This document shows, in pieces, positions 1-64,000 of a stretch of DNA of 64,000 nt. Source of the DNA: Providencia sp. (GTDB lineage: Bacteria > Pseudomonadota > Gammaproteobacteria > Enterobacterales > Enterobacteriaceae); assembly GCF_003533305.1 (NCBI RefSeq), contig NZ_DOEH01000026.1, positions 18,349 to 82,348 of the forward strand, given 5' to 3'. The notes under the pieces were generated by a model. The model saw only the letters and a list, made by a program, of their open reading frames with translations, was not told where the DNA came from and ran no database searches. The translations under genes were made by a program, and so were the position numbers. How positions within the stretch are numbered: position 1 is the stretch's first letter; each line of letters begins with the position of its first letter.

Positions 1-1
1 A

Positions 2-187
2 TTGTCATTTTCTGACTGGCGACAACAAGCTTGTTTGCTTAGCGCAATAACCCATATTTCAGCAGGAAAATCGATTACTGAAGTGGCTTTTGACTTGGGT
101 TACAGCAGTGTGGGCTCATTTTCAACGATGTTTAAAAAATGGTTAGGGCAAACACCCTCAAGTTTTATTCAACGAATTGGTGAATAA
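2..187 (+). CDS. AraC-family regulator, C-terminal fragment cut by window edge
   Basis: Only the last 61 residues lie in the window and the reading frame is open to the left edge, so the true start is outside. The fragment carries the second helix-turn-helix of the AraC/XylS DNA-binding domain, with the family pattern of an 'ITEVAFDLGYSSVGSFSTMFKKWLGQTPSSF'-like segment (about residues 25-55), ending shortly after it as usual for the family. The ligand and targets cannot be read from this piece. It converges on the fimbrial operon that ends a few bases downstream on the other strand, but nothing in the sequence shows that it controls it. Confidence 0.85.
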   Translation: MSFSDWRQQACLLSAITHISAGKSITEVAFDLGYSSVGSFSTMFKKWLGQTPSSFIQRIGE

Positions 188-194
188 AAACAGG

Positions 195-1277
195 TTAATC
201 AAAAGTCGCAATCAACCATGCAGAGCCATGGTAATCCCCTGCATCTGCATTTTCCCCTTGAATACGACTACGAATATTGATCTCTCTCGACCCATGAATA
301 TCCAATCTGAAATCAGTACCTGATTGCCCCGTCAATTCATCTGTTAGCACTAATTGGCTGTAAATTTTCTGATTGAGGTCATTGGTCAAAGGCAGACGCT
401 TTTGTGGGTCATCATCTGTTGTATAATCAAGCCTCAAGTGAACTCTCGTCGATGAAACAAACTTACAACTGTAGGTAATTTTTTCCATGACGGTACTGTC
501 ATAGTTTAGGCTATTTAATTGCCCATGACGTAAATTCACCGTACCTGCCTGCCCTGTGCTGGTCATTGTTGAACATAATGCGCCCACATTAAGTTGGGAA
601 GCTGCTAATCGCATGGGAACAGTCGACTCATTCAGTGGCCAACTATCATAAGGTGGAACAGTTTTTTGTGCTGTAAATGCGCGAACGTATCCGCCAAGAT
701 CCATTTCCGCAATTACCAATTGACCATCAATAATTCGCTCATTAATATAAAAAGTAATCGTTATAGGAAATTGATTCGTAAAGTTCGATGCCGGTCTTGT
801 CATGCCAGGATAGGAATATGAACACATTCCCGCGTTGATATTCAGCCAATTCATGATTCGGGTCTCAACAGTCATCATTAAATTACTGTTAATATGATAA
901 GCCACTTTTCCTTCTATATTTGTTCCCAAGGTTGGCACATACATGAATAAACGATGAAATGCATTGTCAGAGAGAATCTGAGTATTACTGTCACCCCATC
1001 TTCGACCAACACAATCCACCAGCCCAGTCACACTCACTGATGAACCGCCTCCCTCCACCACAATTGGCTGGCCAACTCGATAATAATTTTTACCATCTGT
1101 CCCCCTATGTGAAGTTGGTTCTATCACGCTATTACTATCTAATTTAATCAAATAGCCCGCCGTTGGATTTTGGATTTTTGCTGCATAATCCGCGTTAGTT
1201 TTTACACTGTATAAAATAAAAAAGAGAAGAAAAAAACTGATTGGGTAAGTGCTAATTTTTGATTTAAGATTAAACAT
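195..1277 (-). CDS. Fimbrial tip adhesin-like subunit (MrpH position)
   Basis: Last gene of the fimbrial operon and, at about 360 residues, twice the size of the other pilins. That is typical of two-domain tip adhesins, with an N-terminal receptor-binding domain and a C-terminal pilin domain that accepts the donor strand. It has a hydrophobic signal sequence. The frame extends upstream to a GTG at 1292, but the ATG at 1277 is more plausible because it puts the signal peptide at the N-terminus. Paired cysteines are present in both halves. The C-terminus does not show the usual pilin aromatic ending clearly. The position after three small subunits matches MrpH in the Proteus MR/P operon, but the receptor is unknown and I see no residue match strong enough to name it mrpH. 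Confidence 0.75.
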   Translation of the reverse strand: MFNLKSKISTYPISFFLLFFILYSVKTNADYAAKIQNPTAGYLIKLDSNSVIEPTSHRGTDGKNYYRVGQPIVVEGGGSSVSVTGLVDCVGRRWGDSNTQILSDNAFHRLFMYVPTLGTNIEGKVAYHINSNLMMTVETRIMNWLNINAGMCSYSYPGMTRPASNFTNQFPITITFYINERIIDGQLVIAEMDLGGYVRAFTAQKTVPPYDSWPLNESTVPMRLAASQLNVGALCSTMTSTGQAGTVNLRHGQLNSLNYDSTVMEKITYSCKFVSSTRVHLRLDYTTDDDPQKRLPLTNDLNQKIYSQLVLTDELTGQSGTDFRLDIHGSREINIRSRIQGENADAGDYHGSAWLIATFD

Positions 1278-1291
1278 AGCGCCAATTTCCA

Positions 1292-1822
1292 CTAGTTGTA
1301 AGTGACTAAAACCATCATGGTTGAGGTGAATTTTCCGACGGCTAACTGGCTCACTGGAACCGTATTCACCAGTTGAGCTTGCAAGTCCATTCGATACTGC
1401 GTTGCATCGATTTTTTCAGGGTAAACCAACTGTTTGATCCCTACATTCAATGAACGAACCTTACCGCCGGTAATATCACTGATATCAATACCTAGCCCAT
1501 CTGTACTCGTCGCTAAAATGGCTTTCCCGTTATAAACTAATGAGCCATCATTTTTAGGCTCCAACATAATCGCTAAATCTTTATTAATATGACAACCCGA
1601 TATATAGAGAGGAAAATTTTGCATCACGCTTAAATCACTAAGATTATCTATCTTGATAATACCAAAGCTAATTTTTAATGGTGAACTACTGTCTTCACTG
1701 CGAATATCACATGCAGGCGAAATCATTGTGGCCGTGACATCGACGAGTACATCGGCTTGCCCCATGGAAGTCAGCAATAACAAGCACCAAGAATATTTAG
1801 TTAATTTATTGATTAATTTCAC
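1292..1822 (-). CDS. Minor fimbrial subunit (MrpG position)
   Basis: A 176-residue pilin-family protein with an N-terminal signal peptide ending near '...MGQADVLVD'. It has the paired cysteines of type 1/P-like pilins ('SPACDI' near residue 38 and 'SGCHI' near residue 75) and a C-terminal beta strand ending 'VLVTYN', with the penultimate tyrosine that chaperones recognise. Its start codon overlaps the stop of the preceding gene by one base, so translation is probably coupled. It is likely an adaptor in the fimbrial tip fibrillum. Which neighbour it joins cannot be told from sequence alone. Confidence 0.8.
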   Translation of the reverse strand: MKLINKLTKYSWCLLLLTSMGQADVLVDVTATMISPACDIRSEDSSSPLKISFGIIKIDNLSDLSVMQNFPLYISGCHINKDLAIMLEPKNDGSLVYNGKAILATSTDGLGIDISDITGGKVRSLNVGIKQLVYPEKIDATQYRMDLQAQLVNTVPVSQLAVGKFTSTMMVLVTYN

Positions 1823-2349
1823 TATTCATACTCCAGTGCAAATGTCACTCGACCTGAAAAATCGCCAACATTCGCCTCACCAGATGCAGGTTTGCGTGCT
1901 AATACCCCAAAGGCTATTTGTTGCTCGCTCCCGACGGTAGAAACCGCGCCGATCTCCATTGCGGTATTCCAAACAATGGGCTTTTCCTCGCTATCGACCA
2001 ACCCTAAAACAACGCCACTGGAACCTTGGGTGGAGATGTAACTGTTACCATTAATATTGACCAGCTGATGACTTTGCCAAGTGAATTTAATTGTTTTGTT
2101 TAAATCAGTTTGACTACAATTTTCAATGCCGATCGAAAATGGCGTAACCGCACTCGATTCATTTTCATTGATAAATTGCCACCGCAAATTATCTAACCGA
2201 ATTTTTTTATTGATGGACTCAGCGGTCAATTGGCAAGAACCTCGCACAAGCACACCGCTAAATTCCACATCTAAGTGGCCGGAACTTGGTGCATGATGAG
2301 AAAACCCAATCATCATCAACAACCAAAACAAGGCAATCAGCTTATTCAT
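1822..2349 (-). CDS. Minor fimbrial subunit (MrpF position)
   Basis: A 175-residue secreted pilin-like protein: a short signal peptide, then a single immunoglobulin-like pilin domain with the cysteine pair 'GSCQLT' (about residue 39) and 'ENCSQT' (about residue 79), ending 'FALEYE'. It overlaps the upstream small subunit gene by 8 bases and the downstream subunit by 1 base. This tight coupling is typical of tip-fibrillum subunits made in small, balanced amounts. The role is inferred from family and position. Confidence 0.8.
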   Translation of the reverse strand: MNKLIALFWLLMMIGFSHHAPSSGHLDVEFSGVLVRGSCQLTAESINKKIRLDNLRWQFINENESSAVTPFSIGIENCSQTDLNKTIKFTWQSHQLVNINGNSYISTQGSSGVVLGLVDSEEKPIVWNTAMEIGAVSTVGSEQQIAFGVLARKPASGEANVGDFSGRVTFALEYE

Positions 2350-2746
2350 AGATAACCTCTAATCGCAAAATGCTTCGCTTTGCGTCTAAAAAAGGTAGCT
2401 TTATTGCATTATTACCATTGAATAAACCAAGTGAATAACGACGAATAACTTGCCCCTGCCGTACATCATAAAACTGTAATATTACCGGTGTTTTAGCCGT
2501 TGCATGACAGATCGCCACATCATCAAAAACTTCTCCCGCTCCGCAATGAGTCAAGCTCAATCCTTGTTTTACAAGTAAGTTGCATGGCGCATTAAACACA
2601 CAGGCATTCACATTCAACCACCCTTGCAGTGACGATTCGAAATTCGATTCTTTTTCGGTGATATTGATATCAAGGTTTTCTGCCATTGTGGAATAACTTA
2701 AAATTCCACCCATAAAAATCAGTGAGCACTTCATGATTTGGTTCAT
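2342..2746 (-). CDS. Small fimbrial subunit-like protein (MrpE position)
   Basis: A short secreted protein of about 134 residues following the chaperone gene. It has a signal peptide ending near 'YSTMAEN'. Its cysteines are arranged differently from a classic pilin ('NACVFNAPC', 'THCGAG', 'AICHA'), and the C-terminal strand ends 'LRLEVIYE', which still resembles a donor-strand-accepting pilin end. Two adjacent ATG codons follow a strong AGGAGG site; the second gives better spacing. It is probably a minor tip or anchor subunit. It is shorter than most pilins, so a specialised adaptor role is possible. Confidence 0.65.
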   Translation of the reverse strand: MNQIMKCSLIFMGGILSYSTMAENLDINITEKESNFESSLQGWLNVNACVFNAPCNLLVKQGLSLTHCGAGEVFDDVAICHATAKTPVILQFYDVRQGQVIRRYSLGLFNGNNAIKLPFLDAKRSILRLEVIYE

Positions 2747-2802
2747 CATCCCTCCTTAGCATTTACCCGTAACAAGTAAAAATACCTATTTTTATATAAC
2801 AA

Positions 2803-3558
2803 TTACTGCTCTCCTGTTACGGTGCAGGTCTCTCCTTGGCAACTAAAAGCCAATGTAGGTTTACCACCATAGTCATTGATATAGGTAAGATAAGGCTTTG
2901 ATATTGCATCGGATATAATATCTTTTGTCGATTTTGGAGAAACCATCATGACTTGAAAAGCGCTTTGCTCAGACTGTTGTTTGCTATTACCAAAACCAAT
3001 CACAGTTAAATTAAATGGCGTAATATTATTGAGCCGATAACCGTTATGAATTCTTTGTAACGTCACTTTATGAGGCCACTTAGTTTCTGATTCAGCCAAG
3101 GTACTCGCAGGGCGATAAAACAATTTGACTCGTGATTGCAATGCAATCTGTAACGTGTTGTCTTCATTGGATTTCGGCGGAATTTCTCGCAAATTAAAAT
3201 AAAATACTGACTCTCTATCTTGGGGTAATTGACTCAATAATGGCGTCGCACTTAAACGAACTAAACTTTGGCTATTAGGTTCTATTCGCTGCAAAGGCGG
3301 CGTTGCTAGCAAAGCGCCTTTCGTTAACTTATTCCCCTGTAAATCTTCTATCCAGCTCTGTGCTAAATACGCCTCTTCTGGATTATCATTGGCGACCCTG
3401 ATATTGATTGAAGTTTTATCTCCTTGAAAAATAATGCGTGTTCTATCCAATGTCACTGCACCATAAGCACTAGCAGATACAGTAATTACGACAAATAAAG
3501 CTTTGGTAACGAAAAAAACTAACCCACTTAACTTGCCACCTATCTTTATGCTTAACAT
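2803..3558 (-). CDS. Periplasmic fimbrial chaperone (PapD/FimC family)
   Basis: A chaperone of about 250 residues that folds pilin subunits in the periplasm and hands them to the usher. After a signal sequence it shows the PapD-like N-terminal domain ('AVTLDRTRIIFQGDKTS', 'VANDNPEEAYLAQSWIED', then 'FYFNLREIP'), including the conserved Arg and Lys region used to bind subunit C-termini. A second domain follows, with a C-terminal cysteine pair ('FSCQGETCTV'). The frame extends to 3588, but the ATG at 3558 has a GAGG site six bases upstream and gives a cleaner signal peptide. It follows the usher directly, as in the MR/P operon. Confidence 0.9.
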   Translation of the reverse strand: MLSIKIGGKLSGLVFFVTKALFVVITVSASAYGAVTLDRTRIIFQGDKTSINIRVANDNPEEAYLAQSWIEDLQGNKLTKGALLATPPLQRIEPNSQSLVRLSATPLLSQLPQDRESVFYFNLREIPPKSNEDNTLQIALQSRVKLFYRPASTLAESETKWPHKVTLQRIHNGYRLNNITPFNLTVIGFGNSKQQSEQSAFQVMMVSPKSTKDIISDAISKPYLTYINDYGGKPTLAFSCQGETCTVTGEQ

Positions 3559-3610
3559 AACTAACCTCATAAAAATGTATTGAATCATGTAATTAGATGC
3601 AAAATATTAC

Positions 3611-6193
3611 TTAGCTTTCGAATACTCGAGCCGGTGTGTTTTCTGGCGTGCAAGGTAACAAAAGCATATCTGACGTTGGATGGCGTTTTTCAGGTAATAC
3701 AAGTTCGCACTGTTTTTGGTTATGCCAATAAACAGACAGTTTTTCTTGTAAAGACACTCCAACTATCCATGTCACACCATCCTCCCCCACAATACCCAAC
3801 TCTTGGTTTTCATCATTACGCACACTCGCACCAAAAGGTGGCGTTTTGCCATTATTCAGTCTCAAAATCGCAAACAACTTTTCCCCTTGCAGCACAGAAA
3901 AACTGCGATAACCAATCGCCCCTTTAGTGAGAGTGATATCAATAGTTGAATCTAGCGTTTCTATATTGTCGGGTAACTTACTGGTATTAATTGATGCAGT
4001 TGATTTACGATAACTATTCACATTAGGAATAACGGCTAGGCCAAAGGCATTGGTTTTAATCACGCCATTATCAAGAGGCACTCCACTAACATTTGGCGTA
4101 TCGACCATCAAACGTGTGTCACCATTCGCGGAGCGATGCAGCGCTACGCCTTTAGAGGTCAATGTGATACCGCTATTTATTGATGCGCCGATACTGTGAT
4201 ATTGATGAGGAACATAGCTGGCATTAGCAGAAATATTGGCTTGGGATAAATCTTTTGAATAAAAACCACTGAAACTAGATTGGCTATCTATATTCTGCCC
4301 ATGGTTATATCCCATATTGAGATTATAATTTTCTTGATCCCCATAACCGCTATAACCCACATTATGATTAAATTGGTTATTACCCGCTGAACGTGAATAA
4401 AGCTCAGAAAAAGTCAAACTATGACCGCTATACAAAGGGATTGTTAAATACAAATTAATTGCGTCATCTTCATAACCATTATCACGTTCTGTTCTAGTCG
4501 CCGATAAAGAAACATTGGCATTATGTTGAGATAACTGAGGAAAACTTATATTAGTATTGGCGTATAGACCATATTGAGTTTGAGGGTCACCCTGCCAATA
4601 AGTGCTGTATTGATAATTCATTGAGAGATTAAAATGATCAAAATACTTATTAAGATAAACTTGATAGTTTTCTTTCGCCGCCCGTGTTACTTGTTTGGTT
4701 CTATCTTCATCCATAAACTGATTTAATGTCCGATATTCTTTATCCGCAAAACGATAACCCGCAAAAGTAATATCAGTACGTACATCATCAAATGATTTTG
4801 CATAATTAAGCCGATAAGAACGGCCTTGTAATCTGTCATCTGTGAACTGTGCAAATGATTGCGTTATATCGATTGATACAGCTCCAACTGCAAATAAATC
4901 ACGTCCAATTCCTAGTGCAACACTTTGGTAGTCAGTATTTAATTGGCTACCTCCATATAAAGACCACGCGTTTGATACGCCATAAGAAAGTTCGCTGCTA
5001 ATAACAGGTTCACCGGTGAGATGACGATTATTGTAACGCGTTTTACCTGCTGCCAATTTATAGACTACCCGCCCCGGACGGGTTAAATAAGGCAATGATG
5101 CGGTGCTTATGCTGAATTTTTTTTCTTCGCCATTTTCTTCTCGTACCGTGACATCCAATACCCCCCTAACTCCGCTATCTAACGTTTGAATACGAAATGG
5201 TCCAGGCGGAACAGCCGTTTCTGAAATAACTCTATCTTGGCTACGCACAATCACAATGGCATTAGTATTTGCAACACCTATGATTTCAGGAGCATATCCC
5301 ACCAATTTAGGTGGCAACATGCGATCATCGCTTTCAAGAGAAAGTCCGCTATATTGCCAAGACTCAAAAATGTCAGAATAAAAATAGTTTTCTCCCAATG
5401 TTAGGATAGCGGCTGACTCTTTTAATGAGGTGAAAGCATATAACCTTGTAAAATCAAATTGATGTGCTTCTTGAGGGTAATATCCACCCCGCTGCTTTTG
5501 ATACGTTGCATTGAAATCACCCCGCAAACGCCAAGCACCTATATTTATCCCTGAAGTTCCATTGGTGGATAAATAAACACGCTTAGTTCCTTCGTTTTCC
5601 TTCGTTGCTGATGCGTTAACATTATAATCAATAAATCCCCCGTTCATCCCCTCTTCCCATAGTGCAGGAGGCACCCAAAAAGGGTCTCGATATTCCATCC
5701 AAACTTGAGGGATCGTGATTTTTAATGATAATGTGGCAAGTTCTACTTTTAACTGAGCCCCAGTTAATGCAGAAAAATCAAGGCATTTCCCTTCATGAGA
5801 AGTCATTAATTTTTCCATTGCACTACTTTTTAATCCCATTAAATCGCGTAAATCAGGGGAAATACAGATCGTCTGAGAAAATCCTGCTGTCGGCTGTTTT
5901 TGCTTATAAATTGAATGTTTTAAAACAGAGAGAGGATTAGCGGGATCTTTATAAACGGAGACCTCACGAGGAGCCCCTAAACGTAAGCCATTAACAAAAA
6001 TAGTCAAAACATAGTCGCCGGGGGGTACATATCCCGCAACGGAAAACTGGCTCATATCAATATTTTGAATATCTTCGGCATCCAACATTTCCGTATTAAA
6101 TTCAGTACCATAAACGGCCCATGAAATAATGCTAAGCGCGAACACAACAACCAGTCTGATTTTTTTATATTTGAAGCTAAATATGAACGTCAT
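3611..6193 (-). CDS. Outer-membrane fimbrial usher (FimD/PapC family)
   Basis: An 860-residue usher, normal for the family. It forms the outer-membrane pore that assembles and secretes pilins. Visible parts in order are a signal peptide, the N-terminal chaperone-binding domain ('FNTEMLDAEDIQNIDMSQF'), the long beta-barrel with plug ('GPFRIQTLDSGVRGVLDVTVREENG'), and C-terminal domains ('GFGASVRNDENQELGIVGEDG'-type segment, ending near two cysteines). It lies between the second pilin and the chaperone, with short gaps, in one operon. No frame disruption is seen, so the secretion machine should be functional. Confidence 0.95.
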   Translation of the reverse strand: MTFIFSFKYKKIRLVVVFALSIISWAVYGTEFNTEMLDAEDIQNIDMSQFSVAGYVPPGDYVLTIFVNGLRLGAPREVSVYKDPANPLSVLKHSIYKQKQPTAGFSQTICISPDLRDLMGLKSSAMEKLMTSHEGKCLDFSALTGAQLKVELATLSLKITIPQVWMEYRDPFWVPPALWEEGMNGGFIDYNVNASATKENEGTKRVYLSTNGTSGINIGAWRLRGDFNATYQKQRGGYYPQEAHQFDFTRLYAFTSLKESAAILTLGENYFYSDIFESWQYSGLSLESDDRMLPPKLVGYAPEIIGVANTNAIVIVRSQDRVISETAVPPGPFRIQTLDSGVRGVLDVTVREENGEEKKFSISTASLPYLTRPGRVVYKLAAGKTRYNNRHLTGEPVISSELSYGVSNAWSLYGGSQLNTDYQSVALGIGRDLFAVGAVSIDITQSFAQFTDDRLQGRSYRLNYAKSFDDVRTDITFAGYRFADKEYRTLNQFMDEDRTKQVTRAAKENYQVYLNKYFDHFNLSMNYQYSTYWQGDPQTQYGLYANTNISFPQLSQHNANVSLSATRTERDNGYEDDAINLYLTIPLYSGHSLTFSELYSRSAGNNQFNHNVGYSGYGDQENYNLNMGYNHGQNIDSQSSFSGFYSKDLSQANISANASYVPHQYHSIGASINSGITLTSKGVALHRSANGDTRLMVDTPNVSGVPLDNGVIKTNAFGLAVIPNVNSYRKSTASINTSKLPDNIETLDSTIDITLTKGAIGYRSFSVLQGEKLFAILRLNNGKTPPFGASVRNDENQELGIVGEDGVTWIVGVSLQEKLSVYWHNQKQCELVLPEKRHPTSDMLLLPCTPENTPARVFES

Positions 6194-6266
6194 GCTCTAT
6201 ACCATCCCAAATACGATAAGAATGCTTCCCCAAAAAGAGAATTTCGCCAAAATATCTATATATGTT

Positions 6267-6848
6267 TTATTGATAATCGATGAAAAAACGGATTAGCCCT
6301 TGATAGCTGCCAGCTTCAATAGGTTGCCCTGTCAGCTCTAAACGTAAGAAATAGCGTAAAAAGAGTGTTTGTCCCGATTTACTTTGCCGTAATACATTGT
6401 TAGATAATGGGTAATTTTGCCCAGGAACGAGAATATTGAGCGAGTCATCCAGTACAGAAACCCCTAACCCTTGGGAAGCCCCCTGTAATACAAAAGCATG
6501 AATATATTCCGCGCTGTGTCCCATAAAACGTATGGTCCAAGTTTTATGATCCAAAGAAGAAAATGCGCTGCCACAATCACGTAGTTCAATGATAAAGGGC
6601 TGATTATGTAACTCTCGAGCAGTCTCAGTAGATAGCATAGTGAGTGTCAGTGATGAGAAATTAATAGTCTGATAACGATTTTCCATCACGATCGAACATG
6701 GCGTGGCAATAACACTCCCCATGATCAACGTCAGCATATCGATACCTTGAAAATTTAATTTTTTAACTGAATGCGCAGTAGAACTCGTAAAAATATAAAT
6801 AATTACTAACAGCGCTATGCGTCTCCCAAGATTTTGATAAACAATCAT
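6267..6848 (-). CDS. Minor fimbrial subunit (MrpB position)
   Basis: A pilin-family protein of about 193 residues between the major subunit and the usher. It has a hydrophobic signal segment, the cysteine pair 'TPCSIV' and 'RDCGSA', and a C-terminal strand ending 'IRFFIDYQ' with the family's penultimate tyrosine. The frame runs to 6860, but the ATG at 6848 follows a GGAGG site at good spacing. In MR/P-type operons the gene in this slot encodes a terminator or anchor subunit at the fimbrial base. That role is inferred from position. Confidence 0.8.
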   Translation of the reverse strand: MIVYQNLGRRIALLVIIYIFTSSTAHSVKKLNFQGIDMLTLIMGSVIATPCSIVMENRYQTINFSSLTLTMLSTETARELHNQPFIIELRDCGSAFSSLDHKTWTIRFMGHSAEYIHAFVLQGASQGLGVSVLDDSLNILVPGQNYPLSNNVLRQSKSGQTLFLRYFLRLELTGQPIEAGSYQGLIRFFIDYQ

Positions 6849-6909
6849 AATCTCCTCCATTCATCCGCTTATTACCCGCCAGATATAGACTGACGGGCAT
6901 CCAACATCA

Positions 6910-7461
6910 TTATTGGTAAGTAATGCGGAAATTGGATGTGGCATTAAATTTACCTTCAGCAACATCCTTAGTCGTATCAACCGCTTTTGCTAATGCTTTA
7001 AACGATAATGTGTTATCCCCTTTTTTATTAATAATCAGTGGTAAAACATCTTTCGCTTTACCGAATTCAAAACCATCAATGCCTATCCCAACATTATTAG
7101 TATTGCCCGCAGAAGTAGACAGTAATGTATTGGTAAGATCGGCGTAACGTTGCCCTGTAAAAACTAGCTCCATCGATTTAACTACCATGGGTTTTCCGCT
7201 GGAATCCTTATTGAAATCAGTAAAGTCACAACCTGTAAATTTAATATCAAAATCAACCTCAGCAACTCTACCATTTTCAAGAGCTCGCCTAGATAATTGC
7301 CCAAAATCAATAACTTGCTTCAAGGAAGATTGAGCGATATTACAAGGAGAGCTCACGACCGTTCCAGTAAAATCAAGTGTTCCTGCATTTTCACTCATGG
7401 CACTGAAAGATAGAGTTGATACCGTAAAAGCTGTTATTAGCGCTAATTTAATTAATTTCAT
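6910..7461 (-). CDS. Major fimbrial subunit (FimA/MrpA type)
   Basis: A 183-residue pilin with a canonical signal peptide (start 'MKLIKLALITAF', cleavage near 'SFSAMSE'). It has the cysteine pair 'SSPCNIA' and 'FTGCDF', a glycine- and asparagine-rich middle, and a C-terminal strand ending 'SNFRITYQ'. It is first in the operon, as expected for the most abundant shaft subunit. A longer untranslated leader and a spacer of about 170 bases separate it from the regulator gene upstream. I see no recombinase gene or clear inverted repeats that would indicate an invertible promoter. Confidence 0.9.
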   Translation of the reverse strand: MKLIKLALITAFTVSTLSFSAMSENAGTLDFTGTVVSSPCNIAQSSLKQVIDFGQLSRRALENGRVAEVDFDIKFTGCDFTDFNKDSSGKPMVVKSMELVFTGQRYADLTNTLLSTSAGNTNNVGIGIDGFEFGKAKDVLPLIINKKGDNTLSFKALAKAVDTTKDVAEGKFNATSNFRITYQ

Positions 7462-7556
7462 CCGTTTATCCTTTTAATTAAAAATTTGATTGAAAATAAA
7501 TACACCATCAAAAAATTAATCGTGTAAATTTCATATTTATTTAACACTTCAATATT

Positions 7557-8151
7557 TAATAAATAGACATCATATAAAATAAAAATCAGTAATCTGAATA
7601 TTATTTAAAAAATAATTCATTGAAATTAAACAAATTTAATTTAGAAAAATAAAATCATTTTGCATCTTCATATCGGCAATTTCTTCAGAGTAATTCGCCA
7701 AAACTTGGAAAAAAAAATCTGGCCAGTCTTTATCTAATACTGCCAATAAAATATCTAATGTCTCAATATTGATACTTGTTTCTCCTCTTTCATAGCGGGA
7801 TATTTGTTGTTGACTAACATGTAAAATTTCGCCTAACTGCAATCCAGTTAGTGATTTATTTATTCTTGCAGATCTTAAAAAAGAACCAATATCTTTACGT
7901 AATAGAATATTATTTTTCATCATATTAGAAACCAATAAATAATAATTTAAAATCATTTAATAGCCATTAATAAACGATTAAAAATAAATTAAGAATAAAT
8001 TTAATTTTTAAAAAACGAACAAACTTGAAATTAAAATAAATATAACCTTATCAAAATATAAAATTATCAATTCAACCTGTAAATACGTTTGTATCGATCG
8101 AATAGACATAATTCAATAGCCAATATCTATCGAATAATAATAAATAGACAT
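7557..8151. repeat. Repeated AATAGACAT motifs flanking the MrpJ-like regulator
   Basis: The 14-base string TAATAAATAGACAT occurs at 7557-7570 and again at 8138-8151, on either side of the regulator gene. A third partial copy, AATAGACAT, lies at 8101-8109 next to a repeated ATCGAATA (8095-8102 and 8129-8136). All are in the same orientation. They may be binding sites for the regulator between them, but the region is so AT-rich that chance is not excluded. Confidence 0.35.
7636..7923 (-). CDS. MrpJ-like XRE-family fimbrial regulator
   Basis: A small DNA-binding protein of about 95 residues. Its N-terminal two thirds is a Cro/CI-type helix-turn-helix: 'IGSFLRSARINKSLTGLQLGEIL' followed by the recognition segment 'SQQQISRYERGETS'. 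The short C-terminal tail matches the size of MrpJ-type proteins, which in Proteus repress motility when fimbriae are made. In the MR/P operon mrpJ is the last gene; here the gene lies upstream of the major subunit on the same strand, so it would be transcribed first. The frame extends to 7956 with several possible ATG starts and no strong ribosome site, so the start is uncertain. The link to motility is inference. Confidence 0.75.
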   Translation of the reverse strand: MMKNNILLRKDIGSFLRSARINKSLTGLQLGEILHVSQQQISRYERGETSINIETLDILLAVLDKDWPDFFFQVLANYSEEIADMKMQNDFIFLN

Positions 8152-8613
8152 ATGGAAAAATAAAAAAAATAATAATACATATAAAAATCAATGCTATAAA
8201 AAACAAATAAAAATCATAGTATAATAAAAAAATCATTTAATTATATTATTTAATGCGACCGATATCACAGTTATTATTTATTATCAAAATGAAACTATTA
8301 TCTTATAAATAACAATTAAAAATCAGTTTAAAATTTCAGGAAAAATAAAAAACAATATTAAATAAATCATACCAACACAATATTTGAGTAAGAGCAACGC
8401 TCAGCCAAAGTTAAATTAAAAAGTGCAATACATCTATAAAATTAATTACAAGATATAATTATTTGATATAAAATAATTATTAACTGTTAATTAAGCTAAT
8501 TAATATAATTAGTTATCCATTTAATGCTAACTCTATACACTGACTGCATTTTTCACTTTTTGACTCTACTTCTTATGTTGTTATCCATTAAAATAGAATA
8601 AAAGGAGAAATTA
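7957..8613. other. AT-rich spacer, no gene seen
   Basis: About 650 bases of extremely AT-rich sequence between the minus-strand regulator and the plus-strand flavin reductase. It holds the direct repeats noted separately and the ribosome site AAAGGAG just before 8614. No open frame of convincing size or codon pattern is present on either strand. Such regions are typical targets of H-NS silencing; that is a general property, not shown here. Confidence 0.6.
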
Positions 8614-9234
8614 ATGACAATTAAATTTTATAGTTACCAGCCCACCCTTGGCCATGGCTTGCCCCATGATCCAATCCCATCCCTAATTGCCCCTCGCCCT
8701 ATTGGCTGGATATCGACTTGCGACAAGTCAGGAAGAACTAATCTCGCACCCTACAGTTTCTTCAATATTTTTAATTACTCACCACCGATTCTCGTTTTCT
8801 CAAGTGTCGGAAAAAAAGACTCCGTTACCAATGCAATTGAAACTGGCGAATTTGTTTATAACCTTGCAACGCTAGAGCTTAGTGAGCAAGTGAATATGAG
8901 TAGCGCAACATTAGAACGAGGTGAAAGTGAGTTTGCTTTAACGCAATTATCTACCCTCCCTTCAACAATAGTTACACCACCTCGTATTGCTCAGACGCCA
9001 GTCTCGATGGAATGTGTCGTGACACAATACCAACAACTTAAAAATGCGAGTGGACATCTACTCGATACTTGGATGGTTATGGGAGAGGTAGTTATGGTGC
9101 ATATTGATGAATCAACATTAGAAAATGGATTATATGATAGTGCGCAACAAAAACCCTTACTGCGTGCAGGTGGACCGGCAGATTATTATTGGATAGAACA
9201 GCAACAGAAGGTTAAAATGTATCGCCCTAAATAA
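8614..9234 (+). CDS. Flavin reductase-like domain protein
   Basis: A 206-residue protein of the flavin reductase-like/FMN-binding split-barrel family. The FMN-binding region is recognisable in 'LIAPRPIGWISTCDKSGRTNLAPYSFFN' (about residues 25-52) and 'KKDSVTNAIETGEFVYNLA'. Such proteins bind FMN, and some supply reduced flavin to a partner oxygenase. No monooxygenase sits next to it, so its partner is unknown. A strong AAAGGAG site precedes the ATG by seven bases. It appears monocistronic and convergent with the kinase-like gene downstream. Confidence 0.8.
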   Translation: MTIKFYSYQPTLGHGLPHDPIPSLIAPRPIGWISTCDKSGRTNLAPYSFFNIFNYSPPILVFSSVGKKDSVTNAIETGEFVYNLATLELSEQVNMSSATLERGESEFALTQLSTLPSTIVTPPRIAQTPVSMECVVTQYQQLKNASGHLLDTWMVMGEVVMVHIDESTLENGLYDSAQQKPLLRAGGPADYYWIEQQQKVKMYRPK

Positions 9235-9311
9235 TGATTCACAGCTTACCCGTTGAAGCGACTGATACTATAGGCATAGACAATCAGCCGCTCAAACTCA
9301 TTATTAGCTCA

Positions 9312-9881
9312 TTAATAAAATTTACACACGAGCTGTTCCTGACTATCGGGATAGGAAAAATGTTTGGTTATCAAATCAAATGCTGCCTCAGACGTTTTAA
9401 ATGGGTTTTCACCCGTTAAGTTACGCGCCACTAATCTTTTTTTGCACTCATCATTATCAACCGATAATACGTGAAAAACATATGGAACAGCCGATACTTC
9501 TGCCAGTGATTTCAACCATTTCCGCTGTGTTGGTGTATTAGCTGGGAAATCCATTACCACGGTGAGTCCCGCACTGATAAGCTGTTTAATGTGATTTTCT
9601 AACAACGTTTTAATTAACGTGCCTTTTTCAACATAATGAGCGAGTTCAGTAATTTCACCCGGATATAATTTTGTCAGCCACTCATCTTCATTGAGTACGA
9701 TAGTTTGAGGGCGCTTCGCCAACTTGCTTGATAAGGTTGATTTTCCCGATGCAATTTTACCGCATAAAAAATGCAATCTTGCATCACTGATCATTTGAAT
9801 CATCTCCTCAAGAGTATCCGTTGGTTGTAGATTACACTCGGGGTCAGATGCTAATTTCTGGCCATTTTTCATTGAACACAT
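9312..9881 (-). CDS. P-loop ATP-binding kinase-like protein
   Basis: A 189-residue protein with a Walker A loop 'GKIASGKST' at residues 41-49. It has the layout of small P-loop kinases of the zeta-toxin/chloramphenicol-phosphotransferase-like group: 'LNEDEWLTKLYPGEI' shortly after the P-loop, 'LTVVMDFPANTPTQRKW' as a possible Walker B region, then 'ARNLTGENPFKTSEAAFD'. The substrate is unknown. The first ATG has an AGGAG site six bases upstream and is the likely start. A leader peptide with consecutive Val, Ile and Thr codons and a terminator hairpin lie immediately upstream (separate entries), suggesting control by amino-acid supply. No adjacent antitoxin gene is seen, so a toxin role is not supported. 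Confidence 0.7.
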   Translation of the reverse strand: MCSMKNGQKLASDPECNLQPTDTLEEMIQMISDARLHFLCGKIASGKSTLSSKLAKRPQTIVLNEDEWLTKLYPGEITELAHYVEKGTLIKTLLENHIKQLISAGLTVVMDFPANTPTQRKWLKSLAEVSAVPYVFHVLSVDNDECKKRLVARNLTGENPFKTSEAAFDLITKHFSYPDSQEQLVCKFY

Positions 9882-9916
9882 AAATAACTCCTACTGACAA
9901 TTAACCAGACAGGAAC

Positions 9917-9942
9917 AAAAAACCCGCCTATCTGGCGGGTTT
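9917..9942 (-). terminator. Attenuator-type terminator ahead of the kinase gene
   Basis: On the minus strand AAACCCGCC (9942-9934) pairs with GGCGGGTTT (9928-9920) around a five-base loop, followed by six T residues. It lies after the leader peptide and about 20 bases before the ribosome site of the gene at 9881, so it would stop transcription before that gene. Its 5' arm can also pair with an upstream segment at 9958-9964. Confidence 0.85.
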
Positions 9943-10012
9943 AGAATGCAGCTTATCCCCACCACTAAGTGATGGTAATAATCACAACTGAATAAGCGAC
10001 AAACGATGACAT
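9943..10012 (-). promoter_or_regulatory. Amino-acid attenuator leader (competing hairpins)
   Basis: Read on the minus strand, CCATCAC and GTGGTGG at the end of the leader ORF form a seven-pair hairpin with a three-base loop (segments 1:2). The segment TGGTGGG (9964-9958) can instead pair over seven positions with CCCGCCA in the terminator's first arm (segments 2:3, one G-U pair). This would block the terminator (3:4). A ribosome stalled at the Ile/Thr codons would cover segment 1 and favour 2:3. This is the classic arrangement of enterobacterial biosynthetic attenuators such as thrL and trpL. I derived it by eye; folding energies were not computed. Confidence 0.75.
9965..10012 (-). CDS. Leader peptide rich in Val, Ile and Thr codons
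   Basis: A 15-codon ORF reading MSSFVAYSVVIITIT then TAG, with an AGGA ribosome site six bases before its ATG. Seven consecutive codons near the end are GTT GTG ATT ATT ACC ATC ACT, a run of Val, Ile and Thr like that in thrL or ilvL leaders. The run overlaps the first arm of the pause hairpin, and the terminator follows 22 bases after the stop. The composition suggests sensing of charged Ile-, Thr- and possibly Val-tRNA. It is too short for standard gene finders. Confidence 0.75.
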   Translation of the reverse strand: MSSFVAYSVVIITIT

Positions 10013-10039
10013 AATTTTTCCTAAAAACAATTAACTAAT

Positions 10040-10067
10040 ACATTATCAATTCAATGTTGGTTGTCAA
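10040..10067 (-). promoter_or_regulatory. Candidate promoter for the attenuator
   Basis: On the minus strand a perfect -35 box TTGACA (10067-10062) is followed after 14-16 bases by GATAAT/TAATGT, which overlap as possible -10 boxes (10047-10040). The spacing is shorter than ideal. The position, about 30 bases before the leader's ribosome site, suits a short leader transcript. Confidence 0.45.
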
Positions 10068-10284
10068 ATTCAATTGATAATACGGATGAATTATAACCTC
10101 TAAAAGAGTCATAGTTGATACTTTTAATACTATAATAAGAAGATTAAATGACCAAAAATACCGCTTAAATAGTAAAAATATTAAATATGAACCCAAAATA
10201 AATTATAAATAGTGCAAAAAATCTCAGAAAGAATTATGTGAGCTCGTCCAATTAAAAAAGATTATTTGTAATAACTTATAAATA

Positions 10285-10320
10285 AAAAACGGCCAGAGCA
10301 CAACATCTCTCTGACCGTTC
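10285..10320 (-). terminator. Rho-independent terminator of the antiporter gene
   Basis: AACGGTCAGAG and CTCTGGCCGTT form an 11-position stem (one mismatch or wobble) around a ten-base loop on the minus strand, followed by a T-run. It sits 22 bases past the antiporter stop codon. It separates that gene from the attenuator unit downstream. Confidence 0.85.
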
Positions 10321-10342
10321 TAATCATAAAACTCAAGACTAA

Positions 10343-12001
10343 TTAGTGTTTATTATTTTTATGATGATTTAATGTTTCTTCTTTTAAATCAAGCTCATCA
10401 CGCAAACGATGATAAACACGTTCATTAATATTTTTACCTTTACGCATTTGATATAGAGCATCACGCTTAGCTTTAAGCGCTGAACGAGACATATTGCGCT
10501 CCATATCAATCATCTTATGTAAATCAAAGACATCTGACTCAGTTTCATCTGAGTTATCTAATCGTCTACCATAGATCTCTAATAACTGAGCACCAACTTC
10601 TGTCCGCATCGCGATTTCATCCATATCTTCCGACGGATGATTCATTAACTCGCGTAAATGTGCCATTGCAGCTTCATTTAGCGCCAAACGTGCACGAATT
10701 TCGTCATTATCATAAGGTAAGTCTTGTACTAATCCTTTAGTCAAAATAGGCAGTGCAATACTGGCAATCAGTAATGAACACAAAATAACACCCATAGCTA
10801 AAAAGATAGCAACATCTCGATTTGGGAACAAGGAACCATCAGGCATCAATAATGGCAGCGTTAAAATACCCGCCAAAGTAATTGCGCCCCGAACCCCTGC
10901 GGTTGCCATAATCGCCATCATGCGAATATGCATTACGTCAGCTTCTTTACCACGGCGGCGATTATGGAAGACGGTTAATGTCATTGAAATCCATACCCAA
11001 CTGAATCGTAGTATTGCCAACGTAATAGTTATCACCGCAACATAGACAAACAACATCCATGGGTGGCTCGCTCCCGCGGCCTCAGCGACCTGTGGCATGT
11101 TTGTCCACATACCCGGCAGCTGCTCGCCCAATAAGATAAAAATCATACCATTCAATGCAGTTTGTACCGTATCCCAAACCGCTTTACTTTGCATACGGGT
11201 TGCCGCTTGCATACGACCTGCAATTTTTTCATAGTGCATTGCGATACCCGCAACCACCGCAGCTAAAATCCCAGAAACAAGTAAATGTTCAGCGACCAGA
11301 TAAGCGGTAAATGGCATTAACAAGCTGATCATTATCTGAATAGCAGGTTCTTCACCCGTACGCTTAACTAAAAATTGATTTAACCAACCTATTGCCCACG
11401 CGACCAATAAGCCCACTAAAATCCCGCCAACAGCCACCACTACAAACTGGCCCGCAGCTGAAACTAAAGAGAAGACACCCGTTGTGGCCGCTAACACCGC
11501 AAAACCAAAACATACTAGCCCTGTTGCATCATTGAGCAACGATTCACCTTCAAGAATATGAGCCATACGTGATGGAAGAGGGGAATTTACTGTCATCGCA
11601 GAGACAGAAACTGGGTCTGTGGGTGACAATATTGCCGCCAATGCAAACGCGACGGCCAATGAAATCGCAGGGATCAACCAATGGATGAAGAAACCCATAC
11701 CGATAACTGTAACGACAACCAAACCAATTGCCAGTGACATAATGGGTTTGATCTCTTGAAATAGCGCTTCTTTTGGAATGCGCCAACCATCAAGAAAGAG
11801 CAGTGGCGGAATAAATAAAAATAGGAATAAATGAGGTTCAAACTCAACCGTAAATCCGAACAGAGATAACCCTGCACCCAACGCTATCTGAATAAGGGGT
11901 AATGGGATAATATCTTTTAGCAAGCGTGAGACAAATACGCTCACAACAACGGCTAATAAAAAAACGAGTACAAGTGTCACTACCGACATCGATTGCTCCA
12001 T
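10343..12001 (-). CDS. CPA1-family Na+/H+ antiporter (NhaP/YjcE type)
   Basis: A 552-residue inner-membrane cation/proton exchanger. The first 415 residues hold about a dozen hydrophobic segments with family motifs: 'LFLFIPPLLFLDGWRIP' (about residues 58-74), 'AAILSPTDPVSVSAM' around the ion-binding Asp (about 122-136), 'LEGESLLNDATGLVCFGFAV', and 'GVRGAITLAGILTLPLL'. The last 120 residues form a charged, helical cytoplasmic tail. Length and layout match E. coli YjcE. It is monocistronic with its own terminator. The transported ion (Na+, Li+ or K+) cannot be told from sequence. Confidence 0.9.
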   Translation of the reverse strand: MEQSMSVVTLVLVFLLAVVVSVFVSRLLKDIIPLPLIQIALGAGLSLFGFTVEFEPHLFLFLFIPPLLFLDGWRIPKEALFQEIKPIMSLAIGLVVVTVIGMGFFIHWLIPAISLAVAFALAAILSPTDPVSVSAMTVNSPLPSRMAHILEGESLLNDATGLVCFGFAVLAATTGVFSLVSAAGQFVVVAVGGILVGLLVAWAIGWLNQFLVKRTGEEPAIQIMISLLMPFTAYLVAEHLLVSGILAAVVAGIAMHYEKIAGRMQAATRMQSKAVWDTVQTALNGMIFILLGEQLPGMWTNMPQVAEAAGASHPWMLFVYVAVITITLAILRFSWVWISMTLTVFHNRRRGKEADVMHIRMMAIMATAGVRGAITLAGILTLPLLMPDGSLFPNRDVAIFLAMGVILCSLLIASIALPILTKGLVQDLPYDNDEIRARLALNEAAMAHLRELMNHPSEDMDEIAMRTEVGAQLLEIYGRRLDNSDETESDVFDLHKMIDMERNMSRSALKAKRDALYQMRKGKNINERVYHRLRDELDLKEETLNHHKNNKH

Positions 12002-12274
12002 GTTTAGCTAATCATTGATGATCAGTAAATAGATAAATTGAATCAATGTAAAGTCGCAATTTATGATGAGATAAAAAAAATAAAGAAATCAGAAACAACC
12101 ATATCAATCATTGTGTTACAAGATATTATCCGCTCTACCCTCTCTAATATTATTTATTTATATCTTATTGATATTAAAAATCATATTCATTTTTTATCTT
12201 ACAATCTAGCGAGTGCAATCAATAGTCGCACCAAACCGTCATTATTTGACTAGTTTGTCGTTTTCAAGAGAATC

Positions 12275-12766
12275 TTATTCAAGATCATTTTGCTCAGTTA
12301 CATTTTTATCGACCTTATTTATATCAACTGAATGACGTTCGATAAGCTCTTGTAGTACTTGTTTTAGCATTTTTCTTTTTCTAGCCCCTAATGGAGCAAG
12401 CACCGCCTGTTCATGTAGCTGAGCCTCAACCAGTAACCCTTCAACTAACTGCATACCACTTGAAGTAACACTCACTAAAGTAACGCGTCGATCACTACCA
12501 CTGTGATTATTATGTCTAATCACATGCCCTTGTTGCTCTAATCGCTGTAGCACTCGGGTAATAGTGGGTTGTTTACTCACTGTTTTTTGTGAAAGCTCAG
12601 TGATCCCCATAGAGCCATTATTGGCAAGGGTTGAAAGTACACGCCATTCTAAGACAGATAAACCATGAGCCTCAACAACCGCATGAAATTCAGATGAAAC
12701 TAACATCCATGCCTGCCCCAATAGGGCAGGTAGATAATTATCAACAAAGACTTTTGAATCTGACAT
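12275..12766 (-). CDS. MarR-family transcriptional regulator of the catabolic operon
   Basis: A 163-residue winged-helix protein. The recognition helix region 'MGITELSQKTVSKQPTITRVLQRLEQQGHV' is followed by the wing 'SGSDRRVTLVSVT' with the conserved Asp-Arg, flanked by helices for dimerisation. The frame extends to 12844, but the ATG at 12766 follows an AGAGG site and gives the usual family length. It is the last gene of the lower catabolic operon. MarR proteins in aromatic-degradation clusters often repress until a pathway intermediate or CoA ester binds. A perfect 20-base palindrome upstream of the operon (23491-23510) is a candidate operator. Confidence 0.85.
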   Translation of the reverse strand: MSDSKVFVDNYLPALLGQAWMLVSSEFHAVVEAHGLSVLEWRVLSTLANNGSMGITELSQKTVSKQPTITRVLQRLEQQGHVIRHNNHSGSDRRVTLVSVTSSGMQLVEGLLVEAQLHEQAVLAPLGARKRKMLKQVLQELIERHSVDINKVDKNVTEQNDLE

Positions 12767-12851
12767 CTCGCCCTCTTGCCTCTCTTGATGCATTATTGCA
12801 TTTGTTACTAGAAGAGTAGCAGAAGGAAACTTAACTCTTAACATAATTTAG

Positions 12852-13607
12852 TTAAAACTTTCCACTAAGTAACGAACCGAAGCCATCAACTCGTGTGTCT
12901 AAACCTAATTTTTTCAACATCATGTAGGTTGTTGCAACCGATGAGGATAATACGGGTAAACCCACTCGATCCTCAATCAACTGAATTGAAGGTAATGATG
13001 GCATTTGTACGCAAGCAGAAGCCACGATGACATCGACGTTAGTATTAAGTTTCTTCGTAATTTCAACCGGTGCTAATGGGTTTTGGCGACCCACTTCCAG
13101 ATTATCGGGGATCTCTAATGAGATACTATCAACAACTTCGATCCCTTCGCTTTCAATATAATCGATCACTAATTGCGTCAACGGCTTCATGTAAGGCGTC
13201 AAAATAGACACTTTTTTCGCACCAATCGCATGTAAGCCATCGACTAATGCACCAGCACTGGTCACAACGGGTGCAGGATGACCGTTATCTACAGTGCGCT
13301 GAAATAAGCGTTTTTCTGATACTCGGTGATACCCTTTACCCATACTCATAATCGCCACTAAACAAGCATAGCCAAGCACATCAACCGCAGCATCTGATAA
13401 TTCAATCGCACAGCGGTCGCTGTCTGAGTCCATTTTAGCGAGTTCATCTTTGGTGACTTTCTGCATACGCATACGGCTAGAATGAAAAGTAAAACGCTCT
13501 GAAAACAACGCTTCACGTGCACGTAAAATGGCAGGGATCTCCGTTTCCATCGTGGTATTTGATGAGGGCACTATCTGCCCGATACGAAAAATGCGTCCGT
13601 GGCTCAT
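12852..13607 (-). CDS. Maleate cis-trans isomerase (Asp/Glu racemase superfamily)
   Basis: A 251-residue protein matching maleate isomerase, which converts maleate to fumarate without cofactor. Two cysteines stand in the expected catalytic surroundings: C82 in 'LGYACLVAIMS' and C199 in 'VIVASACVQMPSL'. The N-terminal segment 'RIGQIVPSSNTTMETEIP' is the family's substrate-binding signature. Its start overlaps the stop of the nitrilase gene by four bases (ATGA type), so the two are translated together. In the inferred pathway it carries out the last step and delivers fumarate to the TCA cycle. A related arylmalonate decarboxylase-like activity cannot be excluded. Confidence 0.85.
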   Translation of the reverse strand: MSHGRIFRIGQIVPSSNTTMETEIPAILRAREALFSERFTFHSSRMRMQKVTKDELAKMDSDSDRCAIELSDAAVDVLGYACLVAIMSMGKGYHRVSEKRLFQRTVDNGHPAPVVTSAGALVDGLHAIGAKKVSILTPYMKPLTQLVIDYIESEGIEVVDSISLEIPDNLEVGRQNPLAPVEITKKLNTNVDVIVASACVQMPSLPSIQLIEDRVGLPVLSSSVATTYMMLKKLGLDTRVDGFGSLLSGKF

Positions 13608-14635
13608 AGGCCTTTCTCCAATGAATTATCATCTGATGGTGTAAATGGGTTAAGTTCATCTTCATCTTGTCCATCATGATGAAAACGAGCAGCCGTTAAA
13701 GGACGACGATTAACCTGTAAATCAAAAATATCAAAACGATTATAGTGTCCGGTAATGTCATGCATTTGGCGTGGTGCAATGCATTTATTTAAATCAATAT
13801 CCGCATAAACAATACCTTCTTGATCAATCAACGGCTCACCGATAACACGACCATCAGGACCAATAATGCCTGAAAATGCACTGTTAGGGCGCGCTAATAA
13901 TTCGCGAGACTCTGGATGTGTTGCCGCCATAGCATCAATAATCTCTGGCGAAACCGTAGAGCAGGAAACAATAGTGAAAACTTTCCCTTCAAAGCAATGA
14001 GCAGAGGCACGCAAACGGATAGCCTCTGCCATATCGTAATCTTTCGGTGCGACAGGTAACGCAATATAGCTGGCGATATGGACGAGCTCACCTTGTGCAA
14101 GCAAAGCAAAACGTGCCAATGTATTGGTATTTTCGCCACAAGCCAAGGCACCCAAGGGGCCAACACTGGTTTGATGAACTTTCAGCGATGAAGCATCACC
14201 ATTTGCCCAGGTTAATTTTTCAGCCCATGTCGGCACCAATTTACGATGACGCCCAAGAATTCGACCTTCATCTGAAATAGTCACTAAGGTGTTATATAAC
14301 GTGGCAACCCCATTAGGATTGCGCTCATTCACGCCAATAACCACATTGATATGATGGCGAGCTGCCGCTTGAGCCACCTTTTGAATTTCAGGCCCCGGTA
14401 CTTCAATTGCTGACTTACACAGTTTTTCAAACCATGGACTGCCATCAATCGGGTTCATGACCCAACTCCAATAAGGATATCCTGAAATAAACACTTCAGG
14501 AAAAGCCACTAATTTTGCACCGTTATCTGCCGCTTCTTCAATCAAGCGACAAACTTTATCTACGGTTGCGTCAGTATCGAGGAAAACGGGGGCGGCCTGC
14601 ACCGCCGCAGCTTTAAATTGCGCTAAATTTAACAT
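13604..14635 (-). CDS. Nitrilase-superfamily carbon-nitrogen hydrolase
   Basis: A 343-residue enzyme with the complete Glu-Lys-Cys triad: E47 in 'AFPEVFISGYPYW', K132 in 'GRHRKLVPTWAE' and C166 in 'LACGENTNTLARF'. The 'GENTN' stretch after the cysteine is typical of aliphatic nitrilases (nitrile to acid plus ammonia). The context is an aromatic ring-cleavage operon, where its neighbours would produce and use maleamate and maleate. I therefore suggest it may act as the amidohydrolase that frees ammonia from maleamate. That is inference, and the sequence branch argues for nitrilase chemistry. Indole-derived nitriles are another possible substrate. It overlaps the isomerase gene by four bases. 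Confidence 0.85.
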   Translation of the reverse strand: MLNLAQFKAAAVQAAPVFLDTDATVDKVCRLIEEAADNGAKLVAFPEVFISGYPYWSWVMNPIDGSPWFEKLCKSAIEVPGPEIQKVAQAAARHHINVVIGVNERNPNGVATLYNTLVTISDEGRILGRHRKLVPTWAEKLTWANGDASSLKVHQTSVGPLGALACGENTNTLARFALLAQGELVHIASYIALPVAPKDYDMAEAIRLRASAHCFEGKVFTIVSCSTVSPEIIDAMAATHPESRELLARPNSAFSGIIGPDGRVIGEPLIDQEGIVYADIDLNKCIAPRQMHDITGHYNRFDIFDLQVNRRPLTAARFHHDGQDEDELNPFTPSDDNSLEKGL

Positions 14636-14665
14636 CAGTCACGCTCCTTGGTGTTGATACTGCAA

Positions 14666-15577
14666 TTAGATTGCAACGACGGGATGGCGTAGCTCGCCAA
14701 TTTTCTCGACGTATGCCTCAATCACATCCCCTGGCCACACCCACTCTTGTGGTGAACGACCCGCACCAACGCCTTCAGGTGTCCCCGTCGCAATAATATC
14801 CCCCGGCTCTAAGGTTATCCCTTTGCTGATATCTGCAATTAATGCATTTACATTGAATAGCATATGACGTGTATTTGAATCTTGTTTAGTCACACCATTT
14901 ACTTTCAAACTGAGATTCAGTGTGTGTGGATCTGGGATCTCATCTGCTGTGACGATACAAGGACCAAAAGGTGCGAAGGTGTCTTGGCCTTTCGAATAAA
15001 TCCATTGACCTGCACGGCGACAATCACGCGCACTCATATCAATCATTAAGCTATAACCAAAGACATAGCTCAGGGCATCATCATGAGAAACGCTTTTTGC
15101 TCGAGTTCCCATTATGACCGCTAATTCAACTTCCCAATCTAACTGTTGAGTAATTGCGCTGTTATGCTCAATCGCATCTCCAGGGCCGATCACGGTTGTT
15201 GGTGGCTTAGAAAAAATGACGGGCTCTTTTGGTAACTCTTTTGAGGTATCAAGCGTTCGGCTAGACTCAGCGACGTGCTCTACATAGTTAAGCCCAATCC
15301 CAAAAATATTTTTTCTCGGACGAGGGATAGGCGCCAAAATCTTCACATTCTGCACCGGCCATGCCGTCCCCGCTGGGAATTGCCCTTGATAAATATTGAG
15401 TAGCTCAGTGCCTGCACGTACTCCTTGTGGACCTAAATCAATAAAATCCAACATGTTATCTGGTAAATACTGCCCTTGCTCTTCGGCCAATCTTGCTAAA
15501 TCAACCACTTGTTGATCAACAATTGCACCTAAACGTGCGGCAGCAGTAATATCTGAACGGTAAGTAATAAGACGCAT
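14666..15577 (-). CDS. Fumarylacetoacetate hydrolase-family enzyme
   Basis: A 303-residue FAH-family protein that hydrolyses a carbon-carbon bond in a diketo acid. The metal site is visible as 'DWEVELAVIMG' (E149, E151) and 'SLMIDMSARD' (D180). Substrate-loop elements are 'FGIGLNYVEHVAES' with the catalytic His at about 101, and 'ATGTPEGVGAGRSPQEWVWPGD' near the end. In the operon it follows the ring-cleaving dioxygenase. It would therefore split the ring-fission product into pyruvate and a C4 acid (maleate or maleamate). A hairpin lies just ahead of its ribosome site. Confidence 0.85.
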   Translation of the reverse strand: MRLITYRSDITAAARLGAIVDQQVVDLARLAEEQGQYLPDNMLDFIDLGPQGVRAGTELLNIYQGQFPAGTAWPVQNVKILAPIPRPRKNIFGIGLNYVEHVAESSRTLDTSKELPKEPVIFSKPPTTVIGPGDAIEHNSAITQQLDWEVELAVIMGTRAKSVSHDDALSYVFGYSLMIDMSARDCRRAGQWIYSKGQDTFAPFGPCIVTADEIPDPHTLNLSLKVNGVTKQDSNTRHMLFNVNALIADISKGITLEPGDIIATGTPEGVGAGRSPQEWVWPGDVIEAYVEKIGELRHPVVAI

Positions 15578-15592
15578 AATTCTTCTCCTTGA

Positions 15593-15612
15593 GTTAGGTT
15601 TACTGACCTAAC
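15593..15612 (-). other. Intercistronic hairpin before the FAH gene
   Basis: GTTAGGT and ACCTAAC pair around a six-base loop between the dioxygenase and FAH genes, directly before the AAGGAG ribosome site. It lacks a T-run and so is unlikely to terminate. It may be a processing or stability element in the polycistronic mRNA. Confidence 0.4.
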
Positions 15613-15715
15613 AAATTTGTCACTTAAAGAAATTCTTTATGTAAATAATCAAAACATACCCAAAATAATTCGCGCCAAGTGGTCATCAACACTTGAAACA
15701 CAACGGGTATAATGA

Positions 15716-16843
15716 TCAGCTGATAATCTTCTGGTGCCCATCATTCTCAGCCAGCGCTTCTTCGTAATAGAGCCCAAGCGAATGCATAACGGGCAAATCG
15801 TTAAAGCAAAATAAACAAGCGTCATCGTTGTTCGAAGTATTGACGTGTTCATGGAACATCCATGATGGCACACAAAAAATATCGCGTTCTTGCCAATCAA
15901 AACGCTGCCCATTAATAATTGAATAACCTTGACCTTTCGCCACTTGATAAATAAAACTTCCCGTATGGCGATGAGCTTTCCCCACAAAGCCAGGACGTAA
16001 AAGTTGCATACTCGCGCCAATCGTTGGCATAACAGGCCCCCCGCTTAGCGGATTGGTGTAATGCATGAGAACATCATCAAAAGGAGAGCCATCCGCCACT
16101 TTTGCAGCACGCTGTAAAGCTTCATAGGTCGGTCCCCACTGATATTTAAACAAGGGCGAATACGGTTTATCCCAACCAATATTATGTGGGCGTAAAGCCG
16201 TACCTGCCCACATGCCAACGGGGTAATCAATTGGCCTTGTCTGTACTTGGTTTAAATCTGGATGAACTTTATAAAAACCCGCTTCCAGCGCATTAACTAA
16301 TGGAATATCTAAACCATCTTGCCAAATACACGGTAAACCATCATCGGCAACGCCATGCTCATGCCAAGTACCATTAGGCGTTAAGACAAAATCGTTAGCT
16401 TCTAACATCATTTTTTGCCCTTCAACGATGGTATAAGCCCCGCGACCCTCCATAATGAAACGCAATGCCGACGATGAATGCGCATGAGCAGATGCTGCTT
16501 CTCCCGGATGCATCACTTGTAAGCCTGAATAGAGCCAGCCCACTGCGGCAGCAACATCTTGTCGCCCTGGGTTATTTAAATAAATCACTCGGCGCCCTGC
16601 TTTTTCTGGTGTAACCAGTTCAACAGAACGTAAAACATGTTCACGTAACTCACGGTAGCGCCACAGCACAGGCACTGATTGCGATTTTGGCTGCCATGGC
16701 TCGATTTTGTTAGCGACAGTCCATAACGCACCTGTTTTTAATGCATCAAGCTCTTTGTAATACGCCACCAGCTCGGGAGTGTCTTCAACATCAGCACGTC
16801 CAGCGACACTTTCTCGGTATTGATCATGGGACTGAGTACTCAT
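15716..16843 (-). CDS. Gentisate 1,2-dioxygenase-like bicupin ring-cleavage enzyme
   Basis: A 375-residue double cupin of the gentisate/salicylate/1-hydroxy-2-naphthoate dioxygenase family, which uses Fe(II) to open ortho-substituted benzoates between C1 and C2. The N-terminal cupin has H120 and H122 ('AHAHSSS') and H161/H163 ('TWHEHG'). The C-terminal cupin repeats the pattern with H291/H293 and H331/H333, so both domains keep possible metal ligands. It lies between the CoA hydroxylase and the FAH hydrolase. Substrate could be gentisate, or 5-hydroxyanthranilate if the upstream steps act on an amino compound; the second fits the cluster better. It does not overlap its neighbours. Confidence 0.85.
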   Translation of the reverse strand: MSTQSHDQYRESVAGRADVEDTPELVAYYKELDALKTGALWTVANKIEPWQPKSQSVPVLWRYRELREHVLRSVELVTPEKAGRRVIYLNNPGRQDVAAAVGWLYSGLQVMHPGEAASAHAHSSSALRFIMEGRGAYTIVEGQKMMLEANDFVLTPNGTWHEHGVADDGLPCIWQDGLDIPLVNALEAGFYKVHPDLNQVQTRPIDYPVGMWAGTALRPHNIGWDKPYSPLFKYQWGPTYEALQRAAKVADGSPFDDVLMHYTNPLSGGPVMPTIGASMQLLRPGFVGKAHRHTGSFIYQVAKGQGYSIINGQRFDWQERDIFCVPSWMFHEHVNTSNNDDACLFCFNDLPVMHSLGLYYEEALAENDGHQKIIS

Positions 16844-16872
16844 AAGGTTTTCCTCCTATCCGGCTAAGGCGC

Positions 16873-19182
16873 TTAGCGGTTTTTTGATTGTTGTAGTAAT
16901 TGTTGGCGACCATATTCATAAGGTGCAGGCCAACTGACTGAATTCCACCCAAGGCGGGCACATTCATGAAGCAACCATGCCGGATCTGCCAGTAATGGAC
17001 GCGATAATGCACATAAATCAGCACGACCTGACGCGATAATGCTATTAACCTGATCGGCATCAGTGATAGCACCAACAGCAATAACAGGTACTGAACCTTC
17101 ATTACGAATACGGTCAGCCATTGGTGTTTGATACATACGCCCATAGACAGGCTGTTGTAATGGTGAAACTTCTCCTGAGGAGCAATCAATCATATCGGCA
17201 CCAGCCTGATGCATGGCTTGCCCAATCAATACCGCTTCATCAACCGTGGTTCCGCCATCAACCCAATCTGTTGCAGAGATACGAACAGAAAGTGGTTTAC
17301 CTTGCGGCCATGCATTTCTGACCGCACGAATCACCGCCAGCGGGAAACGTAAACGATTTTCAAGCGTTCCACCGTAGTTATCCGTACGTTGATTAGTCAG
17401 CGGTGAAATGAAACTTGAAAGTAAATAACCATGACCCGCTTGCAGTTCTAACCAATCAAAACCCGCGCTATCTGCGCATCTTGTTGCCGCAACAAATTGA
17501 TCGATAATTGCAGCCATTTGCTTTTCGTTCAGTTCTGATGGCATCTGAGAAACATCAGGTAAATAAGGCAATGCAGACGCTGAAACCAACGGCCAATTAT
17601 CTTTCGCTAATGGATAGTTTTCTTTTTCCCAACCACGCTGAGTTGAGCCACGACGCCCCGCATGTCCTAACTGTATTCCGATTTTTGCATCCGTTTTTTG
17701 ATGCACAAATTGAGTCACAGCTTTCCATGCGATGACTTGCTCATCATTCCAAATACCCGGGCAACCAAGAGTTGCACGCGCATCGGGTGCGATAGCCGTC
17801 ATTTCAGTCATGATAAGACTTGCCCCACCGAGTGCTCGGCTACCTAAGTGCACCAAATGAAAATCACTGACTACGCCGTTGGTTGCGCAATAAAGCATCG
17901 TTGGCGAGGCAATAACTCGGTTTTTCAGTTCGATATCACGTAAGCGATAAGGCGTGAGTATGGGTGGGATTGGGTTATCAGAAGAGATTACCCCCGATTG
18001 CTGTGCAAACCACTGTTCATAGGTTTTCAACCAATTAGCATCACGAGTACGTAAATTCTCATGAGAAATACGCTGAGAACGGGTTAATAATGAGTATGCA
18101 AATTGTTCTGGTGCTAAGTTTTCATAGCGGCTGACATTTTCAAACCACTCAGTAGAATTACGCGCAGCATTTTGAATTTTAAACACTTCAACGCTACGTA
18201 CTTTTTGATAGTGTGCTAATCCTTTGCGTAAATCACCGTTGGTTGCCTTCAAGCTTTCACAAAGTTCAATCGCATCCTCTAAGGCTAATTTAGTCCCTGA
18301 ACCGATTGAAAAATGTGCAGTATGTGCAGCATCTCCCATCAAGACAACCGGTACATCTTTACCATTTGATGGTGTAGTCCAATGTACCCAGTTATCACAA
18401 ATGACTCGAGGAAAGCGGATCCAAATGGCAGCGCCACGTAAGTGTGCTGCGTTGGCAATCAATTTTTCTCCATCAAGCCAAGGTGCAAATAGCTTTTCAC
18501 AATAAGCAATACCATCCTCTTGTGACATTTGGTCGATACCCGCCTTGAGCCACGTTTCTTCCGTTGTTTCAACGATAAAAGTCGATAACCCTTTTTCAAA
18601 TTGATAGGCGTGGACTTGGAACCAACCATGTTCATTTTCAGCGAACAAAAAAGTAAATGCATCGAAGATCTTCTTAGTTCCTAGCCAAACAAAGCGGCAA
18701 CGGCGCTGATCGATATCAGGCTTAAATACATTTTCATAGCGTGTACGTACTGCACTATTGATCCCATCGGATGCAATCAGTAGATCCGCATCATACTGAA
18801 GTGCAATTTCTTGATCGTCCGTAACTAAGGTTTCAAAAACGAGTTCAACGCCGACTTCAATACATCTATCTTGTAAAATATTGAGTAATTTTTTACGTCC
18901 AATCCCAATGAAACCATGACCACCACTGCGATTGCAGGTACCTTTGAAATGAATATCGATATCATCCCAATGACTAAATTCTGCGGAGATAGTTTCTGCG
19001 CAAACTGGATCGGCTTTGCGCAAATTACTGAGCGTTGCATCAGAGAACACGACACCCCAACCAAAAGTGTCATAAGGACGGTTACGTTCAACGACCACCA
19101 CACGGTTTTGTGGATTTTGCAATTTCATCAGCAACCCGAAATAAAGCCCTGCGGGACCGCCGCCAATACAAACGATATTCAT
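16873..19182 (-). CDS. Bifunctional anthraniloyl-/salicylyl-CoA 5-hydroxylase with OYE-type domain
   Basis: A 769-residue fusion. The N-terminal ~390 residues are a flavoprotein monooxygenase: dinucleotide fold 'GGGPAG' at residues 7-12, 'LIASDGINSAVR', and the FAD motif 'LMGDAAHTAHFSIGSG'. The C-terminal part (about 405-760) is an old-yellow-enzyme reductase, with 'LKNRVIASPTM', 'LGHAGRRG' and 'RTDNYGGTLENRLRF'. The same architecture is known from 2-aminobenzoyl-CoA monooxygenase/reductase of Azoarcus and from salicylyl-CoA 5-hydroxylases. It would hydroxylate C5 of the CoA ester. The Azoarcus enzyme also reduces the ring, which would conflict with the dioxygenase next door. The adjacent thioesterase and dioxygenase imply that an aromatic 5-hydroxy product is released. 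Confidence 0.85.
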   Translation of the reverse strand: MNIVCIGGGPAGLYFGLLMKLQNPQNRVVVVERNRPYDTFGWGVVFSDATLSNLRKADPVCAETISAEFSHWDDIDIHFKGTCNRSGGHGFIGIGRKKLLNILQDRCIEVGVELVFETLVTDDQEIALQYDADLLIASDGINSAVRTRYENVFKPDIDQRRCRFVWLGTKKIFDAFTFLFAENEHGWFQVHAYQFEKGLSTFIVETTEETWLKAGIDQMSQEDGIAYCEKLFAPWLDGEKLIANAAHLRGAAIWIRFPRVICDNWVHWTTPSNGKDVPVVLMGDAAHTAHFSIGSGTKLALEDAIELCESLKATNGDLRKGLAHYQKVRSVEVFKIQNAARNSTEWFENVSRYENLAPEQFAYSLLTRSQRISHENLRTRDANWLKTYEQWFAQQSGVISSDNPIPPILTPYRLRDIELKNRVIASPTMLYCATNGVVSDFHLVHLGSRALGGASLIMTEMTAIAPDARATLGCPGIWNDEQVIAWKAVTQFVHQKTDAKIGIQLGHAGRRGSTQRGWEKENYPLAKDNWPLVSASALPYLPDVSQMPSELNEKQMAAIIDQFVAATRCADSAGFDWLELQAGHGYLLSSFISPLTNQRTDNYGGTLENRLRFPLAVIRAVRNAWPQGKPLSVRISATDWVDGGTTVDEAVLIGQAMHQAGADMIDCSSGEVSPLQQPVYGRMYQTPMADRIRNEGSVPVIAVGAITDADQVNSIIASGRADLCALSRPLLADPAWLLHECARLGWNSVSWPAPYEYGRQQLLQQSKNR

Positions 19183-19210
19183 GGAATGTCTCCTTTGTGA
19201 CTTTGTGCCG

Positions 19211-19630
19211 TTACACCGGTTGCTGGGTTAAGGCGTTATAAAGCGCTTCAGGTATCGCTATCGACTGATGCGTTTCTAATGAAGTTGTGACATAGGTTTG
19301 CGTAACTTGCATACGCAATTCACCGCTTAAACTGGTACAACTTTGGCGTAACGTTATCGATTTACGACCAATACGTTCTACCTGTAATTCAAGCTGCACG
19401 TTATCGCCCATGCGACTAACCGCTTTAAATTCAGCTTCTAGATGAACCGTAGGTAATCCAAAGCGTTGATCAAGGATGTATCCAGCAAAACCTTCGGGGA
19501 TCAACTCATCAATCCAACGCTCTAATAGATTGTTAAACATCACGAAATATTGTGGATAAAACACAATTCCCGCCGGATCACACTCAGAGAAATGAATTTT
19601 ATGTGGTCGAGTAAATTTCAGCAGACTCAT
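19211..19630 (-). CDS. 4-hydroxybenzoyl-CoA-thioesterase-family acyl-CoA thioesterase
   Basis: A 139-residue hotdog-fold protein. The catalytic motif 'HFSECDPAGIVFYPQYF' contains D18, the nucleophile or base of the 4HBT family. Length is normal. Placed between the 2-oxoacid oxidoreductase and the CoA-dependent hydroxylase, it most likely hydrolyses the hydroxylated aryl-CoA to the free acid for ring cleavage. The exact aryl group is not visible in the sequence. Confidence 0.85.
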   Translation of the reverse strand: MSLLKFTRPHKIHFSECDPAGIVFYPQYFVMFNNLLERWIDELIPEGFAGYILDQRFGLPTVHLEAEFKAVSRMGDNVQLELQVERIGRKSITLRQSCTSLSGELRMQVTQTYVTTSLETHQSIAIPEALYNALTQQPV

Positions 19631-19640
19631 GATATTTTCC

Positions 19641-21200
19641 TTATTCCATCGCCAAACGTTGGCGGCATTTTTTTAATTCGTTGCCATGTTCGTCAGCAAG
19701 TGCTGCTTCACGTAGTTCTCGCAAATTAATGGGTGAAAGTTGGCTACCTTGGCGTTGAACAATTTCCATTAAAGTTTGAAAGTTGCGCAAACCTCGTGCG
19801 TGAGTATCGCTATAGCCCTTAACCACTCTCTGGCACTGCACGATTTCCGTGGCTAATGCAGGGTTAGTGCGAGCCGCGTCAACGACGGCGATTAACCAGT
19901 TATCAATGCGCTTATTTTCTAATTGATAACGTAAAGTTGAACGTCTTCCGCGCCGCCAAGCCGCCAGTAGGTACAACTGTAAAAACCCACCGAGAGAACT
20001 GGTAGTGATAGTGCGGCCCTTTTGTGCAAATTTGCGAAGCGCTTTGTGAAACCAATGTGGACGCATAAGCCAGCGACCTAAATTGTTGGGAAGCGTCTCG
20101 CAAATTTCTTCAATACGTGGATGCATAAATTCATTTATGTCCAAAAGTTGGTTATCTTTTGCCTGTACCTCGCTGCGTACTCGGGCAAAGCGGCTATCAC
20201 GAATTTTAAGATCAGCAACACGGATAGTGTCTTCATAAGACATCCAAAGTGCCAAATGACGAACAAGAGCACGCTGCAAGCGCTCATCTTGGCCGCCTTC
20301 TTGGGCAAATAGTTTTTTGAGCCGCTCTAAATAAAAAGTGGCGTATGCAGGGTCTTGGTAATCAATCAACCTGCGAACCCCTTCAATCGCTAAATAGTGA
20401 ACATGAGAAGAAAATTCGGTTTCAATACGAGCCAATAATGCGGCAACGAGTTTATTTTTGGGTGCATGAACAACCTGTTGCGCAGCAGGAGACACATAAG
20501 CCTCTTCAGGTTGCGCTGCTTTTTCAGCGCCAAGCGTGAAAGCACGTAAACTAGGTTTTACACCGACACCACCGCGTACAATAGTTTCTTCAAATTGTTC
20601 ACGGCTAAATGGCAATACACCAGAACCAAACAAGGCACCAAATAAGACAGCGCTGATCACGCTGCCACTGTCTTGCGCCGCTTGAGCCATATCGAAATGA
20701 ATAAATTGGCGAGCCGCTTGACCTGTATGACGTATTAAAGCTTTGCTATCGACACGCCCGTCGCCCATCGCTGATTTTTCTGTGATGGAATAAACACGAT
20801 GTGTCGAACTAATTAATGTGGTGCGCTCTGGTGTGACAAAACCACGTTGCACCGCTCTACCGGCTTCCATTAATTCAGAAGCAAGGACAATATCAACATC
20901 ACCGGGCATCGGCATTTGCGCCAAGACAGGGGTAGGTGTTTGCGGATTATCCGCACCCGGAAATAACTCAACATAATAAATAGTGGCACCCGTACGCTGT
21001 GCTACACCCGGCACGGAGGTCGTTTGCGCAAAATAGCCGTTTTCTTCGCCTAAATTGACGACCCAGTCGGCGAGTACACCGCCGCCTTCACCGCCCATGG
21101 CTAAAATAGCGATTTTTATTGGTTGTAATGCGATCATCGACTGCATTGTTGACGATGAATGTGCCGTTGATGAATTTATTGTTGATGAATAAGCAGTCAT
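19641..21200 (-). CDS. iorB: Indolepyruvate oxidoreductase beta-subunit family protein
   Basis: A 519-residue protein whose first ~220 residues are the gamma-type domain of 2-oxoacid:ferredoxin oxidoreductases ('KIAILAMGGEGGGVLADWVVNLGEENG', 'TSVPGVAQRTGATIYYVELFPG'). It continues with a ~300-residue alpha-helical extension seen in the long bacterial IorB form. It pairs with the alpha subunit encoded 10 bases upstream. IorAB normally decarboxylates aryl pyruvates oxidatively to aryl-acetyl-CoA. In this cluster an aryl glyoxylate (isatinate) is a better-fitting substrate, by analogy with phenylglyoxylate oxidoreductase. The N-terminus is Ser/Thr-rich and a later start is possible. Confidence 0.85.
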   Translation of the reverse strand: MTAYSSTINSSTAHSSSTMQSMIALQPIKIAILAMGGEGGGVLADWVVNLGEENGYFAQTTSVPGVAQRTGATIYYVELFPGADNPQTPTPVLAQMPMPGDVDIVLASELMEAGRAVQRGFVTPERTTLISSTHRVYSITEKSAMGDGRVDSKALIRHTGQAARQFIHFDMAQAAQDSGSVISAVLFGALFGSGVLPFSREQFEETIVRGGVGVKPSLRAFTLGAEKAAQPEEAYVSPAAQQVVHAPKNKLVAALLARIETEFSSHVHYLAIEGVRRLIDYQDPAYATFYLERLKKLFAQEGGQDERLQRALVRHLALWMSYEDTIRVADLKIRDSRFARVRSEVQAKDNQLLDINEFMHPRIEEICETLPNNLGRWLMRPHWFHKALRKFAQKGRTITTSSLGGFLQLYLLAAWRRGRRSTLRYQLENKRIDNWLIAVVDAARTNPALATEIVQCQRVVKGYSDTHARGLRNFQTLMEIVQRQGSQLSPINLRELREAALADEHGNELKKCRQRLAME

Positions 21201-21210
21201 ATAGGCCTCT

Positions 21211-23409
21211 TTAAAAACTCAATTGTTCACGACGACGTGAATCACGACGTTGTAAATAGCCAATGAACCAACCGCGAACTCGGTGGCGCAATTTATCCCA
21301 ACCATTTGGATTGGTAATAATTTGAGCTTTAAAAAAAGAAGGACACAACACTGCGGCGTGAGAAACTTCACCGCATAAACCACAGCCAACACAGCTGTCC
21401 ATCACCGTTGCGACCGGATCTGTTCTGAGTGGGTCTTGACTTGGTTTAATCGATAACGATGGACAACCCGATAAACGAATACAGGAGTGATCCCCCGTGC
21501 AAGTATCAGGATCAATACCAAAACGTTCACGAACAACCCGCTTACCTGCTGCAATATTATTACGAACGACTTTCTTTTCACGTCGCTGCTTATTCAACAT
21601 GCATTCACTTTGCGCAATCAGTACTTTCGGCCCACTTTCATTGGTGGTCAGTGCTTCGCGCAATGTTTTAGTCATGGTTTTAAGATCATAGGTGTGCTTA
21701 ATTGTTTTCACCCAATTAACACCAACCCCTTTCACTGCTTTTTCAATTTCATGACCTGTACTACGAGTTGGGTTTAATGCAGTCGATGACAAAATATCTT
21801 GGCCACCAGTTGCTGAGGTATAGTTATTATCAATAACGATAGTTAAGTTATCACTACGGTTGAATACACTATTGGCAATCCCACTGGTTAAACCGTTATG
21901 CCAAAAACCACCATCCCCCATAACAGAAATTGCTCGTTTGCTAGCTTTTGCATTCAATGCCGCTGCACCCGCCCCACCAAGGCCATAACCCATAGTGGTA
22001 TTACCTAAATTAAATGGAGGAAGAATCGAAAATAAATGACAGCCAATATCAGCACTGATGTGATGTTCACCAAGTTCGCGTTCTACCAATTTCATGGCAG
22101 TAAAAATAGGCCGCTCAGGACAACCGGTACAAAACCCTGGTGGGCGCGCATGGACAGTCTCATCCAAAGTTGGTTCAGCGGCATTGACATACTCAGGTTC
22201 TAAATCTTCAATTAGTGGCGCTGCAACATTAATAGTTGGAATACGAATTTGTTTTGCGGCAGCTTTAACTTGTGGTGCAATTTTTTCATAACGTTCAAAA
22301 AAGGAGCGAATACCCGCCAAGACGGTTGCCGTGTTATATTCTCCCGCCATCGGTAGCATATCTTTACCGTGCAATGCCGTGCTAATTTCGCGCTGACGCA
22401 AAATATTAGCGACATTCTGCTCAACAAAATTTGGCTGACCTTCTTCTAGGACTAATATGGCTTTTTTATTACGGCAAAAACGTTCAAACTCATCATCAAC
22501 TAATGGGTATGCTACGTTCATGACATACAATGGAATTTGGCTGTTACCAAATACATCCGCCAGCCCAATTTTATTCAACGCGCGGATCAGTGTGTTGTAA
22601 CAACCACCTTGTAATGCAATCCCCACATCATCGGCATCTTCAGAAAAAAACTCATTCAGCTCACGCTGTTTAATGAATTCGATTGCAGCTGGCCAACGAG
22701 ATGCAATTTTCTCTTTTTCGTGTAAAAAACTCGCAGGCGGTAGAACTATCCGACTGACATCACGAGTTGGATTTTCGAGTGCATCTTTAACTGTATATTT
22801 AGGATGTTGATTATCAGCACAAACAAATTGACCATGCACATGGCAAGAGCGAATACGCATTTGCAACATAACCGGAGTATTACTCGCTTCAGAAAGGTCA
22901 AAACCATCTTTTACGGCTTGAACAATCGACGGTAAATTGGGGCGAGGGTCTAACAACCACATTTGAGATTTCATAGCAAAAGCATGACTACGCTCCTGCA
23001 TAATTGACGATCCTTCACCGTAGTCTTCACCGACGATAATCAGCGCGCCACCTAATACGCCACCAGATGATAAGTTCGCAAGGGCATCCGACGCCACGTT
23101 AGTACCGACAGTTGCTTTGAAAGTCACAGCCCCGCGTAGCGGATAGTTAACAGAAGCGGCAAGTGTTGCCGCAGCAGTCGCTTCACTAGCACTATTTTCA
23201 AAACGAATACCGTATTCAGATAAAATATCTTGTGCATCAGCTAAAACGTCCATCAAGTGAGATATTGGTGCACCTTGATAGCCGGCAACATAAGAGACAC
23301 CAGATTCTAGTAATGCTTTTGTTACAGCAAGGATGCCTTCACCGCTGAAAACGTCACCTTGCCCTTGTCGTAATTTTTGAACTTCTTGTACAAACGAGCG
23401 CTCAGCCAT
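21211..23409 (-). CDS. iorA: Indolepyruvate ferredoxin oxidoreductase alpha-subunit family protein
   Basis: A thiamine-diphosphate enzyme of about 732 residues. The N-terminal pyrimidine-binding domain has 'GYQGAPISHLMDVLADA'. The TPP site reads 'SVMGDGGFWHNGLTSGI' then 'IVIDNNYTSATGGQDI'. The C-terminus has iron-sulphur motifs ('DTCTGDHSCIRLSGCPS' and 'SCVGCGLCGEVSHAAVLCPS'). The frame runs to 23484, but the ATG at 23409 follows a GAGG site and begins the conserved region. It is first in the lower catabolic operon. It converts a 2-oxo acid plus CoA to an acyl-CoA, CO2 and reduced ferredoxin. Here it could make anthraniloyl-CoA from isatinate, which would remove the need for a CoA ligase (none is present). 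Confidence 0.88.
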   Translation of the reverse strand: MAERSFVQEVQKLRQGQGDVFSGEGILAVTKALLESGVSYVAGYQGAPISHLMDVLADAQDILSEYGIRFENSASEATAAATLAASVNYPLRGAVTFKATVGTNVASDALANLSSGGVLGGALIIVGEDYGEGSSIMQERSHAFAMKSQMWLLDPRPNLPSIVQAVKDGFDLSEASNTPVMLQMRIRSCHVHGQFVCADNQHPKYTVKDALENPTRDVSRIVLPPASFLHEKEKIASRWPAAIEFIKQRELNEFFSEDADDVGIALQGGCYNTLIRALNKIGLADVFGNSQIPLYVMNVAYPLVDDEFERFCRNKKAILVLEEGQPNFVEQNVANILRQREISTALHGKDMLPMAGEYNTATVLAGIRSFFERYEKIAPQVKAAAKQIRIPTINVAAPLIEDLEPEYVNAAEPTLDETVHARPPGFCTGCPERPIFTAMKLVERELGEHHISADIGCHLFSILPPFNLGNTTMGYGLGGAGAAALNAKASKRAISVMGDGGFWHNGLTSGIANSVFNRSDNLTIVIDNNYTSATGGQDILSSTALNPTRSTGHEIEKAVKGVGVNWVKTIKHTYDLKTMTKTLREALTTNESGPKVLIAQSECMLNKQRREKKVVRNNIAAGKRVVRERFGIDPDTCTGDHSCIRLSGCPSLSIKPSQDPLRTDPVATVMDSCVGCGLCGEVSHAAVLCPSFFKAQIITNPNGWDKLRHRVRGWFIGYLQRRDSRRREQLSF

Positions 23410-23490
23410 TTTAACCTCACCAATCAACATCAGAATGTTTTTATCTTTTTTGTGTTTCTTATTTGTATCTTTTTTGTTACGCATAGGTCA

Positions 23491-23510
23491 ATCCATGATT
23501 AATCATGGAT
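23491..23510. promoter_or_regulatory. Perfect palindromic operator candidate for the lower catabolic operon
   Basis: ATCCATGATTAATCATGGAT is a perfect 20-base inverted repeat about 82 bases upstream of the iorA start. The half-site with its flank (AATCATGGATATT, 23501-23513) recurs at 23777-23789. The size and symmetry suit a MarR-family dimer, and a marR gene closes the same operon. AraC proteins usually prefer direct repeats, so MarR is the likelier binder. Confidence 0.5.
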
Positions 23511-24123
23511 ATTAGATTTATGCAGAGAGTGGATAGGACATGCATATAACGGACAAATAGACTGTAAAATAAGGGAAATATTGCAATTTGCTAAGGATAT
23601 GCGTTGAGGTGAGAAGTAAAATTTAATAAGCAAAAAACACTATAAATCATCACTTAACCATTATTAAGCCCTACAAATACAAAGGTAATAGTTGATAACG
23701 CTAAGTAATCACATGCAAACAGTTTATTAAATGGTTTCCTATATTAACTATTAGATGAATATATATAACAATATGATAAATCATGGATATTTTGCTATTT
23801 TTCAAAAAAATAACTTTATTTTTTATATTGTTAGTGACATCACAATAACCATACTCTTTCTGTATTTTTGCATTTTCTGGATAGTTTTTGCACATATTCG
23901 GCTAGGTAAGGCAAATTGTTTATGTTATGTTCAAATCACAATTAGTTACAAATAGTTTAATGAAATGTTAAATAATGGGACTAGGTTAAAATTAACAACT
24001 CACTCAAACCAAACATAAAATTGTAGACATAAACTAATTCGCATCATCGATAATCAATAGACTAAAAAATAAAAACAACACCTTGATTTTATTAAAATAA
24101 TAATACATATAAACATCAGATAT

Positions 24124-24248
24124 ATGCTCTAAATAATTCAAGTTGTAGGTAGGCGGCAAGAAAAGCTATCCCGATGAGCATACATAAGTATGTGATTCGG
24201 GTTGCTTTATGATGCCAACACCCCTACAGCTTTAAGTATGAAGAGCAT
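24124..24248. repeat. Palindromic intergenic repeat (YPAL/ERIC-like MITE)
   Basis: The ends ATGCTCT...TTCAAGTTGTAGG and CCTACAGCTTTAAGTATGAAGAGCAT form an imperfect 125-base palindrome with the internal core CATACATAAGTATG and the motif GGTAGGCGGC. This matches a repeat family common in intergenic DNA of Yersinia, Serratia, Photorhabdus and Providencia. It ends 19 bases before the AraC start and includes its apparent upstream ATG codons. A partial second copy is at 58331-58401. Confidence 0.75.
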
Positions 24249-24267
24249 TAAACTGGAGGTATCTCCG

Positions 24268-25257
24268 ATGCTGAGCAACACAACACCCATAGAAAACCAA
24301 CTCTGTTCTTCAGAACGGTTACTCTTTACCTCTGCTGACCCTGAAGAAATAAAATCGATGGTAGGCCGAGTCATGAAGCCCCATCAGTTTCATTTACTTA
24401 ATCCACATCAACGCCTTGATGCGCGTATGCACTATATTCCAATGGGCGATATTTCCCTTAGCCGTTTAAGATATGGCGCTGATGTTTGTATTGTCCCGGG
24501 CCAACTTCAAGATTTTTTTCTCGTACAAATGCCCCTCTCAGGAAGTGCTATTATTGAAAGTGGGGGAAAACATCTAGAATCCAATCCACAAATGGCGTCA
24601 ATACTCAGTCCTGAAGAATCCACAGCAATGCGTTGGAATAGCGATAACGACCAATTCATGCTGCGCATTTCACGGTCACTACTAGAACGTTCTTTGGTTG
24701 GACAACTCGGTCATACCTTAGATAAGCCTTTAGTTTTTGAACTAGGGTTTGCTTGGCAGTCTTGCATTGCGTGGCGCACACTAATGAATTATTTGATTGA
24801 ATGCGCGACAAAAACGCCCGATCTACTCCAACACAAATTGATCGCTACTCAAGTAGAACAACTAGTTTCAGTCACATTATTATCTACTCATATTCATAAT
24901 TACGCCGAAGACTCGGGCTTAAGAAGAGCGACAATTCGCCCTCGCCATGTTCGCCGTGTCCAAGAATATTTAGAAGCTCATGCCCATGAACCTATTACGG
25001 TTGAGCAACTTGCACATATTGCAGGGGTCAGTTTACGTAGCTTATATGCTGGATTTAAAGAGTTTTTAGATATCAGTCCGATGCAATATTTACGTGATTT
25101 ACGAATGGAGCGAGTACGCGCTGAATTGTTATCTGGGGAAGCCACAAATGTCACTGGTGTCGCATTGCGCTGGGGCTTTGCACATATGGGCAGATTTAGC
25201 GCCGAATATAAACATCGTTATGGCGAAACACCAAGCCAAAGTATGAAAAAAGCCTAA
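24268..25257 (+). CDS. AraC/XylS-family activator of the catabolic island
   Basis: A regulator of about 329 residues. The N-terminal ~200 residues form the cupin-like AraC-binding domain seen in regulators of aromatic catabolism ('LRYGADVCIVPGQLQDFFLVQMPLSGSA'). The C-terminal ~100 residues hold two helix-turn-helix motifs: 'EPITVEQLAHIAGVSLRSLYAGFKE' and 'VTGVALRWGFAHMGRFSAEYKHRYGE'. The frame extends to 24202, but that part lies inside a palindromic repeat. The ATG at 24268 has a GGAGG site eight bases upstream. It stands alone on the plus strand between the two minus-strand operons and is the natural candidate activator for both. The inducer is unknown. Confidence 0.9.
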   Translation: MLSNTTPIENQLCSSERLLFTSADPEEIKSMVGRVMKPHQFHLLNPHQRLDARMHYIPMGDISLSRLRYGADVCIVPGQLQDFFLVQMPLSGSAIIESGGKHLESNPQMASILSPEESTAMRWNSDNDQFMLRISRSLLERSLVGQLGHTLDKPLVFELGFAWQSCIAWRTLMNYLIECATKTPDLLQHKLIATQVEQLVSVTLLSTHIHNYAEDSGLRRATIRPRHVRRVQEYLEAHAHEPITVEQLAHIAGVSLRSLYAGFKEFLDISPMQYLRDLRMERVRAELLSGEATNVTGVALRWGFAHMGRFSAEYKHRYGETPSQSMKKA

Positions 25258-25350
25258 TTAATCCAAATAGCTAATTATTATTAATACAAAATATCCATAA
25301 GCTAATTAACAAATCATTAAATTATTATTAATCAGAGAAACTCTTCACCA

Positions 25351-25390
25351 GAAAGCACCGCACCATGATCATTTACAGGGCGGTGCTTTC
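25351..25390. terminator. Bidirectional hairpin terminator
   Basis: GAAAGCACCGC and GCGGTGCTTTC form a perfect 11-base stem around an 18-base loop. It lies between the ends of the AraC gene (plus) and the outer-membrane protein gene (minus), so it can end transcription from both sides, although T-runs are short. Confidence 0.7.
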
Positions 25391-25410
25391 TCATTAATAA
25401 CTGAAAATAA

Positions 25411-26307
25411 TTAGAATGGAATTGAAGCCTTTAGATAAATTTGTGAACCTTCTGGACGATTTCTTACACCAAAATCTTTCTCCCACTTAGCCGTAAACAA
25501 CCAGCCTTGTGGATTCGCATAGCGAATTGATGGTCCAATCGCATAGGCTCGAGCCTTACCTTGAGCTGAATTGTCACCGCTATCATCCGTTGTTTGCCAG
25601 AAGGTATAGCCACCAATACCCGCCACCCAACCATTACCAAATCCCCAACCTAATGCATAATCGGTATGAAAGGCCTGCCCTGAGCGGGTTTTCGTATCAT
25701 TGTTTTTGAAATTAAAGTCATACATCATTTTTAAATCGGCATTGATTCCAACGGGTGGAATATAGCTAATTGCCCAAACTGGCTGTAGCGCCCAGTAATT
25801 CTTACCTAAGCTTGATGGATCTGTTTTACTGTATTTTCCTGTTGGCGCATAAGCATCTAAGCCAACCACATAATGTAAATCAGCGGATGGATGAAAACCC
25901 AATGCAGGACCAAAAGTAACATCCCCCAAGCCTCGACTGGTATCTTTTTTCCCTGCCGCTTTTGCGGTCACATCTAACAATGGGACGATAGTATGAAAAG
26001 CCAGATCGCCACCCAGTATCTTTTGATCAGTAACCCAAATTAAACGCGGCGCTAAAACATTCACATTCACACTAAAACCCGGAACGGGTATTTTATCGCC
26101 TTTGTTATCTCGCACACTGTCATAGTGCGCATTACCGCCGTACATCAATACATGAACTCCTGGCGGTGGCAGCGCACCTGACATAAAATTCTCTAATCCG
26201 TCAGGATAGATCCCTAATCCTCCCCCTTCGGTTGCAACAGCACCCAATGAAAGTGCGCCGAGACACGAACCTGCTACCAGCTTGCTGATTGTTTTCTTAT
26301 TCATCAT
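25411..26307 (-). CDS. Outer-membrane transporter of aromatic-degradation type (MetA/SphA-like)
   Basis: A secreted protein of about 298 residues. It has a signal peptide ('KLVAGSCLGALSLGAVA') followed by a beta-strand-rich body ending in 'IYLKASIPF', whose final phenylalanine is the outer-membrane insertion signal. It resembles the family of barrels often encoded with phenol or other aromatic degradation genes and thought to take up hydrophobic substrates ('GLGDVTFGPALGFHPSADLHYVVGLDAYAPTGKY'). The frame runs to 26319, but an AGGA site favours ATG codons at 26307 or 26304. It is last in the upper operon and could be the entry pore for indole or a related compound. Confidence 0.75.
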   Translation of the reverse strand: MMNKKTISKLVAGSCLGALSLGAVATEGGGLGIYPDGLENFMSGALPPPGVHVLMYGGNAHYDSVRDNKGDKIPVPGFSVNVNVLAPRLIWVTDQKILGGDLAFHTIVPLLDVTAKAAGKKDTSRGLGDVTFGPALGFHPSADLHYVVGLDAYAPTGKYSKTDPSSLGKNYWALQPVWAISYIPPVGINADLKMMYDFNFKNNDTKTRSGQAFHTDYALGWGFGNGWVAGIGGYTFWQTTDDSGDNSAQGKARAYAIGPSIRYANPQGWLFTAKWEKDFGVRNRPEGSQIYLKASIPF

Positions 26308-26379
26308 TTTTCCTGCCATAGTGGGTTGTCTTACTGTGTGTGCTTTGCTTGTTATTGTGCATTTCCATTGCTTATTTGA

Positions 26380-27993
26380 TTATGTTCTACGTTTTACAGC
26401 TAATTTCTGAGCAACTAAATATCCTGAGCCGCCACCAAGACCGGGACCTGGATGAGTTGAGGCTCCAATATGAAATAGATTTTTCACTGCGGTTTGATGT
26501 GTTTTTGTTTGCCCTGATGCAGCAAAAGGACGTAACCAGAAAAATTGATCAGGTGAGCAGGTTCCTGAATAAGGATCGCCACCAACCAGATTACAGTTGT
26601 AATTCTCTAAATCTGCTGGAGAAATTACTTTTCGTCCAACAATTAAGGAAGTAAAACCAGGCATGACCAACTCTAAACGTTGCTGGATTCTATCCGCGAC
26701 TGCTTCACGGACAGTTTCATTCCAACGACCATCCGCTGGAACTGTAATTTCCCCTGCCGCATCACCTTTTAATTGACGAGGTAATTCTTGCATCTGGATC
26801 CATAAGATCCACCCACCATCAGGGGCTCTACTTGGATCTAATGCGGTTGGCTGGCCAATACCAAAAGTCGGCCTGTCAGGTAAATAACCATTATTCGCTT
26901 GTGTTACCGATAGGCAAACTTGTTCCATGCTTTCCGTAAAATGCACTAAAGGCACATTGCGCAATTCAGGGTTACACCATGGTGGCGGCGCACTCAATGC
27001 AAAATGGATTTGCATACCTGCTCGCCCATAACGGTAACCTTTTGCGCTTTGCATCACTTGGGGAGAAACATCATCAAGCAATGAGCCATACAACTGAGTC
27101 GGCGTCACATTGCACACCACACTTTCAGTGGCATTGAACACTTCACCATTTGCAATGACACCCGTCGCTCGACTATTTTTTCCACTGCCTTGAGTGATAA
27201 TTTTCTCAACATGCATTCCCGTTTGTAATTGACCGCCGTGCTCTTCAATGACTTTGGCAAAAGCCTCGACAATACGGAAACTTCCCCCTTTAACAACCGG
27301 CATTCCACCTGCAACAACCGCGGCAAAAGTAAGCTTACCAATCAACGCTGAACTAGCTTCATCAGGCCCGAGTCCAGTGTGCAACACCCATGGAGCCATC
27401 AGCGCGCGACTAAAATCATGCTGTAATTCACGTTCAGACCAACGACGAAAACTTTCAACACCCGACTTAGCGAAATCAAGCAACCCATCAACGCCACGTT
27501 TACGCCACTCGGAAAACAATAGCTTTAACATGCCACCGCTATACGGATTCTGTCCTAACAAACCAAAAGTTAGCGCCGCATCTTCTGTAAATAATTTATC
27601 GGCCATCCGACGAAAGACCAAACCATCACCAGGAGCAATACTATCGAGTTGCTTAGCCGCTTCAGCAATATCACGTTTTAAAGCAATTGATTTACCATCC
27701 GGTTGAACCAATCCGGTTGAATAATCACATTGCGCAAATTCCAAACCCTGTTTTTTTAAATAGGGTTCGAGCTCTTGATAACCAGGACTGCCCACAAATA
27801 AGGAATACCAGCAAGAAAGCAGGTCATGGGTATAGCCTTCAAATAAATTTTCTGTACGAATACAGCCACCTAAGCTTTCATTTCGCTCAAGCACTAAAAC
27901 CGATTTTCCGCGTACTGCCAATAAAGCGGCACACATTAATGAGTTCATTCCACTGCCAACAACAATGACTTGTGGATCGGAGAATGTTGCCAT
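26380..27993 (-). CDS. FAD-dependent oxidoreductase, phytoene-desaturase-like
   Basis: A 537-residue flavoprotein. The N-terminal dinucleotide fold 'VIVVGSGMNSLMCAALLAVRGKSVLVLERNE' and the C-terminal FAD motif 'FHIGASTHPGPGLGGGSGYLVAQ' define the NAD(P)/FAD-dependent amine-oxidase/phytoene-desaturase group. The gene is three bases after the isatin-hydrolase-like gene and is clearly part of the upper operon. In an indole pathway an oxidation such as dioxindole or indoxyl to isatin is needed, and this enzyme could supply it. The family also desaturates lipids, so the substrate is open. Confidence 0.8.
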   Translation of the reverse strand: MATFSDPQVIVVGSGMNSLMCAALLAVRGKSVLVLERNESLGGCIRTENLFEGYTHDLLSCWYSLFVGSPGYQELEPYLKKQGLEFAQCDYSTGLVQPDGKSIALKRDIAEAAKQLDSIAPGDGLVFRRMADKLFTEDAALTFGLLGQNPYSGGMLKLLFSEWRKRGVDGLLDFAKSGVESFRRWSERELQHDFSRALMAPWVLHTGLGPDEASSALIGKLTFAAVVAGGMPVVKGGSFRIVEAFAKVIEEHGGQLQTGMHVEKIITQGSGKNSRATGVIANGEVFNATESVVCNVTPTQLYGSLLDDVSPQVMQSAKGYRYGRAGMQIHFALSAPPPWCNPELRNVPLVHFTESMEQVCLSVTQANNGYLPDRPTFGIGQPTALDPSRAPDGGWILWIQMQELPRQLKGDAAGEITVPADGRWNETVREAVADRIQQRLELVMPGFTSLIVGRKVISPADLENYNCNLVGGDPYSGTCSPDQFFWLRPFAASGQTKTHQTAVKNLFHIGASTHPGPGLGGGSGYLVAQKLAVKRRT

Positions 27994-27996
27994 AAC

Positions 27997-28779
27997 TCAC
28001 CCCACAAGTGCGAGTACACGTAAAGGACTACCAGAACCGCCTTCAATTTTCAAAGGCGCAGCCACAATTACCACTCCTGTTGCAGGCAGTTGATCGAGAT
28101 TTTTCAAACATTGCAGGCCATATTTGTTATTGCCATGCATTAAAGTGTGGCATGGATAAGGCACAGGCCAAGCGTAGGATTGCCCTGCGTCGGTATTGAT
28201 AGTTTCAACACCAAAACCTTTTACATCACGCTGATGAATAAGCCACTCGACCGCCTCTTGAGAAGGCCCCGGCGTATGAGCGCCGTCTTCACGCATATTG
28301 ACATACGCTTCTGGATTATCTGATTTTTTCGACCAATCAGTTCTAAACAAAACCCAAGCATTTGATGGAATTTTTCCGTGTTTAACTTCCCACTGTTGTA
28401 AGAAATCGACAGTCAGTACCCAATCCGAATTTTGTGCCACTTCTTTACTCGCATCAACAACCACAGCTGGGGCAACAAAGTGGTGCACAGGGATGGTATC
28501 AACGGTGTTATTGGCTTGATCTTTACCACTTATCCAATGAATCGGGGCGTCAAAGTGGGTGCCAGTATGTTCACCACAACTAAAATTATTCCAATACCAT
28601 GCAGGGCCATTGTCATCATAGCGGGAGATTTGCTCCATACTAAATGACCATACCTGTCCGAATTGCTCCGGCAGTTGCAGCGCAGGAAAAGACGGTGATA
28701 GCGTCTGTGTCAGGTCGATAACCTGAATATTGCCTTGTTGTAATTGCGTGGCAAATGACATTAATAATTGCTGATCCAT
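27997..28779 (-). CDS. Isatin hydrolase-like cyclase-family enzyme
   Basis: A 260-residue member of the cyclase/kynurenine-formamidase-like family. It has the Mn/Zn-binding signature H-x-G-T-H-x-D-x-P-x-H complete at residues 71-81 ('HTGTHFDAPIH'). Length and the surrounding 'GPAWYWNNFSCGEHTG' and 'GFGVETINTDAGQSYAWPVPYPCH' segments resemble isatin hydrolase, which opens the isatin lactam to isatinate. The context next to an indole-type monooxygenase supports that over other cyclase-family reactions. The gene ends three bases before the FAD oxidoreductase. Confidence 0.8.
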   Translation of the reverse strand: MDQQLLMSFATQLQQGNIQVIDLTQTLSPSFPALQLPEQFGQVWSFSMEQISRYDDNGPAWYWNNFSCGEHTGTHFDAPIHWISGKDQANNTVDTIPVHHFVAPAVVVDASKEVAQNSDWVLTVDFLQQWEVKHGKIPSNAWVLFRTDWSKKSDNPEAYVNMREDGAHTPGPSQEAVEWLIHQRDVKGFGVETINTDAGQSYAWPVPYPCHTLMHGNNKYGLQCLKNLDQLPATGVVIVAAPLKIEGGSGSPLRVLALVG

Positions 28780-28793
28780 AGTGTCTCCTGCGC

Positions 28794-29330
28794 CTAGAGC
28801 GCGTCATGTAAAGCAGTAAAAGCACCGCTATGAAAAACTAAAGGTTTACCCGTTTCACTGCCGATACGGCGAACATGTCCAACCATTAATAGATGGTCAC
28901 CAATGTGATCCTGTTTGTGATTTTCACAAACTAAAGTGACGATAGCCCCATGTAATGCAGGTAAACCTTCTGGCGTAATATGAATGGCAACATTCTCAAA
29001 TTTATTTTCAATACGAGGATTCGCAAAACGCATGGCTAGCTCTTGGTGATCCTTACCCAAAATATTAATAGTGAAATGCTGGCAATCACGAAATGCTGCT
29101 AAGTTCGGCGAATGGTTAACTAAACTCCATAACACTAGCGGAGGATCGAGTGAAAGGGATGCAAATGAGTTAATGGTCAACCCAACATCACGACCATCCG
29201 CAGTACGCGTCGTGACGATTGCCACCCCTGTCGGGTAGCAACCAAGTAAATTGCGCAACGTTTTTGATTCAAATTCGGTATGACCCCATTGGCTGTCACA
29301 CATTAGCGTATCCTCTGCAATCATAGACAT
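28794..29330 (-). CDS. Flavin reductase component of the monooxygenase
   Basis: A 178-residue flavin reductase of the HpaC/StyB type ('LLGCYPTGVAIVTTRTADGRDVGLTINSFASLSLDPPLVLWSL' region, residues ~28-70, then 'HFTINILGKDHQELAMRFA' and 'HLLMVGHVRRI'). It would provide reduced FAD to the StyA-like oxygenase encoded 15 bases upstream. Such two-component systems start styrene and indole oxidation. Two Met codons precede the conserved region, so the start may be a few residues later. Confidence 0.88.
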   Translation of the reverse strand: MSMIAEDTLMCDSQWGHTEFESKTLRNLLGCYPTGVAIVTTRTADGRDVGLTINSFASLSLDPPLVLWSLVNHSPNLAAFRDCQHFTINILGKDHQELAMRFANPRIENKFENVAIHITPEGLPALHGAIVTLVCENHKQDHIGDHLLMVGHVRRIGSETGKPLVFHSGAFTALHDAL

Positions 29331-29345
29331 ACTGATTCCTTCCCG

Positions 29346-30590
29346 TTAAGCGCGGGCTTCTTCCATCATTTGAGATTGAATATAGGCTTCGCAGGCTTGC
29401 CCATCTTTCCACCATGGGAATAATACTGGCGGATAGTTAAAAGCATTCGCGATAGTATGGGCGAGTGATGGCAATTGTTGCGCCGCACCTAATAAGTGCA
29501 AAATATGAGGCTCTGGCGGGGCTAATAACGAATTAGTCCATTCCACAACATTGCGGCCGTATTTCCAGAATTGCTCGAATGTTTCAGTCATCCACTCCGC
29601 GGTATAAGCCTTGTCTCCATGCGCTAAAATCGCGTCATAATAGACTTTGCACGCTTTGGTGGCATTGTTAGAACCTTGTCCTGTGAGTGGATCATTGGTC
29701 ACTAATGCATCCCCTAATCCGAACACTACCTTGCCCGATGGCAATGTCAGAACAGGTTTACGTACCGTTGGTGCAAAACGACCCGCCAGAATACCGTTAT
29801 CATCGGTCAACTCGATATTGCGGCAACGATCCGCTTCCCAAGGTAAATATGTGTTGAGGATCTTTTTGCTATAAGCCAAATGTTCTTGTGGAGTACGCGC
29901 TTCATTCCATTGATCCATCGGCCCCCCCGGAACGCCTTCAAATACCATGATGTGACAATCGCCACTATTAGTAAGTGAGGGAAACACAAAATATTCGCCA
30001 ATACCGGGGATCAAATTAAAGGAGACTTGTGAATATTCTGGCGTTGGTAACATGCCATGAACATAAGTCAGCGCTAATGCGCGCTGTGGCTTATCATAGG
30101 GTGAGCGAGATGCATCACGCTCGAGAAGTTTGACTATCTCGCCTTTACCACCTGCCAGTATCACTAAATCATGAGTTTCAGCTAAACGCTCAAGCTCAGC
30201 AACACCCACATCTTCGATGCGCAAATTACCGCCACGAGCGGCAAATAGCTCCATCCAGTAAGGCATTTTGATTCGTTGATCAACTGCCTGTGCATAGTTA
30301 TCTAAGCGAGAACGCCATGTGATCGCTTTTTCACCCGGTTTTTCTGGGTGGGGAACGGTAAAGCCAATACCTTCAACGGGTGGGCATTCGTCTTCCCAAA
30401 AGTTAATTCCAAGGTCACGCTCAAATTGCAGTGAAATATCAAACATACATTGGCTAGACATCACGCGACCATTTTTGACATCATCCGGTGTACGGTTAGT
30501 GGCGACGGTGACTTCATAACCTTTGTTCAAGAGGCCTAAAGCCAATGGCATACCCGCTTGACCACCACCTACGATTGCAATACGACGCAT
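29346..30590 (-). CDS. StyA/indole-oxygenase-like FAD monooxygenase
   Basis: A 414-residue single-component-size flavoprotein oxygenase. It has the N-terminal FAD fold 'RRIAIVGGGQAGMPLALGLLNKGYEV' and 'LVILAGGKGEIVKLLERD'. The second FAD region is 'KVVFGLGDALVTNDPLTGQGSNNATK', typical of styrene monooxygenase StyA and the indole oxygenase (IifC type) of Acinetobacter. With the reductase next door it would epoxidise or dihydroxylate indole at C2-C3. The SDR encoded upstream and the isatin-hydrolase-like enzyme downstream fit the following steps. Styrene remains an alternative, but no styrene-oxide isomerase is present. Confidence 0.85.
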   Translation of the reverse strand: MRRIAIVGGGQAGMPLALGLLNKGYEVTVATNRTPDDVKNGRVMSSQCMFDISLQFERDLGINFWEDECPPVEGIGFTVPHPEKPGEKAITWRSRLDNYAQAVDQRIKMPYWMELFAARGGNLRIEDVGVAELERLAETHDLVILAGGKGEIVKLLERDASRSPYDKPQRALALTYVHGMLPTPEYSQVSFNLIPGIGEYFVFPSLTNSGDCHIMVFEGVPGGPMDQWNEARTPQEHLAYSKKILNTYLPWEADRCRNIELTDDNGILAGRFAPTVRKPVLTLPSGKVVFGLGDALVTNDPLTGQGSNNATKACKVYYDAILAHGDKAYTAEWMTETFEQFWKYGRNVVEWTNSLLAPPEPHILHLLGAAQQLPSLAHTIANAFNYPPVLFPWWKDGQACEAYIQSQMMEEARA

Positions 30591-30625
30591 AGTTTATTCC
30601 TCAATGAAATTAAAATGATGATGTC

Positions 30626-31411
30626 TTATTCAGCAAGACGGGGAATTGCGGGTTTAGCCTGTTCAGGCCCCATAGCGGAGTAACCGCCATCGACAGCGTA
30701 ATCTGCGCCAGTAACAAAACTTGCCAGATCAGAAAGTAGGAAAGCCACCACCTGAGCAATTTCTTCAGGGTCGCCAACACGTTTTAATAGGTGATAATCA
30801 GCCGCAACGCGGTCTGTTTTTTGACGATCGCCACCCGTAATTTCATCCATCACTCGAGACCATGTCCAACCGGGAGATACCGAATTCACTCGTATTCCCT
30901 CGGCGGCATAATCCATCGCTTGGCTGCGTGTCACTTCAAGTAAGGTTGATTTTGATGCGGGATAAAGCCAACGGCCTGTCTGGGCGACAGAAGATGAAAT
31001 ACTGGTAAAATTAACAATCGCGCCTTTGCCTGCTTTTACAAAATGCGCTTTAGCAAATTGTGCCGCCATGACAGCACTAACAACGTTAATATTCAAAGCA
31101 GTGAGCCAATCCTGCCTTGTGGATGACTGGCCTTCATCAAGATAAGTGGCAGCCAGATTAACTAAAAAATCGAGTTGACCATATTTTTGCGCAACTCTAT
31201 CAATACCTTGTTTAAGCTGTTGATCATCAGTAATATCAACCGCTAAAAAATCGATACTAGGCTCAGACTGAGCGACTTTTTCGCCATTAATTCTATCGAT
31301 ATCAAAAATGGTGACTTTAACACCATAAGAGCTCAATATTTTCGCCACTGTTGCGCCAATCTTAGTTGCGCCTCCGGTGACAATTGCAACTTTCCCCTGC
31401 AAACCTTTCAT
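30626..31411 (-). CDS. Short-chain dehydrogenase/reductase of the upper pathway
   Basis: A 261-residue SDR with the cofactor motif 'VTGGATKIGATVAK', 'LVNLAAT' (NNAG-type motif), and the catalytic Ser with 'YPASK' (Tyr-x-x-x-Lys). The C-terminus 'FVTGADYAVDGGYSA' is typical. The frame runs to 31465, but an ATG at 31411 follows a GAGGG site and gives normal length. It is the first gene of the upper operon. In the Acinetobacter iif cluster an SDR oxidises the first oxygenation product and prevents indigo formation. The same role is plausible here. Confidence 0.85.
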   Translation of the reverse strand: MKGLQGKVAIVTGGATKIGATVAKILSSYGVKVTIFDIDRINGEKVAQSEPSIDFLAVDITDDQQLKQGIDRVAQKYGQLDFLVNLAATYLDEGQSSTRQDWLTALNINVVSAVMAAQFAKAHFVKAGKGAIVNFTSISSSVAQTGRWLYPASKSTLLEVTRSQAMDYAAEGIRVNSVSPGWTWSRVMDEITGGDRQKTDRVAADYHLLKRVGDPEEIAQVVAFLLSDLASFVTGADYAVDGGYSAMGPEQAKPAIPRLAE

Positions 31412-31663
31412 TTTTGTGCCCTCTTCTTGCTCATTCGAAACAATGCACTCACAAATAATTAACATGACTTATCATTGCGCAAAAAAAGGAAAAATCGGTA
31501 GCCGCTATACGCAAAGATTATCCAATCAGCGCGGCAATTTGAGAAATAAAGTGATGATATAATTAGACAAATAGCCACATTAAGCAGTGGCTATCCAAAA
31601 AATGAAAAGTGTGAGTTACCACTATGAAAAGAAAAAGGGATAAAATATTGCGCCATAATCGCT

Positions 31664-32167
31664 TTATGGACGTTCTAAAATTTGTGCTCCTGGGCCTCGA
31701 CTTCCTAAAAAATCCTCAGGGTTGCGCAATGGACAATCGCTGAGTGAGAGACAGCCACAGCCAATACAGTGATCTAACTCATTACGTAAACGAGTTAACT
31801 GTTTGATTCGTCGATCTAAAGATGTTTTCCATTGCGTTGACATCTCTTTCCATTGCTCAGAAGTTAGCTTACTGTTAGCCGGAAAACGTCCCAGCGCATC
31901 TTGAATCTCCTTCAAAGGGATACCTGTACTTTGAGCGACTTTAATAATAGCGATATAACGCAGCACAATGGGTGGAAAACGTCGCTGATTTCCTTGTGTT
32001 CGGGTACTTTGAATCAATCCTTTTGACTCATAAAAATGCACCGTGGATACCGCCACTCCAGAACGACTCGCAACCTCACCTACCGTTAAAGCCCTACTAA
32101 AATCAATGGGTTCTTCTTTGACTTCCCTTATTTTTATCGTTTTTGTGTCTTTGTTTTCCATTTTCAT
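31664..32167 (-). CDS. soxR: Redox-sensing regulator SoxR
   Basis: A 167-residue MerR-family protein. The winged-helix DNA-binding segment '[26 protein letters not shown]' and the following 'GNQRRF' match SoxR closely. The [2Fe-2S] site '[17 protein letters not shown]' carries all four cysteines. It has about 13 more N-terminal residues than E. coli SoxR. Oxidised by redox-cycling compounds, SoxR activates promoters with an overlong spacer. Exactly such a promoter lies in the divergent region at 32178-32208. Here the target is not a soxS gene but an efflux operon, a pattern known for SoxR outside E. coli. Confidence 0.95.
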
Positions 32168-32177
32168 ACACCTTTGC

Positions 32178-32208
32178 TTGACCTCAACTTAACTTAAGGT
32201 TTTATAGT
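32178..32208 (+). promoter_or_regulatory. SoxR-type promoter with 19-bp spacer and SoxR box
   Basis: The -35 box TTGACC (32178-32183) and the -10 box TATAGT (32203-32208) are separated by 19 bases, the distorted spacing that MerR-family activators correct. The spacer contains CCTCAACTTAACTTAAGG (32182-32199), which matches the SoxR box consensus CCTCAAGTTAACTTGAGG at 16 of 18 positions. It faces the efflux genes. Confidence 0.88.
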
Positions 32209-32257
32209 GCCCCACTCTGCACTTGTCAATTAAAGTTATTTTTAAGGGGGAGGCACT

Positions 32258-32481
32258 ATGTCATCGATAATCAACAAAATTTTAGAGAGCAACAAGTGTG
32301 GATTATTACTCAGGTGTTGATCTTAGTTTTATTTGCTTCAACCAGCTTAGCCAAAATCACAATATTTTGGGCAATCGAACATGTGCACTTATGGGTGAGT
32401 TAATAGTGGTGGCTATTACTGAACATTTTCGGCGTCTGTATTTCACGCAAACTGCGTAAAAGTAGTAGGAAACTAGAATGA
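32258..32481 (+). pseudogene. Disrupted small membrane-protein gene heading the efflux operon
   Basis: A strong ribosome site (GGGGGAGG) precedes an ATG at 32258, but that frame stops after about 20 codons. Another frame, open from 32260, encodes a hydrophobic segment ('WIITQVLILVLFASTSLA', about 32300-32355). It then meets TAA TAG at about 32400-32405, and continues as 'WWLLLNIFGVCISRKLRK' to a TGA at 32479-32481 that overlaps the ATG of the adaptor gene (ATGA). The overlap suggests a formerly coupled gene of about 75 codons with two transmembrane segments, now broken by a frameshift and two stops. I do not recognise the family. Sequencing error or a programmed event are alternatives. Confidence 0.55.
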
Positions 32482-33602
32482 CTAAAAAAAATATGAATAA
32501 AAAAACAATAATAACCTTCTGTGTAATATTACTCACAATAGGTAGTGGCGCAGCCATCTATTCGACTTATGCACAACATGATGAAAATAAACAAACCGCT
32601 TATCAATATCCTTCTGTCAAAGTAGCCTTAGCACCCGTCACTTTAGCGAGTGCCCCTCGTACATTTTATGGCGTAGGCGAATTAGAAGCTGGCAACCAAG
32701 TTTTTGTTGCCGCGGAAACTCAAGGTCGTATTACTAAAATCTATTTTGAATCTGGTCAGCAAGTTAAAAAAGGCCAACTTTTAGTTCAACTCAATGATGC
32801 CGTCGAACAAGCTGATTTGACTCGCTATCAAGCACAAATGCGCAATGCAACACGCTTGTATGATAGAACACGCTCACTAGCAACTCAGCACTTAGTAGCA
32901 GAGGCTCAAGTTGATAGTACCCGAGCAGAACGAGATATCGCCCAAGGACTTATTTTACAAACCCATGCCTTGATCGCCCAAAAAGCTATTCACGCCCCTT
33001 TTGATGGCGTCATTGGTATTCGTCAAGTGCATGATGGACAATATTTAAGCCCTGGGGAAGCCATTGCTAGCCTCGTTGATACTCAAACATTAAAGCTCAA
33101 TTTTTCATTAGACGAACAAGCTTCACCTGAACTACACCAAGGACAACTTGTTGATATTTCTGTCGATGCTTACCCCGGAAAAGTCTTTCCCGCTCGCATT
33201 ACCGCTATTGACCCACTCATTGGCAAATCACGGACTATCGCCCTACAAGCCACATTAAATAATAGCGATGGCACATTAAAATCTGGCATGTATGCCAATG
33301 TTAATGTTGTTCGCCAAGTGAGTAATGAAGTGCTGACGATCCCTGAAACAGCAGTAACGTATACCGCTTACGGTGACACTGTTTTTATTACAAAGGGGAG
33401 TGGTAATGCCATGACTGCAAAACGAATTTCAGTCAAAACCGGTCAACGCTGGAATGGAAAAATCGAGATAGAACAAGGTTTAAAAGCAAATGATCAAGTC
33501 GTCACTTCAGGGCAATTACGTCTAAATGATGGTTCGCCAATCACGCCTATAGCGCAAGATACATTATCTCAACCGATGATAGATACGGCTCAAGGTTCAT
33601 AA
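32478..33602 (+). CDS. RND efflux periplasmic adaptor subunit (MexH-like)
   Basis: A 374-residue membrane-fusion protein with an N-terminal membrane anchor ('IITFCVILLTIGSGAAIYST'). A lipoyl half-motif is 'VGELEAGNQVFVAAETQGRITKIYFESGQQVKKGQ', followed by a short alpha-helical hairpin, the second lipoyl half 'AIHAPFDGVIGIRQVHDGQYLSPG', and beta-barrel and membrane-proximal domains. It bridges the RND pump to an outer-membrane channel. It lies downstream of a SoxR promoter and 10 bases before the pump gene. No outer-membrane factor gene is present here, so a shared TolC-type channel is likely. Confidence 0.92.
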   Translation: MTKKNMNKKTIITFCVILLTIGSGAAIYSTYAQHDENKQTAYQYPSVKVALAPVTLASAPRTFYGVGELEAGNQVFVAAETQGRITKIYFESGQQVKKGQLLVQLNDAVEQADLTRYQAQMRNATRLYDRTRSLATQHLVAEAQVDSTRAERDIAQGLILQTHALIAQKAIHAPFDGVIGIRQVHDGQYLSPGEAIASLVDTQTLKLNFSLDEQASPELHQGQLVDISVDAYPGKVFPARITAIDPLIGKSRTIALQATLNNSDGTLKSGMYANVNVVRQVSNEVLTIPETAVTYTAYGDTVFITKGSGNAMTAKRISVKTGQRWNGKIEIEQGLKANDQVVTSGQLRLNDGSPITPIAQDTLSQPMIDTAQGS

Positions 33603-33612
33603 GGAAGACGCT

Positions 33613-36600
33613 ATGAAATTTACTGATATTTTTGTTCGTCGACCTGTTTTAGCACTCGTGGTCAGTGCATTAATTGTTTTACTCGGGTTATTTGCATTAA
33701 GTAAATTACCTATTCGCCAATATCCACAGTTAGAAAGTGCCACTGTTACCATTACAACTCAATATCCTGGTGCTTCAGCAAAACTTATGCAGGGATTTGT
33801 CACTCAACCTATTGCTCAAGCGGTCTCTTCTGTTGAAGGCATTGATTATTTATCTTCTTCATCAGTACAAGGAAGCAGCCTTGTTACTGTACGTATGGCG
33901 CTAAACCGTGATTCAACACAAGCGCTTACTCAAGTCATGGCGAAAGTGAACCAGGTCCGTTATAAATTACCAAAAGAAGCCTATGACCCTGTAATTGAAC
34001 TCTCCTCAGGAGAATCAACTGCTGTGGCCTACATTGGTTTTTCCAGTACCAATTTATCCATTCCAGCCTTAACAGATTACATTTCTCGCGTCGTCGAGCC
34101 AATGTATTCCTCTATTGAAGGCGTTGCTAAAGTACAAGTTTTTGGTGGGCAACAACTCGCAATGCGTTTGTGGTTAGATGCCGATAAACTTGCTGGCCGA
34201 GGACTTTCTGCCGCTGATGTTGCTGAGGCGGTACGCAAAAACAACTACCAAGCCGCTCCCGGTAAAGTAAAAGGCGAATACGTGCTTTCTAACGTTTACG
34301 TTAATACGGATTTAACTAACGTTAACGAATTTCGCGATCTCGTCATACGCAATGATGGCAATGGTCTGGTACGTTTAAAAGATGTTGGCACGATTGAACT
34401 CGGTGCATCTTCAACCGAAACCAGTGGTTTGATGAATGGTGAACCCGCGATTTACTTAGGATTATTTGCCACCCCAACAGGAAACCCCCTTGTCATTGTT
34501 GATGGTATGAATAAATTAATGCCTGATATCATCAAAACATTACCACCCGAAGTGAAAATTGAGATGGCATTCGAAACATCTCGCTTTATCAAGGCCTCCA
34601 TAAGCCAAGTGGTCAATACCTTAATTGAAGCATTACTTATTGTTATTGTAGTCATTTATCTATGTCTGGGTTCAATTCGCAGTGTCATTATTCCTATTTT
34701 AGCAATTCCCTTGTCCATGCTCGGTGCCGCAGCTCTAATGATGGCTTTCGGCTTTAGTATCAATTTGTTAACGCTACTTGCGATGGTTCTAGCCATTGGG
34801 CTAGTTGTGGATGACGCTATTGTAGTGGTCGAAAATGTACATCGCCATATTGAAGAAGGGAAATCACCTGTACTTGCGGCATTGATAGGTGCCCGAGAGG
34901 TCTCAGGGCCGGTAATTGCCATGACAATTACATTAGCGGCGGTCTATGCGCCCATTGGCTTGATGTCGGGTTTAACAGGCGCTTTATTTAAAGAGTTTGC
35001 ACTGACTTTAGCCGGTGCCGTCATCGTTTCCGGTATCGTGGCATTAACGCTTTCCCCCGTCATGAGCTCATTTATGTTGAATTCACAGCAAAATGAAGGC
35101 CGAATGGCACGAATAGCAGAAAAATTCTTTGCTACGCTTGCTCGCTATTACACTGTTGTACTTAATTTTTCCCTCAATAATCGTTGGATAACGGGTATTC
35201 TGGCGATTGCTGTCGTAATCAGTTTGCCATTACTTTATCAATCAGCCCCTCGCGAACTTGCGCCCGTTGAAGACCAATCCAGTGTACTCACTGCAATTAA
35301 ATCACCGCAACATGCCAATCTTGAATATGTTGAACGCTTCTCTCACAAATTACATGATGTTTTCATCCAATTACCCGAGACCGAAAGCACTTGGATCATT
35401 AATGGTACCGATGGCCCATCGTCAAGTTTTGGGGGCACAAATTTGTCGTCATGGGAAAAGCGTGAACGCCCAGCATCCGCAATTCAGTCCGATTTACAGG
35501 GTATGGTAGGGGATGTTGAAGGAAGCAGTATTTTTGTCTTTCAATTACCGGCCTTACCTGGCTCCACAGGGGGATTACCGATTCAAATGGTATTAAGGAG
35601 CCCGCAAGACTATCCAGTGTTATATAAGACAATGGAGGAGATTAAACAACAAGCTCGGAAAAGTGGCCTATTTATGGTGGTCGATAGTGACCTTGACTAC
35701 AACAATCCAGTAGTTGAGATCCGTATTAATCGAGCCAAAGCAAATAGCCTAGGCATTAGCATGCAAAATATTGATGAATCACTCAACTTATTAGTTGGTG
35801 AAAACTATATTAACCGCTTTGGTATGGATGGCCGTTCTTATGATGTTATTCCACAGAGTATTCGCAGCCAACGCCTAACACCGGAAGCACTATCACGCCA
35901 CTATGTAAAAGCTCAAAATGACACCATGATCCCGCTTTCAACGGTTGTGGATATCAATACACAAGTTGAACCCAATAAACTTACTCAGTTTAATCAACAA
36001 AACGCAGCCATTTTCCAAGCAATTCCTGCACCAGGCGTTACTCTAGGGGAAGCTGTTAGCTACCTTGATACTATCGCAAATGAATTACCCGCAGGATTTA
36101 GCCACGACTGGCAATCCGATTCGCGCCAATATAAACAAGAAGGAAACACCCTCGCCTTTGCCTTTATGGCGGCGCTTCTTATCATTTATTTAGTTTTAGC
36201 AGCACAATATGAAAGCTTAGTCGACCCACTGATTATTTTGATTACCGTCCCACTGTCCATTTGTGGCGCCTTGATCCCACTCGCTTTGGGTTATGCCACC
36301 TTGAATATTTATACTCAAATAGGATTGGTCACTCTAATAGGACTTATTAGTAAACACGGCATTTTGATGGTGGAATTTGCCAATGAATTACAAGCCCATG
36401 AAGGGTTAGACCGACGCCAAGCTATCTTAAAAGCAGCACAAATTAGGTTACGCCCTATCTTAATGACCACTGCGGCAATGGTTATCGGTTTAGTGCCTTT
36501 ACTGTTTGCAACTGGTGCCGGAGCCAATAGCCGCTTTGGATTAGGCCTCGTTATTGTAACCGGGATGTTAGTGGGTACTTTGTTCACGCTATTTGTTTTA

Positions 36601-36714
36601 CCAACCATTTATTCACTACTTGCCCGTAATCACAGTACAACCGCACTGACACCAAGGCGTTATGAGCTTGCAGAAGCCAATCGTCTGATTAAACACACTG
36701 AGGAGATATCTTAA
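33613..36714 (+). CDS. RND multidrug efflux pump, inner-membrane subunit (MexI-like)
   Basis: A full-length 1033-residue HAE1-type RND transporter. It starts 'MKFTDIFVRRPVLALVVS' like MexI. It has two large periplasmic loops and the proton-relay aspartates in TM4 ('AIGLVVDDAIVVVENVHRHIEEG'). The second half repeats the fold, with 'KHGILMVEFANELQ' and 'LRPILMTTAAM'. SoxR control in a divergent arrangement parallels mexGHI-opmD of Pseudomonas, which exports phenazines and other redox-active compounds. Here a link to indole-derived pigments or quinones made by the adjacent catabolic island is conceivable but unproven. Confidence 0.94.
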   Translation: MKFTDIFVRRPVLALVVSALIVLLGLFALSKLPIRQYPQLESATVTITTQYPGASAKLMQGFVTQPIAQAVSSVEGIDYLSSSSVQGSSLVTVRMALNRDSTQALTQVMAKVNQVRYKLPKEAYDPVIELSSGESTAVAYIGFSSTNLSIPALTDYISRVVEPMYSSIEGVAKVQVFGGQQLAMRLWLDADKLAGRGLSAADVAEAVRKNNYQAAPGKVKGEYVLSNVYVNTDLTNVNEFRDLVIRNDGNGLVRLKDVGTIELGASSTETSGLMNGEPAIYLGLFATPTGNPLVIVDGMNKLMPDIIKTLPPEVKIEMAFETSRFIKASISQVVNTLIEALLIVIVVIYLCLGSIRSVIIPILAIPLSMLGAAALMMAFGFSINLLTLLAMVLAIGLVVDDAIVVVENVHRHIEEGKSPVLAALIGAREVSGPVIAMTITLAAVYAPIGLMSGLTGALFKEFALTLAGAVIVSGIVALTLSPVMSSFMLNSQQNEGRMARIAEKFFATLARYYTVVLNFSLNNRWITGILAIAVVISLPLLYQSAPRELAPVEDQSSVLTAIKSPQHANLEYVERFSHKLHDVFIQLPETESTWIINGTDGPSSSFGGTNLSSWEKRERPASAIQSDLQGMVGDVEGSSIFVFQLPALPGSTGGLPIQMVLRSPQDYPVLYKTMEEIKQQARKSGLFMVVDSDLDYNNPVVEIRINRAKANSLGISMQNIDESLNLLVGENYINRFGMDGRSYDVIPQSIRSQRLTPEALSRHYVKAQNDTMIPLSTVVDINTQVEPNKLTQFNQQNAAIFQAIPAPGVTLGEAVSYLDTIANELPAGFSHDWQSDSRQYKQEGNTLAFAFMAALLIIYLVLAAQYESLVDPLIILITVPLSICGALIPLALGYATLNIYTQIGLVTLIGLISKHGILMVEFANELQAHEGLDRRQAILKAAQIRLRPILMTTAAMVIGLVPLLFATGAGANSRFGLGLVIVTGMLVGTLFTLFVLPTIYSLLARNHSTTALTPRRYELAEANRLIKHTEEIS

Positions 36715-36890
36715 TGAGAAGTTCTTTAACAAGTCATCAAAGGGATAACCGCATCATCAATGAAATCGACGTCAATGAGATGAGTAATAGTATGGCAATG
36801 CTATTTATTTATCATGGTCCTGCTGCGCCAACAAAGAATAAACAACTTGCAGACAGAAATGAAAATAGCATACAAAAAATAGTTCGCTAG
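36714..36890 (+). CDS. Small ORF translationally coupled to the RND pump
   Basis: A 58-codon ORF whose ATG overlaps the pump's TAA (TAATG), so it can be translated by reinitiation. The preceding pump codons contain GAGGAGA, a good ribosome site for it. The product begins 'MRSSLTSHQRDNRIINEIDV', is hydrophilic and has only a short hydrophobic patch ('MAMLFIYHG'), so it is not an AcrZ-like membrane helix. A terminator follows within 30 bases. No family is recognised. It could be a real small protein or the remnant of a longer gene. Confidence 0.5.
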   Translation: MRSSLTSHQRDNRIINEIDVNEMSNSMAMLFIYHGPAAPTKNKQLADRNENSIQKIVR

Positions 36891-36891
36891 T

Positions 36892-36948
36892 CTAACTACG
36901 TCGATGTAGTTAGGTTAGAAACCGCATAATAATTTATTATGCGGTTTT
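36892..36948 (+). terminator. Two hairpins ending the efflux operon
   Basis: CTAACTAC/GTAGTTAG (36892-36913) is followed by AAACCGCATAAT/ATTATGCGGTTT (36919-36947) with a short T-run. The second is a standard Rho-independent terminator and probably also stops transcription of the convergent gene that ends at 36953. Confidence 0.8.
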
Positions 36949-36952
36949 CTAT

Positions 36953-38599
36953 TTAAAGCCCTTCGTAGAAAGCAAAAACCAGTTTACCTTCTTTGATAAG
37001 AATTGGATTGCCGGGTAATGCATCAAGTATCGTATCTTGAGAGCTATCAACCACGACAGCAACATCACGATAATGATTGTCTTCCAATAACTTAGTCAGT
37101 TGATCTAAGCGATAAAAACGATTTACCGCATCAGGATACTTCAATCCATAACCTAACTCACCCGTTTGATGAAGCATCGTAATATCACTACGTTTTAATA
37201 CCCATGCTAATGACGTCCCAAGTCCCACATTGTTTGTCAACAGAACAGCTCTTTTCGACAGCTTGTCTTGGTACTTAGCAATCACATTTTGCGGAGTATT
37301 GTTACTTTCAATATACTTTGGAATAACATGACCAACACTCAAGCTCAGCACCAAAGTGCACGCGGCGGCGAGATACCAAAACTTTGGTTTAAACGACACC
37401 AAAGCCACAAGCGTCCAAAATATAAATGCACCTGCGGCTAACCATAGCTTATTGCTTTCATCTATTTGATAAACATTAATTTTAGGGAAATATGGTGAAG
37501 CAATAATGGCAATAGTGGCTATCAGGCCAAATACGATATTGATACAGGCATTAAGACGCACAGTACCCACTTTTTTCTGCCAAAAAGCACTATCAATATA
37601 AGCTGCCATTAAAATAGCAATAGGTGCAATGCAGGGTAAAATATAGGTAAGTAACTTTCCTTTTGTAATACTGAAAAAGAGGAAAGGTATGACTAGCCAG
37701 AGCAGAAAATACAGATGAATGCCTTTTTGGCGCCATGCATGAGCAATGGAAGCAAATAAGTATCCTAACCAAGGAATAACAGCGGCTAATAAGATAGGGA
37801 TGTAAAACCAGATTGGCGATTTATTTTGAGCGTCGTTAGACATGAAACGCTGTACATGTTCAACCCAGAAAAAATAATGCCAATAATCAGGCTCACGGCT
37901 CGCGATAACAAAAGCCCAAGGTAAGCAGATTAGAAAAGCCGTAAATATAGCGACAAATGAAAAGAAAAATATTTCTTTAAACTGTTTAAAATAAATAGCC
38001 GCAACCGAACATACCAATGTAGGTAATACTAAAACTAAAAAACCTTTGGTTAATACCCCTAAGCCACACGCAATACCAATAAAAATAAAGGCGATAAGTT
38101 TATGAGAAAAGTACTTTGTGGTTAATCCCCATTGAAAAAAGAAGATAATCATCGTAATAAATGCTGTTACGATGGGGTCTAGGATATTATAAGTGCCAAT
38201 GGTGAATACCATTAACATAGAGAGATAAATAAAAACGGCATTAAAAGCGATATTTTCTTTTTTCCAAGCCATTTTTGCACTGAGGTAGACAAAAAAACCA
38301 CTTAATAATGTACTAAATACCGCACCTAGCCGTACTGAGACATTATTTTCACCAAACAACATTTGAAATACGGCACCAACCCAATAACCAAAAATAGGTT
38401 TTTCAAAGTAACGTATATCAAGCAGTTCCGGTACACTCCAATTATAACTACGGATCAATTCACGACTTATTTCTGCGTAACGTAGTTCGTCTGGCTGCCA
38501 AAGCAACCGGCCATTAAGTGGGATAAAATAAGTTACTAGTACAAATCCAAATAACAGACACCATTTTAAATAGGCAATTTTATTATTTGCCATAATCAT
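36953..38599 (-). CDS. arnT: ArnT-like lipid A aminoarabinose transferase (GT83)
   Basis: A 548-residue polytopic glycosyltransferase. The N-terminal catalytic loop 'NGRLLWQPDELRYAEISRELI' contains the conserved Asp-Glu and Arg of ArnT. 'YFEKPIFGYWVGAVFQMLFGENNVSVRLGAVFSTLLSG' follows the family closely. About twelve membrane segments precede a ~120-residue periplasmic C-terminal domain. ArnT adds 4-amino-4-deoxy-L-arabinose to lipid A and lowers binding of cationic peptides. Here it stands alone without the arnBCAD genes. It may therefore be a second copy or act on another polyprenyl-linked sugar. Confidence 0.8.
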   Translation of the reverse strand: MIMANNKIAYLKWCLLFGFVLVTYFIPLNGRLLWQPDELRYAEISRELIRSYNWSVPELLDIRYFEKPIFGYWVGAVFQMLFGENNVSVRLGAVFSTLLSGFFVYLSAKMAWKKENIAFNAVFIYLSMLMVFTIGTYNILDPIVTAFITMIIFFFQWGLTTKYFSHKLIAFIFIGIACGLGVLTKGFLVLVLPTLVCSVAAIYFKQFKEIFFFSFVAIFTAFLICLPWAFVIASREPDYWHYFFWVEHVQRFMSNDAQNKSPIWFYIPILLAAVIPWLGYLFASIAHAWRQKGIHLYFLLWLVIPFLFFSITKGKLLTYILPCIAPIAILMAAYIDSAFWQKKVGTVRLNACINIVFGLIATIAIIASPYFPKINVYQIDESNKLWLAAGAFIFWTLVALVSFKPKFWYLAAACTLVLSLSVGHVIPKYIESNNTPQNVIAKYQDKLSKRAVLLTNNVGLGTSLAWVLKRSDITMLHQTGELGYGLKYPDAVNRFYRLDQLTKLLEDNHYRDVAVVVDSSQDTILDALPGNPILIKEGKLVFAFYEGL

Positions 38600-38972
38600 C
38601 TCATCTCAACCATTCTTTTTATGAATATCTAATAATTAGGGACGCTTTAACACAAGATTAATGCTCATGATCTTCCAATCATTTCCATTATCGTTGGCTT
38701 TACTAAACCCCATATAAACAAATCAACAATTTATTTTTAGTAATCTTGCTGTGTATAAACAATCAATAAATGAAAACAACATTTACTTCGATAAGATGAA
38801 GATAAGAATCAACATATCAGACTCAACCTAAAAAAAATAGTTCAGCGCTCCTGCTGCTATTTTCACTCAATTCATATAAATGCTCATTTCTATGTCATAT
38901 GAATATCATATTAGTTGTCATACATAGTCAAAATAAGCGTTAAACACCTAAGCCCCATATAATAGTGCCCAT
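38600..38972. other. Intergenic region, nothing identified
   Basis: The stretch between the arnT-like start and the metY terminator. It must contain the arnT promoter, but I see no clear PmrA or PhoP box by eye and no credible small gene. Confidence 0.4.
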
Positions 38973-39013
38973 AAAAAACTGCTATTGATAATAAAAATCA
39001 TCTAATAGCAGTT
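38973..39013 (-). terminator. Terminator of the sulfhydrylase gene
   Basis: AACTGCTATT and AATAGCAGTT form a perfect ten-base stem; on the minus strand a run of six T follows. It lies about 50 bases past the stop at 39065. Confidence 0.8.
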
Positions 39014-39064
39014 GTTTAATTGATGGTTTAAAATGAAAAACCAACTAAATTTTGAGCTTAATCT

Positions 39065-40339
39065 TTATTTAGCAGCATCTAACGCTTGTGCTAAATCGGC
39101 TAAAATATCATCAATATGCTCAATACCAATCGATAAACGAATCATATCCCGCGAAACACCCGCTTGTGCTAACTCGGCATCATTCAACTGACGATGCGTA
39201 GTTGACGCTGGATGACAAGCCAAAGACTTGGCATCACCTATATTAACCAAACGCACAATTAATTTTAGTGCATCAATGAAACGCCCACCAGCCTCTTGTC
39301 CACCTTTAATACCAAATGACAAAATACCCGCTGGTTTACCATCCATATATTTTTGCGCCAATGCATGTTCAGGGTTACTCGCGAGGCCTGCATATTTAAC
39401 CCATTCAACTTGTGAATGTTTATCTAAATAATTCGCTACTTTTAATGCATTTTCAGTATGGCGATCCATTCTTAACCCAAGTGTTTCAAGCCCTTGAAGA
39501 ATTAAAAATGAATTGAATGGTGAAAGTGCAGCGCCAGTTCCACGTAACGGTGCAACGCGACAACGGGCAATAAAAGCCGCTGCGCCAAAATGTTCGGTAT
39601 AACTTACGCCGTGGTAAGCAACATCAGGTTCAATTAATAGAGAAAATCTATCTGGATATTGTGCCCATGGGAATTTACCCGAATCAACAACCATTCCGCC
39701 AAGAGAAGAGCCGTGCCCACCAATATATTTAGTTAATGAATGAACTACAATATCCGCACCATATTCAAACGGGCGACATAAATAAGGCGTTGCGACGGTA
39801 TTATCAACAATTAAAGGAACACCATGACGATGAGCAACTTCGGCTAGTGCCTCAATATCAACGATAAAACCGGCAGGATTAGAGATTGTTTCACAAAATA
39901 CTGCTCTAGTTTTATCATCAATCAGCGCTTCAAGCGCAGCTAAATCATCATGCTCAGCAAAATGTGTTTTAATCCCTAAACGAGGTAACGCATGGGCGAG
40001 TAAGTTATAGGTTCCACCGTATAACTTAGCAACGGAAACAATATTATCCCCTGCTTGTGCAACTGTTTGAATCGCATAAGTAATCGCAGCCATTCCTGAT
40101 GCAACAGCAAGCCCCGCAATCCCACCTTCTAAAGCAGCGACGCGCTGTTCCAATACATCATTAGTTGGATTCATAATACGAGTGTATATATTCCCCGCCA
40201 CTTTCAAATCAAATAGATCAGCGCCATGCTGTGTATCATCAAAGGCATAGGACGTAGTTTGATAAATTGGCACTGCAACAGATTTCGTTGTTGGGTCTGG
40301 AGAATAGCCTGCGTGAATCGATAATGTTTCTAATTTCAT
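39065..40339 (-). CDS. metY: O-acetylhomoserine aminocarboxypropyltransferase/sulfhydrylase
   Basis: A 424-residue PLP enzyme of the Cys/Met metabolism family. It begins 'KLETLSIHAGYSPDPTTKSVAVPIYQTTSYAFD' and has 'YTRIMNPTNDVLEQRVAALEGG'. The PLP lysine lies in 'VVHSLTKYIGGHGSSLGG'. The length of about 425 residues fits O-acetylhomoserine sulfhydrylases rather than MetB or MetC (about 390). It makes homocysteine from O-acetylhomoserine and sulphide or methanethiol. Enterobacteria mostly use O-succinylhomoserine, so this may be a methanethiol-salvage route. A possible MetR site lies about 155 bases upstream. Confidence 0.9.
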   Translation of the reverse strand: MKLETLSIHAGYSPDPTTKSVAVPIYQTTSYAFDDTQHGADLFDLKVAGNIYTRIMNPTNDVLEQRVAALEGGIAGLAVASGMAAITYAIQTVAQAGDNIVSVAKLYGGTYNLLAHALPRLGIKTHFAEHDDLAALEALIDDKTRAVFCETISNPAGFIVDIEALAEVAHRHGVPLIVDNTVATPYLCRPFEYGADIVVHSLTKYIGGHGSSLGGMVVDSGKFPWAQYPDRFSLLIEPDVAYHGVSYTEHFGAAAFIARCRVAPLRGTGAALSPFNSFLILQGLETLGLRMDRHTENALKVANYLDKHSQVEWVKYAGLASNPEHALAQKYMDGKPAGILSFGIKGGQEAGGRFIDALKLIVRLVNIGDAKSLACHPASTTHRQLNDAELAQAGVSRDMIRLSIGIEHIDDILADLAQALDAAK

Positions 40340-40492
40340 TTTTTATCCTTGTTATAGCGCACCAAAACGGTACTACTCACTACAAGCCGATTTAACTAAG
40401 CTATAAGGCGACCATTATTTGTTACTGACTGTTATACCAATCGATATTACCTAAGCGTAATTTTCAAACAACTATCTTCACTTGAAATTATT

Positions 40493-40505
40493 TCATCTAA
40501 CCTGC
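40493..40505. promoter_or_regulatory. Candidate MetR-binding site
   Basis: TGAAATTATTTCA fits the MetR consensus TGAA-N5-TTCA exactly and sits upstream of a homocysteine-forming enzyme. The sequence is AT-rich, so a chance match is possible. Confidence 0.4.
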
Positions 40506-40598
40506 TTCTCTCAGTTATACATCTAGATGGCTACTTTGAATACCAATAGCACTATTTATTTCTCGGATTATTTCTTATATGTCATAACTTATAGATAT

Positions 40599-40636
40599 AA
40601 AAAAACCTCACACAGCCAAATAGGCGATATGAGGTT
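40599..40636 (-). terminator. Terminator of the SdaC-like transporter gene
   Basis: AACCTCA and TGAGGTT pair on the minus strand around a 19-base loop, followed by seven T. It lies 22 bases past the stop codon at 40658. Confidence 0.8.
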
Positions 40637-40657
40637 GATACAGAAAAACAAAAGCGA

Positions 40658-41917
40658 TTACAAGAATGCACCATAAATAACGGAAGTTATTGATGCTAAA
40701 CCACAAAGCAATGTAAATACTTGAGCCAACTTAGATGTGCTGAACTTTTTCATCGCAGGGACAATACGCATTGCAACCACTGGCAGGATGAATAGGATAG
40801 CCGCAATCATTGGCGCCCCCATAGTTTCAATCATCCCTAAAATACTTGGATTACGAATAGTGACTATCCACGTTGTCAGAACAATAAATAGCATAGAGGC
40901 TATTTCAATTTTCTTCACTGAGAACGATGAGCGAGATTTAATTAAGCCAACTAAGCCTTCATGCGCACCGAGAAAATGACCAAAATAGCTCGAAACAATG
41001 GCAGCAAATGCAATAATAGGCCCTAAATAAGAAATAATAGGTGATGGATTGATATTCGCAATATGGGATAACACGCTGATATTTTCTCTCTTCGCAATCT
41101 CTAATTCAGCAGGATTAAGCGATAAAACAACAGAGAAAACAAAAAACATCACAAAACCAGTTAACATGATAGCCGCACCACCGGTGATCATATCCGTTTT
41201 AATGATAGCTTTATCACCAAATTGTTGACGTTGGTCTTTAGTAAATTGGCTAATAATTGGGCTATGGTTAAATGAAAATACAATTAATGGAATGGCCATC
41301 CAAACAACTGTTGGTAATGCCGCCCAATCAGGCGCAACATCTAACATTGACGTATTCCATTCTGGGATCAAATACAGTGATAATGCTAATAAAATGAAGA
41401 CTAAAGGATAAACCATTAGAGATGTCAATTTCAGCATCAAATCTCTACCGAAAACAACCCCAGCAGTCATTGCAAAAATCAGCACACCAGATAATAACCA
41501 ACGTGGAATCGGTGCCCAACCAATCTGATTAACGAGGAAAGAATCTACCGTATTGGTAATACCAACCCCATAAATTAAGACAATCGGGTAAATCGCGAAA
41601 AAATATGCGAACGTAATAATATTTGCGCCAACTTTACCGAAATGTTCTTCAACAGTATCGGTAATATCTGCATTTGGATTTTTAGCTGATAATACAAAAC
41701 GTGCTAACCCTTTATGAGCCAACCAAATCATGGGAGTTGCCAGTAATGCCAAGATAACTAGCGGCCAGAAACCACCCGCACCAGCCTTAATTGGTAAAAA
41801 AAGTACGCCTGCCCCCACAGCAGTACCAAATAAAGATAAAACCCAAGTGAAATCCTTATAGGTCCATTTACTGACTGACGTCTCTGCAATACTTAGTGGT
41901 TTTTCTATTGTGCTCAT
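40658..41917 (-). CDS. SdaC/TdcC-type serine/threonine-proton symporter (HAAAP family)
   Basis: A 419-residue inner-membrane transporter with eleven predicted helices. The family signature 'LSLFGTAVGAGVLFLPIKAGAGGFWPL' (about residues 28-54) and 'LIVFSFNHSPIISQF' closely follow E. coli SdaC, as do 'YFFAIYPIVLIYGVGITNTV' and 'NPSILGMIETMGAPMIAAILF'. It imports serine, or possibly threonine, with protons. No serine deaminase gene is adjacent, so SdaC and TdcC roles cannot be separated here. It is monocistronic. Confidence 0.88.
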   Translation of the reverse strand: MSTIEKPLSIAETSVSKWTYKDFTWVLSLFGTAVGAGVLFLPIKAGAGGFWPLVILALLATPMIWLAHKGLARFVLSAKNPNADITDTVEEHFGKVGANIITFAYFFAIYPIVLIYGVGITNTVDSFLVNQIGWAPIPRWLLSGVLIFAMTAGVVFGRDLMLKLTSLMVYPLVFILLALSLYLIPEWNTSMLDVAPDWAALPTVVWMAIPLIVFSFNHSPIISQFTKDQRQQFGDKAIIKTDMITGGAAIMLTGFVMFFVFSVVLSLNPAELEIAKRENISVLSHIANINPSPIISYLGPIIAFAAIVSSYFGHFLGAHEGLVGLIKSRSSFSVKKIEIASMLFIVLTTWIVTIRNPSILGMIETMGAPMIAAILFILPVVAMRIVPAMKKFSTSKLAQVFTLLCGLASITSVIYGAFL

Positions 41918-42092
41918 AAAGTAATTTTCATCATTAACATTGTTGTAAAAAGATGAGCGGATTCTGCATTAAACCAAGAGCACTACCTAGCTTAATTTAA
42001 AATTTTGTTGCACTTTTTGGCACAGATCTCATAAATGATGTTAATTAAATGATATTTGTCGAGGTAAGCAGAGAAAAATTCATCATTCGTTT

Positions 42093-42115
42093 AAAAAAAC
42101 CCTACTAAAATAGGG
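42093..42115 (-). terminator. Second terminator downstream of dcuC
   Basis: CCCTA and TAGGG pair around six bases, followed on the minus strand by seven T. It is about 100 bases beyond the first dcuC terminator and would back it up before the next gene. Confidence 0.6.
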
Positions 42116-42189
42116 ATAAAACGTATTAATAAGGTTTATTCGCTTTTTAATTTCAACGTTAATAATTAAAAACAACTAATTAATAGTTA

Positions 42190-42225
42190 AAAAAATGGCT
42201 AGGATTTAAATTAACCCTAACCATT
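42190..42225 (-). terminator. First terminator downstream of dcuC
   Basis: AATGGTTAGG and CCTAGCCATT pair over ten positions (one G-U) on the minus strand, followed by a run of T. It lies about 30 bases past the dcuC stop. Confidence 0.8.
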
Positions 42226-42253
42226 TATATCTGTATTAATATTTAATTAAATA

Positions 42254-43612
42254 TTAAAGATAAATCGGCACCAAGATCTCTGTCGCGATGACCACAACGA
42301 CCAACCCAACAAGTACGGGAACCGACGTTCTTTTCACCACTTCAAATGGCGAAATCTTCGCCATCCCCGATACGGCAACCACCACACCAGAAACTGGAGA
42401 CAACGTCCGTCCCAAATTAGAAGCTTGTAGCATTGGAATAACCAAATAGGCAGGATTCACACCCATTTGCTTGGCAAGATGCGGAATCAACTCAACGAAT
42501 GCATAGAAAGGTGCATTACCTGAACCTGTGGTCATTGCCGCTAACATTGTAATAATTACCAAGGCAATCATCATGATAATAGCGCCTGAGCCGAAAGATT
42601 GTGCAAGGTCAATTAGCCCTTTAATAAAGCCAATCGTACTAAGACCTTGAGCAAATACACCAGCGGCCACTAACAGCATGACAACGGTGGCAAATGCATC
42701 TGCCATTCCCTTGTAGCAAACCTCTAAACCACCATAAACGTGCTTGGCACTGAAACTACGAATAAACTCAATCACTGCGGCTAAAATAATACAGCCAACA
42801 ATAATCGTCACTATGTGTAGTTCAGGCGCCCATTTACCATCAAAGACCAATACACCAATAATTGGCGTGAATGGCAAGATTGCATAAAATGCCGGTGCAT
42901 GAGTTTTGATTTCATTCACATCAAGCATTTCAGTTTTAACATTTTCTTTTCTATCAAGATAACGCTGCCAGAAAAAGTGTGCGATAGACATCGCCACAAT
43001 TGCCGCGATTGAAATAGGTAATGTCGTTTTGAAGGCGAAATCAATCAACGGCATTTCAGCGGCTTTCGCAGCTAAAATAACATCACCCGAAGTTGGTGCT
43101 AAAATAATCGCAGCCGGAGATGCACAAATTGCAGCTGCGGCACCTCGACTAATCCCCACATTGACCATCACAGGGAATAATGTCGCCATCAACAACACCC
43201 CAAGACCTGTTGCGGATGAAACTGCCAGTGACATTAAGCAAGCGATAATATATGCCGCAACCATCAAGATATAAGGCGAGTTGATCATTTTTAGTGGTTT
43301 TGATGCAATTTTAACCACCACATCATTAGCACCTATGTGAGTCATATAAGTTGCAAACCCACACAACACCATGATCATCATGCCAAGGTCGCCACCTCGG
43401 CTCATTAATAGGAATTTAATGTATTCCAAAATATCTGTTACGCGCCACCCCGTCGCTTTCACAGATTCAGGTAATACACTTTTTCCCATCATCGCAGTAA
43501 TGATCAGAAGTAAAATACCTCCGGTCATTAGCACACCCGTTGCTGAATAGCCTTTTATAATGTAGCGGCCAACTCCAATAGCGACGATAACGCCGATTAA
43601 GAGCTCAATCAT
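42254..43612 (-). CDS. dcuC: Anaerobic C4-dicarboxylate transporter DcuC
   Basis: A 452-residue inner-membrane carrier almost superimposable on E. coli DcuC: 'IELLIGVIVAIGVGRYIIKGYSATGVL' at the start, 'LLMSRGGDLGMMIMVLCGFATYMTHIGAND', 'AICASPAAIILAPTSGDVILAAKAAEM', and 'ASNLGRTLSPVSGVVVAVSGMAKISPFEVVKRTSVPVLVG' near the end. It exports succinate in exchange or with protons during fumarate respiration or fermentation. A TGAT-N4-ATCA element about 75 bases before the start suggests FNR control, as known for the E. coli gene. Fumarate and maleate are also end products of the catabolic island, but no direct link is shown. Confidence 0.95.
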   Translation of the reverse strand: MIELLIGVIVAIGVGRYIIKGYSATGVLMTGGILLLIITAMMGKSVLPESVKATGWRVTDILEYIKFLLMSRGGDLGMMIMVLCGFATYMTHIGANDVVVKIASKPLKMINSPYILMVAAYIIACLMSLAVSSATGLGVLLMATLFPVMVNVGISRGAAAAICASPAAIILAPTSGDVILAAKAAEMPLIDFAFKTTLPISIAAIVAMSIAHFFWQRYLDRKENVKTEMLDVNEIKTHAPAFYAILPFTPIIGVLVFDGKWAPELHIVTIIVGCIILAAVIEFIRSFSAKHVYGGLEVCYKGMADAFATVVMLLVAAGVFAQGLSTIGFIKGLIDLAQSFGSGAIIMMIALVIITMLAAMTTGSGNAPFYAFVELIPHLAKQMGVNPAYLVIPMLQASNLGRTLSPVSGVVVAVSGMAKISPFEVVKRTSVPVLVGLVVVVIATEILVPIYL

Positions 43613-43682
43613 TTGTTTCTCCTGCCCTGTCTCATTTTGTAATTATAGAAAAATACTCTGCCGAATAATTAAGCTAAATTCA

Positions 43683-43696
43683 CTGATATTAATCAT
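43683..43696. promoter_or_regulatory. Candidate FNR box upstream of dcuC
   Basis: CTGATATTAATCAT contains the intact inner symmetry TGAT-N4-ATCA of the FNR consensus TTGAT-N4-ATCAA. Its place, about 70-85 bases before the start codon, is suitable for activation. One mismatch is present at each outer base. Confidence 0.55.
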
Positions 43697-43823
43697 AACA
43701 GCAGATGGTTTTAATATATAAATAAGACAAAGTACAAGAAAAAAAATAATAATTCTTTTTTTGAAGACAAAACGAGGTTCATTTCCCTAACAATAAGTAC
43801 TCGCTAGGGAAACAATAATTATC

Positions 43824-45227
43824 TTAGAAAAAATATTTGAAGCGGGCACGAGCACCATAACGGTCGTTATCGTGACTATTAATCATATTATGGGTATCAG
43901 TATTAATTCTAGAATAATACGCCCCCAAGTAAATTTTATAGTTATCTAAGTCCAATATTTGGGGTAATTCATAAGAAGCATAGATAGTGTGGATATCGTA
44001 TTTACCCGGTGTTGAGTTTAATACAGAGTTTGGATCAGACGATATCTTATCTGAGTTAAAATCTTTAATATCATTATGTGCAAAGATATAGCCGAGCTGA
44101 GCACGACGCCATAAACCAAAACCGCCTATCGATAAATCTTTTTCAGAAGTTGCATCTAAATAAGCAGTGCTCAATGTCAGTTGAAGTCCATTATCAGGAT
44201 CTTGTGCTAACGTATTCCAGCCTACCGTCATGCCGTAACCATTACGTTTTGACATGTCTTGCCATTTACCCTCTACCGTATCGCCATAAGCATTATTGAT
44301 AACTTGAGATTCCATTGCGACTGCAACTTTAAAATCATTAGGCTGCCATGCAATCACAGGCCTCAAATAAATCACATTTTTTTTATTATCCAATTGATAG
44401 CCATGATACGTTTTGCCATCAAACAAAGAAGTGCCATCTTCAACTAACGCATTAATTTCAAAATACCAATCATCCAACGATTTAGATAATTGAACACTGC
44501 CACCATCCCCTGAACGACCACGGCCTTCTTTCATCATATAAATATAACCAAAACCGTCACCATAAAGATCATTCGCCGTATTACCAGAATATTGAATAAA
44601 GGTATCTTGACCTAATGAAAACATATCATAAGCTTCATAGCGCCCTAATTTAGCTTCCCAACTATTTTGTTGCCCAAAATAAAATGCCGCATCATCTAAA
44701 TTCATTTTCCCCGTCATATCTGCCAGCGGCTGTACTGAAAAACCCGCATAGTTACCGTTATCTTTCATATGTTTGCCATCAAGCCCAATTAAGATACGTC
44801 CATTAATATCCCAATTATCACTTTTATTAGGCTCATTACCTTTACCAAGCGCTGTACGAACCGACGTAATCTGCCCTTTGCGACTCGCAGCATCCATATT
44901 AAATTCAACATCACCATAAAGTTTCAATTCACCAAAATCGTTGTTGTATTGCACTCCTGGGGCTGATTTTTGCGTTTTTTTAGGTACAGTTTCTGCCGGT
45001 AATGCAGATTGGCTAGCTTGAGGTACAACGTTCTGAGTCATCATGATGTGCTCAAGCTCTTGCGCTTTACGTTCTGCTGTAGCTGCACGCTGTTCTGCTT
45101 GTTCAGCTCTTTTTTCAAGTGCTTGTAATCTTTCTTCAATACGACTGAGATCTGTTTCTGCTTGGCTATTGATAGGAAGAACTGCAACCAAAGCCACTGC
45201 AATGGCGGACAAATAAAACTTCTTCAT
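43824..45227 (-). CDS. Carbohydrate porin of the LamB/ScrY/BglH type
   Basis: A 467-residue outer-membrane protein. After a signal peptide (cleavage near 'INSQAETDL') comes a coiled-coil segment 'RIEERLQALEKRAEQAEQRAATAERKAQELE' region (about residues 28-62), as in ScrY and BglH. A linker and an 18-strand-type barrel follow ('GELKLYGDVEFNMDA', 'AKLGRYEAYDMFSLGQDTF'). It ends with phenylalanine ('RFKYFF'). It would admit oligosaccharides or glycosides. No sugar permease or hydrolase is beside it. A perfect 24-base palindrome lies about 110 bases upstream. Confidence 0.85.
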   Translation of the reverse strand: MKKFYLSAIAVALVAVLPINSQAETDLSRIEERLQALEKRAEQAEQRAATAERKAQELEHIMMTQNVVPQASQSALPAETVPKKTQKSAPGVQYNNDFGELKLYGDVEFNMDAASRKGQITSVRTALGKGNEPNKSDNWDINGRILIGLDGKHMKDNGNYAGFSVQPLADMTGKMNLDDAAFYFGQQNSWEAKLGRYEAYDMFSLGQDTFIQYSGNTANDLYGDGFGYIYMMKEGRGRSGDGGSVQLSKSLDDWYFEINALVEDGTSLFDGKTYHGYQLDNKKNVIYLRPVIAWQPNDFKVAVAMESQVINNAYGDTVEGKWQDMSKRNGYGMTVGWNTLAQDPDNGLQLTLSTAYLDATSEKDLSIGGFGLWRRAQLGYIFAHNDIKDFNSDKISSDPNSVLNSTPGKYDIHTIYASYELPQILDLDNYKIYLGAYYSRINTDTHNMINSHDNDRYGARARFKYFF

Positions 45228-45337
45228 ATTGATACCTATTTGAATTAACCCGATAAGCTAAAATTGCAGCTCAACTGACATTGTTTTTATATAAAACAAA
45301 AATATTGTTTAGATTATGAACATGAGTATACAATCAA

Positions 45338-45361
45338 ATTACTGTTAACGTTAACAGTAAT
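45338..45361. promoter_or_regulatory. Perfect 24-bp palindrome, LacI-type operator, upstream of the porin
   Basis: The half-site ATTACTGTTAAC is followed directly by its exact reverse complement, giving a central CG. This is the form of LacI/GalR-family operators. It is about 110 bases before the porin start. The LacI regulator in this window lies 10 kb away and has a different candidate site, so another regulator probably binds here. Confidence 0.65.
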
Positions 45362-45480
45362 GATGAAAATAAGAGTTTTCGTATCATTATTTGATGTAAC
45401 TCAATTGAAGATAATGACCAACAACCGTTAACGAGAAAGGATAAAAAGAAAGAAAAAAGACCAATTACTAATAAAATGGC

Positions 45481-45939
45481 TTAATTTTTGAATTGTTCAT
45501 AAATCATGTCACCAAAGAAACCTCTGGACTGTAAATACCTAACTTGTTTACTTTTTTCTTTAAAATCAGAAGGCAAATCATCGCCAAATTTCTTAGTTCG
45601 TACTTCAATGGCTTTTTCGAACCAATCGACCTCGACATTTTCAAGATGGGTCTCAATTAATGCTTCAATGAATCCTTTTTGCCGCAGTTCTTGCTTAATG
45701 CGCAATGGTCCATAGCCCTTGCGCACATAACTCTGCATCAACAAAGAAACAACACGATCATCATCAAGAAAGTGTTGTTCATCCAGCTTGGCAAGTACTC
45801 TTTCAATTAAGAGTTCATCAATAATTCTATCGTTTTTTTCGTACATACGGCGCTTCATACGGGCGAATAGTTCAGCCCTTCCGTAATCACGACGAGAAAG
45901 TAAGAAAAGGGCATATTGATAAAGCTCAAGGTCATTCAT
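45481..45939 (-). CDS. recX: Regulatory protein RecX
   Basis: A 152-residue all-helical protein with the RecX three-helix repeats: 'YQYALFLLSRRDYGRAELFARMKRR', 'VLAKLDEQHFLDDDRVVSLLMQSYVRKGYGPLRIKQELRQKGF', then a C-terminal repeat with 'YLQSRGFFGDMIYEQF'. RecX binds RecA filaments and damps recombination and the SOS response. In most enterobacteria recX directly follows recA. Here it is separate, flanked by a porin and a DUF4026-type gene, and has no visible LexA box, so its control must differ. Confidence 0.9.
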   Translation of the reverse strand: MNDLELYQYALFLLSRRDYGRAELFARMKRRMYEKNDRIIDELLIERVLAKLDEQHFLDDDRVVSLLMQSYVRKGYGPLRIKQELRQKGFIEALIETHLENVEVDWFEKAIEVRTKKFGDDLPSDFKEKSKQVRYLQSRGFFGDMIYEQFKN

Positions 45940-46008
45940 ATTGTTATCTTATTGTCGTTAATTTTATGGGCACATTGATTTTTCAACGTAACCTGTGCCC
46001 AACCAAGA

Positions 46009-47466
46009 TTAATGAACTTGAGCACCACTGAGTAATTTATAGATTGTATCAGGTGTATAACTACCATCTTGAAAATAAATAGTCCAATCCGTAATATCAT
46101 CTCGTGTTAACGGATAAACTTCCCCTTCTTGCATGTGCTGTACATAGAACGGATGGTTAATTAAACGCCCTTCAAATTGCTCACCATTCCATGATATCGG
46201 TTCAAACCACATATGTTCATGACCATCATAGTCTTCTTCTTCATCATGATAACCAATACCGCATTTTACTAAGAAACGCCAATCTGAATCCGCTTGTTCT
46301 TCCGATTTCCCCATAAATTTAGCAAAAAAACCTTTTTTCTGCACAACCGGCTTTGGCCCATAATTGTCTAACATATGCGTGAAATATTCCCAGCGTAATT
46401 TGGCCTTGCGGGACATATCAGCGGTTTCTTCATCAGTTCGCATAAACATCATGGCATTTTGATCTTCAAACCCTTGAAAAAAGCTTTCAAGGGTCGGATT
46501 TTCTTGAGTGACACGAAATAACATCACGGAGGGATGCTGGTGAGATTCATCACGATCATGCCAATCCCCCATAAAACGTGCTGAATTTGTATCACCAAAC
46601 TCAAAATTCATCTCTTCAAGCGGTTTTAAATCATCAACTAATGTCGATTGCCCTACATGCAACAAACCGTCTTCAAACGGTACCGCAACCAAATACTCAT
46701 GACCAGTTTGTGTTTGCCCAATAAAAATAGGTTCATTAAATACAATCTTGCTCTGAGTAATACTGTTATTCACAAAACTCCAAAATAATTCGGGAATACC
46801 ATAATAAGAAGCAATCGGATGTGGAATAATAATTTCAGCTTCAGAAAGACCGCAACGGGCTAAACCATGCGTATGGAACCAATACATGGTTGGTGCTCGC
46901 TCCTCTTCCGTTTGCTCCTGATTTTCATCTTGGTCGTAAATGGCATGAACCACATATAAAGAGTCCACACTCGGCATCAAATCATCCACTAATTGGAAGT
47001 TTAGCCATTCCCGTGTAAATACTTTACCTGCCGCAGAAAGATCTAAACCCAATAACAAATCAGGTACGAGTATTTGAATAATTTTTAATTGTTGAAGATA
47101 GCTAACAAGCGGTTGCTCTTGGAACATGCATTCAATGATAACCGCTTGCGGTGCAGAGCTAGCCTCTGCATATAACTCAGGGCTAATTGGATCGGTAGCA
47201 AAATACGGGTTAATTGAATATTCCGGATCGCTATCAACAAGAGAAATATAAAAACGTAACTCTTGTTCATCTTTTTTACATGAGAAAAAGAAACCGCCAT
47301 CTTCTGGGATATAATCAACCTCACCTTCAGTAAAATACGTTTGTTGCTCTAAACGTTTCTCAAGTAATGAAGATGTCAGTTCAGATCCAGGGATCGCCAC
47401 CATCATAGATGCTTCTTTTTCGCCTTTCCCTGCCGCAATATCAAGGTATTGTTGTTTATTGTTCAT
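46009..47466 (-). CDS. DUF4026-type protein with C-terminal DUF2314-like domain
   Basis: A 485-residue cytoplasmic protein without signal peptide or membrane segments, very acidic. The N-terminal and central parts match what I recall as DUF4026. The last ~120 residues ('RFLVKCGIGYHDEEEDYDGHEHMWFEPISWNGEQFEGRLINHPFY' region, then 'GEVYPLTRDDITDWTIYF') resemble DUF2314. The function is unknown. Similar proteins occur in enterobacterial genomes, sometimes near immunity or contact-dependent loci, but nothing of that kind is adjacent. A GGGCACA/TGTGCCC hairpin lies between it and recX. Confidence 0.7.
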   Translation of the reverse strand: MNNKQQYLDIAAGKGEKEASMMVAIPGSELTSSLLEKRLEQQTYFTEGEVDYIPEDGGFFFSCKKDEQELRFYISLVDSDPEYSINPYFATDPISPELYAEASSAPQAVIIECMFQEQPLVSYLQQLKIIQILVPDLLLGLDLSAAGKVFTREWLNFQLVDDLMPSVDSLYVVHAIYDQDENQEQTEEERAPTMYWFHTHGLARCGLSEAEIIIPHPIASYYGIPELFWSFVNNSITQSKIVFNEPIFIGQTQTGHEYLVAVPFEDGLLHVGQSTLVDDLKPLEEMNFEFGDTNSARFMGDWHDRDESHQHPSVMLFRVTQENPTLESFFQGFEDQNAMMFMRTDEETADMSRKAKLRWEYFTHMLDNYGPKPVVQKKGFFAKFMGKSEEQADSDWRFLVKCGIGYHDEEEDYDGHEHMWFEPISWNGEQFEGRLINHPFYVQHMQEGEVYPLTRDDITDWTIYFQDGSYTPDTIYKLLSGAQVH

Positions 47467-47724
47467 TATTTTGACCCATTATTTATTTACTTGAGGATAT
47501 CAGCTTAAATTCATTAAGAATATTGTGATTATTCTTAACAATTTTATATTGTGATTTAATACTTTGCATTTCGTCTAAGCTAATGAATTATCATTATTCG
47601 ACAATAATTTATTCTACTTTTCATCCCGTATTCACTAAGGCACAATAGTGCTCTATTGATTATCGGTTCAATGATATTTAGTCGATAAAATAATTCAATT
47701 GCATCAAAATATAGGTTATGAAAT

Positions 47725-47907
47725 ATGTCTAATTTAACTCACGAACAAAAAGAATACGTTGATGACCTTGCTATGCAACGCGTATTTGACATGAATAACG
47801 ATGATGTACTCATCAATGCATTAGAGCAAAAAGTCCACCAGATGGAAGAGCACTTAAAAACCTATTTCCATGAACGTGTTCATTTTCATCAACAGAATAA
47901 GAAATAG
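47725..47907 (+). CDS. Small hypothetical acidic-basic helical protein
   Basis: A 60-codon ORF on the plus strand with a plausible leader region and a following hairpin (47937-47964). The product is soluble, highly charged and likely helical ('LINALEQKVHQMEEHLKTYFHERVHFHQQ'), with four histidines near the end. I recognise no family. Its isolation between divergent spacers and the downstream hairpin support a real gene. Confidence 0.55.
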   Translation: MSNLTHEQKEYVDDLAMQRVFDMNNDDVLINALEQKVHQMEEHLKTYFHERVHFHQQNKK

Positions 47908-47936
47908 CGTTTAATTTCATCGCTTATGCTAATTAT

Positions 47937-47964
47937 TGTGCCGATTATAATGAATAACGGCACA
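47937..47964 (+). terminator. Hairpin after the 60-residue ORF
   Basis: TGTGCCG and CGGCACA pair around 14 bases, 30 bases past the small ORF. No T-run follows on the plus strand, so termination efficiency is uncertain. Confidence 0.5.
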
Positions 47965-48160
47965 AACCTTAAACTTAGCCGCAATATTATTAACCTTAAT
48001 TAACTATCAACCCTCGTTACATTCACTAATAAGTGAATATAAAATAGCATCATGAGCCATCATAAAAGCCAAATACTATGTTAATATTCTACGAAGAAGA
48101 ATGAGCTTTGTAGCTTATTCCATTTCTCTCTTCTTTATTTTTCGTATATTGAGTTCACTT

Positions 48161-49153
48161 ATGACACGCATATCATTCAGCGCTGCGCTGATCCTTTCAT
48201 CTTGTATTTCTATTCCTGCCAGTTTTGCTGATAACGATCGTCCTTTATTTTCCATGACCATGAGTGAGTCTGGTGCGCCGAAAAGTAATAATGAAGGGGG
48301 TATTACTCGTTCTTCTGCTACAGAGTCACGAGTACTGCCTATTTGGGGAGACGAAGCGCGCGCCCGAGGCTATGATTTACCTGAACCATTTGGGGCAAGT
48401 TATGGTTATATGAATATGCGCCAAGATATTGTGGTGGATAAAATTGGTTTTAGCTCTGATAAACCATTAGGACAAGCCCTACTGTCTAAAATCTCTGTCG
48501 AGACAGGCCATACTCGCGAAAAAAATGAATCTCATATGCTGAAATTAGACACGTGGGTATTTCCTTTTATGAATATGTATGGTGTTTACGGAAAAACTAA
48601 AGGTACATCTAAAACAAATATTACTGGTATTTATCTTGCAGGAAGCCCCGATCCTATGTGGGAAAACCTACCCTTTGTCTTAGACTTTGAAGGTAAAACC
48701 TATGGAGGTGGTGTCACCTTTGCTGGTGGCTATAACCAATTTTTTGGGACTTTAGATTTCAATTATACAAGAACAAGTCTTGATATTCTTGATGGTGAAA
48801 TTTCTGCGTTTGTTATCACCCCTCGTGTTGGTTATGAATTTATTTTTGAACCATTAATTAGTGGGCAAGGAAATACCAAAGTTCAAATTTGGACTGGTGC
48901 TATGTATCAAGATATCACTCAACGTTTTAAAGGTGATGTCAGTAAATTATCATTACCAGAAGAACTTGATTTCTTTATGAAAGACCCATCATTTATTGGT
49001 AATGTGAAATTCGATGTTGAACAGCACCTTGCCCATAAATGGAATAATACCGTAGGTGCTCGAGTCGAGCTTACTCGTAACTTTAATGTACTCACTGAAA
49101 TTGGTTTCAATAACCGAAATAGCTTCTTTATTTCAGGAGAGTTCCGTTTTTAA
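48161..49153 (+). CDS. Outer-membrane beta-barrel protein of unknown function
   Basis: A 330-residue secreted protein with a signal peptide ('FSAALILSSCISIPASFA'). Its alternating beta-strand body ends 'FFISGEFRF', whose final phenylalanine is the outer-membrane barrel signal. The frame extends to 48101, but the ATG at 48161 puts the signal peptide first. The stop overlaps the next start (TAATG), so the three genes here form a coupled operon. I do not recognise a named family. Confidence 0.7.
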   Translation: MTRISFSAALILSSCISIPASFADNDRPLFSMTMSESGAPKSNNEGGITRSSATESRVLPIWGDEARARGYDLPEPFGASYGYMNMRQDIVVDKIGFSSDKPLGQALLSKISVETGHTREKNESHMLKLDTWVFPFMNMYGVYGKTKGTSKTNITGIYLAGSPDPMWENLPFVLDFEGKTYGGGVTFAGGYNQFFGTLDFNYTRTSLDILDGEISAFVITPRVGYEFIFEPLISGQGNTKVQIWTGAMYQDITQRFKGDVSKLSLPEELDFFMKDPSFIGNVKFDVEQHLAHKWNNTVGARVELTRNFNVLTEIGFNNRNSFFISGEFRF

Positions 49154-50298
49154 TGCTAAAACTGAATGTTCTTCAAAGGCTGACATTGCTCAGCCTTTTT
49201 ATTATGCCAATATCTCAGGCACAAATTTTACCTGAACGCCAACAAATTGATGGCTGGCTCAATGAGCTTGGTGGTAAAAATAGCTTTGATGAAAGTAAAA
49301 CTGTTGATTGGGGAATATTACCGGGACCTTTCTATACCCCTGAAATGGGACTGGGAGTCGGTACGGCTATAGTTGGACTGTACCGTATTGATAAAGAAGA
49401 TAAAATCACACAGCCCTCTTCGATTGGCTTAAGTGGTTTTGCTTCTTCAACAGGGGCTTTTGGTATTAATTTTACCAACTATAATTTTATTGATAACGAC
49501 CAGTGGCGATTATTTATTTCAGGGACATTAAACAATGTACCCACTTATTATTGGGGCAAAGGTTACGCCGCAGGGAAAAATGATAATAATAAAGAAAAGT
49601 ATCATTCCCAAGAATTCAAAATTACCCCAAGAGCATTATACAAACTCACTGATGCAACTTATTTTGGATTAGGTTGGCATTTTTCATCAATGAACGCCAG
49701 TGACCCAGATGCAGGAGCACGAAAATACTTTTCACAAACCATTGGTGGACGCTCAGTAGTCAATTCAGGTATGAGTACTTATTTTAGCTATGATAGCCGT
49801 GACTTCTTACCTAATGCACACCAAGGCCAAGCCTTTGAAGTAATCTACACCTATTTTGCACCTAGTTTTGGCAGTGATACGCGCTTTCAAACCACTCAAC
49901 TCCAATATGCTTATTACCATGAAATAACTGACAAGACCGTTTTTGCTATCGATAATTATGCCCGTTTTACAACGGGTAACGTTCCTTGGGATCAACTGTC
50001 TCTGCTCGGTAATGGCAACCGGATGCGCGGTTATTATGAAGGACGTTACCGTGATAATAATATTTTCACCAGCCAAATTGAGTTAAGACATAAGCTCGAT
50101 TGGCGACACGGTGTCGCCGGCTGGCTTGGCACTGGTACCATGAGTGACTCCCCCTCTTCATTAAGTGAAGGGCACTGGCTACCTACGGTTGGCGTTGGTT
50201 ATCGCTTTGAATTTAAACCGAGAATGAATGTACGCCTTGATTTTGGTATTGGTCGAAATAGCACCGGGGTTTATTTTCAGGTGGGTGAGGCATTCTAA
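49153..50298 (+). CDS. Omp85/BamA-type barrel without POTRA domains
   Basis: A 381-residue protein with a signal peptide ('LLSLFIMPISQAQIL'). A 16-strand-type surface-antigen barrel follows, with the Omp85-typical 'GNGNRMRGYYEGRYRDNN' (RGF/Y-like tip motif) near residue 285, and a terminal 'VYFQVGEAF'. The short region before the barrel has no room for POTRA domains, so it is not BamA or TamA. Such barrels may transport lipids or peptides. It overlaps both neighbours by one base (TAATG twice). Confidence 0.75.
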   Translation: MLKLNVLQRLTLLSLFIMPISQAQILPERQQIDGWLNELGGKNSFDESKTVDWGILPGPFYTPEMGLGVGTAIVGLYRIDKEDKITQPSSIGLSGFASSTGAFGINFTNYNFIDNDQWRLFISGTLNNVPTYYWGKGYAAGKNDNNKEKYHSQEFKITPRALYKLTDATYFGLGWHFSSMNASDPDAGARKYFSQTIGGRSVVNSGMSTYFSYDSRDFLPNAHQGQAFEVIYTYFAPSFGSDTRFQTTQLQYAYYHEITDKTVFAIDNYARFTTGNVPWDQLSLLGNGNRMRGYYEGRYRDNNIFTSQIELRHKLDWRHGVAGWLGTGTMSDSPSSLSEGHWLPTVGVGYRFEFKPRMNVRLDFGIGRNSTGVYFQVGEAF

Positions 50299-51443
50299 TG
50301 TATAAATCTATTATTATCTTATGCATGACGGTATTTTTAGCGGCTTGCCAAAATACCCAAAAACAGAACTTATCAATTATTGCCCCTGTTTTAACGAGCG
50401 ATAGCCAAGAAGAAGCCTTGCAAAGTTGGCCTGTCGTTAATGAATTAGAGCCGCCACAAGGTTTGAGAGCTTGCTGTGCATTTGGTTATGACTTACAGGC
50501 ACAGCTTTGGGGAGTTCCTGTTCCTTTTTATACCATCGACAATATCGTTGAGGTCGATAAACTCGGCGAACATCATTATAATGATAGCTTTGTGGGCGCA
50601 GCTGCTGCGTTGATGGGAGTCAGTCATGAAAAAGTCGGATTATTATACACAGATAAAGGCAGTTTTATTGATGTCTCCCATGTCCGAGACACCGCCGATT
50701 ATACATTCTATTTATTTAGCCAAATTTATCCACGTCTTGGCCAAGAATGGTCGCTAACACTCAGTAATGAGCTGACAAGCAGACAAATTCATTTTAGCGC
50801 ATTTCATGCGCCACAATCCGCCAAGCAACGCTATACCCTCAGCGCTTATTTAGCCGCAAAACTTGCATTCCAACTTGCCGCATGGCATGAAATAGCCCAA
50901 TGGTATGGTTACCAATCTGTGCCAGGTTTCTCTGAAGGTATTTCGGCATTTTCCCCTGAAGATTTGTATTCGAACTTATTGGGGGCAAGACTTTCGATGA
51001 CATTGATTTTACAAGGTCGAGCACAATCATTACCTATGTACGCTCAATCCATCACGCAAATACTCCCTGTAGCATTACATCAACTCGGTGATAAAAAGAA
51101 GCAAGATTCCCGTAAAATGTTTGATAAAGTTGATGGTATTTGGTGGAACAGTTACCAACGCGTTCCAGAAAAGTTTCTTGTGTTAACCAGAGACTATGAA
51201 ACTAAAGATAATCGATTGCCTTTATTTCCAACTCAAATGATCCCCTCGGAAGGTTTGCGATTAAGCCTGCCAGATAGCTACCTTGGTTATTCACTTACAC
51301 AATTAGCTGAATTACGCTTATTGCCAACAACAAATATGGGACAGCTTCCCACATCGACACATTATTGGACAGTTTCTGACTTTTCACTACTGGCTGAAGC
51401 GGCCAAAGCGCAAGATGCACAACAACAAATTTTGCGCCCTTAA
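50298..51443 (+). CDS. DUF4056-type lipoprotein
   Basis: A 381-residue protein with a lipoprotein signal ('CMTVFLAACQNT', lipobox LAAC, Cys at about residue 17). It carries 'LRACCAFGYDLQAQLWGVPVPFYTIDNIVEVDKLGEHHYND', which I associate with DUF4056. An 'AWHEIAQWYG' segment (about residue 196) has the HExxx pattern but lacks the second His of a zinc protease. It is the third gene of the coupled trio, so it probably works with the two barrels in the envelope. The function is unknown. Confidence 0.7.
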   Translation: MYKSIIILCMTVFLAACQNTQKQNLSIIAPVLTSDSQEEALQSWPVVNELEPPQGLRACCAFGYDLQAQLWGVPVPFYTIDNIVEVDKLGEHHYNDSFVGAAAALMGVSHEKVGLLYTDKGSFIDVSHVRDTADYTFYLFSQIYPRLGQEWSLTLSNELTSRQIHFSAFHAPQSAKQRYTLSAYLAAKLAFQLAAWHEIAQWYGYQSVPGFSEGISAFSPEDLYSNLLGARLSMTLILQGRAQSLPMYAQSITQILPVALHQLGDKKKQDSRKMFDKVDGIWWNSYQRVPEKFLVLTRDYETKDNRLPLFPTQMIPSEGLRLSLPDSYLGYSLTQLAELRLLPTTNMGQLPTSTHYWTVSDFSLLAEAAKAQDAQQQILRP

Positions 51444-51444
51444 T

Positions 51445-51490
51445 GATATAATCTATGCCGTGAACCTTATTAATTCACAGCATAGATATC
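51445..51490. terminator. Bidirectional hairpin between convergent genes
   Basis: GATAT..CTATGCCGTGAA and TTCACAGCATAG..ATATC form a long interrupted stem. It lies between the lipoprotein gene (plus) and the oxidoreductase gene (minus). T-runs are weak. Confidence 0.6.
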
Positions 51491-51519
51491 AAATTTAAAT
51501 CATTCGTCTATATTGCTAA

Positions 51520-52521
51520 CTAATGGCAAAAATTATCACTAAAATTAAGCGCCTGACTTTCCCATTCCGTTAACAGTTGCATAATCTCTAATGAATCTTG
51601 TAAACCCACCGCTGGACGCTTTGCTTCGAGCTGTTTTTGCATTAACGCATTTCCAACCGCTTGGACTTGATAATAAAAAGCATCACCTTCAGCTGAAATT
51701 TCAATCCGTTGAGCAGGTTGTTCATAAGGCATAACAGTTATCACATTTCCTTGAACCTCTGGTAACCAAGGGTTACTTTCAATGCGCAAGGTTCCTGCGC
51801 TACCTTGAATACTAAAATCCCAAAACATGCCATAATCTTCTACACAATGTAGATGTGCCACAGCAAGCCCAGGCCAAGTTAACAGCGCTGAAGTTTCTAC
51901 GATATTAGTATCTGCACCTCGTCTACCGTTTGCCGCTATTTGATAGCGATTTGCCATTTCACCATAACTAAGCTGCATGACTAAGTGAATTAAAGATGCG
52001 GGATAACAACCAAGGTTATAAATCGCACCTCGACTGTCTGGATTAACAAATTTTACAATATCAGCACCATAACGTGCAGTAATTGAGCGAACTTCACCCA
52101 CAACACCACTTTTCAATTGAGCGACTAACTCAGTAATCAACGGATGGTGCAAATACATCAATCCTTCAAGAAAGAAAACCTTATGCTCTTTTATTGCTGC
52201 TAATGCAATTTGTGTTTTCTCCATATCAACAGAGAGTGATTTTTCACACAAAATAGCTTTTCCTGCACGAGCGGCCTGAAGAATATATTCATGATGTACA
52301 TGATTAGGTAAAGCGATATAAATCACATCGACTTCTGGGTCAGCAATTATTTGTGCATAATCATTAAACACATGTTTTGTTGGATACTGCTGACAAAAAG
52401 CAGCCAGATTGGCACTTGAACGCCCTGCAACACCATAAACTTGATGCCCCGGTACACCGGCAATTGCATCTGCCATCACCCCAGAAATGAAACTTGTTCC
52501 CAAAATACCCCAATTAATCAT
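51520..52521 (-). CDS. Gfo/Idh/MocA-family NAD(P)-dependent oxidoreductase
   Basis: A 333-residue enzyme. The N-terminal Rossmann fold starts 'INWGILGTSFISGVMADAI', and the family segment 'IYIALPNHVHHEYILQAARAGKAILCEKSLS' contains the conserved EK. The C-terminal substrate domain begins near 'FFLEGLMYLHHPL'. It oxidises or reduces sugars or sugar-like alcohols. Its start overlaps the stop of the small monooxygenase-like gene (four bases). In this locus, next to a nucleoside-type importer and an SAHH-like enzyme, a ribosyl or keto-nucleoside substrate is possible. Confidence 0.85.
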   Translation of the reverse strand: MINWGILGTSFISGVMADAIAGVPGHQVYGVAGRSSANLAAFCQQYPTKHVFNDYAQIIADPEVDVIYIALPNHVHHEYILQAARAGKAILCEKSLSVDMEKTQIALAAIKEHKVFFLEGLMYLHHPLITELVAQLKSGVVGEVRSITARYGADIVKFVNPDSRGAIYNLGCYPASLIHLVMQLSYGEMANRYQIAANGRRGADTNIVETSALLTWPGLAVAHLHCVEDYGMFWDFSIQGSAGTLRIESNPWLPEVQGNVITVMPYEQPAQRIEISAEGDAFYYQVQAVGNALMQKQLEAKRPAVGLQDSLEIMQLLTEWESQALNFSDNFCH

Positions 52522-52835
52522 CGAGTAGGCTCCTTGGGCTCATCATCAGATAACGTAGTTTCAAATGCACGGATCAGTTTAACCCAACCGGCTTGGATAA
52601 AGGCCTGCGTATGAGGTAAGGTAAAATGTTGCTGATGAGCAGCAAGGCTGTCATAGCGCTCCCATAGAATAAACCGACTAGGATCAGCATTGTCCTGCCA
52701 TGCATATGCCAATGAGCAGCCAGGTTCCTGACGCATCGCTAAGCAAAATGCATCTATTGCCACCTTTGCTTCTTCAACTGACCATGGTGAATTGACATAA
52801 ACCTCAGCGGTAACAAAATGCCCCATCTCTTCCAT
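52518..52835 (-). CDS. Antibiotic-biosynthesis-monooxygenase (ABM) domain protein
   Basis: A 105-residue dimeric ferredoxin-like protein: 'FVTAEVYVNSPWSVEEAKVAIDAFCLAMRQEPGCSLAYAWQDNADPSRFILWERYDSLAAHQQHF' spans the whole ABM domain with the typical 'E-P-G-C' and 'F-I-L-W-E-R-Y' motifs. The frame runs to 52871, but the ATG at 52835 has the better ribosome site. Members range from monooxygenases to isomerase-like or stress proteins, so the reaction is unclear. It is coupled to the oxidoreductase gene. Confidence 0.8.
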   Translation of the reverse strand: MEEMGHFVTAEVYVNSPWSVEEAKVAIDAFCLAMRQEPGCSLAYAWQDNADPSRFILWERYDSLAAHQQHFTLPHTQAFIQAGWVKLIRAFETTLSDDEPKEPTR

Positions 52836-52937
52836 ACACACTCTCTTATGAGCTGATTTAAATTTGCACACACTGTTGCATTAACTTTCGTTGAATGACC
52901 TATAAAAAACATCTTCTACGAGCTAGTTAAAATACAA

Positions 52938-54155
52938 TTAATGATTTATCCAGTTGTCACATGCCAATTCAGCCACTGCCATTTCAATATCATAAGGTAC
53001 CGGCTGAGGTATTTTAGCTAATGACTGACTCGCTAAAGCGATACGCTCCAGACTCAAGGTTTGTAACGCTAATCCTAAGTCCATCACTTCGATTGGATTA
53101 CCATTTCCGGCAGACAAATTAACTAAATTTGCATCCGACATCAGGTACAGTTGTTTTTTATTTTTCAATTGATATAGATTGATTTTCGGTATGATTTCTT
53201 CTTTATATTCGGCAAGTTCATTTAATGCTTCAACATCAACTTCTCGTTGAAAATGGCCTGCATTAGCAATAATAACTTTGTCTTTCATTAAGAGAAAATC
53301 TTTAGCTGTTAACACGTTATCACGACCCACGACACTCACAACAAAATCTGCATCAGGAATAGCATCACTCAACTGTGCGGTATAAAAACCTTCCAAGTGA
53401 GCCTCAAGACGTGTTAACGGGTTAGTTTCAACAACAGTAACATGTGCCCCCATTCCTCTGAATCGTTGAGCAACACCGGAGCCACAATAACCATAGCCAA
53501 TCACAACCACTTTTTTACCGTGGATCATGACATTAGTCGCGTGAGCAATACTTTCAACCACTGATGAGCCCACACCATAACGGTTTTCAATGATCCGCTT
53601 AGCTTGAGTATCATTAATAACTAGCGTCGGCCAAAGATTTGCAGAGAAATCTTCGCGCAGACGATTCGCTCCTGTCGTGGTTTCTTCGGTTGCCCCTAAT
53701 ATTTTAGTCTGTAAATGGCTAAACTCAGGGTCAGTGAGGATCAATTCATGTAAATCAGCCCCATTATCAGCAATGATATCGGGCCCTACGCGTAAAATTT
53801 CTTTGCAATAATTAATATGGTCAGCGAAATCTTCTGCTCGTTGTGAAAAAACCTGAGCACCGTAATATTCGACTAATGCAGCCGCTGTTTCATCTTGCGT
53901 TGAACCCGGAGAGCCTGTTATTGCAATTTTAGCGCCGCCTTTAGTTAGCGCTTCAATCCACACACCCGTTTTAGCTTCGACATGTAGACAAATACTGATA
54001 GTCAGGCCTTTAAACGGTTGCTCTTTTTCAAGGCGGATCATTAAGCTTTGCATAATTGGCATATGTGCTTTCGCCCAATTAATACGCTTCATTCCTTGCG
54101 GCGCTAGACTTAAATCTTTAATACGGTACTCAGTTTCGTTCAACATCTCTTCCAC
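52938..54155 (-). CDS. S-adenosylhomocysteine hydrolase-like enzyme with altered substrate site
   Basis: A 405-residue NAD-dependent SAHH-family protein, with 'EETTTGANRL', the NAD fold 'GYGYCGSGVAQRFRGMGA' and 'ANAGHFQREVDV'. By chance its numbering runs close to human SAHH: K186, N191 and H301 are kept, while D190 is Glu and H353 is Asn ('NGNPIEVM' for the usual GHP). The adenine-binding motif HxTxQ/E is replaced by 'HVEAK' (58-62). As I recall, HxExK marks archaeal S-inosylhomocysteine hydrolases. Enterobacteria normally use Pfs/LuxS instead. I infer an S-inosylhomocysteine or related thio-nucleoside substrate. Neighbours are a nucleoside-type importer and two redox enzymes. Confidence 0.85.
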   Translation of the reverse strand: MEEMLNETEYRIKDLSLAPQGMKRINWAKAHMPIMQSLMIRLEKEQPFKGLTISICLHVEAKTGVWIEALTKGGAKIAITGSPGSTQDETAAALVEYYGAQVFSQRAEDFADHINYCKEILRVGPDIIADNGADLHELILTDPEFSHLQTKILGATEETTTGANRLREDFSANLWPTLVINDTQAKRIIENRYGVGSSVVESIAHATNVMIHGKKVVVIGYGYCGSGVAQRFRGMGAHVTVVETNPLTRLEAHLEGFYTAQLSDAIPDADFVVSVVGRDNVLTAKDFLLMKDKVIIANAGHFQREVDVEALNELAEYKEEIIPKINLYQLKNKKQLYLMSDANLVNLSAGNGNPIEVMDLGLALQTLSLERIALASQSLAKIPQPVPYDIEMAVAELACDNWINH

Positions 54156-54196
54156 CTATTATATTGTTGCGTTTTCACAACTAACCACATCTATTT

Positions 54197-55456
54197 CTAG
54201 TGGTTAACAGTTTCACCTTGTGAATCTGACGGTTTTCTAAGCAACATGTAAATTGAATAAAGAATGGTGAATGAGCCGGTATAACAGGCAAAAACAATCC
54301 AGAACATGTGCCAGTCAACAACGCCATTAACCGTATTTAAATCAAGCACCCAACCACTTAACATCGCACCAAGGTAAGTACCAAAACCATTCACAAAGGT
54401 CGTAAATATCCCTTGGGCAGTTGAGCGATATTGCAATGGAATTTCTTTATCTAAGAAAAGAGAACCTGAAATATTAAAGAAATCGAACGCACAGCCATAA
54501 ACAATCATTGATAACAGAAGTACGAAAGTACCAATGGTTGAGAAATCACCATAAGCAAATAGACCAAAACGTAAAATCCACGCCAACATACTGAATAATA
54601 AGATGGTCTCTATTTTGATTTTCTTAAGTAAGAAAGGAAGTACTAAAATAAAACAGACTTCTGAAAATTGAGAAATAGACAAGAAGATCGTTGGAAAACT
54701 TGCAAATAATGAACCTTCAGCCTCTGGATTTTTTGCCAGATCTTGCAAGAAAGGCACACCCAGTGTGTTAGTGATTTGCAAAACCGAACCCAACAACATC
54801 GCAAAAAAGAGGAATACAACAACATTATGTTTTTGAAAAACGAATAAAATGTTTTTCATATTAAAGTTAGACGTCGCGATAGCTTCTTTCTCAGATTTAT
54901 CAACAGGTTTAGCCGCTGGCAAGGTGAGCGAGAAAATGGCGAGCACAACAGAAGCACCCGAAGCGATAAATAGCTGATAATGGCTCGTTTCAAGTCTTAA
55001 TAGGCTTATCGTCCACATTGCAGCAATGAAGCCGACAGTACCGAATACACGAATTTTAGGAAAATATTTATTTGATTCTAATTTTTGCTGTTCTAGTAAC
55101 TCAAATAGGATGCTATTACACATCGATATACTTGGCATATAAAACATTAAATTCAATAATAAAACTAAAAATAGCATGGTTACACTGGTGCTATACGCCA
55201 CTAAAATTAAGGTAACGGCTGAAAGCAAATGCAGGGTAATAAATACCAGTTTTCGATTATTAATTTTATCTGCAACCATACCAATCACTACAGGTGCAAA
55301 AAGTGAAGCGAGACCCAATGAACTAAAAACTAATCCAATATCACTCCCTTTAAACTGCAACGTATTAAATAGATACGATGCCAAGGTCACGAGCCAAGAC
55401 CCCCAAATAAAATACTGTAAAAACGACACAACTTTTAATCTAAATATTGTACTCAT
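54197..55456 (-). CDS. MFS nucleoside:H+ symporter-like transporter (NupG/XapB type)
   Basis: A 419-residue twelve-helix transporter. The start 'LKVVSFLQYFIWGSWLVTLASYLF' with 'GLVFSSLGLASLFAPVVIGMVADK' and the cytoplasmic 'DKINNRK' loop match the nucleoside:H+ symporter family. It imports a nucleoside or related compound. It is the first gene of a four-gene minus-strand operon with the SAHH-like enzyme, the ABM protein and the oxidoreductase, and it diverges from a LacI regulator. A CRP site and a LacI-type palindrome lie in the shared promoter region. Confidence 0.85.
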   Translation of the reverse strand: MSTIFRLKVVSFLQYFIWGSWLVTLASYLFNTLQFKGSDIGLVFSSLGLASLFAPVVIGMVADKINNRKLVFITLHLLSAVTLILVAYSTSVTMLFLVLLLNLMFYMPSISMCNSILFELLEQQKLESNKYFPKIRVFGTVGFIAAMWTISLLRLETSHYQLFIASGASVVLAIFSLTLPAAKPVDKSEKEAIATSNFNMKNILFVFQKHNVVVFLFFAMLLGSVLQITNTLGVPFLQDLAKNPEAEGSLFASFPTIFLSISQFSEVCFILVLPFLLKKIKIETILLFSMLAWILRFGLFAYGDFSTIGTFVLLLSMIVYGCAFDFFNISGSLFLDKEIPLQYRSTAQGIFTTFVNGFGTYLGAMLSGWVLDLNTVNGVVDWHMFWIVFACYTGSFTILYSIYMLLRKPSDSQGETVNH

Positions 55457-55576
55457 TTAATCACCCGTTAGCTGTAGGATGCCATTTATGTCACCGCTAT
55501 TATCGGCCAAACTATAAATTACTGACCAAACTATAGTACCGACCATCGCATCATACATATGATTATTATTCCCTAA

Positions 55577-55592
55577 TGTGAGGTAATTCACA
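55577..55592. promoter_or_regulatory. CRP-binding site
   Basis: TGTGAGGTAATTCACA matches the CRP consensus TGTGA-N6-TCACA without mismatch. It lies 120 bases before the transporter start and about 180 bases before the LacI gene, and can serve either promoter. Confidence 0.8.
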
Positions 55593-55595
55593 GTA

Positions 55596-55611
55596 AGTCA
55601 TACGTATTACT
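55596..55611. promoter_or_regulatory. LacI-family operator candidate
   Basis: AGTCATACGTATTACT is a 16-base palindrome with one mismatched pair and a central CG, the form favoured by LacI-type regulators. It adjoins the CRP site, so repressor binding could block activation. The regulator encoded at 55771 is the natural ligand. Confidence 0.55.
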
Positions 55612-55770
55612 TATTTAATTGGCTTAAATAAATTTACTTTACTCATTCGCTTTACTCATATTAATAGTGCATATTTTCACCCTATAAATAAGACGAGGTA
55701 AAACAAATTAATATCCACCTTATTATCCTAGACCTTTGTTACACTTGCTATAAAAAAAGGTATTTGCGTT

Positions 55771-56787
55771 ATGACTAAAAAAAAGAATAGTTCGACATAT
55801 CAACCCTCTATTAATAGTAAAGATGTCGCTAAATTAGCAAATGTCTCACAATCAACTGTTTCACTTGTTCTTAGCGGTAAATCAAAAGGTAGGGTTTCTG
55901 AAGCCACTCGATTACGCGTTTTAGCTGTCGTTGAAGACTTAAATTATCAACCTAATGTCAGCGCTCAAATGCTACGTAATGGTTCATCAACCAATATTGC
56001 CTTTGTGGTACCTGATCTACAACAACCCTATTTTGGAAAAGTTATTTATGCCGCAGAGATAGCGGCTGCTAAATCAGGTTATTCTGTTATTCTCCTCGAC
56101 AGTATCGCTAATGATGAATGGTGCGATAAACTCATTTCCCTTTTTCAAAGTAAAGTAATAAGTGGCTGCATTATATATGCTTGTAGTGATGAATTTACGC
56201 TCAAATTAGCCAGTTATAGAAAACAAATCGTCTATATTGAGCCCGATAATGAAGACAATATTGATATTGAGCTTAATATTACTGAAACAACGAATAAAAT
56301 CATCGAATACATTCAGCAATCAGATCGTTATCGAATCGGTTACTTTCGCGCTGAATTCCCTAGAAGGCATTTTCTTAGACGACATCGCATATTCGAAAGT
56401 AAATTTAATGCACTAGAACACCAAAATAAAACACTGCATCTTGAATATTCAACTTTCTCTGTTGAAGAAGCGACTTATCGCGCAGAAATATTACTCCAAA
56501 CCCAGCCTAATCTCGTTATCTGTGATGATGATTTACTTGCAGGCGCCATTTATCGTGCGGCAAGAAAACATAATATTGAGATACCACAAGACATCGCTGT
56601 TATTGGTTTTAATGATACAGACCTTTGTCATTATTTATATCCTGAATTATCAACGGTACAGATCCCTGCCGAATATATAGGTGCCTTAGCAATCAAAATG
56701 CTTATAGATAGGGCAAATGATATTCAAGTCACTGAGCAAAAAGAACTCATCGAACTTATTTATGTTCCCCGCAATTCGACCCGCTAA
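55771..56787 (+). CDS. LacI/PurR-family transcriptional repressor
   Basis: A 338-residue regulator. The N-terminal helix-turn-helix and hinge are classic: 'NSKDVAKLANVSQSTVSLVLSGKSKGRVSEATRLRVLAVVEDLNYQPN'. The periplasmic-binding-protein-like domain follows ('SSTNIAFVVPDLQQPYFGKVIYAAEIAA', 'AVIGFNDTDLCHYLYPELSTVQ'). It is divergent from the transporter-SAHH-like operon and most likely represses it until a nucleoside-like ligand binds. The ligand is not known. Confidence 0.9.
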   Translation: MTKKKNSSTYQPSINSKDVAKLANVSQSTVSLVLSGKSKGRVSEATRLRVLAVVEDLNYQPNVSAQMLRNGSSTNIAFVVPDLQQPYFGKVIYAAEIAAAKSGYSVILLDSIANDEWCDKLISLFQSKVISGCIIYACSDEFTLKLASYRKQIVYIEPDNEDNIDIELNITETTNKIIEYIQQSDRYRIGYFRAEFPRRHFLRRHRIFESKFNALEHQNKTLHLEYSTFSVEEATYRAEILLQTQPNLVICDDDLLAGAIYRAARKHNIEIPQDIAVIGFNDTDLCHYLYPELSTVQIPAEYIGALAIKMLIDRANDIQVTEQKELIELIYVPRNSTR

Positions 56788-57411
56788 TTTATACTGGGTG
56801 ATCATTCTTCAATGACTCATTATTAAAATAGTCACTCATTCACCCTTTCCAGAGACATTTAACTAATAGGTAATATTAACATTATCAGCATTACAATTTA
56901 TCACCCAAGAAAGAGATTATTTAATCAAAATATGTCACCTCCCACTCCATTTTCACGACCTTTTAAAATGATTTTTTTAGATAAAACCTATGCTAAATTT
57001 ACTTTTCTTTTATTGTGTTTTACCCACCACTTTCTTACTCATTACTAGGACATGTAAACATTCCTAAAAAGATGCATTTCTCAATTTGATTAAAAAATAC
57101 ACCACTAACCGCTCATTTATTAACCAAAATAACCTTTCAATAAGTACATGAATTGATTGTATTTTGATCAAATTTAACTTATGTAACGCCAACATCAAGG
57201 CAAATAAGTAATGATAATTTATAAATAACCAAAAGGTACTATAAATTATTTTAGCTAACCACTAAAAAATAAACATAAATTTAATTTACCCTCAAACCAT
57301 AACAAAACAATACAGAAATTTAGCTAATGTCAGCCGGATATAAGTAGCTCATGAAAAATTATTCTGCTACTATTCGGTCGAATTTTGTTCAGAGATACTT
57401 AGGAGAAGCAA
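56788..57411. other. Long intergenic region, nothing identified
   Basis: About 620 AT-rich bases between the LacI gene and bax. No credible ORF or structured RNA stands out. The last 60 bases hold the bax promoter and its AGGAGAA ribosome site. Confidence 0.5.
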
Positions 57412-58218
57412 ATGCCCTCTCGAACGATGAGGACAAAAGCCGTCTTCGCTTTCTTATTTTTACTATTATTTTCGAGTCTTAGTTTAGGCTCTACCAGCAC
57501 CAGTACCATGCTCAAAAAAGAGTATTCTCACAAGGCAGTGCAGAGCACAAATCAAGCTCAAACATCGTTGCCTGATTTGCGAAAATACCCAACTGGTACA
57601 CCACGTAAGAAAGCGTTTTTGAAAACGGTTGTCCCCGTGATTGAAAAAGTCAATCAACAGATTATGGAAGAGCGAAACTGGCTCCTTTCAGTGCGTAAAA
57701 ACAAGAAGTGGAGCGCACAAGAGCTACGCCAACTGGCTCAAATATGTGATAGCTATGGTATGAAATGTAATAACCCACAACGTATTAACTGGGATAAATT
57801 ACTCAGTCGTGTGGATATCATGCCGACACATTTAGTGGCGACACAAGCTGCAACAGAATCAGGTTGGGGTACATCTCAACTAGCAACACAAAATGGTAAT
57901 TTGTTTGGAATGCGCTGCGGAAGCGGGTGTCAGGCTAAACAAGGGAAAGTTAAAGGTTATTCTGTATACTCTTCAGTTGAAGGCACCGTAACCGCCTATA
58001 TGAAGAATATGAATACCCACAATGCTTATGAATCACTACGTAATTCAAGAGCGAAACAACGTAAATCAACTGATGAGTTAGATACCACAAAACTTATCAA
58101 TGATATGAAAGGCTACTCAGAGTTAGGTTCTACTTATAACCGCTATTTACAAGAGATGTACGCGAGTAACGAAGAATTGATTACACAAGCTCAAAAAAGA
58201 GCAATAACTCGCATTTAA
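57412..58218 (+). CDS. bax: Bax-like peptidoglycan N-acetylglucosaminidase
   Basis: A 268-residue secreted protein with a signal sequence ('AVFAFLFLLLFSSLSLGS'). Its glucosaminidase domain contains the catalytic Glu E149 in 'MPTHLVATQAATESGWGTSQLATQNGNLFGM', and the domain ends around 'TYNRYLQEMY'. Length and order match E. coli Bax. It hydrolyses glycan strands in the periplasm. It lies upstream of the probable peptidoglycan O-acetylation set, whose modification generally affects such hydrolases, but it has its own terminator. Confidence 0.9.
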   Translation: MPSRTMRTKAVFAFLFLLLFSSLSLGSTSTSTMLKKEYSHKAVQSTNQAQTSLPDLRKYPTGTPRKKAFLKTVVPVIEKVNQQIMEERNWLLSVRKNKKWSAQELRQLAQICDSYGMKCNNPQRINWDKLLSRVDIMPTHLVATQAATESGWGTSQLATQNGNLFGMRCGSGCQAKQGKVKGYSVYSSVEGTVTAYMKNMNTHNAYESLRNSRAKQRKSTDELDTTKLINDMKGYSELGSTYNRYLQEMYASNEELITQAQKRAITRI

Positions 58219-58244
58219 TTTTGTATCACCAGGTACAAGACACT

Positions 58245-58277
58245 AAAAAATCCACTCTCAATAGAGTGGATTTTTTT
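58245..58277 (+). terminator. Terminator of bax
   Basis: AAAAAATCCACTCT and AGAGTGGATTTTTT form a perfect stem with a four-base loop and a T-run. It lies about 25 bases past the bax stop. Confidence 0.9.
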
Positions 58278-58330
58278 ATTGAGCCAACTAAGATAAATCA
58301 GCGCCTAAAAAAGCGCATCAATATAGAGAA

Positions 58331-58401
58331 CAGACATAAGTATGTGACTTAAGTCGTTGAGAGAGACCAACAACGCACCTGCTTGAAATATGACGAGCAA
58401 T
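58331..58401. repeat. Degenerate half copy of the palindromic repeat
   Basis: ACATAAGTATGTGA, then ACCAACA and GCTTGAAATATGACGAGCA, align in order with the right half of the repeat at 24124-24248. The left arm is not recognisable. It stands alone between bax and the MBOAT gene. Confidence 0.6.
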
Positions 58402-58481
58402 AATCTTATTGCATAAGGCATGATAATAAATATCATAGGGCATCTTCTTACTACTAAAATAATTAACATTTTGAGTCCAAC

Positions 58482-59900
58482 ATGAATTTTTTCTCGTTTG
58501 AGTTTCTTGGCTCTTTTTTAGTGTTTTTCCTTATTTATTGGAGTTGTCAACCAAGCGCAAAGTTACAAAATGGCTTACTTATTACAGCAAGCTACTTTTT
58601 TGTTTATTCATTTAGCCCTGACTTTGCTTATATATTATTCGGCTATACCTTTTTCATTTATCTATTAACTAACTGGCTAACAAATTGGCTCACTAATAAA
58701 TGGATTTATGTCATTCTAGCCACAGGAATTATTGGCTGCTTTACTTTATTTAAATACTATTCGTTTTTCCAAGAAACCATACAACAAACATTAGACAAAT
58801 TCGGTTTCAGTGTTGGGCTGCCTATTATTGAGTTGCTCGCGCCATTAGGCCTATCCTTTTATGCTTTCCATTCCGTTAGCTACACAGTCTCGGTTTGCCG
58901 TAAAGAAATAACTAAAGCTGACTTTTTTGATGTCACTTTATACCTTGCCTTTTTTCCTAGCATCGTCGCAGGCCCAATTAACCGAGCAAAAAACTTCCTA
59001 CCGCAAATACAAGCTGAAACTCGGACAATATTAGACACCCGAAAAGCAATACTGCTTATCTGCTTGGCATTAGTTAAGCTATTTTTATTTAGCTCATTTC
59101 TTGCCGAGAACTATGTTAATCCCGTATTCGATGCCCCTACTGGATACAGTGCGGGAGAAATCTTAGTGGCAACCTACGCCTATGCTTGGAATATCTATTT
59201 TAATTTCTCTGGTTATACCAACCTAGTCACAGGTATTGCGCTATTACTTGGCTATAGAGTACCCGTTAACTTTAATGCACCTTATATGGCCGCTAACCTC
59301 AAAGAATTCTGGGCGCGTTGGCACATTAGCTTATCAACCTTTATTCGCGATTATGTTTATATCCCATTAGGTGGCAACCGTAAGGGATTTAGTCGAATGA
59401 ATACCAACGTTTTTCTCGCAATGGTAATTTCAGGGTTATGGCATGGCGCCGCAATGACATTTGTGGTGTGGGGAGCAATACATGGTTTAGGGATTGTATT
59501 ACTCAACCTTAAAAGTTTCTGTATGGAAAAATTAGGTTGGACAAAAACATTACCGAACAAAACACTCTCGACTTTAGTGTCGCGTATTATTACCTTCCAC
59601 TTTGTGTGCTTCGCTTGGATATTTTTCCGCAGCCAAACTTTTGATGATGCAATCATGATGCTCAATCAAATTATTGCACCTGGATTTATTGCCTCTGTCA
59701 GTGCCAGCCTTGGATTAATTATCGCTTTTTGGGTGCTACTACTTGCTTACCCTTGTTTTGTTCAAAGTTACCATTACATAGCAAAGAAATATCAACAAAT
59801 TCCTTGGTACTACTACCCCATTCCATTGGCTATCGTTCTTACCATTATGTTTATGCTTTCTCCATCTGGAATGCCAGGATTTATTTATGCTAACTTCTGA
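58482..59900 (+). CDS. MBOAT-family O-acyltransferase (PatA/AlgI type)
   Basis: A 472-residue polytopic membrane protein of the AlgI/PatA branch. Key segments are 'LGLSFYAFHSVSYTVSVCRKEI', 'PSIVAGPINRAKNFLPQI' and 'FWARWHISLSTFIRDYVYIPLGGNRKG'. The catalytic His lies in 'GLWHGAAMTFVVWG' (about residue 325). It moves acetyl groups across the inner membrane. Two SGNH proteins are encoded immediately downstream with overlaps, the arrangement of peptidoglycan O-acetylation loci (PatA, PatB, Ape1). Providencia is known for O-acetylated peptidoglycan. Alginate-type acetylation is unlikely because no exopolysaccharide genes are near. Confidence 0.88.
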   Translation: MNFFSFEFLGSFLVFFLIYWSCQPSAKLQNGLLITASYFFVYSFSPDFAYILFGYTFFIYLLTNWLTNWLTNKWIYVILATGIIGCFTLFKYYSFFQETIQQTLDKFGFSVGLPIIELLAPLGLSFYAFHSVSYTVSVCRKEITKADFFDVTLYLAFFPSIVAGPINRAKNFLPQIQAETRTILDTRKAILLICLALVKLFLFSSFLAENYVNPVFDAPTGYSAGEILVATYAYAWNIYFNFSGYTNLVTGIALLLGYRVPVNFNAPYMAANLKEFWARWHISLSTFIRDYVYIPLGGNRKGFSRMNTNVFLAMVISGLWHGAAMTFVVWGAIHGLGIVLLNLKSFCMEKLGWTKTLPNKTLSTLVSRIITFHFVCFAWIFFRSQTFDDAIMMLNQIIAPGFIASVSASLGLIIAFWVLLLAYPCFVQSYHYIAKKYQQIPWYYYPIPLAIVLTIMFMLSPSGMPGFIYANF

Positions 59901-61047
59901 GTTTAAAAATACCCTGATAAAAGCCGGGCAAGTACTCTTTATTGTATTGATTGCAGGTTTATTACTCATCTGGTTGAACCAAAGCTCATTAGAGCGCTTC
60001 TGGCAGCAGAAGTATCATCAGGATACTCCATGGTCAAATATGGCAGGAAACGCCACATGGGACTATGGCGCTCATTTAAATGAGGGTATACAAGCAGCGG
60101 GGAGTTCTTTTGCCTACCATGCTTCTGGACAGAAAGCGAAAGAAGAGAAAGCAGCGGAAGCTTTAGCCAATCAGCACAGTAAACTCAATTTTCCTCATGA
60201 TTATCGTGTTGGGCTAAATTTCCTCAATGGCTATGTTTATCCCGCAGAAACCTTATCGGTCACTTTTCCTGAATTACTTAAGCGCCCACAAGCAAGAACA
60301 AATAACACCAAAGTTCATTTTGGCACGTTTACAGCTAAGCAAAACATCCCCATCGTACCGAAGCATATCGCCAATATCGCCAAAGGGGATCAAGTACTCT
60401 TTGCAGGGGATTCGATGATGCAAGGCATCGCACCCCACGTTAAAAACATGCTCTTGAAAAAATATAATATCGATAGCATTAATTTAAGTAAGCAAAGTAC
60501 AGGGCTTGCCTATCCTCGCTTTTTTAATTGGCCACAAACTATTGCCAAGGCGTTGAATGATAATCCTAATATTAAAGTATTAGTGGTCTTTTTAGGGCCA
60601 AATGATCCATGGGATATGCCACCTCAAGCAGGCTATAAATATGTCAAATTTAAAAGCGAAGGCTGGGAACAGGTGTATCGTGAGCGTATTAGTGATATAT
60701 TATCGACCGCTCGCCAGCACAATGTCGATGTGATTTGGGTTGGCCCCCCCAATATGCGTAAGAATACGCTATCTGATGGTATGAAATTCCTAAGAAGTCT
60801 TTACCAATCCGAGGTCGAGAATCACGGTGAAATTTATTTTTCCGCGAATGATGTCTTAAAATATAAAAATGACACTTATTCCGACTATATTGGGGATGAA
60901 AGCAGCACAATTAAATTAAGAAGTGGTGATGGGATCCATTTCAGCACAAAAGGACAACAAGCCATTGCTGAAAAAGTTTTTTCACTCATTCATTTCGAAG
61001 AGGAAGCAAAGGAACCTCATGAAACTGAACAATCTACGTCAAGTTAG
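59887..61047 (+). CDS. SGNH/DUF459-type acetyltransferase-like protein (PatB-like)
   Basis: A 386-residue protein anchored by an N-terminal helix ('AGQVLFIVLIAGLLLIWL'). Its periplasmic SGNH domain has block I 'LFAGDSMMQGIAP', a block III-type segment 'VVFLGPNDPWDM', and block V 'SGDGIHFSTKG' with the Asp-x-x-His pair. It overlaps the MBOAT gene by 14 bases. The domain matches DUF459. In O-acetylation systems the partner of the MBOAT protein transfers acetyl to N-acetylmuramate. It could instead be an esterase. Confidence 0.82.
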   Translation: MLTSEFKNTLIKAGQVLFIVLIAGLLLIWLNQSSLERFWQQKYHQDTPWSNMAGNATWDYGAHLNEGIQAAGSSFAYHASGQKAKEEKAAEALANQHSKLNFPHDYRVGLNFLNGYVYPAETLSVTFPELLKRPQARTNNTKVHFGTFTAKQNIPIVPKHIANIAKGDQVLFAGDSMMQGIAPHVKNMLLKKYNIDSINLSKQSTGLAYPRFFNWPQTIAKALNDNPNIKVLVVFLGPNDPWDMPPQAGYKYVKFKSEGWEQVYRERISDILSTARQHNVDVIWVGPPNMRKNTLSDGMKFLRSLYQSEVENHGEIYFSANDVLKYKNDTYSDYIGDESSTIKLRSGDGIHFSTKGQQAIAEKVFSLIHFEEEAKEPHETEQSTSS

Positions 61048-62245
61048 TCGAAAATTAGCCGCAGCTAGCGTCATTACGCTGCTGTCGCTTGGGCTACTTT
61101 CTTGCCAAAATACAGCGGATAGAACCACGACAGTTTCCCCATCAAAAGGCCAACCAGCCACTGAACAAGGGCAACTGATAAATAACGCAGAACCCAATCT
61201 GGGCCATTTTGCCAGTAAATTGCGCCAAGGTAACCAACAGGTTCATATTGTCCAATTAGGCGACTCACACACTGCGGCTGACTTTTTTAGTGGTAATCTG
61301 AGAACATTATTTCAACAACGCTATGGGGATGCGGGTCTTGGTTTTGTACCACCAATCTCGGTTCCGGGGCAAAGAACTGCCACCATTAATCGCGTGAGTG
61401 ATAAAAAACAATGGACACTATTTTCAAGCCGTAAAGATGAACGCTTTGATTACCCCTTGGGCGGCTTAATTGCGCAACCTGCCGCCGCAAGTAATAGCAT
61501 ATTGTTAAAGCCATTACAGCCCGCACAAGGAAACTATCAATTACAAGCGCTTTACCAGACAACCTCTGATACGCAGATGAATGTTTCTCCTGCGGCATCG
61601 TCCGTACTTTCTTTGCCTGCAACGGGTAGCAGCTGGCGCTTCTCATCGCCAGTTAATACTCAACTACCCGCACAAGTTTCAGTGGGTAAAGAAAATAATT
61701 TAAAAATTGGCGGTTGGTTGCTGCGTTCAACACAACCTGGCGTGATGCTTTCTGCGCTCGGTTTAAATGGCGCTACTCTGAGTATGGTTGATAAATGGCA
61801 ACCACAATGGAGTGAAACCTTGGCACAAATGTCGCCCGATATGGTGATCTTAGCTTACGGTACCAATGAGGCCTTTAACGATACCTTAGATCTAGCAGCT
61901 TATGAGCGAGTTTTAAGCGAAAAAATTCGCTTAATCCGCCAACAGGTGCCTAATAGCGTAATTTTATTAGTTGGGCCAAACGACTCAATCAAATTCAGTA
62001 ACGCCGCAAGCTGTCAGGCACAAATGCCAGTTAACTTAATGAATGTAATTCAAATACAGAAGAAAGTAGCAGCCCAAGAAAATACGTTATTCTGGGATTG
62101 GCAAGCCTTTATGGGAGGGCCTTGTTCGATTCGAACATGGGCGGCTCAAGATTTAGCGCGTCCTGATAACGTACATTTGTCTGTTGATGGTTACAAGAAA
62201 AGTGCACAAGGTTTATACAGCCAATTGAACCAACTGCTAAACTAA
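61019..62245 (+). CDS. SGNH lipoprotein, peptidoglycan O-acetylesterase-like (Ape1-like)
   Basis: A 408-residue lipoprotein with lipobox 'LGLLSC' at the end of its signal peptide. The SGNH hydrolase has block I 'QLGDSHTAADFFSGNLRTLFQQRYGDAGLGF', an inserted beta-rich segment of about 150 residues (carbohydrate-binding-like), block III 'ILAYGTNEAFND', and block V 'PDNVHLSVDGY'. The split SGNH with an insert resembles Neisseria Ape1, which removes O-acetyl groups from peptidoglycan. The frame extends to 60923, but the ATG at 61019 starts the lipoprotein signal. It overlaps the preceding gene by 29 bases. Confidence 0.8.
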   Translation: MKLNNLRQVSRKLAAASVITLLSLGLLSCQNTADRTTTVSPSKGQPATEQGQLINNAEPNLGHFASKLRQGNQQVHIVQLGDSHTAADFFSGNLRTLFQQRYGDAGLGFVPPISVPGQRTATINRVSDKKQWTLFSSRKDERFDYPLGGLIAQPAAASNSILLKPLQPAQGNYQLQALYQTTSDTQMNVSPAASSVLSLPATGSSWRFSSPVNTQLPAQVSVGKENNLKIGGWLLRSTQPGVMLSALGLNGATLSMVDKWQPQWSETLAQMSPDMVILAYGTNEAFNDTLDLAAYERVLSEKIRLIRQQVPNSVILLVGPNDSIKFSNAASCQAQMPVNLMNVIQIQKKVAAQENTLFWDWQAFMGGPCSIRTWAAQDLARPDNVHLSVDGYKKSAQGLYSQLNQLLN

Positions 62246-62765
62246 TCGCTTTAAATATTATCAACGAGAACGGCAGGGATATGTATTCCTGCCGTTTTTA
62301 TATTCTATTCCTGTTAGTTTTCCTGCGCATGTTCTCATACTCTGAGGAATTTCCCGCTATTCCACTTTGGACTTTTCTGACTTTTTTATTTATTACCCCA
62401 TGAAATTTTGCCATCACATCGGTAATGCCAACAAATAACTCAAATAAAAACATTAAGTTAAACCATCAGAAATATGAATATGTCTGACTTTTTTCGACTT
62501 TATTTTACGCCCCAAAAAACATAAAAAATCGTGACCATTATTTAAATAAATATTCACACCATAAAATTAGTATCACCTATGTTCAATCGAGAAATAGCAT
62601 CGTTGTCAGTCGATGTTTATTGAATGAGAGTCAGATAACAAACCATTTTCCAGACAAATAAATACCAAGGTTTGTTTTTGAAAAAAACCGTGAACCACTC
62701 TTTGCGATAACCAGAGTCATTTTACGGTCTGCAATCATGGGTAATACTTTATTCAGGTTTATTTT
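62246..62765. other. Intergenic region with terminator, otherwise unassigned
   Basis: About 520 bases containing the operon terminator at 62269-62300 and the promoter of the AraC gene. No further ORF or repeat is convincing. Confidence 0.5.
62269..62300 (+). terminator. Terminator of the O-acetylation operon
   Basis: AACGGCAGG and CCTGCCGTT pair around a ten-base loop and are followed by T residues. It lies about 25 bases past the last stop. Confidence 0.88.
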
Positions 62766-63587
62766 ATGTCGATTACTTTTTGTGAAAAAACGTTTCATAC
62801 CTATATTGAAACACTATCCAATAAAACAAAAAATAGCTTTTATCTTACTCACTCCCTGTTACTAAAAATCAGTATAGGTGAAATTAAAATACGAATAGAA
62901 GAGGGACAATGGCAAACGCTAACAACCTCGAATATTTGCTTTCTACCTAAAGGCGGATCTATTGAGATAATCCGCAGTGATAAATATGACTCATTGGCAG
63001 TCGATGTAATCCCGATAACCAGCGAGATGCTAAAATGCTTTTACCAACAACATTCTTCTTTGTTTCTCAATAAAACAAAATCAAAATCTGTTAATAATAT
63101 TTGCTACACCGAATTACAACAAAATCCTATTATTGAAAATGTATTTTATTCTGCTACGAAGGAACTACTTCTACTTTCCAATAACAATGTCATTCACATC
63201 CACTTAAGCTTTATACTGTCTTTTTTCCTATTTGTGGATGGATTTATTCCCGCACTGCATGCCTCAATGAACATATCAGTAAAAGATAAGGTCTATGACT
63301 TGATTTTTTATGGTGCAGGAAAGCAATGCTGTACTTTAGATACAGTCGCTAAAAAACTTCATATGAGTGCATCAACACTAAAACGTCGTCTATCGAGTGA
63401 ATACACCAGTTTTTCTAAAATAAGTTTAATGTCTCGGATGAATAAAGCCATGATGTTATCTAAAGCAGATAATATGCCAATGACACGTATTGCACATGAA
63501 GTCGGTTATGATGATGTTTCTTATTTTTTACTTGCCTTTAAAAGTTTTCATGCACAACCAGCGGCTACATTCCCATTATTCAAATAA
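62766..63587 (+). CDS. AraC-family regulator (GadX/Rns-like layout)
   Basis: A 273-residue protein with a poorly conserved N-terminal half. The C-terminal AraC domain has 'CTLDTVAKKLHMSASTLKRRLSSEYTSFSKI' (first helix-turn-helix) and 'MPMTRIAHEVGYDDVSYFLLAFKSFHAQPAATFP' (second). This layout is typical of enteric regulators of fimbriae, acid or virulence genes. It is convergent with the Ig-like adhesin gene. No direct target can be read from the sequence. Confidence 0.88.
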   Translation: MSITFCEKTFHTYIETLSNKTKNSFYLTHSLLLKISIGEIKIRIEEGQWQTLTTSNICFLPKGGSIEIIRSDKYDSLAVDVIPITSEMLKCFYQQHSSLFLNKTKSKSVNNICYTELQQNPIIENVFYSATKELLLLSNNNVIHIHLSFILSFFLFVDGFIPALHASMNISVKDKVYDLIFYGAGKQCCTLDTVAKKLHMSASTLKRRLSSEYTSFSKISLMSRMNKAMMLSKADNMPMTRIAHEVGYDDVSYFLLAFKSFHAQPAATFPLFK

Positions 63588-63603
63588 TTTATTATTTAAC
63601 ACA

Positions 63604-63646
63604 TTGAACCTCACCATTTATTATGCTGAGGTTCAACTGTTTTTTC
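63604..63646 (+). terminator. Terminator between the AraC gene and the adhesin gene
   Basis: TTGAACCTCA and TGAGGTTCAA form a perfect ten-base stem with a 13-base loop and then six T on the plus strand. Confidence 0.88.
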
Positions 63647-63659
63647 TAAAATCACTTTG

Positions 63660-64000
63660 CTAGAAATAGTGATTATCAATATCTATTTGAGATATCGTAT
63701 TATCAACTGGTGGAATATCAATTGGCATCACCACGTTATTTTCTACTGGTACTGGTGCAGGACTAACAGATGCATCGGGTAAGGTTGAATCTATCGTAAT
63801 TTTGCCTGCTATAATTTCCTTATTATCTGCCTTATCTTTCACTTCAATCGTGTATTTATGGGAACCATCAGCCAGTAGCTTGGTGACAGGAATTATCCAT
63901 TTACCACTTTTATCAGCCTTCCCTTGATAAGTCGCATTAGCAATCTTAAGCTCAACTAACGCATCAGGCTCTGTTATGCCACTGAATTTTGGTGTGTTGA
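63660..64000 (-). CDS. C-terminus of an Ig-like-repeat surface adhesin, cut by window edge
   Basis: The minus-strand frame is open from the right window edge to the stop at 63660; an internal GTG at 63842 is not a real start. About 113 residues are visible. The first ~75 form a bacterial Ig-like module ('SGITEPDALVELKIANATYQG', 'GKWIIPVTKLLADGSHKYTIEV', 'IIAGKITIDS'), the repeat unit of large BapA/SiiE-type adhesins. A Pro/Val-rich tail ends 'IDIDNHYF'. No RTX or secretion motif is seen in this piece. The full protein is probably much longer. Confidence 0.75.
   Translation of the reverse strand, partial: NTPKFSGITEPDALVELKIANATYQGKADKSGKWIIPVTKLLADGSHKYTIEVKDKADNKEIIAGKITIDSTLPDASVSPAPVPVENNVVMPIDIPPVDNTISQIDIDNHYF

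Follow-up and report, generated by a model that had tools for sequence, protein, structure and literature searches.

Organization of the locus

The window (the whole stretch of Providencia DNA that was analysed, 64,000 nucleotides) contains two operons arranged around an AraC-type regulatory gene. All 16 of 16 genes were found as intact open reading frames between positions 12275 and 31411, and the gene set and order given in the preliminary description were borne out by the frames and by family matches. The AraC gene is the only one on the plus strand; the other 15 are all minus-strand genes. Intergenic gaps are short, ranging from 3 to 60 bp within the upper operon and from −4 to 138 bp within the lower one.

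30626..31465, minus: SDR dehydrogenase, IifB/GS-B type (NF006121, 398 bits, cut-off 294)
29346..30590, minus: oxygenase component of a flavin-dependent indole monooxygenase, GS-C type (PF17885)
28794..29330, minus: flavin reductase partner, GS-D type (PF01613; StyB/FerA families below cut-off)
27997..28779, minus: isatin hydrolase, GS-A type, predicted to convert isatin to isatinate (PF04199; 5nmp)
26380..27993, minus: FAD oxidoreductase, GS-O type, of the CrtI/amine-oxidase kind (PF01593, PF13450; PDB matches weak)
25411..26319, minus: outer-membrane porin-like protein, GS-E type (PF13557 Phenol_MetA_deg)
24265..25257, plus: AraC-type regulator of the GS-R type, transcribed divergently to the lower operon (PF14525; AndR-like NF041686 at 196 bits, below the cut-off of 350)
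21211..23484, minus: IorA, ThDP and Fe-S subunit (PF02775; TIGR03336 below cut-off)
19641..21200, minus: IorB (NF006179, 712.5 bits, cut-off 348; PF01558 (POR) and PF20169 (DUF6537))
19211..19630, minus: 4HBT thioesterase, predicted to hydrolyse 5-hydroxyanthraniloyl-CoA (PF13279)
16873..19182, minus: ACMR-type aryl-CoA 5-hydroxylase (NF006101, salicylyl-CoA 5-hydroxylase/oxidoreductase, 1279.7 bits, cut-off 1078)
15716..16843, minus: bicupin ring-cleavage dioxygenase (TIGR02272 below cut-off; 3bu7, 539 bits)
14666..15577, minus: FAH-family hydrolase, predicted to convert maleamoylpyruvate to maleamate and pyruvate (PF01557)
13604..14635, minus: nitrilase-superfamily enzyme (PF00795; 6zby, 235 bits)
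12852..13607, minus: maleate cis-trans isomerase, Amdase/EutA type, predicted to convert maleate to fumarate (4fq7, 323 bits, both cysteine stretches intact)
12275..12844, minus: MarR-type regulator, closing the lower operon (HpaR family at 73.5 bits, under the cut-off)

The SDR gene is likely to start at the ATG at 31411, and the longest frame of the AraC gene begins at 24202. For IorA, the true start is probably some 25 codons into the longest frame, because the Providencia relatives among the matches listed are 732 residues long. Oxygenase and IorA genes were located on the same contig and strand, with starts at most 13.2 kb apart, in 18 of 24 Providencia genomes, and both were missing from the remaining six, giving identical presence sets. 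Their association in the genus is more than chance.

The upper operon

The upper half of the locus is the known indole cluster of Providencia rettgeri GS-2, which has been cloned and expressed (PMC9871250). Seven genes, including that of the AraC regulator, are like those of the GS(A-R) cluster by description and gene-number order, with the SDR assigned as the GS-B counterpart by gene order. The accessible part of that report shows indole oxidation and removal of an isatin-derived product by the counterpart operon, and indigo production in vitro by GS-C, the counterpart of the oxygenase (PMC9871250). Among solved structures, the oxygenase matched 7z4x at 585 bits and styrene monooxygenase 3ihm at 144 bits, while the isatin hydrolase matched the solved isatin hydrolase 5nmp at 451 bits, with its metal-site motif intact.

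Indole would be oxidized by the flavin monooxygenase pair, and the SDR is predicted to convert indole-2,3-dihydrodiol to 3-hydroxyindolin-2-one (dioxindole). Conversion of dioxindole to isatin is predicted for the FAD oxidoreductase, homologues of which were found at 18 other loci, all with isatin hydrolase and IorA, in a survey of loci picked for IorA, hydroxylase or dioxygenase. Isatin hydrolase would then open isatin to isatinate, which is 2-aminophenylglyoxylate. The oxygenase pair (IifC/IifD) and SDR (IifB) are shared with the iif cluster of Acinetobacter and relatives, in which, according to the accessible parts of the reports, the cofactor-free oxygenase IifA turns dioxindole into anthranilate (PMC6221969, PMC12538310). 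In contrast, IifA is absent from both operons here, each gene having another family assignment, and its place is taken by the FAD oxidoreductase, isatin hydrolase and IorAB.

Linkage of isatin hydrolase and IorA

The central proposal of the preliminary description was that IorAB acts on isatinate, and IorA is here predicted to convert isatinate and CoA to anthraniloyl-CoA. The traits of IOR-type enzymes (ThDP site, Fe-S cysteines and POR domain) are all present in IorAB, and the ThDP motif and twelve cysteines of IorA are invariant across 101 relatives. Among 398 Pseudomonadota genomes, 23 carried both isatin hydrolase and IorA (a hand count from two match lists), six IorA only, two the hydrolase only and 367 neither (Fisher, 1e-29); the hydrolase thus lacked a match in six of 29 IorA-bearing genomes. 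Both genes were on one contig within 30 kb in 20 of the 23 genomes, and within 10 kb in 17. Isatin hydrolase was also present at 41 of the 80 named loci, which are the best 80 of 582 confirmed candidates and so biased to close relatives, and absent from 22 cut and 17 uncut stretches. It immediately precedes IorA in several distant loci (L079, L080, L113 and L115). A 470-residue protein located before isatin hydrolase in L015 had no Pfam match.

A phylogenetic tree of IorA was reconstructed from 107 of 121 rows (120 loci and the window), with 14 removed by the length filter, including the distant-clade candidate L138. Linked rows were spread through a clade of 101 rows, with none in its six-row sister clade. 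Of ten frames neighbouring genes of the distant clade, three had no family match; the others encoded transporters, a regulator of the LysR type, a dehydrogenase of the molybdopterin type, a ketopantoate-reductase type and an AMP-binding enzyme. Isatin hydrolase and IorAB form a stable link that extends far beyond the window, and this gene linkage supports the predicted conversion of isatinate to anthraniloyl-CoA by IorAB.

The lower operon and the fate of the amino group

The steps after isatinate, all of which we infer, would begin with oxidative decarboxylation by IorAB, with electrons passing to ferredoxin. The ACMR-type enzyme, a flavin monooxygenase fused to an old-yellow-enzyme domain, would hydroxylate anthraniloyl-CoA at C5, and the thioesterase would free 5-hydroxyanthranilate. 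The bicupin enzyme is predicted to split the C1–C2 bond of this compound, which would turn the carbon carrying the amino group into a carboxamide and give maleamoylpyruvate. The FAH-family hydrolase, which has maleylpyruvate hydrolase 6jvv among its structure matches, would yield pyruvate and maleamate; the nitrilase-family enzyme would release ammonia from maleamate, and the isomerase would turn maleate into fumarate.

In the lower pathway of nicotinate and nicotine degradation, maleamate is converted to maleate and then fumarate, with a maleamate amidase from a hydrolase family other than the nitrilase superfamily. The last steps proposed here are alike, and the isomerase matches 4fq7. The Glu-Lys-Cys residues of the nitrilase-superfamily enzyme align with those of nitrilases. 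The preliminary description gave the enzyme no role; a role as maleamate amidase fits best, and its resemblance to nitrile-acting enzymes speaks against that role. It was present in 11 of 11 full lower operons.

Presence and absence of CoA ligase

If IorAB makes anthraniloyl-CoA directly, neither ATP nor an aryl-CoA ligase would be required, and this had been offered as the explanation for the missing ligase. No aryl-CoA ligase lies within either operon. Of seven AMP-binding enzymes in the same genome, none scored above the benzoate-CoA-ligase cut-off (TIGR02262), and one, with a generic match, is still a candidate. The explanation agreed with full lower operons, none of which carried a ligase in the stretch of DNA available (0 of 11), and with hydroxylase loci lacking IorA, where a ligase was present in 50 of 59 and absent in nine. 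It fell short at loci with both IorA and hydroxylase, where a ligase was found within 10 kb in four of 16 sampled loci (none in 12) and five of 16 named loci (none in 11; most with one short flank). Ligases were present in four of 12 sampled and five of nine named loci of this kind without the dioxygenase; the acyl-CoA synthetase of iad loci might account for some of these, although this is a guess.

The idea that a ligase never occurs with IorAB was rejected when longer flanks revealed ligases in G866, G737 and G740; in G804 the ligase was about 20 kb away. Early ligase-free counts (14 of 15, or 15 of 16 with the window) were too good because several regions stopped near the hydroxylase. Among the 12 ligase-free sampled loci, G604 ends at a contig end and L114 at the end of its stretch. 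The 16 sampled loci include eight from one genus and two plasmid loci added by hand (L112 and L114), with no plasmid loci among the 59; L233 matches the hydroxylase in its C-terminal half only. The difference held when collapsed to genera, with a mixed genus counted as adverse (Fisher, 0.0023), and on adding L196, which has neither IorA nor ligase (50 of 60; Fisher, 2e-5).

Alternative routes

We consider it somewhat probable that the two operons form one pathway for complete indole use in Providencia. An unlikely variant keeps the same entry to anthraniloyl-CoA via isatinate, with the amino group lost before ring cleavage, the cupin cleaving gentisate to maleylpyruvate and the nitrilase serving another role. 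Gentisate was reported as an indole-degradation intermediate in Alcaligenes (Claus and Kutzner 1983, cited in the accessible part of PMC6221969), and Alcaligenes faecalis L017 carries IorAB, thioesterase, hydroxylase, dioxygenase, FAH and nitrilase genes. The nearest solved relative of the bicupin, 3bu7, was deposited as a gentisate dioxygenase, and the hydroxylase family is named for salicylyl-CoA. However, family searches detected no deaminase among the operon genes, the cupin scored 305 bits against a cut-off of 442 for the gentisate 1,2-dioxygenase (gtdA) equivalog TIGR02272, and its clade is separate from gtdA, with two groups among plasmids. A nitrilase of at least 60 % identity accompanied the bicupin clade at 17 of 25 loci (distant in three, absent in five), while five loci with other dioxygenases gave one distant match. 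Three gtdA loci that were opened had FAH and maiA without nitrilase, one of them (L205) with an isochorismatase-family gene.

A general role for IorAB as an arylpyruvate (indolepyruvate or phenylpyruvate) ferredoxin oxidoreductase, sharing regulation of tryptophan-derived compounds while anthranilate is made otherwise, appears improbable. Family names and the ThDP and Fe-S motifs are consistent with it, as is the formation of anthranilate from iadC-K2 in iad strains, with iadAB absent from the named region, in the accessible part of PMC12633357. IorA nevertheless reached 288 of the 651 bits set for the indolepyruvate IOR alpha equivalog (TIGR03336), and the position of isatin hydrolase directly before IorA in the four distant loci also argues against this role. 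Among annotated IorA loci opened, an aminotransferase shared the gene group only in Ruegeria L110. The remaining operon enzymes require an aryl-CoA that an arylpyruvate would not supply, and this poor match to its neighbours weakened the case for a plain arylpyruvate enzyme. Still less probable is that indole follows the published catechol route (N-formylanthranilate, anthranilate, salicylate, catechol) and that the lower operon serves another substrate. The GS-2 report, in its accessible part, proposes that route from LC–MS assignments of anthranilate, salicylate and catechol and does not treat the nine-gene lower operon (PMC9871250). The GS-2 ion at 164.0355 and its fragments at 120.0455 and 92.0506 agree with calculated masses for C8H7NO3 and its successive losses of CO2 and CO, and isatinate would account for them equally well. 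The genome analysed here contained no PF00848 Ring_hydroxyl_A or PF00775 Dioxygenase_C match (E 0.001; a search for ring-hydroxylating dioxygenase alpha subunits and intradiol dioxygenases in this genome alone), and the presence of both operons in the same 18 Providencia genomes and of neither in the other six also speaks against separate substrates.

Relation to known systems and distribution

In the iad auxin loci, including that of paradoxus CL14, IadA/IadB are homologues of IorAB, and IadI is annotated as a kynurenine formamidase in the accessible parts of the reports (PMC9613470; PMC12633357). These loci begin with the Rieske oxygenase IadDE acting on indoleacetate, unlike the present genome with no PF00848 match, and no reaction assigned to IadA/IadB was found in the accessible iad-locus literature. 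Strains with iadC-K2 are described as accumulating a C8H7NO3 compound other than N-formylanthranilate (PMC12633357, in part), which favours the proposed pathway, and the Variovorax loci examined contain an isatin hydrolase homologue (62–63 %). The 2-aminobenzoyl-CoA pathway proceeds by ring reduction and beta-oxidation. It shares the ACMR fusion on anthraniloyl-CoA and uses a CoA ligase, where IorAB, a thioesterase and a ring-cleavage dioxygenase are predicted here (Langkau 1995, via the accessible part of PMC6221969).

The lower operon, or a core of IorAB and isatin hydrolase, was found in Burkholderiales, Alphaproteobacteria, Actinomycetota and Acidobacteriota. The lower half is therefore widespread and not peculiar to enterobacteria, and the upper half is already published. 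Among loci examined, those of Providencia and Xenorhabdus kozodoii alone had the indole oxygenase next to IorAB, and the lower module never adjoined an indole oxygenase outside Morganellaceae. The preliminary description held that the two operons being usually separate would speak against it: they are apart in the loci outside Morganellaceae yet together in Providencia, and the gene set sought elsewhere recurred as isatin hydrolase with IorAB. One protein cluster is labelled E. coli, yet a copy in that species was rejected, because blastn against 20,395 of its records gave no match.

No description of the nine-gene lower operon was found in the literature searched; the upper half is known from GS-2 and the genes of the lower module are widespread. 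It is quite possible, though short of probable, that this is an undescribed route combining ligase- and ATP-free activation by IorAB, reduced ferredoxin as a by-product, cleavage of 5-hydroxyanthranilate to maleamoylpyruvate and a nitrilase-family amidase acting on maleamate, with the same IorAB step being the function of IadA/IadB and with an indole-producing enterobacterium consuming its own signal. A 2018 review, in its accessible part, named two open questions, the standing of isatin as a genuine intermediate in indole degradation and the identity of the genes for the gentisate-type branch (PMC6221969); a single operon of this locus would allow both to be tested. If the route is correct, the IorAB step would also supply a reaction for IadA/IadB, which mark iad auxin loci, and one reaction would join indole and auxin catabolism. 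The same genome carries a tryptophanase-like gene, which makes the bacterium a likely indole producer, so a complete sink for indole, a common signal among bacteria, would bear on interspecies signalling.

Gene content of the two operons

Open reading frames in the window confirmed the gene order and presence claimed in the preliminary description, and family matches bore out the enzyme families that it had named. The 15 genes for enzymes, porin and MarR are all encoded on the minus strand; only the AraC gene is on the plus strand. The genome measures 4.39 Mb.

31465-25411, minus strand: six-gene upper operon (open reading frames)
23484-12275, minus strand: nine-gene lower operon (open reading frames)

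The cyclase was identified as an isatin hydrolase (solved-structure match 5nmp, 451 bits) and the isomerase matched maleate isomerase 4fq7. The StyA-like protein is far nearer to the oxygenase 7z4x (585 bits), an indole monooxygenase, than to 3ihm, a styrene monooxygenase (144 bits). Among the matches listed, the closest named relatives of IorA, at 92 %, were from P. alcalifaciens and P. rettgeri, and on this basis the bacterium is taken to be a Providencia. A tryptophanase-like gene (TIGR02617, 753 bits against a cut-off of 825.8; NF009709, above cut-off; tyrosine phenol-lyase, 556 bits) makes indole formation by this bacterium likely.

Next to the upper operon (31664-36714) are genes for an RND efflux pair and for a MerR regulator of the SoxR type, which scored above the TIGR01950 cut-off; export of toxic indole derivatives is a possible role for the efflux pair. 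A flavin-reductase-like protein (8614-9234, plus strand; PF01613, nearest solved structure 3bpk), encoded some 3 kb past the lower operon, had no match in an NCBIfam search. In locus L245 a 57 % homologue adjoins the lower operon at its MarR end, and 30-39 % homologues occur near a dioxygenase of the lower-operon type in six loci (L197, L198, L199, L178, L122 and L127), so this protein may belong to the pathway.

The upper operon is the part already known: its counterpart in P. rettgeri GS-2 is the GS(A-R) cluster. There, GS-C forms indigo from indole with GS-D as its flavin reductase, GS-B halts indigo formation and GS-A removes a Tyrian purple isomer, traced by the authors to isatin (PMC9871250). 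The FAD oxidoreductase is stated there to occur in Providencia only (PMC9871250). Homologues (38-90 %) were found in 18 other loci, from a set selected by IorA, hydroxylase or dioxygenase, and every one carried isatin hydrolase and IorA. This constant company suggests that the FAD oxidoreductase converts dioxindole to isatin.

Association of isatin hydrolase with IorAB

Of 398 Pseudomonadota genomes in an evenly drawn sample, 29 had IorA (E <=1e-100) and 25 had isatin hydrolase (E <=1e-45). Both were present in 23 genomes, IorA alone in six, the hydrolase alone in two and neither in 367 (Fisher P=1e-29), and in genomes with both the genes shared a contig within 30 kb in 20 and within 10 kb in 17. 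Five of the six IorA-only genomes had IorA at 51-54 % identity and the sixth, G801, at 63 %; one of the five, G304, held a second copy (79-81 %) on a 105-kb contig. On an IorA tree of 107 rows, the 59 hydrolase-linked rows, some of them from Acidobacteriota and Actinomycetota, were scattered across a 101-row clade, and none of the six rows in the other clade was linked. The ThDP motif and twelve cysteines were invariant across the 101 rows. The linkage label changed 22 times versus 35 in shuffles, indicating that linkage was often gained or lost; part of these changes is an artefact of cut contigs.

IadA and IadB, homologues of IorAB, belong to the auxin-degradation (iad) loci, as in Variovorax paradoxus CL14 (PMC9613470). 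According to a preprint, expression of the nine-gene region iadC-K2 with the locus deleted led to accumulation of a C8H7NO3 compound other than N-formylanthranilate (PMC12633357). If this compound is isatinate, its accumulation without IadAB matches the prediction of the hypothesis. The iadC-K2 strains also showed anthranilate (PMC12633357), which implies some conversion without IadAB.

Aryl-CoA ligase genes near the hydroxylase

The loci with the ACMR-type hydroxylase comprised all 73 places in the 398-genome sample (window included), with L112 and L114 added from plasmids. Within 10 kb, an AMP-binding ligase was present in 50 of the 59 loci without IorA versus four of the 16 with IorA (Fisher P=1.1e-5; genus-collapsed, 0.0023), and in 5/16 named loci carrying IorA and hydroxylase. 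Eleven loci (the window, L012-L017, L026, L114, L116 and L145) had the full lower operon, defined as IorA, thioesterase, hydroxylase, dioxygenase and FAH hydrolase all present. No ligase was found in the DNA stretches examined for these eleven, and all had a nitrilase. Where IorA and hydroxylase occurred without the dioxygenase, a ligase was present in four of 12 sampled and five of nine named loci. The ligase-absence signal is thus cleanest in loci with the dioxygenase. Seven AMP-binding enzymes were encoded in the window's own genome (FadD, acetate, carnitine, MenE and acyl-ACP types, a FadD11-like enzyme below cut-off and one generic), none of which reached the benzoate-CoA-ligase cut-off.

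The mixed counts in loci without the dioxygenase indicate that IorAB is not always a ligase substitute. Linkage and ligase counts together lend circumstantial support to conversion of isatinate to anthraniloyl-CoA.

Ring cleavage and fate of the nitrogen

Gentisate dioxygenases cut gentisate between C1 and C2. Should the cupin enzyme act likewise on 5-hydroxyanthranilate, the carbon bearing the amino group would turn into a carboxamide, and the FAH-type hydrolase would then yield maleamate as C4 product. An amidase step on maleamate would be required ahead of maleate isomerase, and this need would account for a nitrilase-superfamily gene beside the isomerase. Such a gene adjoins the isomerase gene, with Glu, Lys and Cys aligning with those of nitrilases.

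Among 25 loci of the dioxygenase clade (57 % identity or more), 17 had a close nitrilase (60 % or more), all with IorA, and three a distant one; none was found in L196, L122, L127 and L198 or in L087, which is a cut contig. With the dioxygenase at 46 % or less, one of five loci had a distant nitrilase. Three gtdA-annotated loci contained FAH and maiA, with an isochorismatase-family gene near one (L205), and a nitrilase was found in none of the three opened. These patterns support, without proving, release of nitrogen after ring cleavage. Rid-family genes were seen near ring-cleavage or IorAB genes in L198, L197 and L112, where a close nitrilase is absent or distant, and possibly provide alternative nitrogen removal there.

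The nearest solved structure to the cupin enzyme, 3bu7, was deposited as a gentisate 1,2-dioxygenase; that gentisate itself is the ring-cleavage substrate, the amino group having been lost earlier, is considered unlikely. Degradation of indole through catechol is considered a very unlikely alternative. The route proposed for GS-2 passes through N-formylanthranilate, anthranilate, salicylate and catechol, with intermediates assigned largely by library mass matching and a standard comparison stated, in the metabolite section, for isatin only (PMC9871250). The GS-2 ion at 164.0355 agrees with the mass calculated for C8H7NO3, and its fragments at 120.0455 and 92.0506 agree with loss of CO2 and of CO2 plus CO; isatinate is also C8H7NO3. 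Given that GS-A is a counterpart of isatin hydrolases, isatinate would be the simpler reading of the 164.0355 ion, although the reported masses of anthranilate, salicylate and catechol oppose it (PMC9871250). Ring_hydroxyl_A and Dioxygenase_C had no match in the window's own genome (each matched in 4/14 named control genomes). By these models, which cover ring-hydroxylating and intradiol dioxygenases, the genome lacks enzymes of the AntABC and CatA types, which argues against a catechol route.

Distribution of the gene set

The lower operon of Caballeronia plasmid locus L114 was accompanied by genes for isatin hydrolase, porin and transporter, with no indole oxygenase. Pseudomonas gessardii locus L015 contained porin, isatin hydrolase, FAD oxidoreductase and the lower operon up to the contig end; a 470-residue frame directly ahead of its isatin hydrolase (L015:3881-5290) had no match in a Pfam search (E 1e-5). 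Tsukamurella locus L112 carried hydroxylase, thioesterase, a nitrilase-related gene, isatin hydrolase, IorAB, FAD oxidoreductases and SDR, with a ligase and a small cupin in place of the bicupin. In Ruegeria locus L110 the hydroxylase was missing from a set of IorAB, thioesterase, nitrilase, dioxygenase, FAH and isomerase; the same replicon carried an isatin hydrolase at a distance of about 21 kb. These lower-operon gene sets reduce the novelty claimed for an enterobacterial island.

Marine and soil alphaproteobacterial plasmids (L200, L201, L202 and L110) shared IorAB, thioesterase, nitrilase, dioxygenase and FAH, and no hydroxylase was found in the stretches examined; their substrate may already be 5-hydroxylated, or the hydroxylase may be encoded elsewhere. 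On the conjugative Hydrogenophaga plasmid pBPS33-2 (L111), and also in L146, IorAB was flanked by aniline-type genes (Rieske dioxygenase subunits, glutamine-synthetase-like, amidotransferase) and IS1071, with no isatin hydrolase in the stretch examined. IorAB and a same-clade dioxygenase were also seen on L087, a contig labelled as a Bifidobacterium breve MAG that groups with Actinomycetota rows; this assignment may reflect misbinning.

Within the window's genus, with IorA and the oxygenase as markers, 18 of 24 genomes had both operons and six had neither. Among loci taken with up to 10 kb of flank, an indole oxygenase lay near IorAB in Providencia and Xenorhabdus kozodoii only. Providencia and Xenorhabdus rows were placed among Burkholderiales rows on the IorA tree, a nesting that fits horizontal acquisition.

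Overall, the interpretation is partly supported: circumstantially for isatinate to anthraniloyl-CoA, with a reduced claim to enterobacterial novelty. Every step from isatinate onward is predicted. We recognised no paper joining isatinate, IorAB and anthraniloyl-CoA in the open-access literature searched, which is weak evidence since most subscription papers fall outside it. The ring-cleavage branch now has a proposed mechanism that would account for the nitrogen, and the isatinate to anthraniloyl-CoA idea is placed in a wider setting than the enterobacteria.
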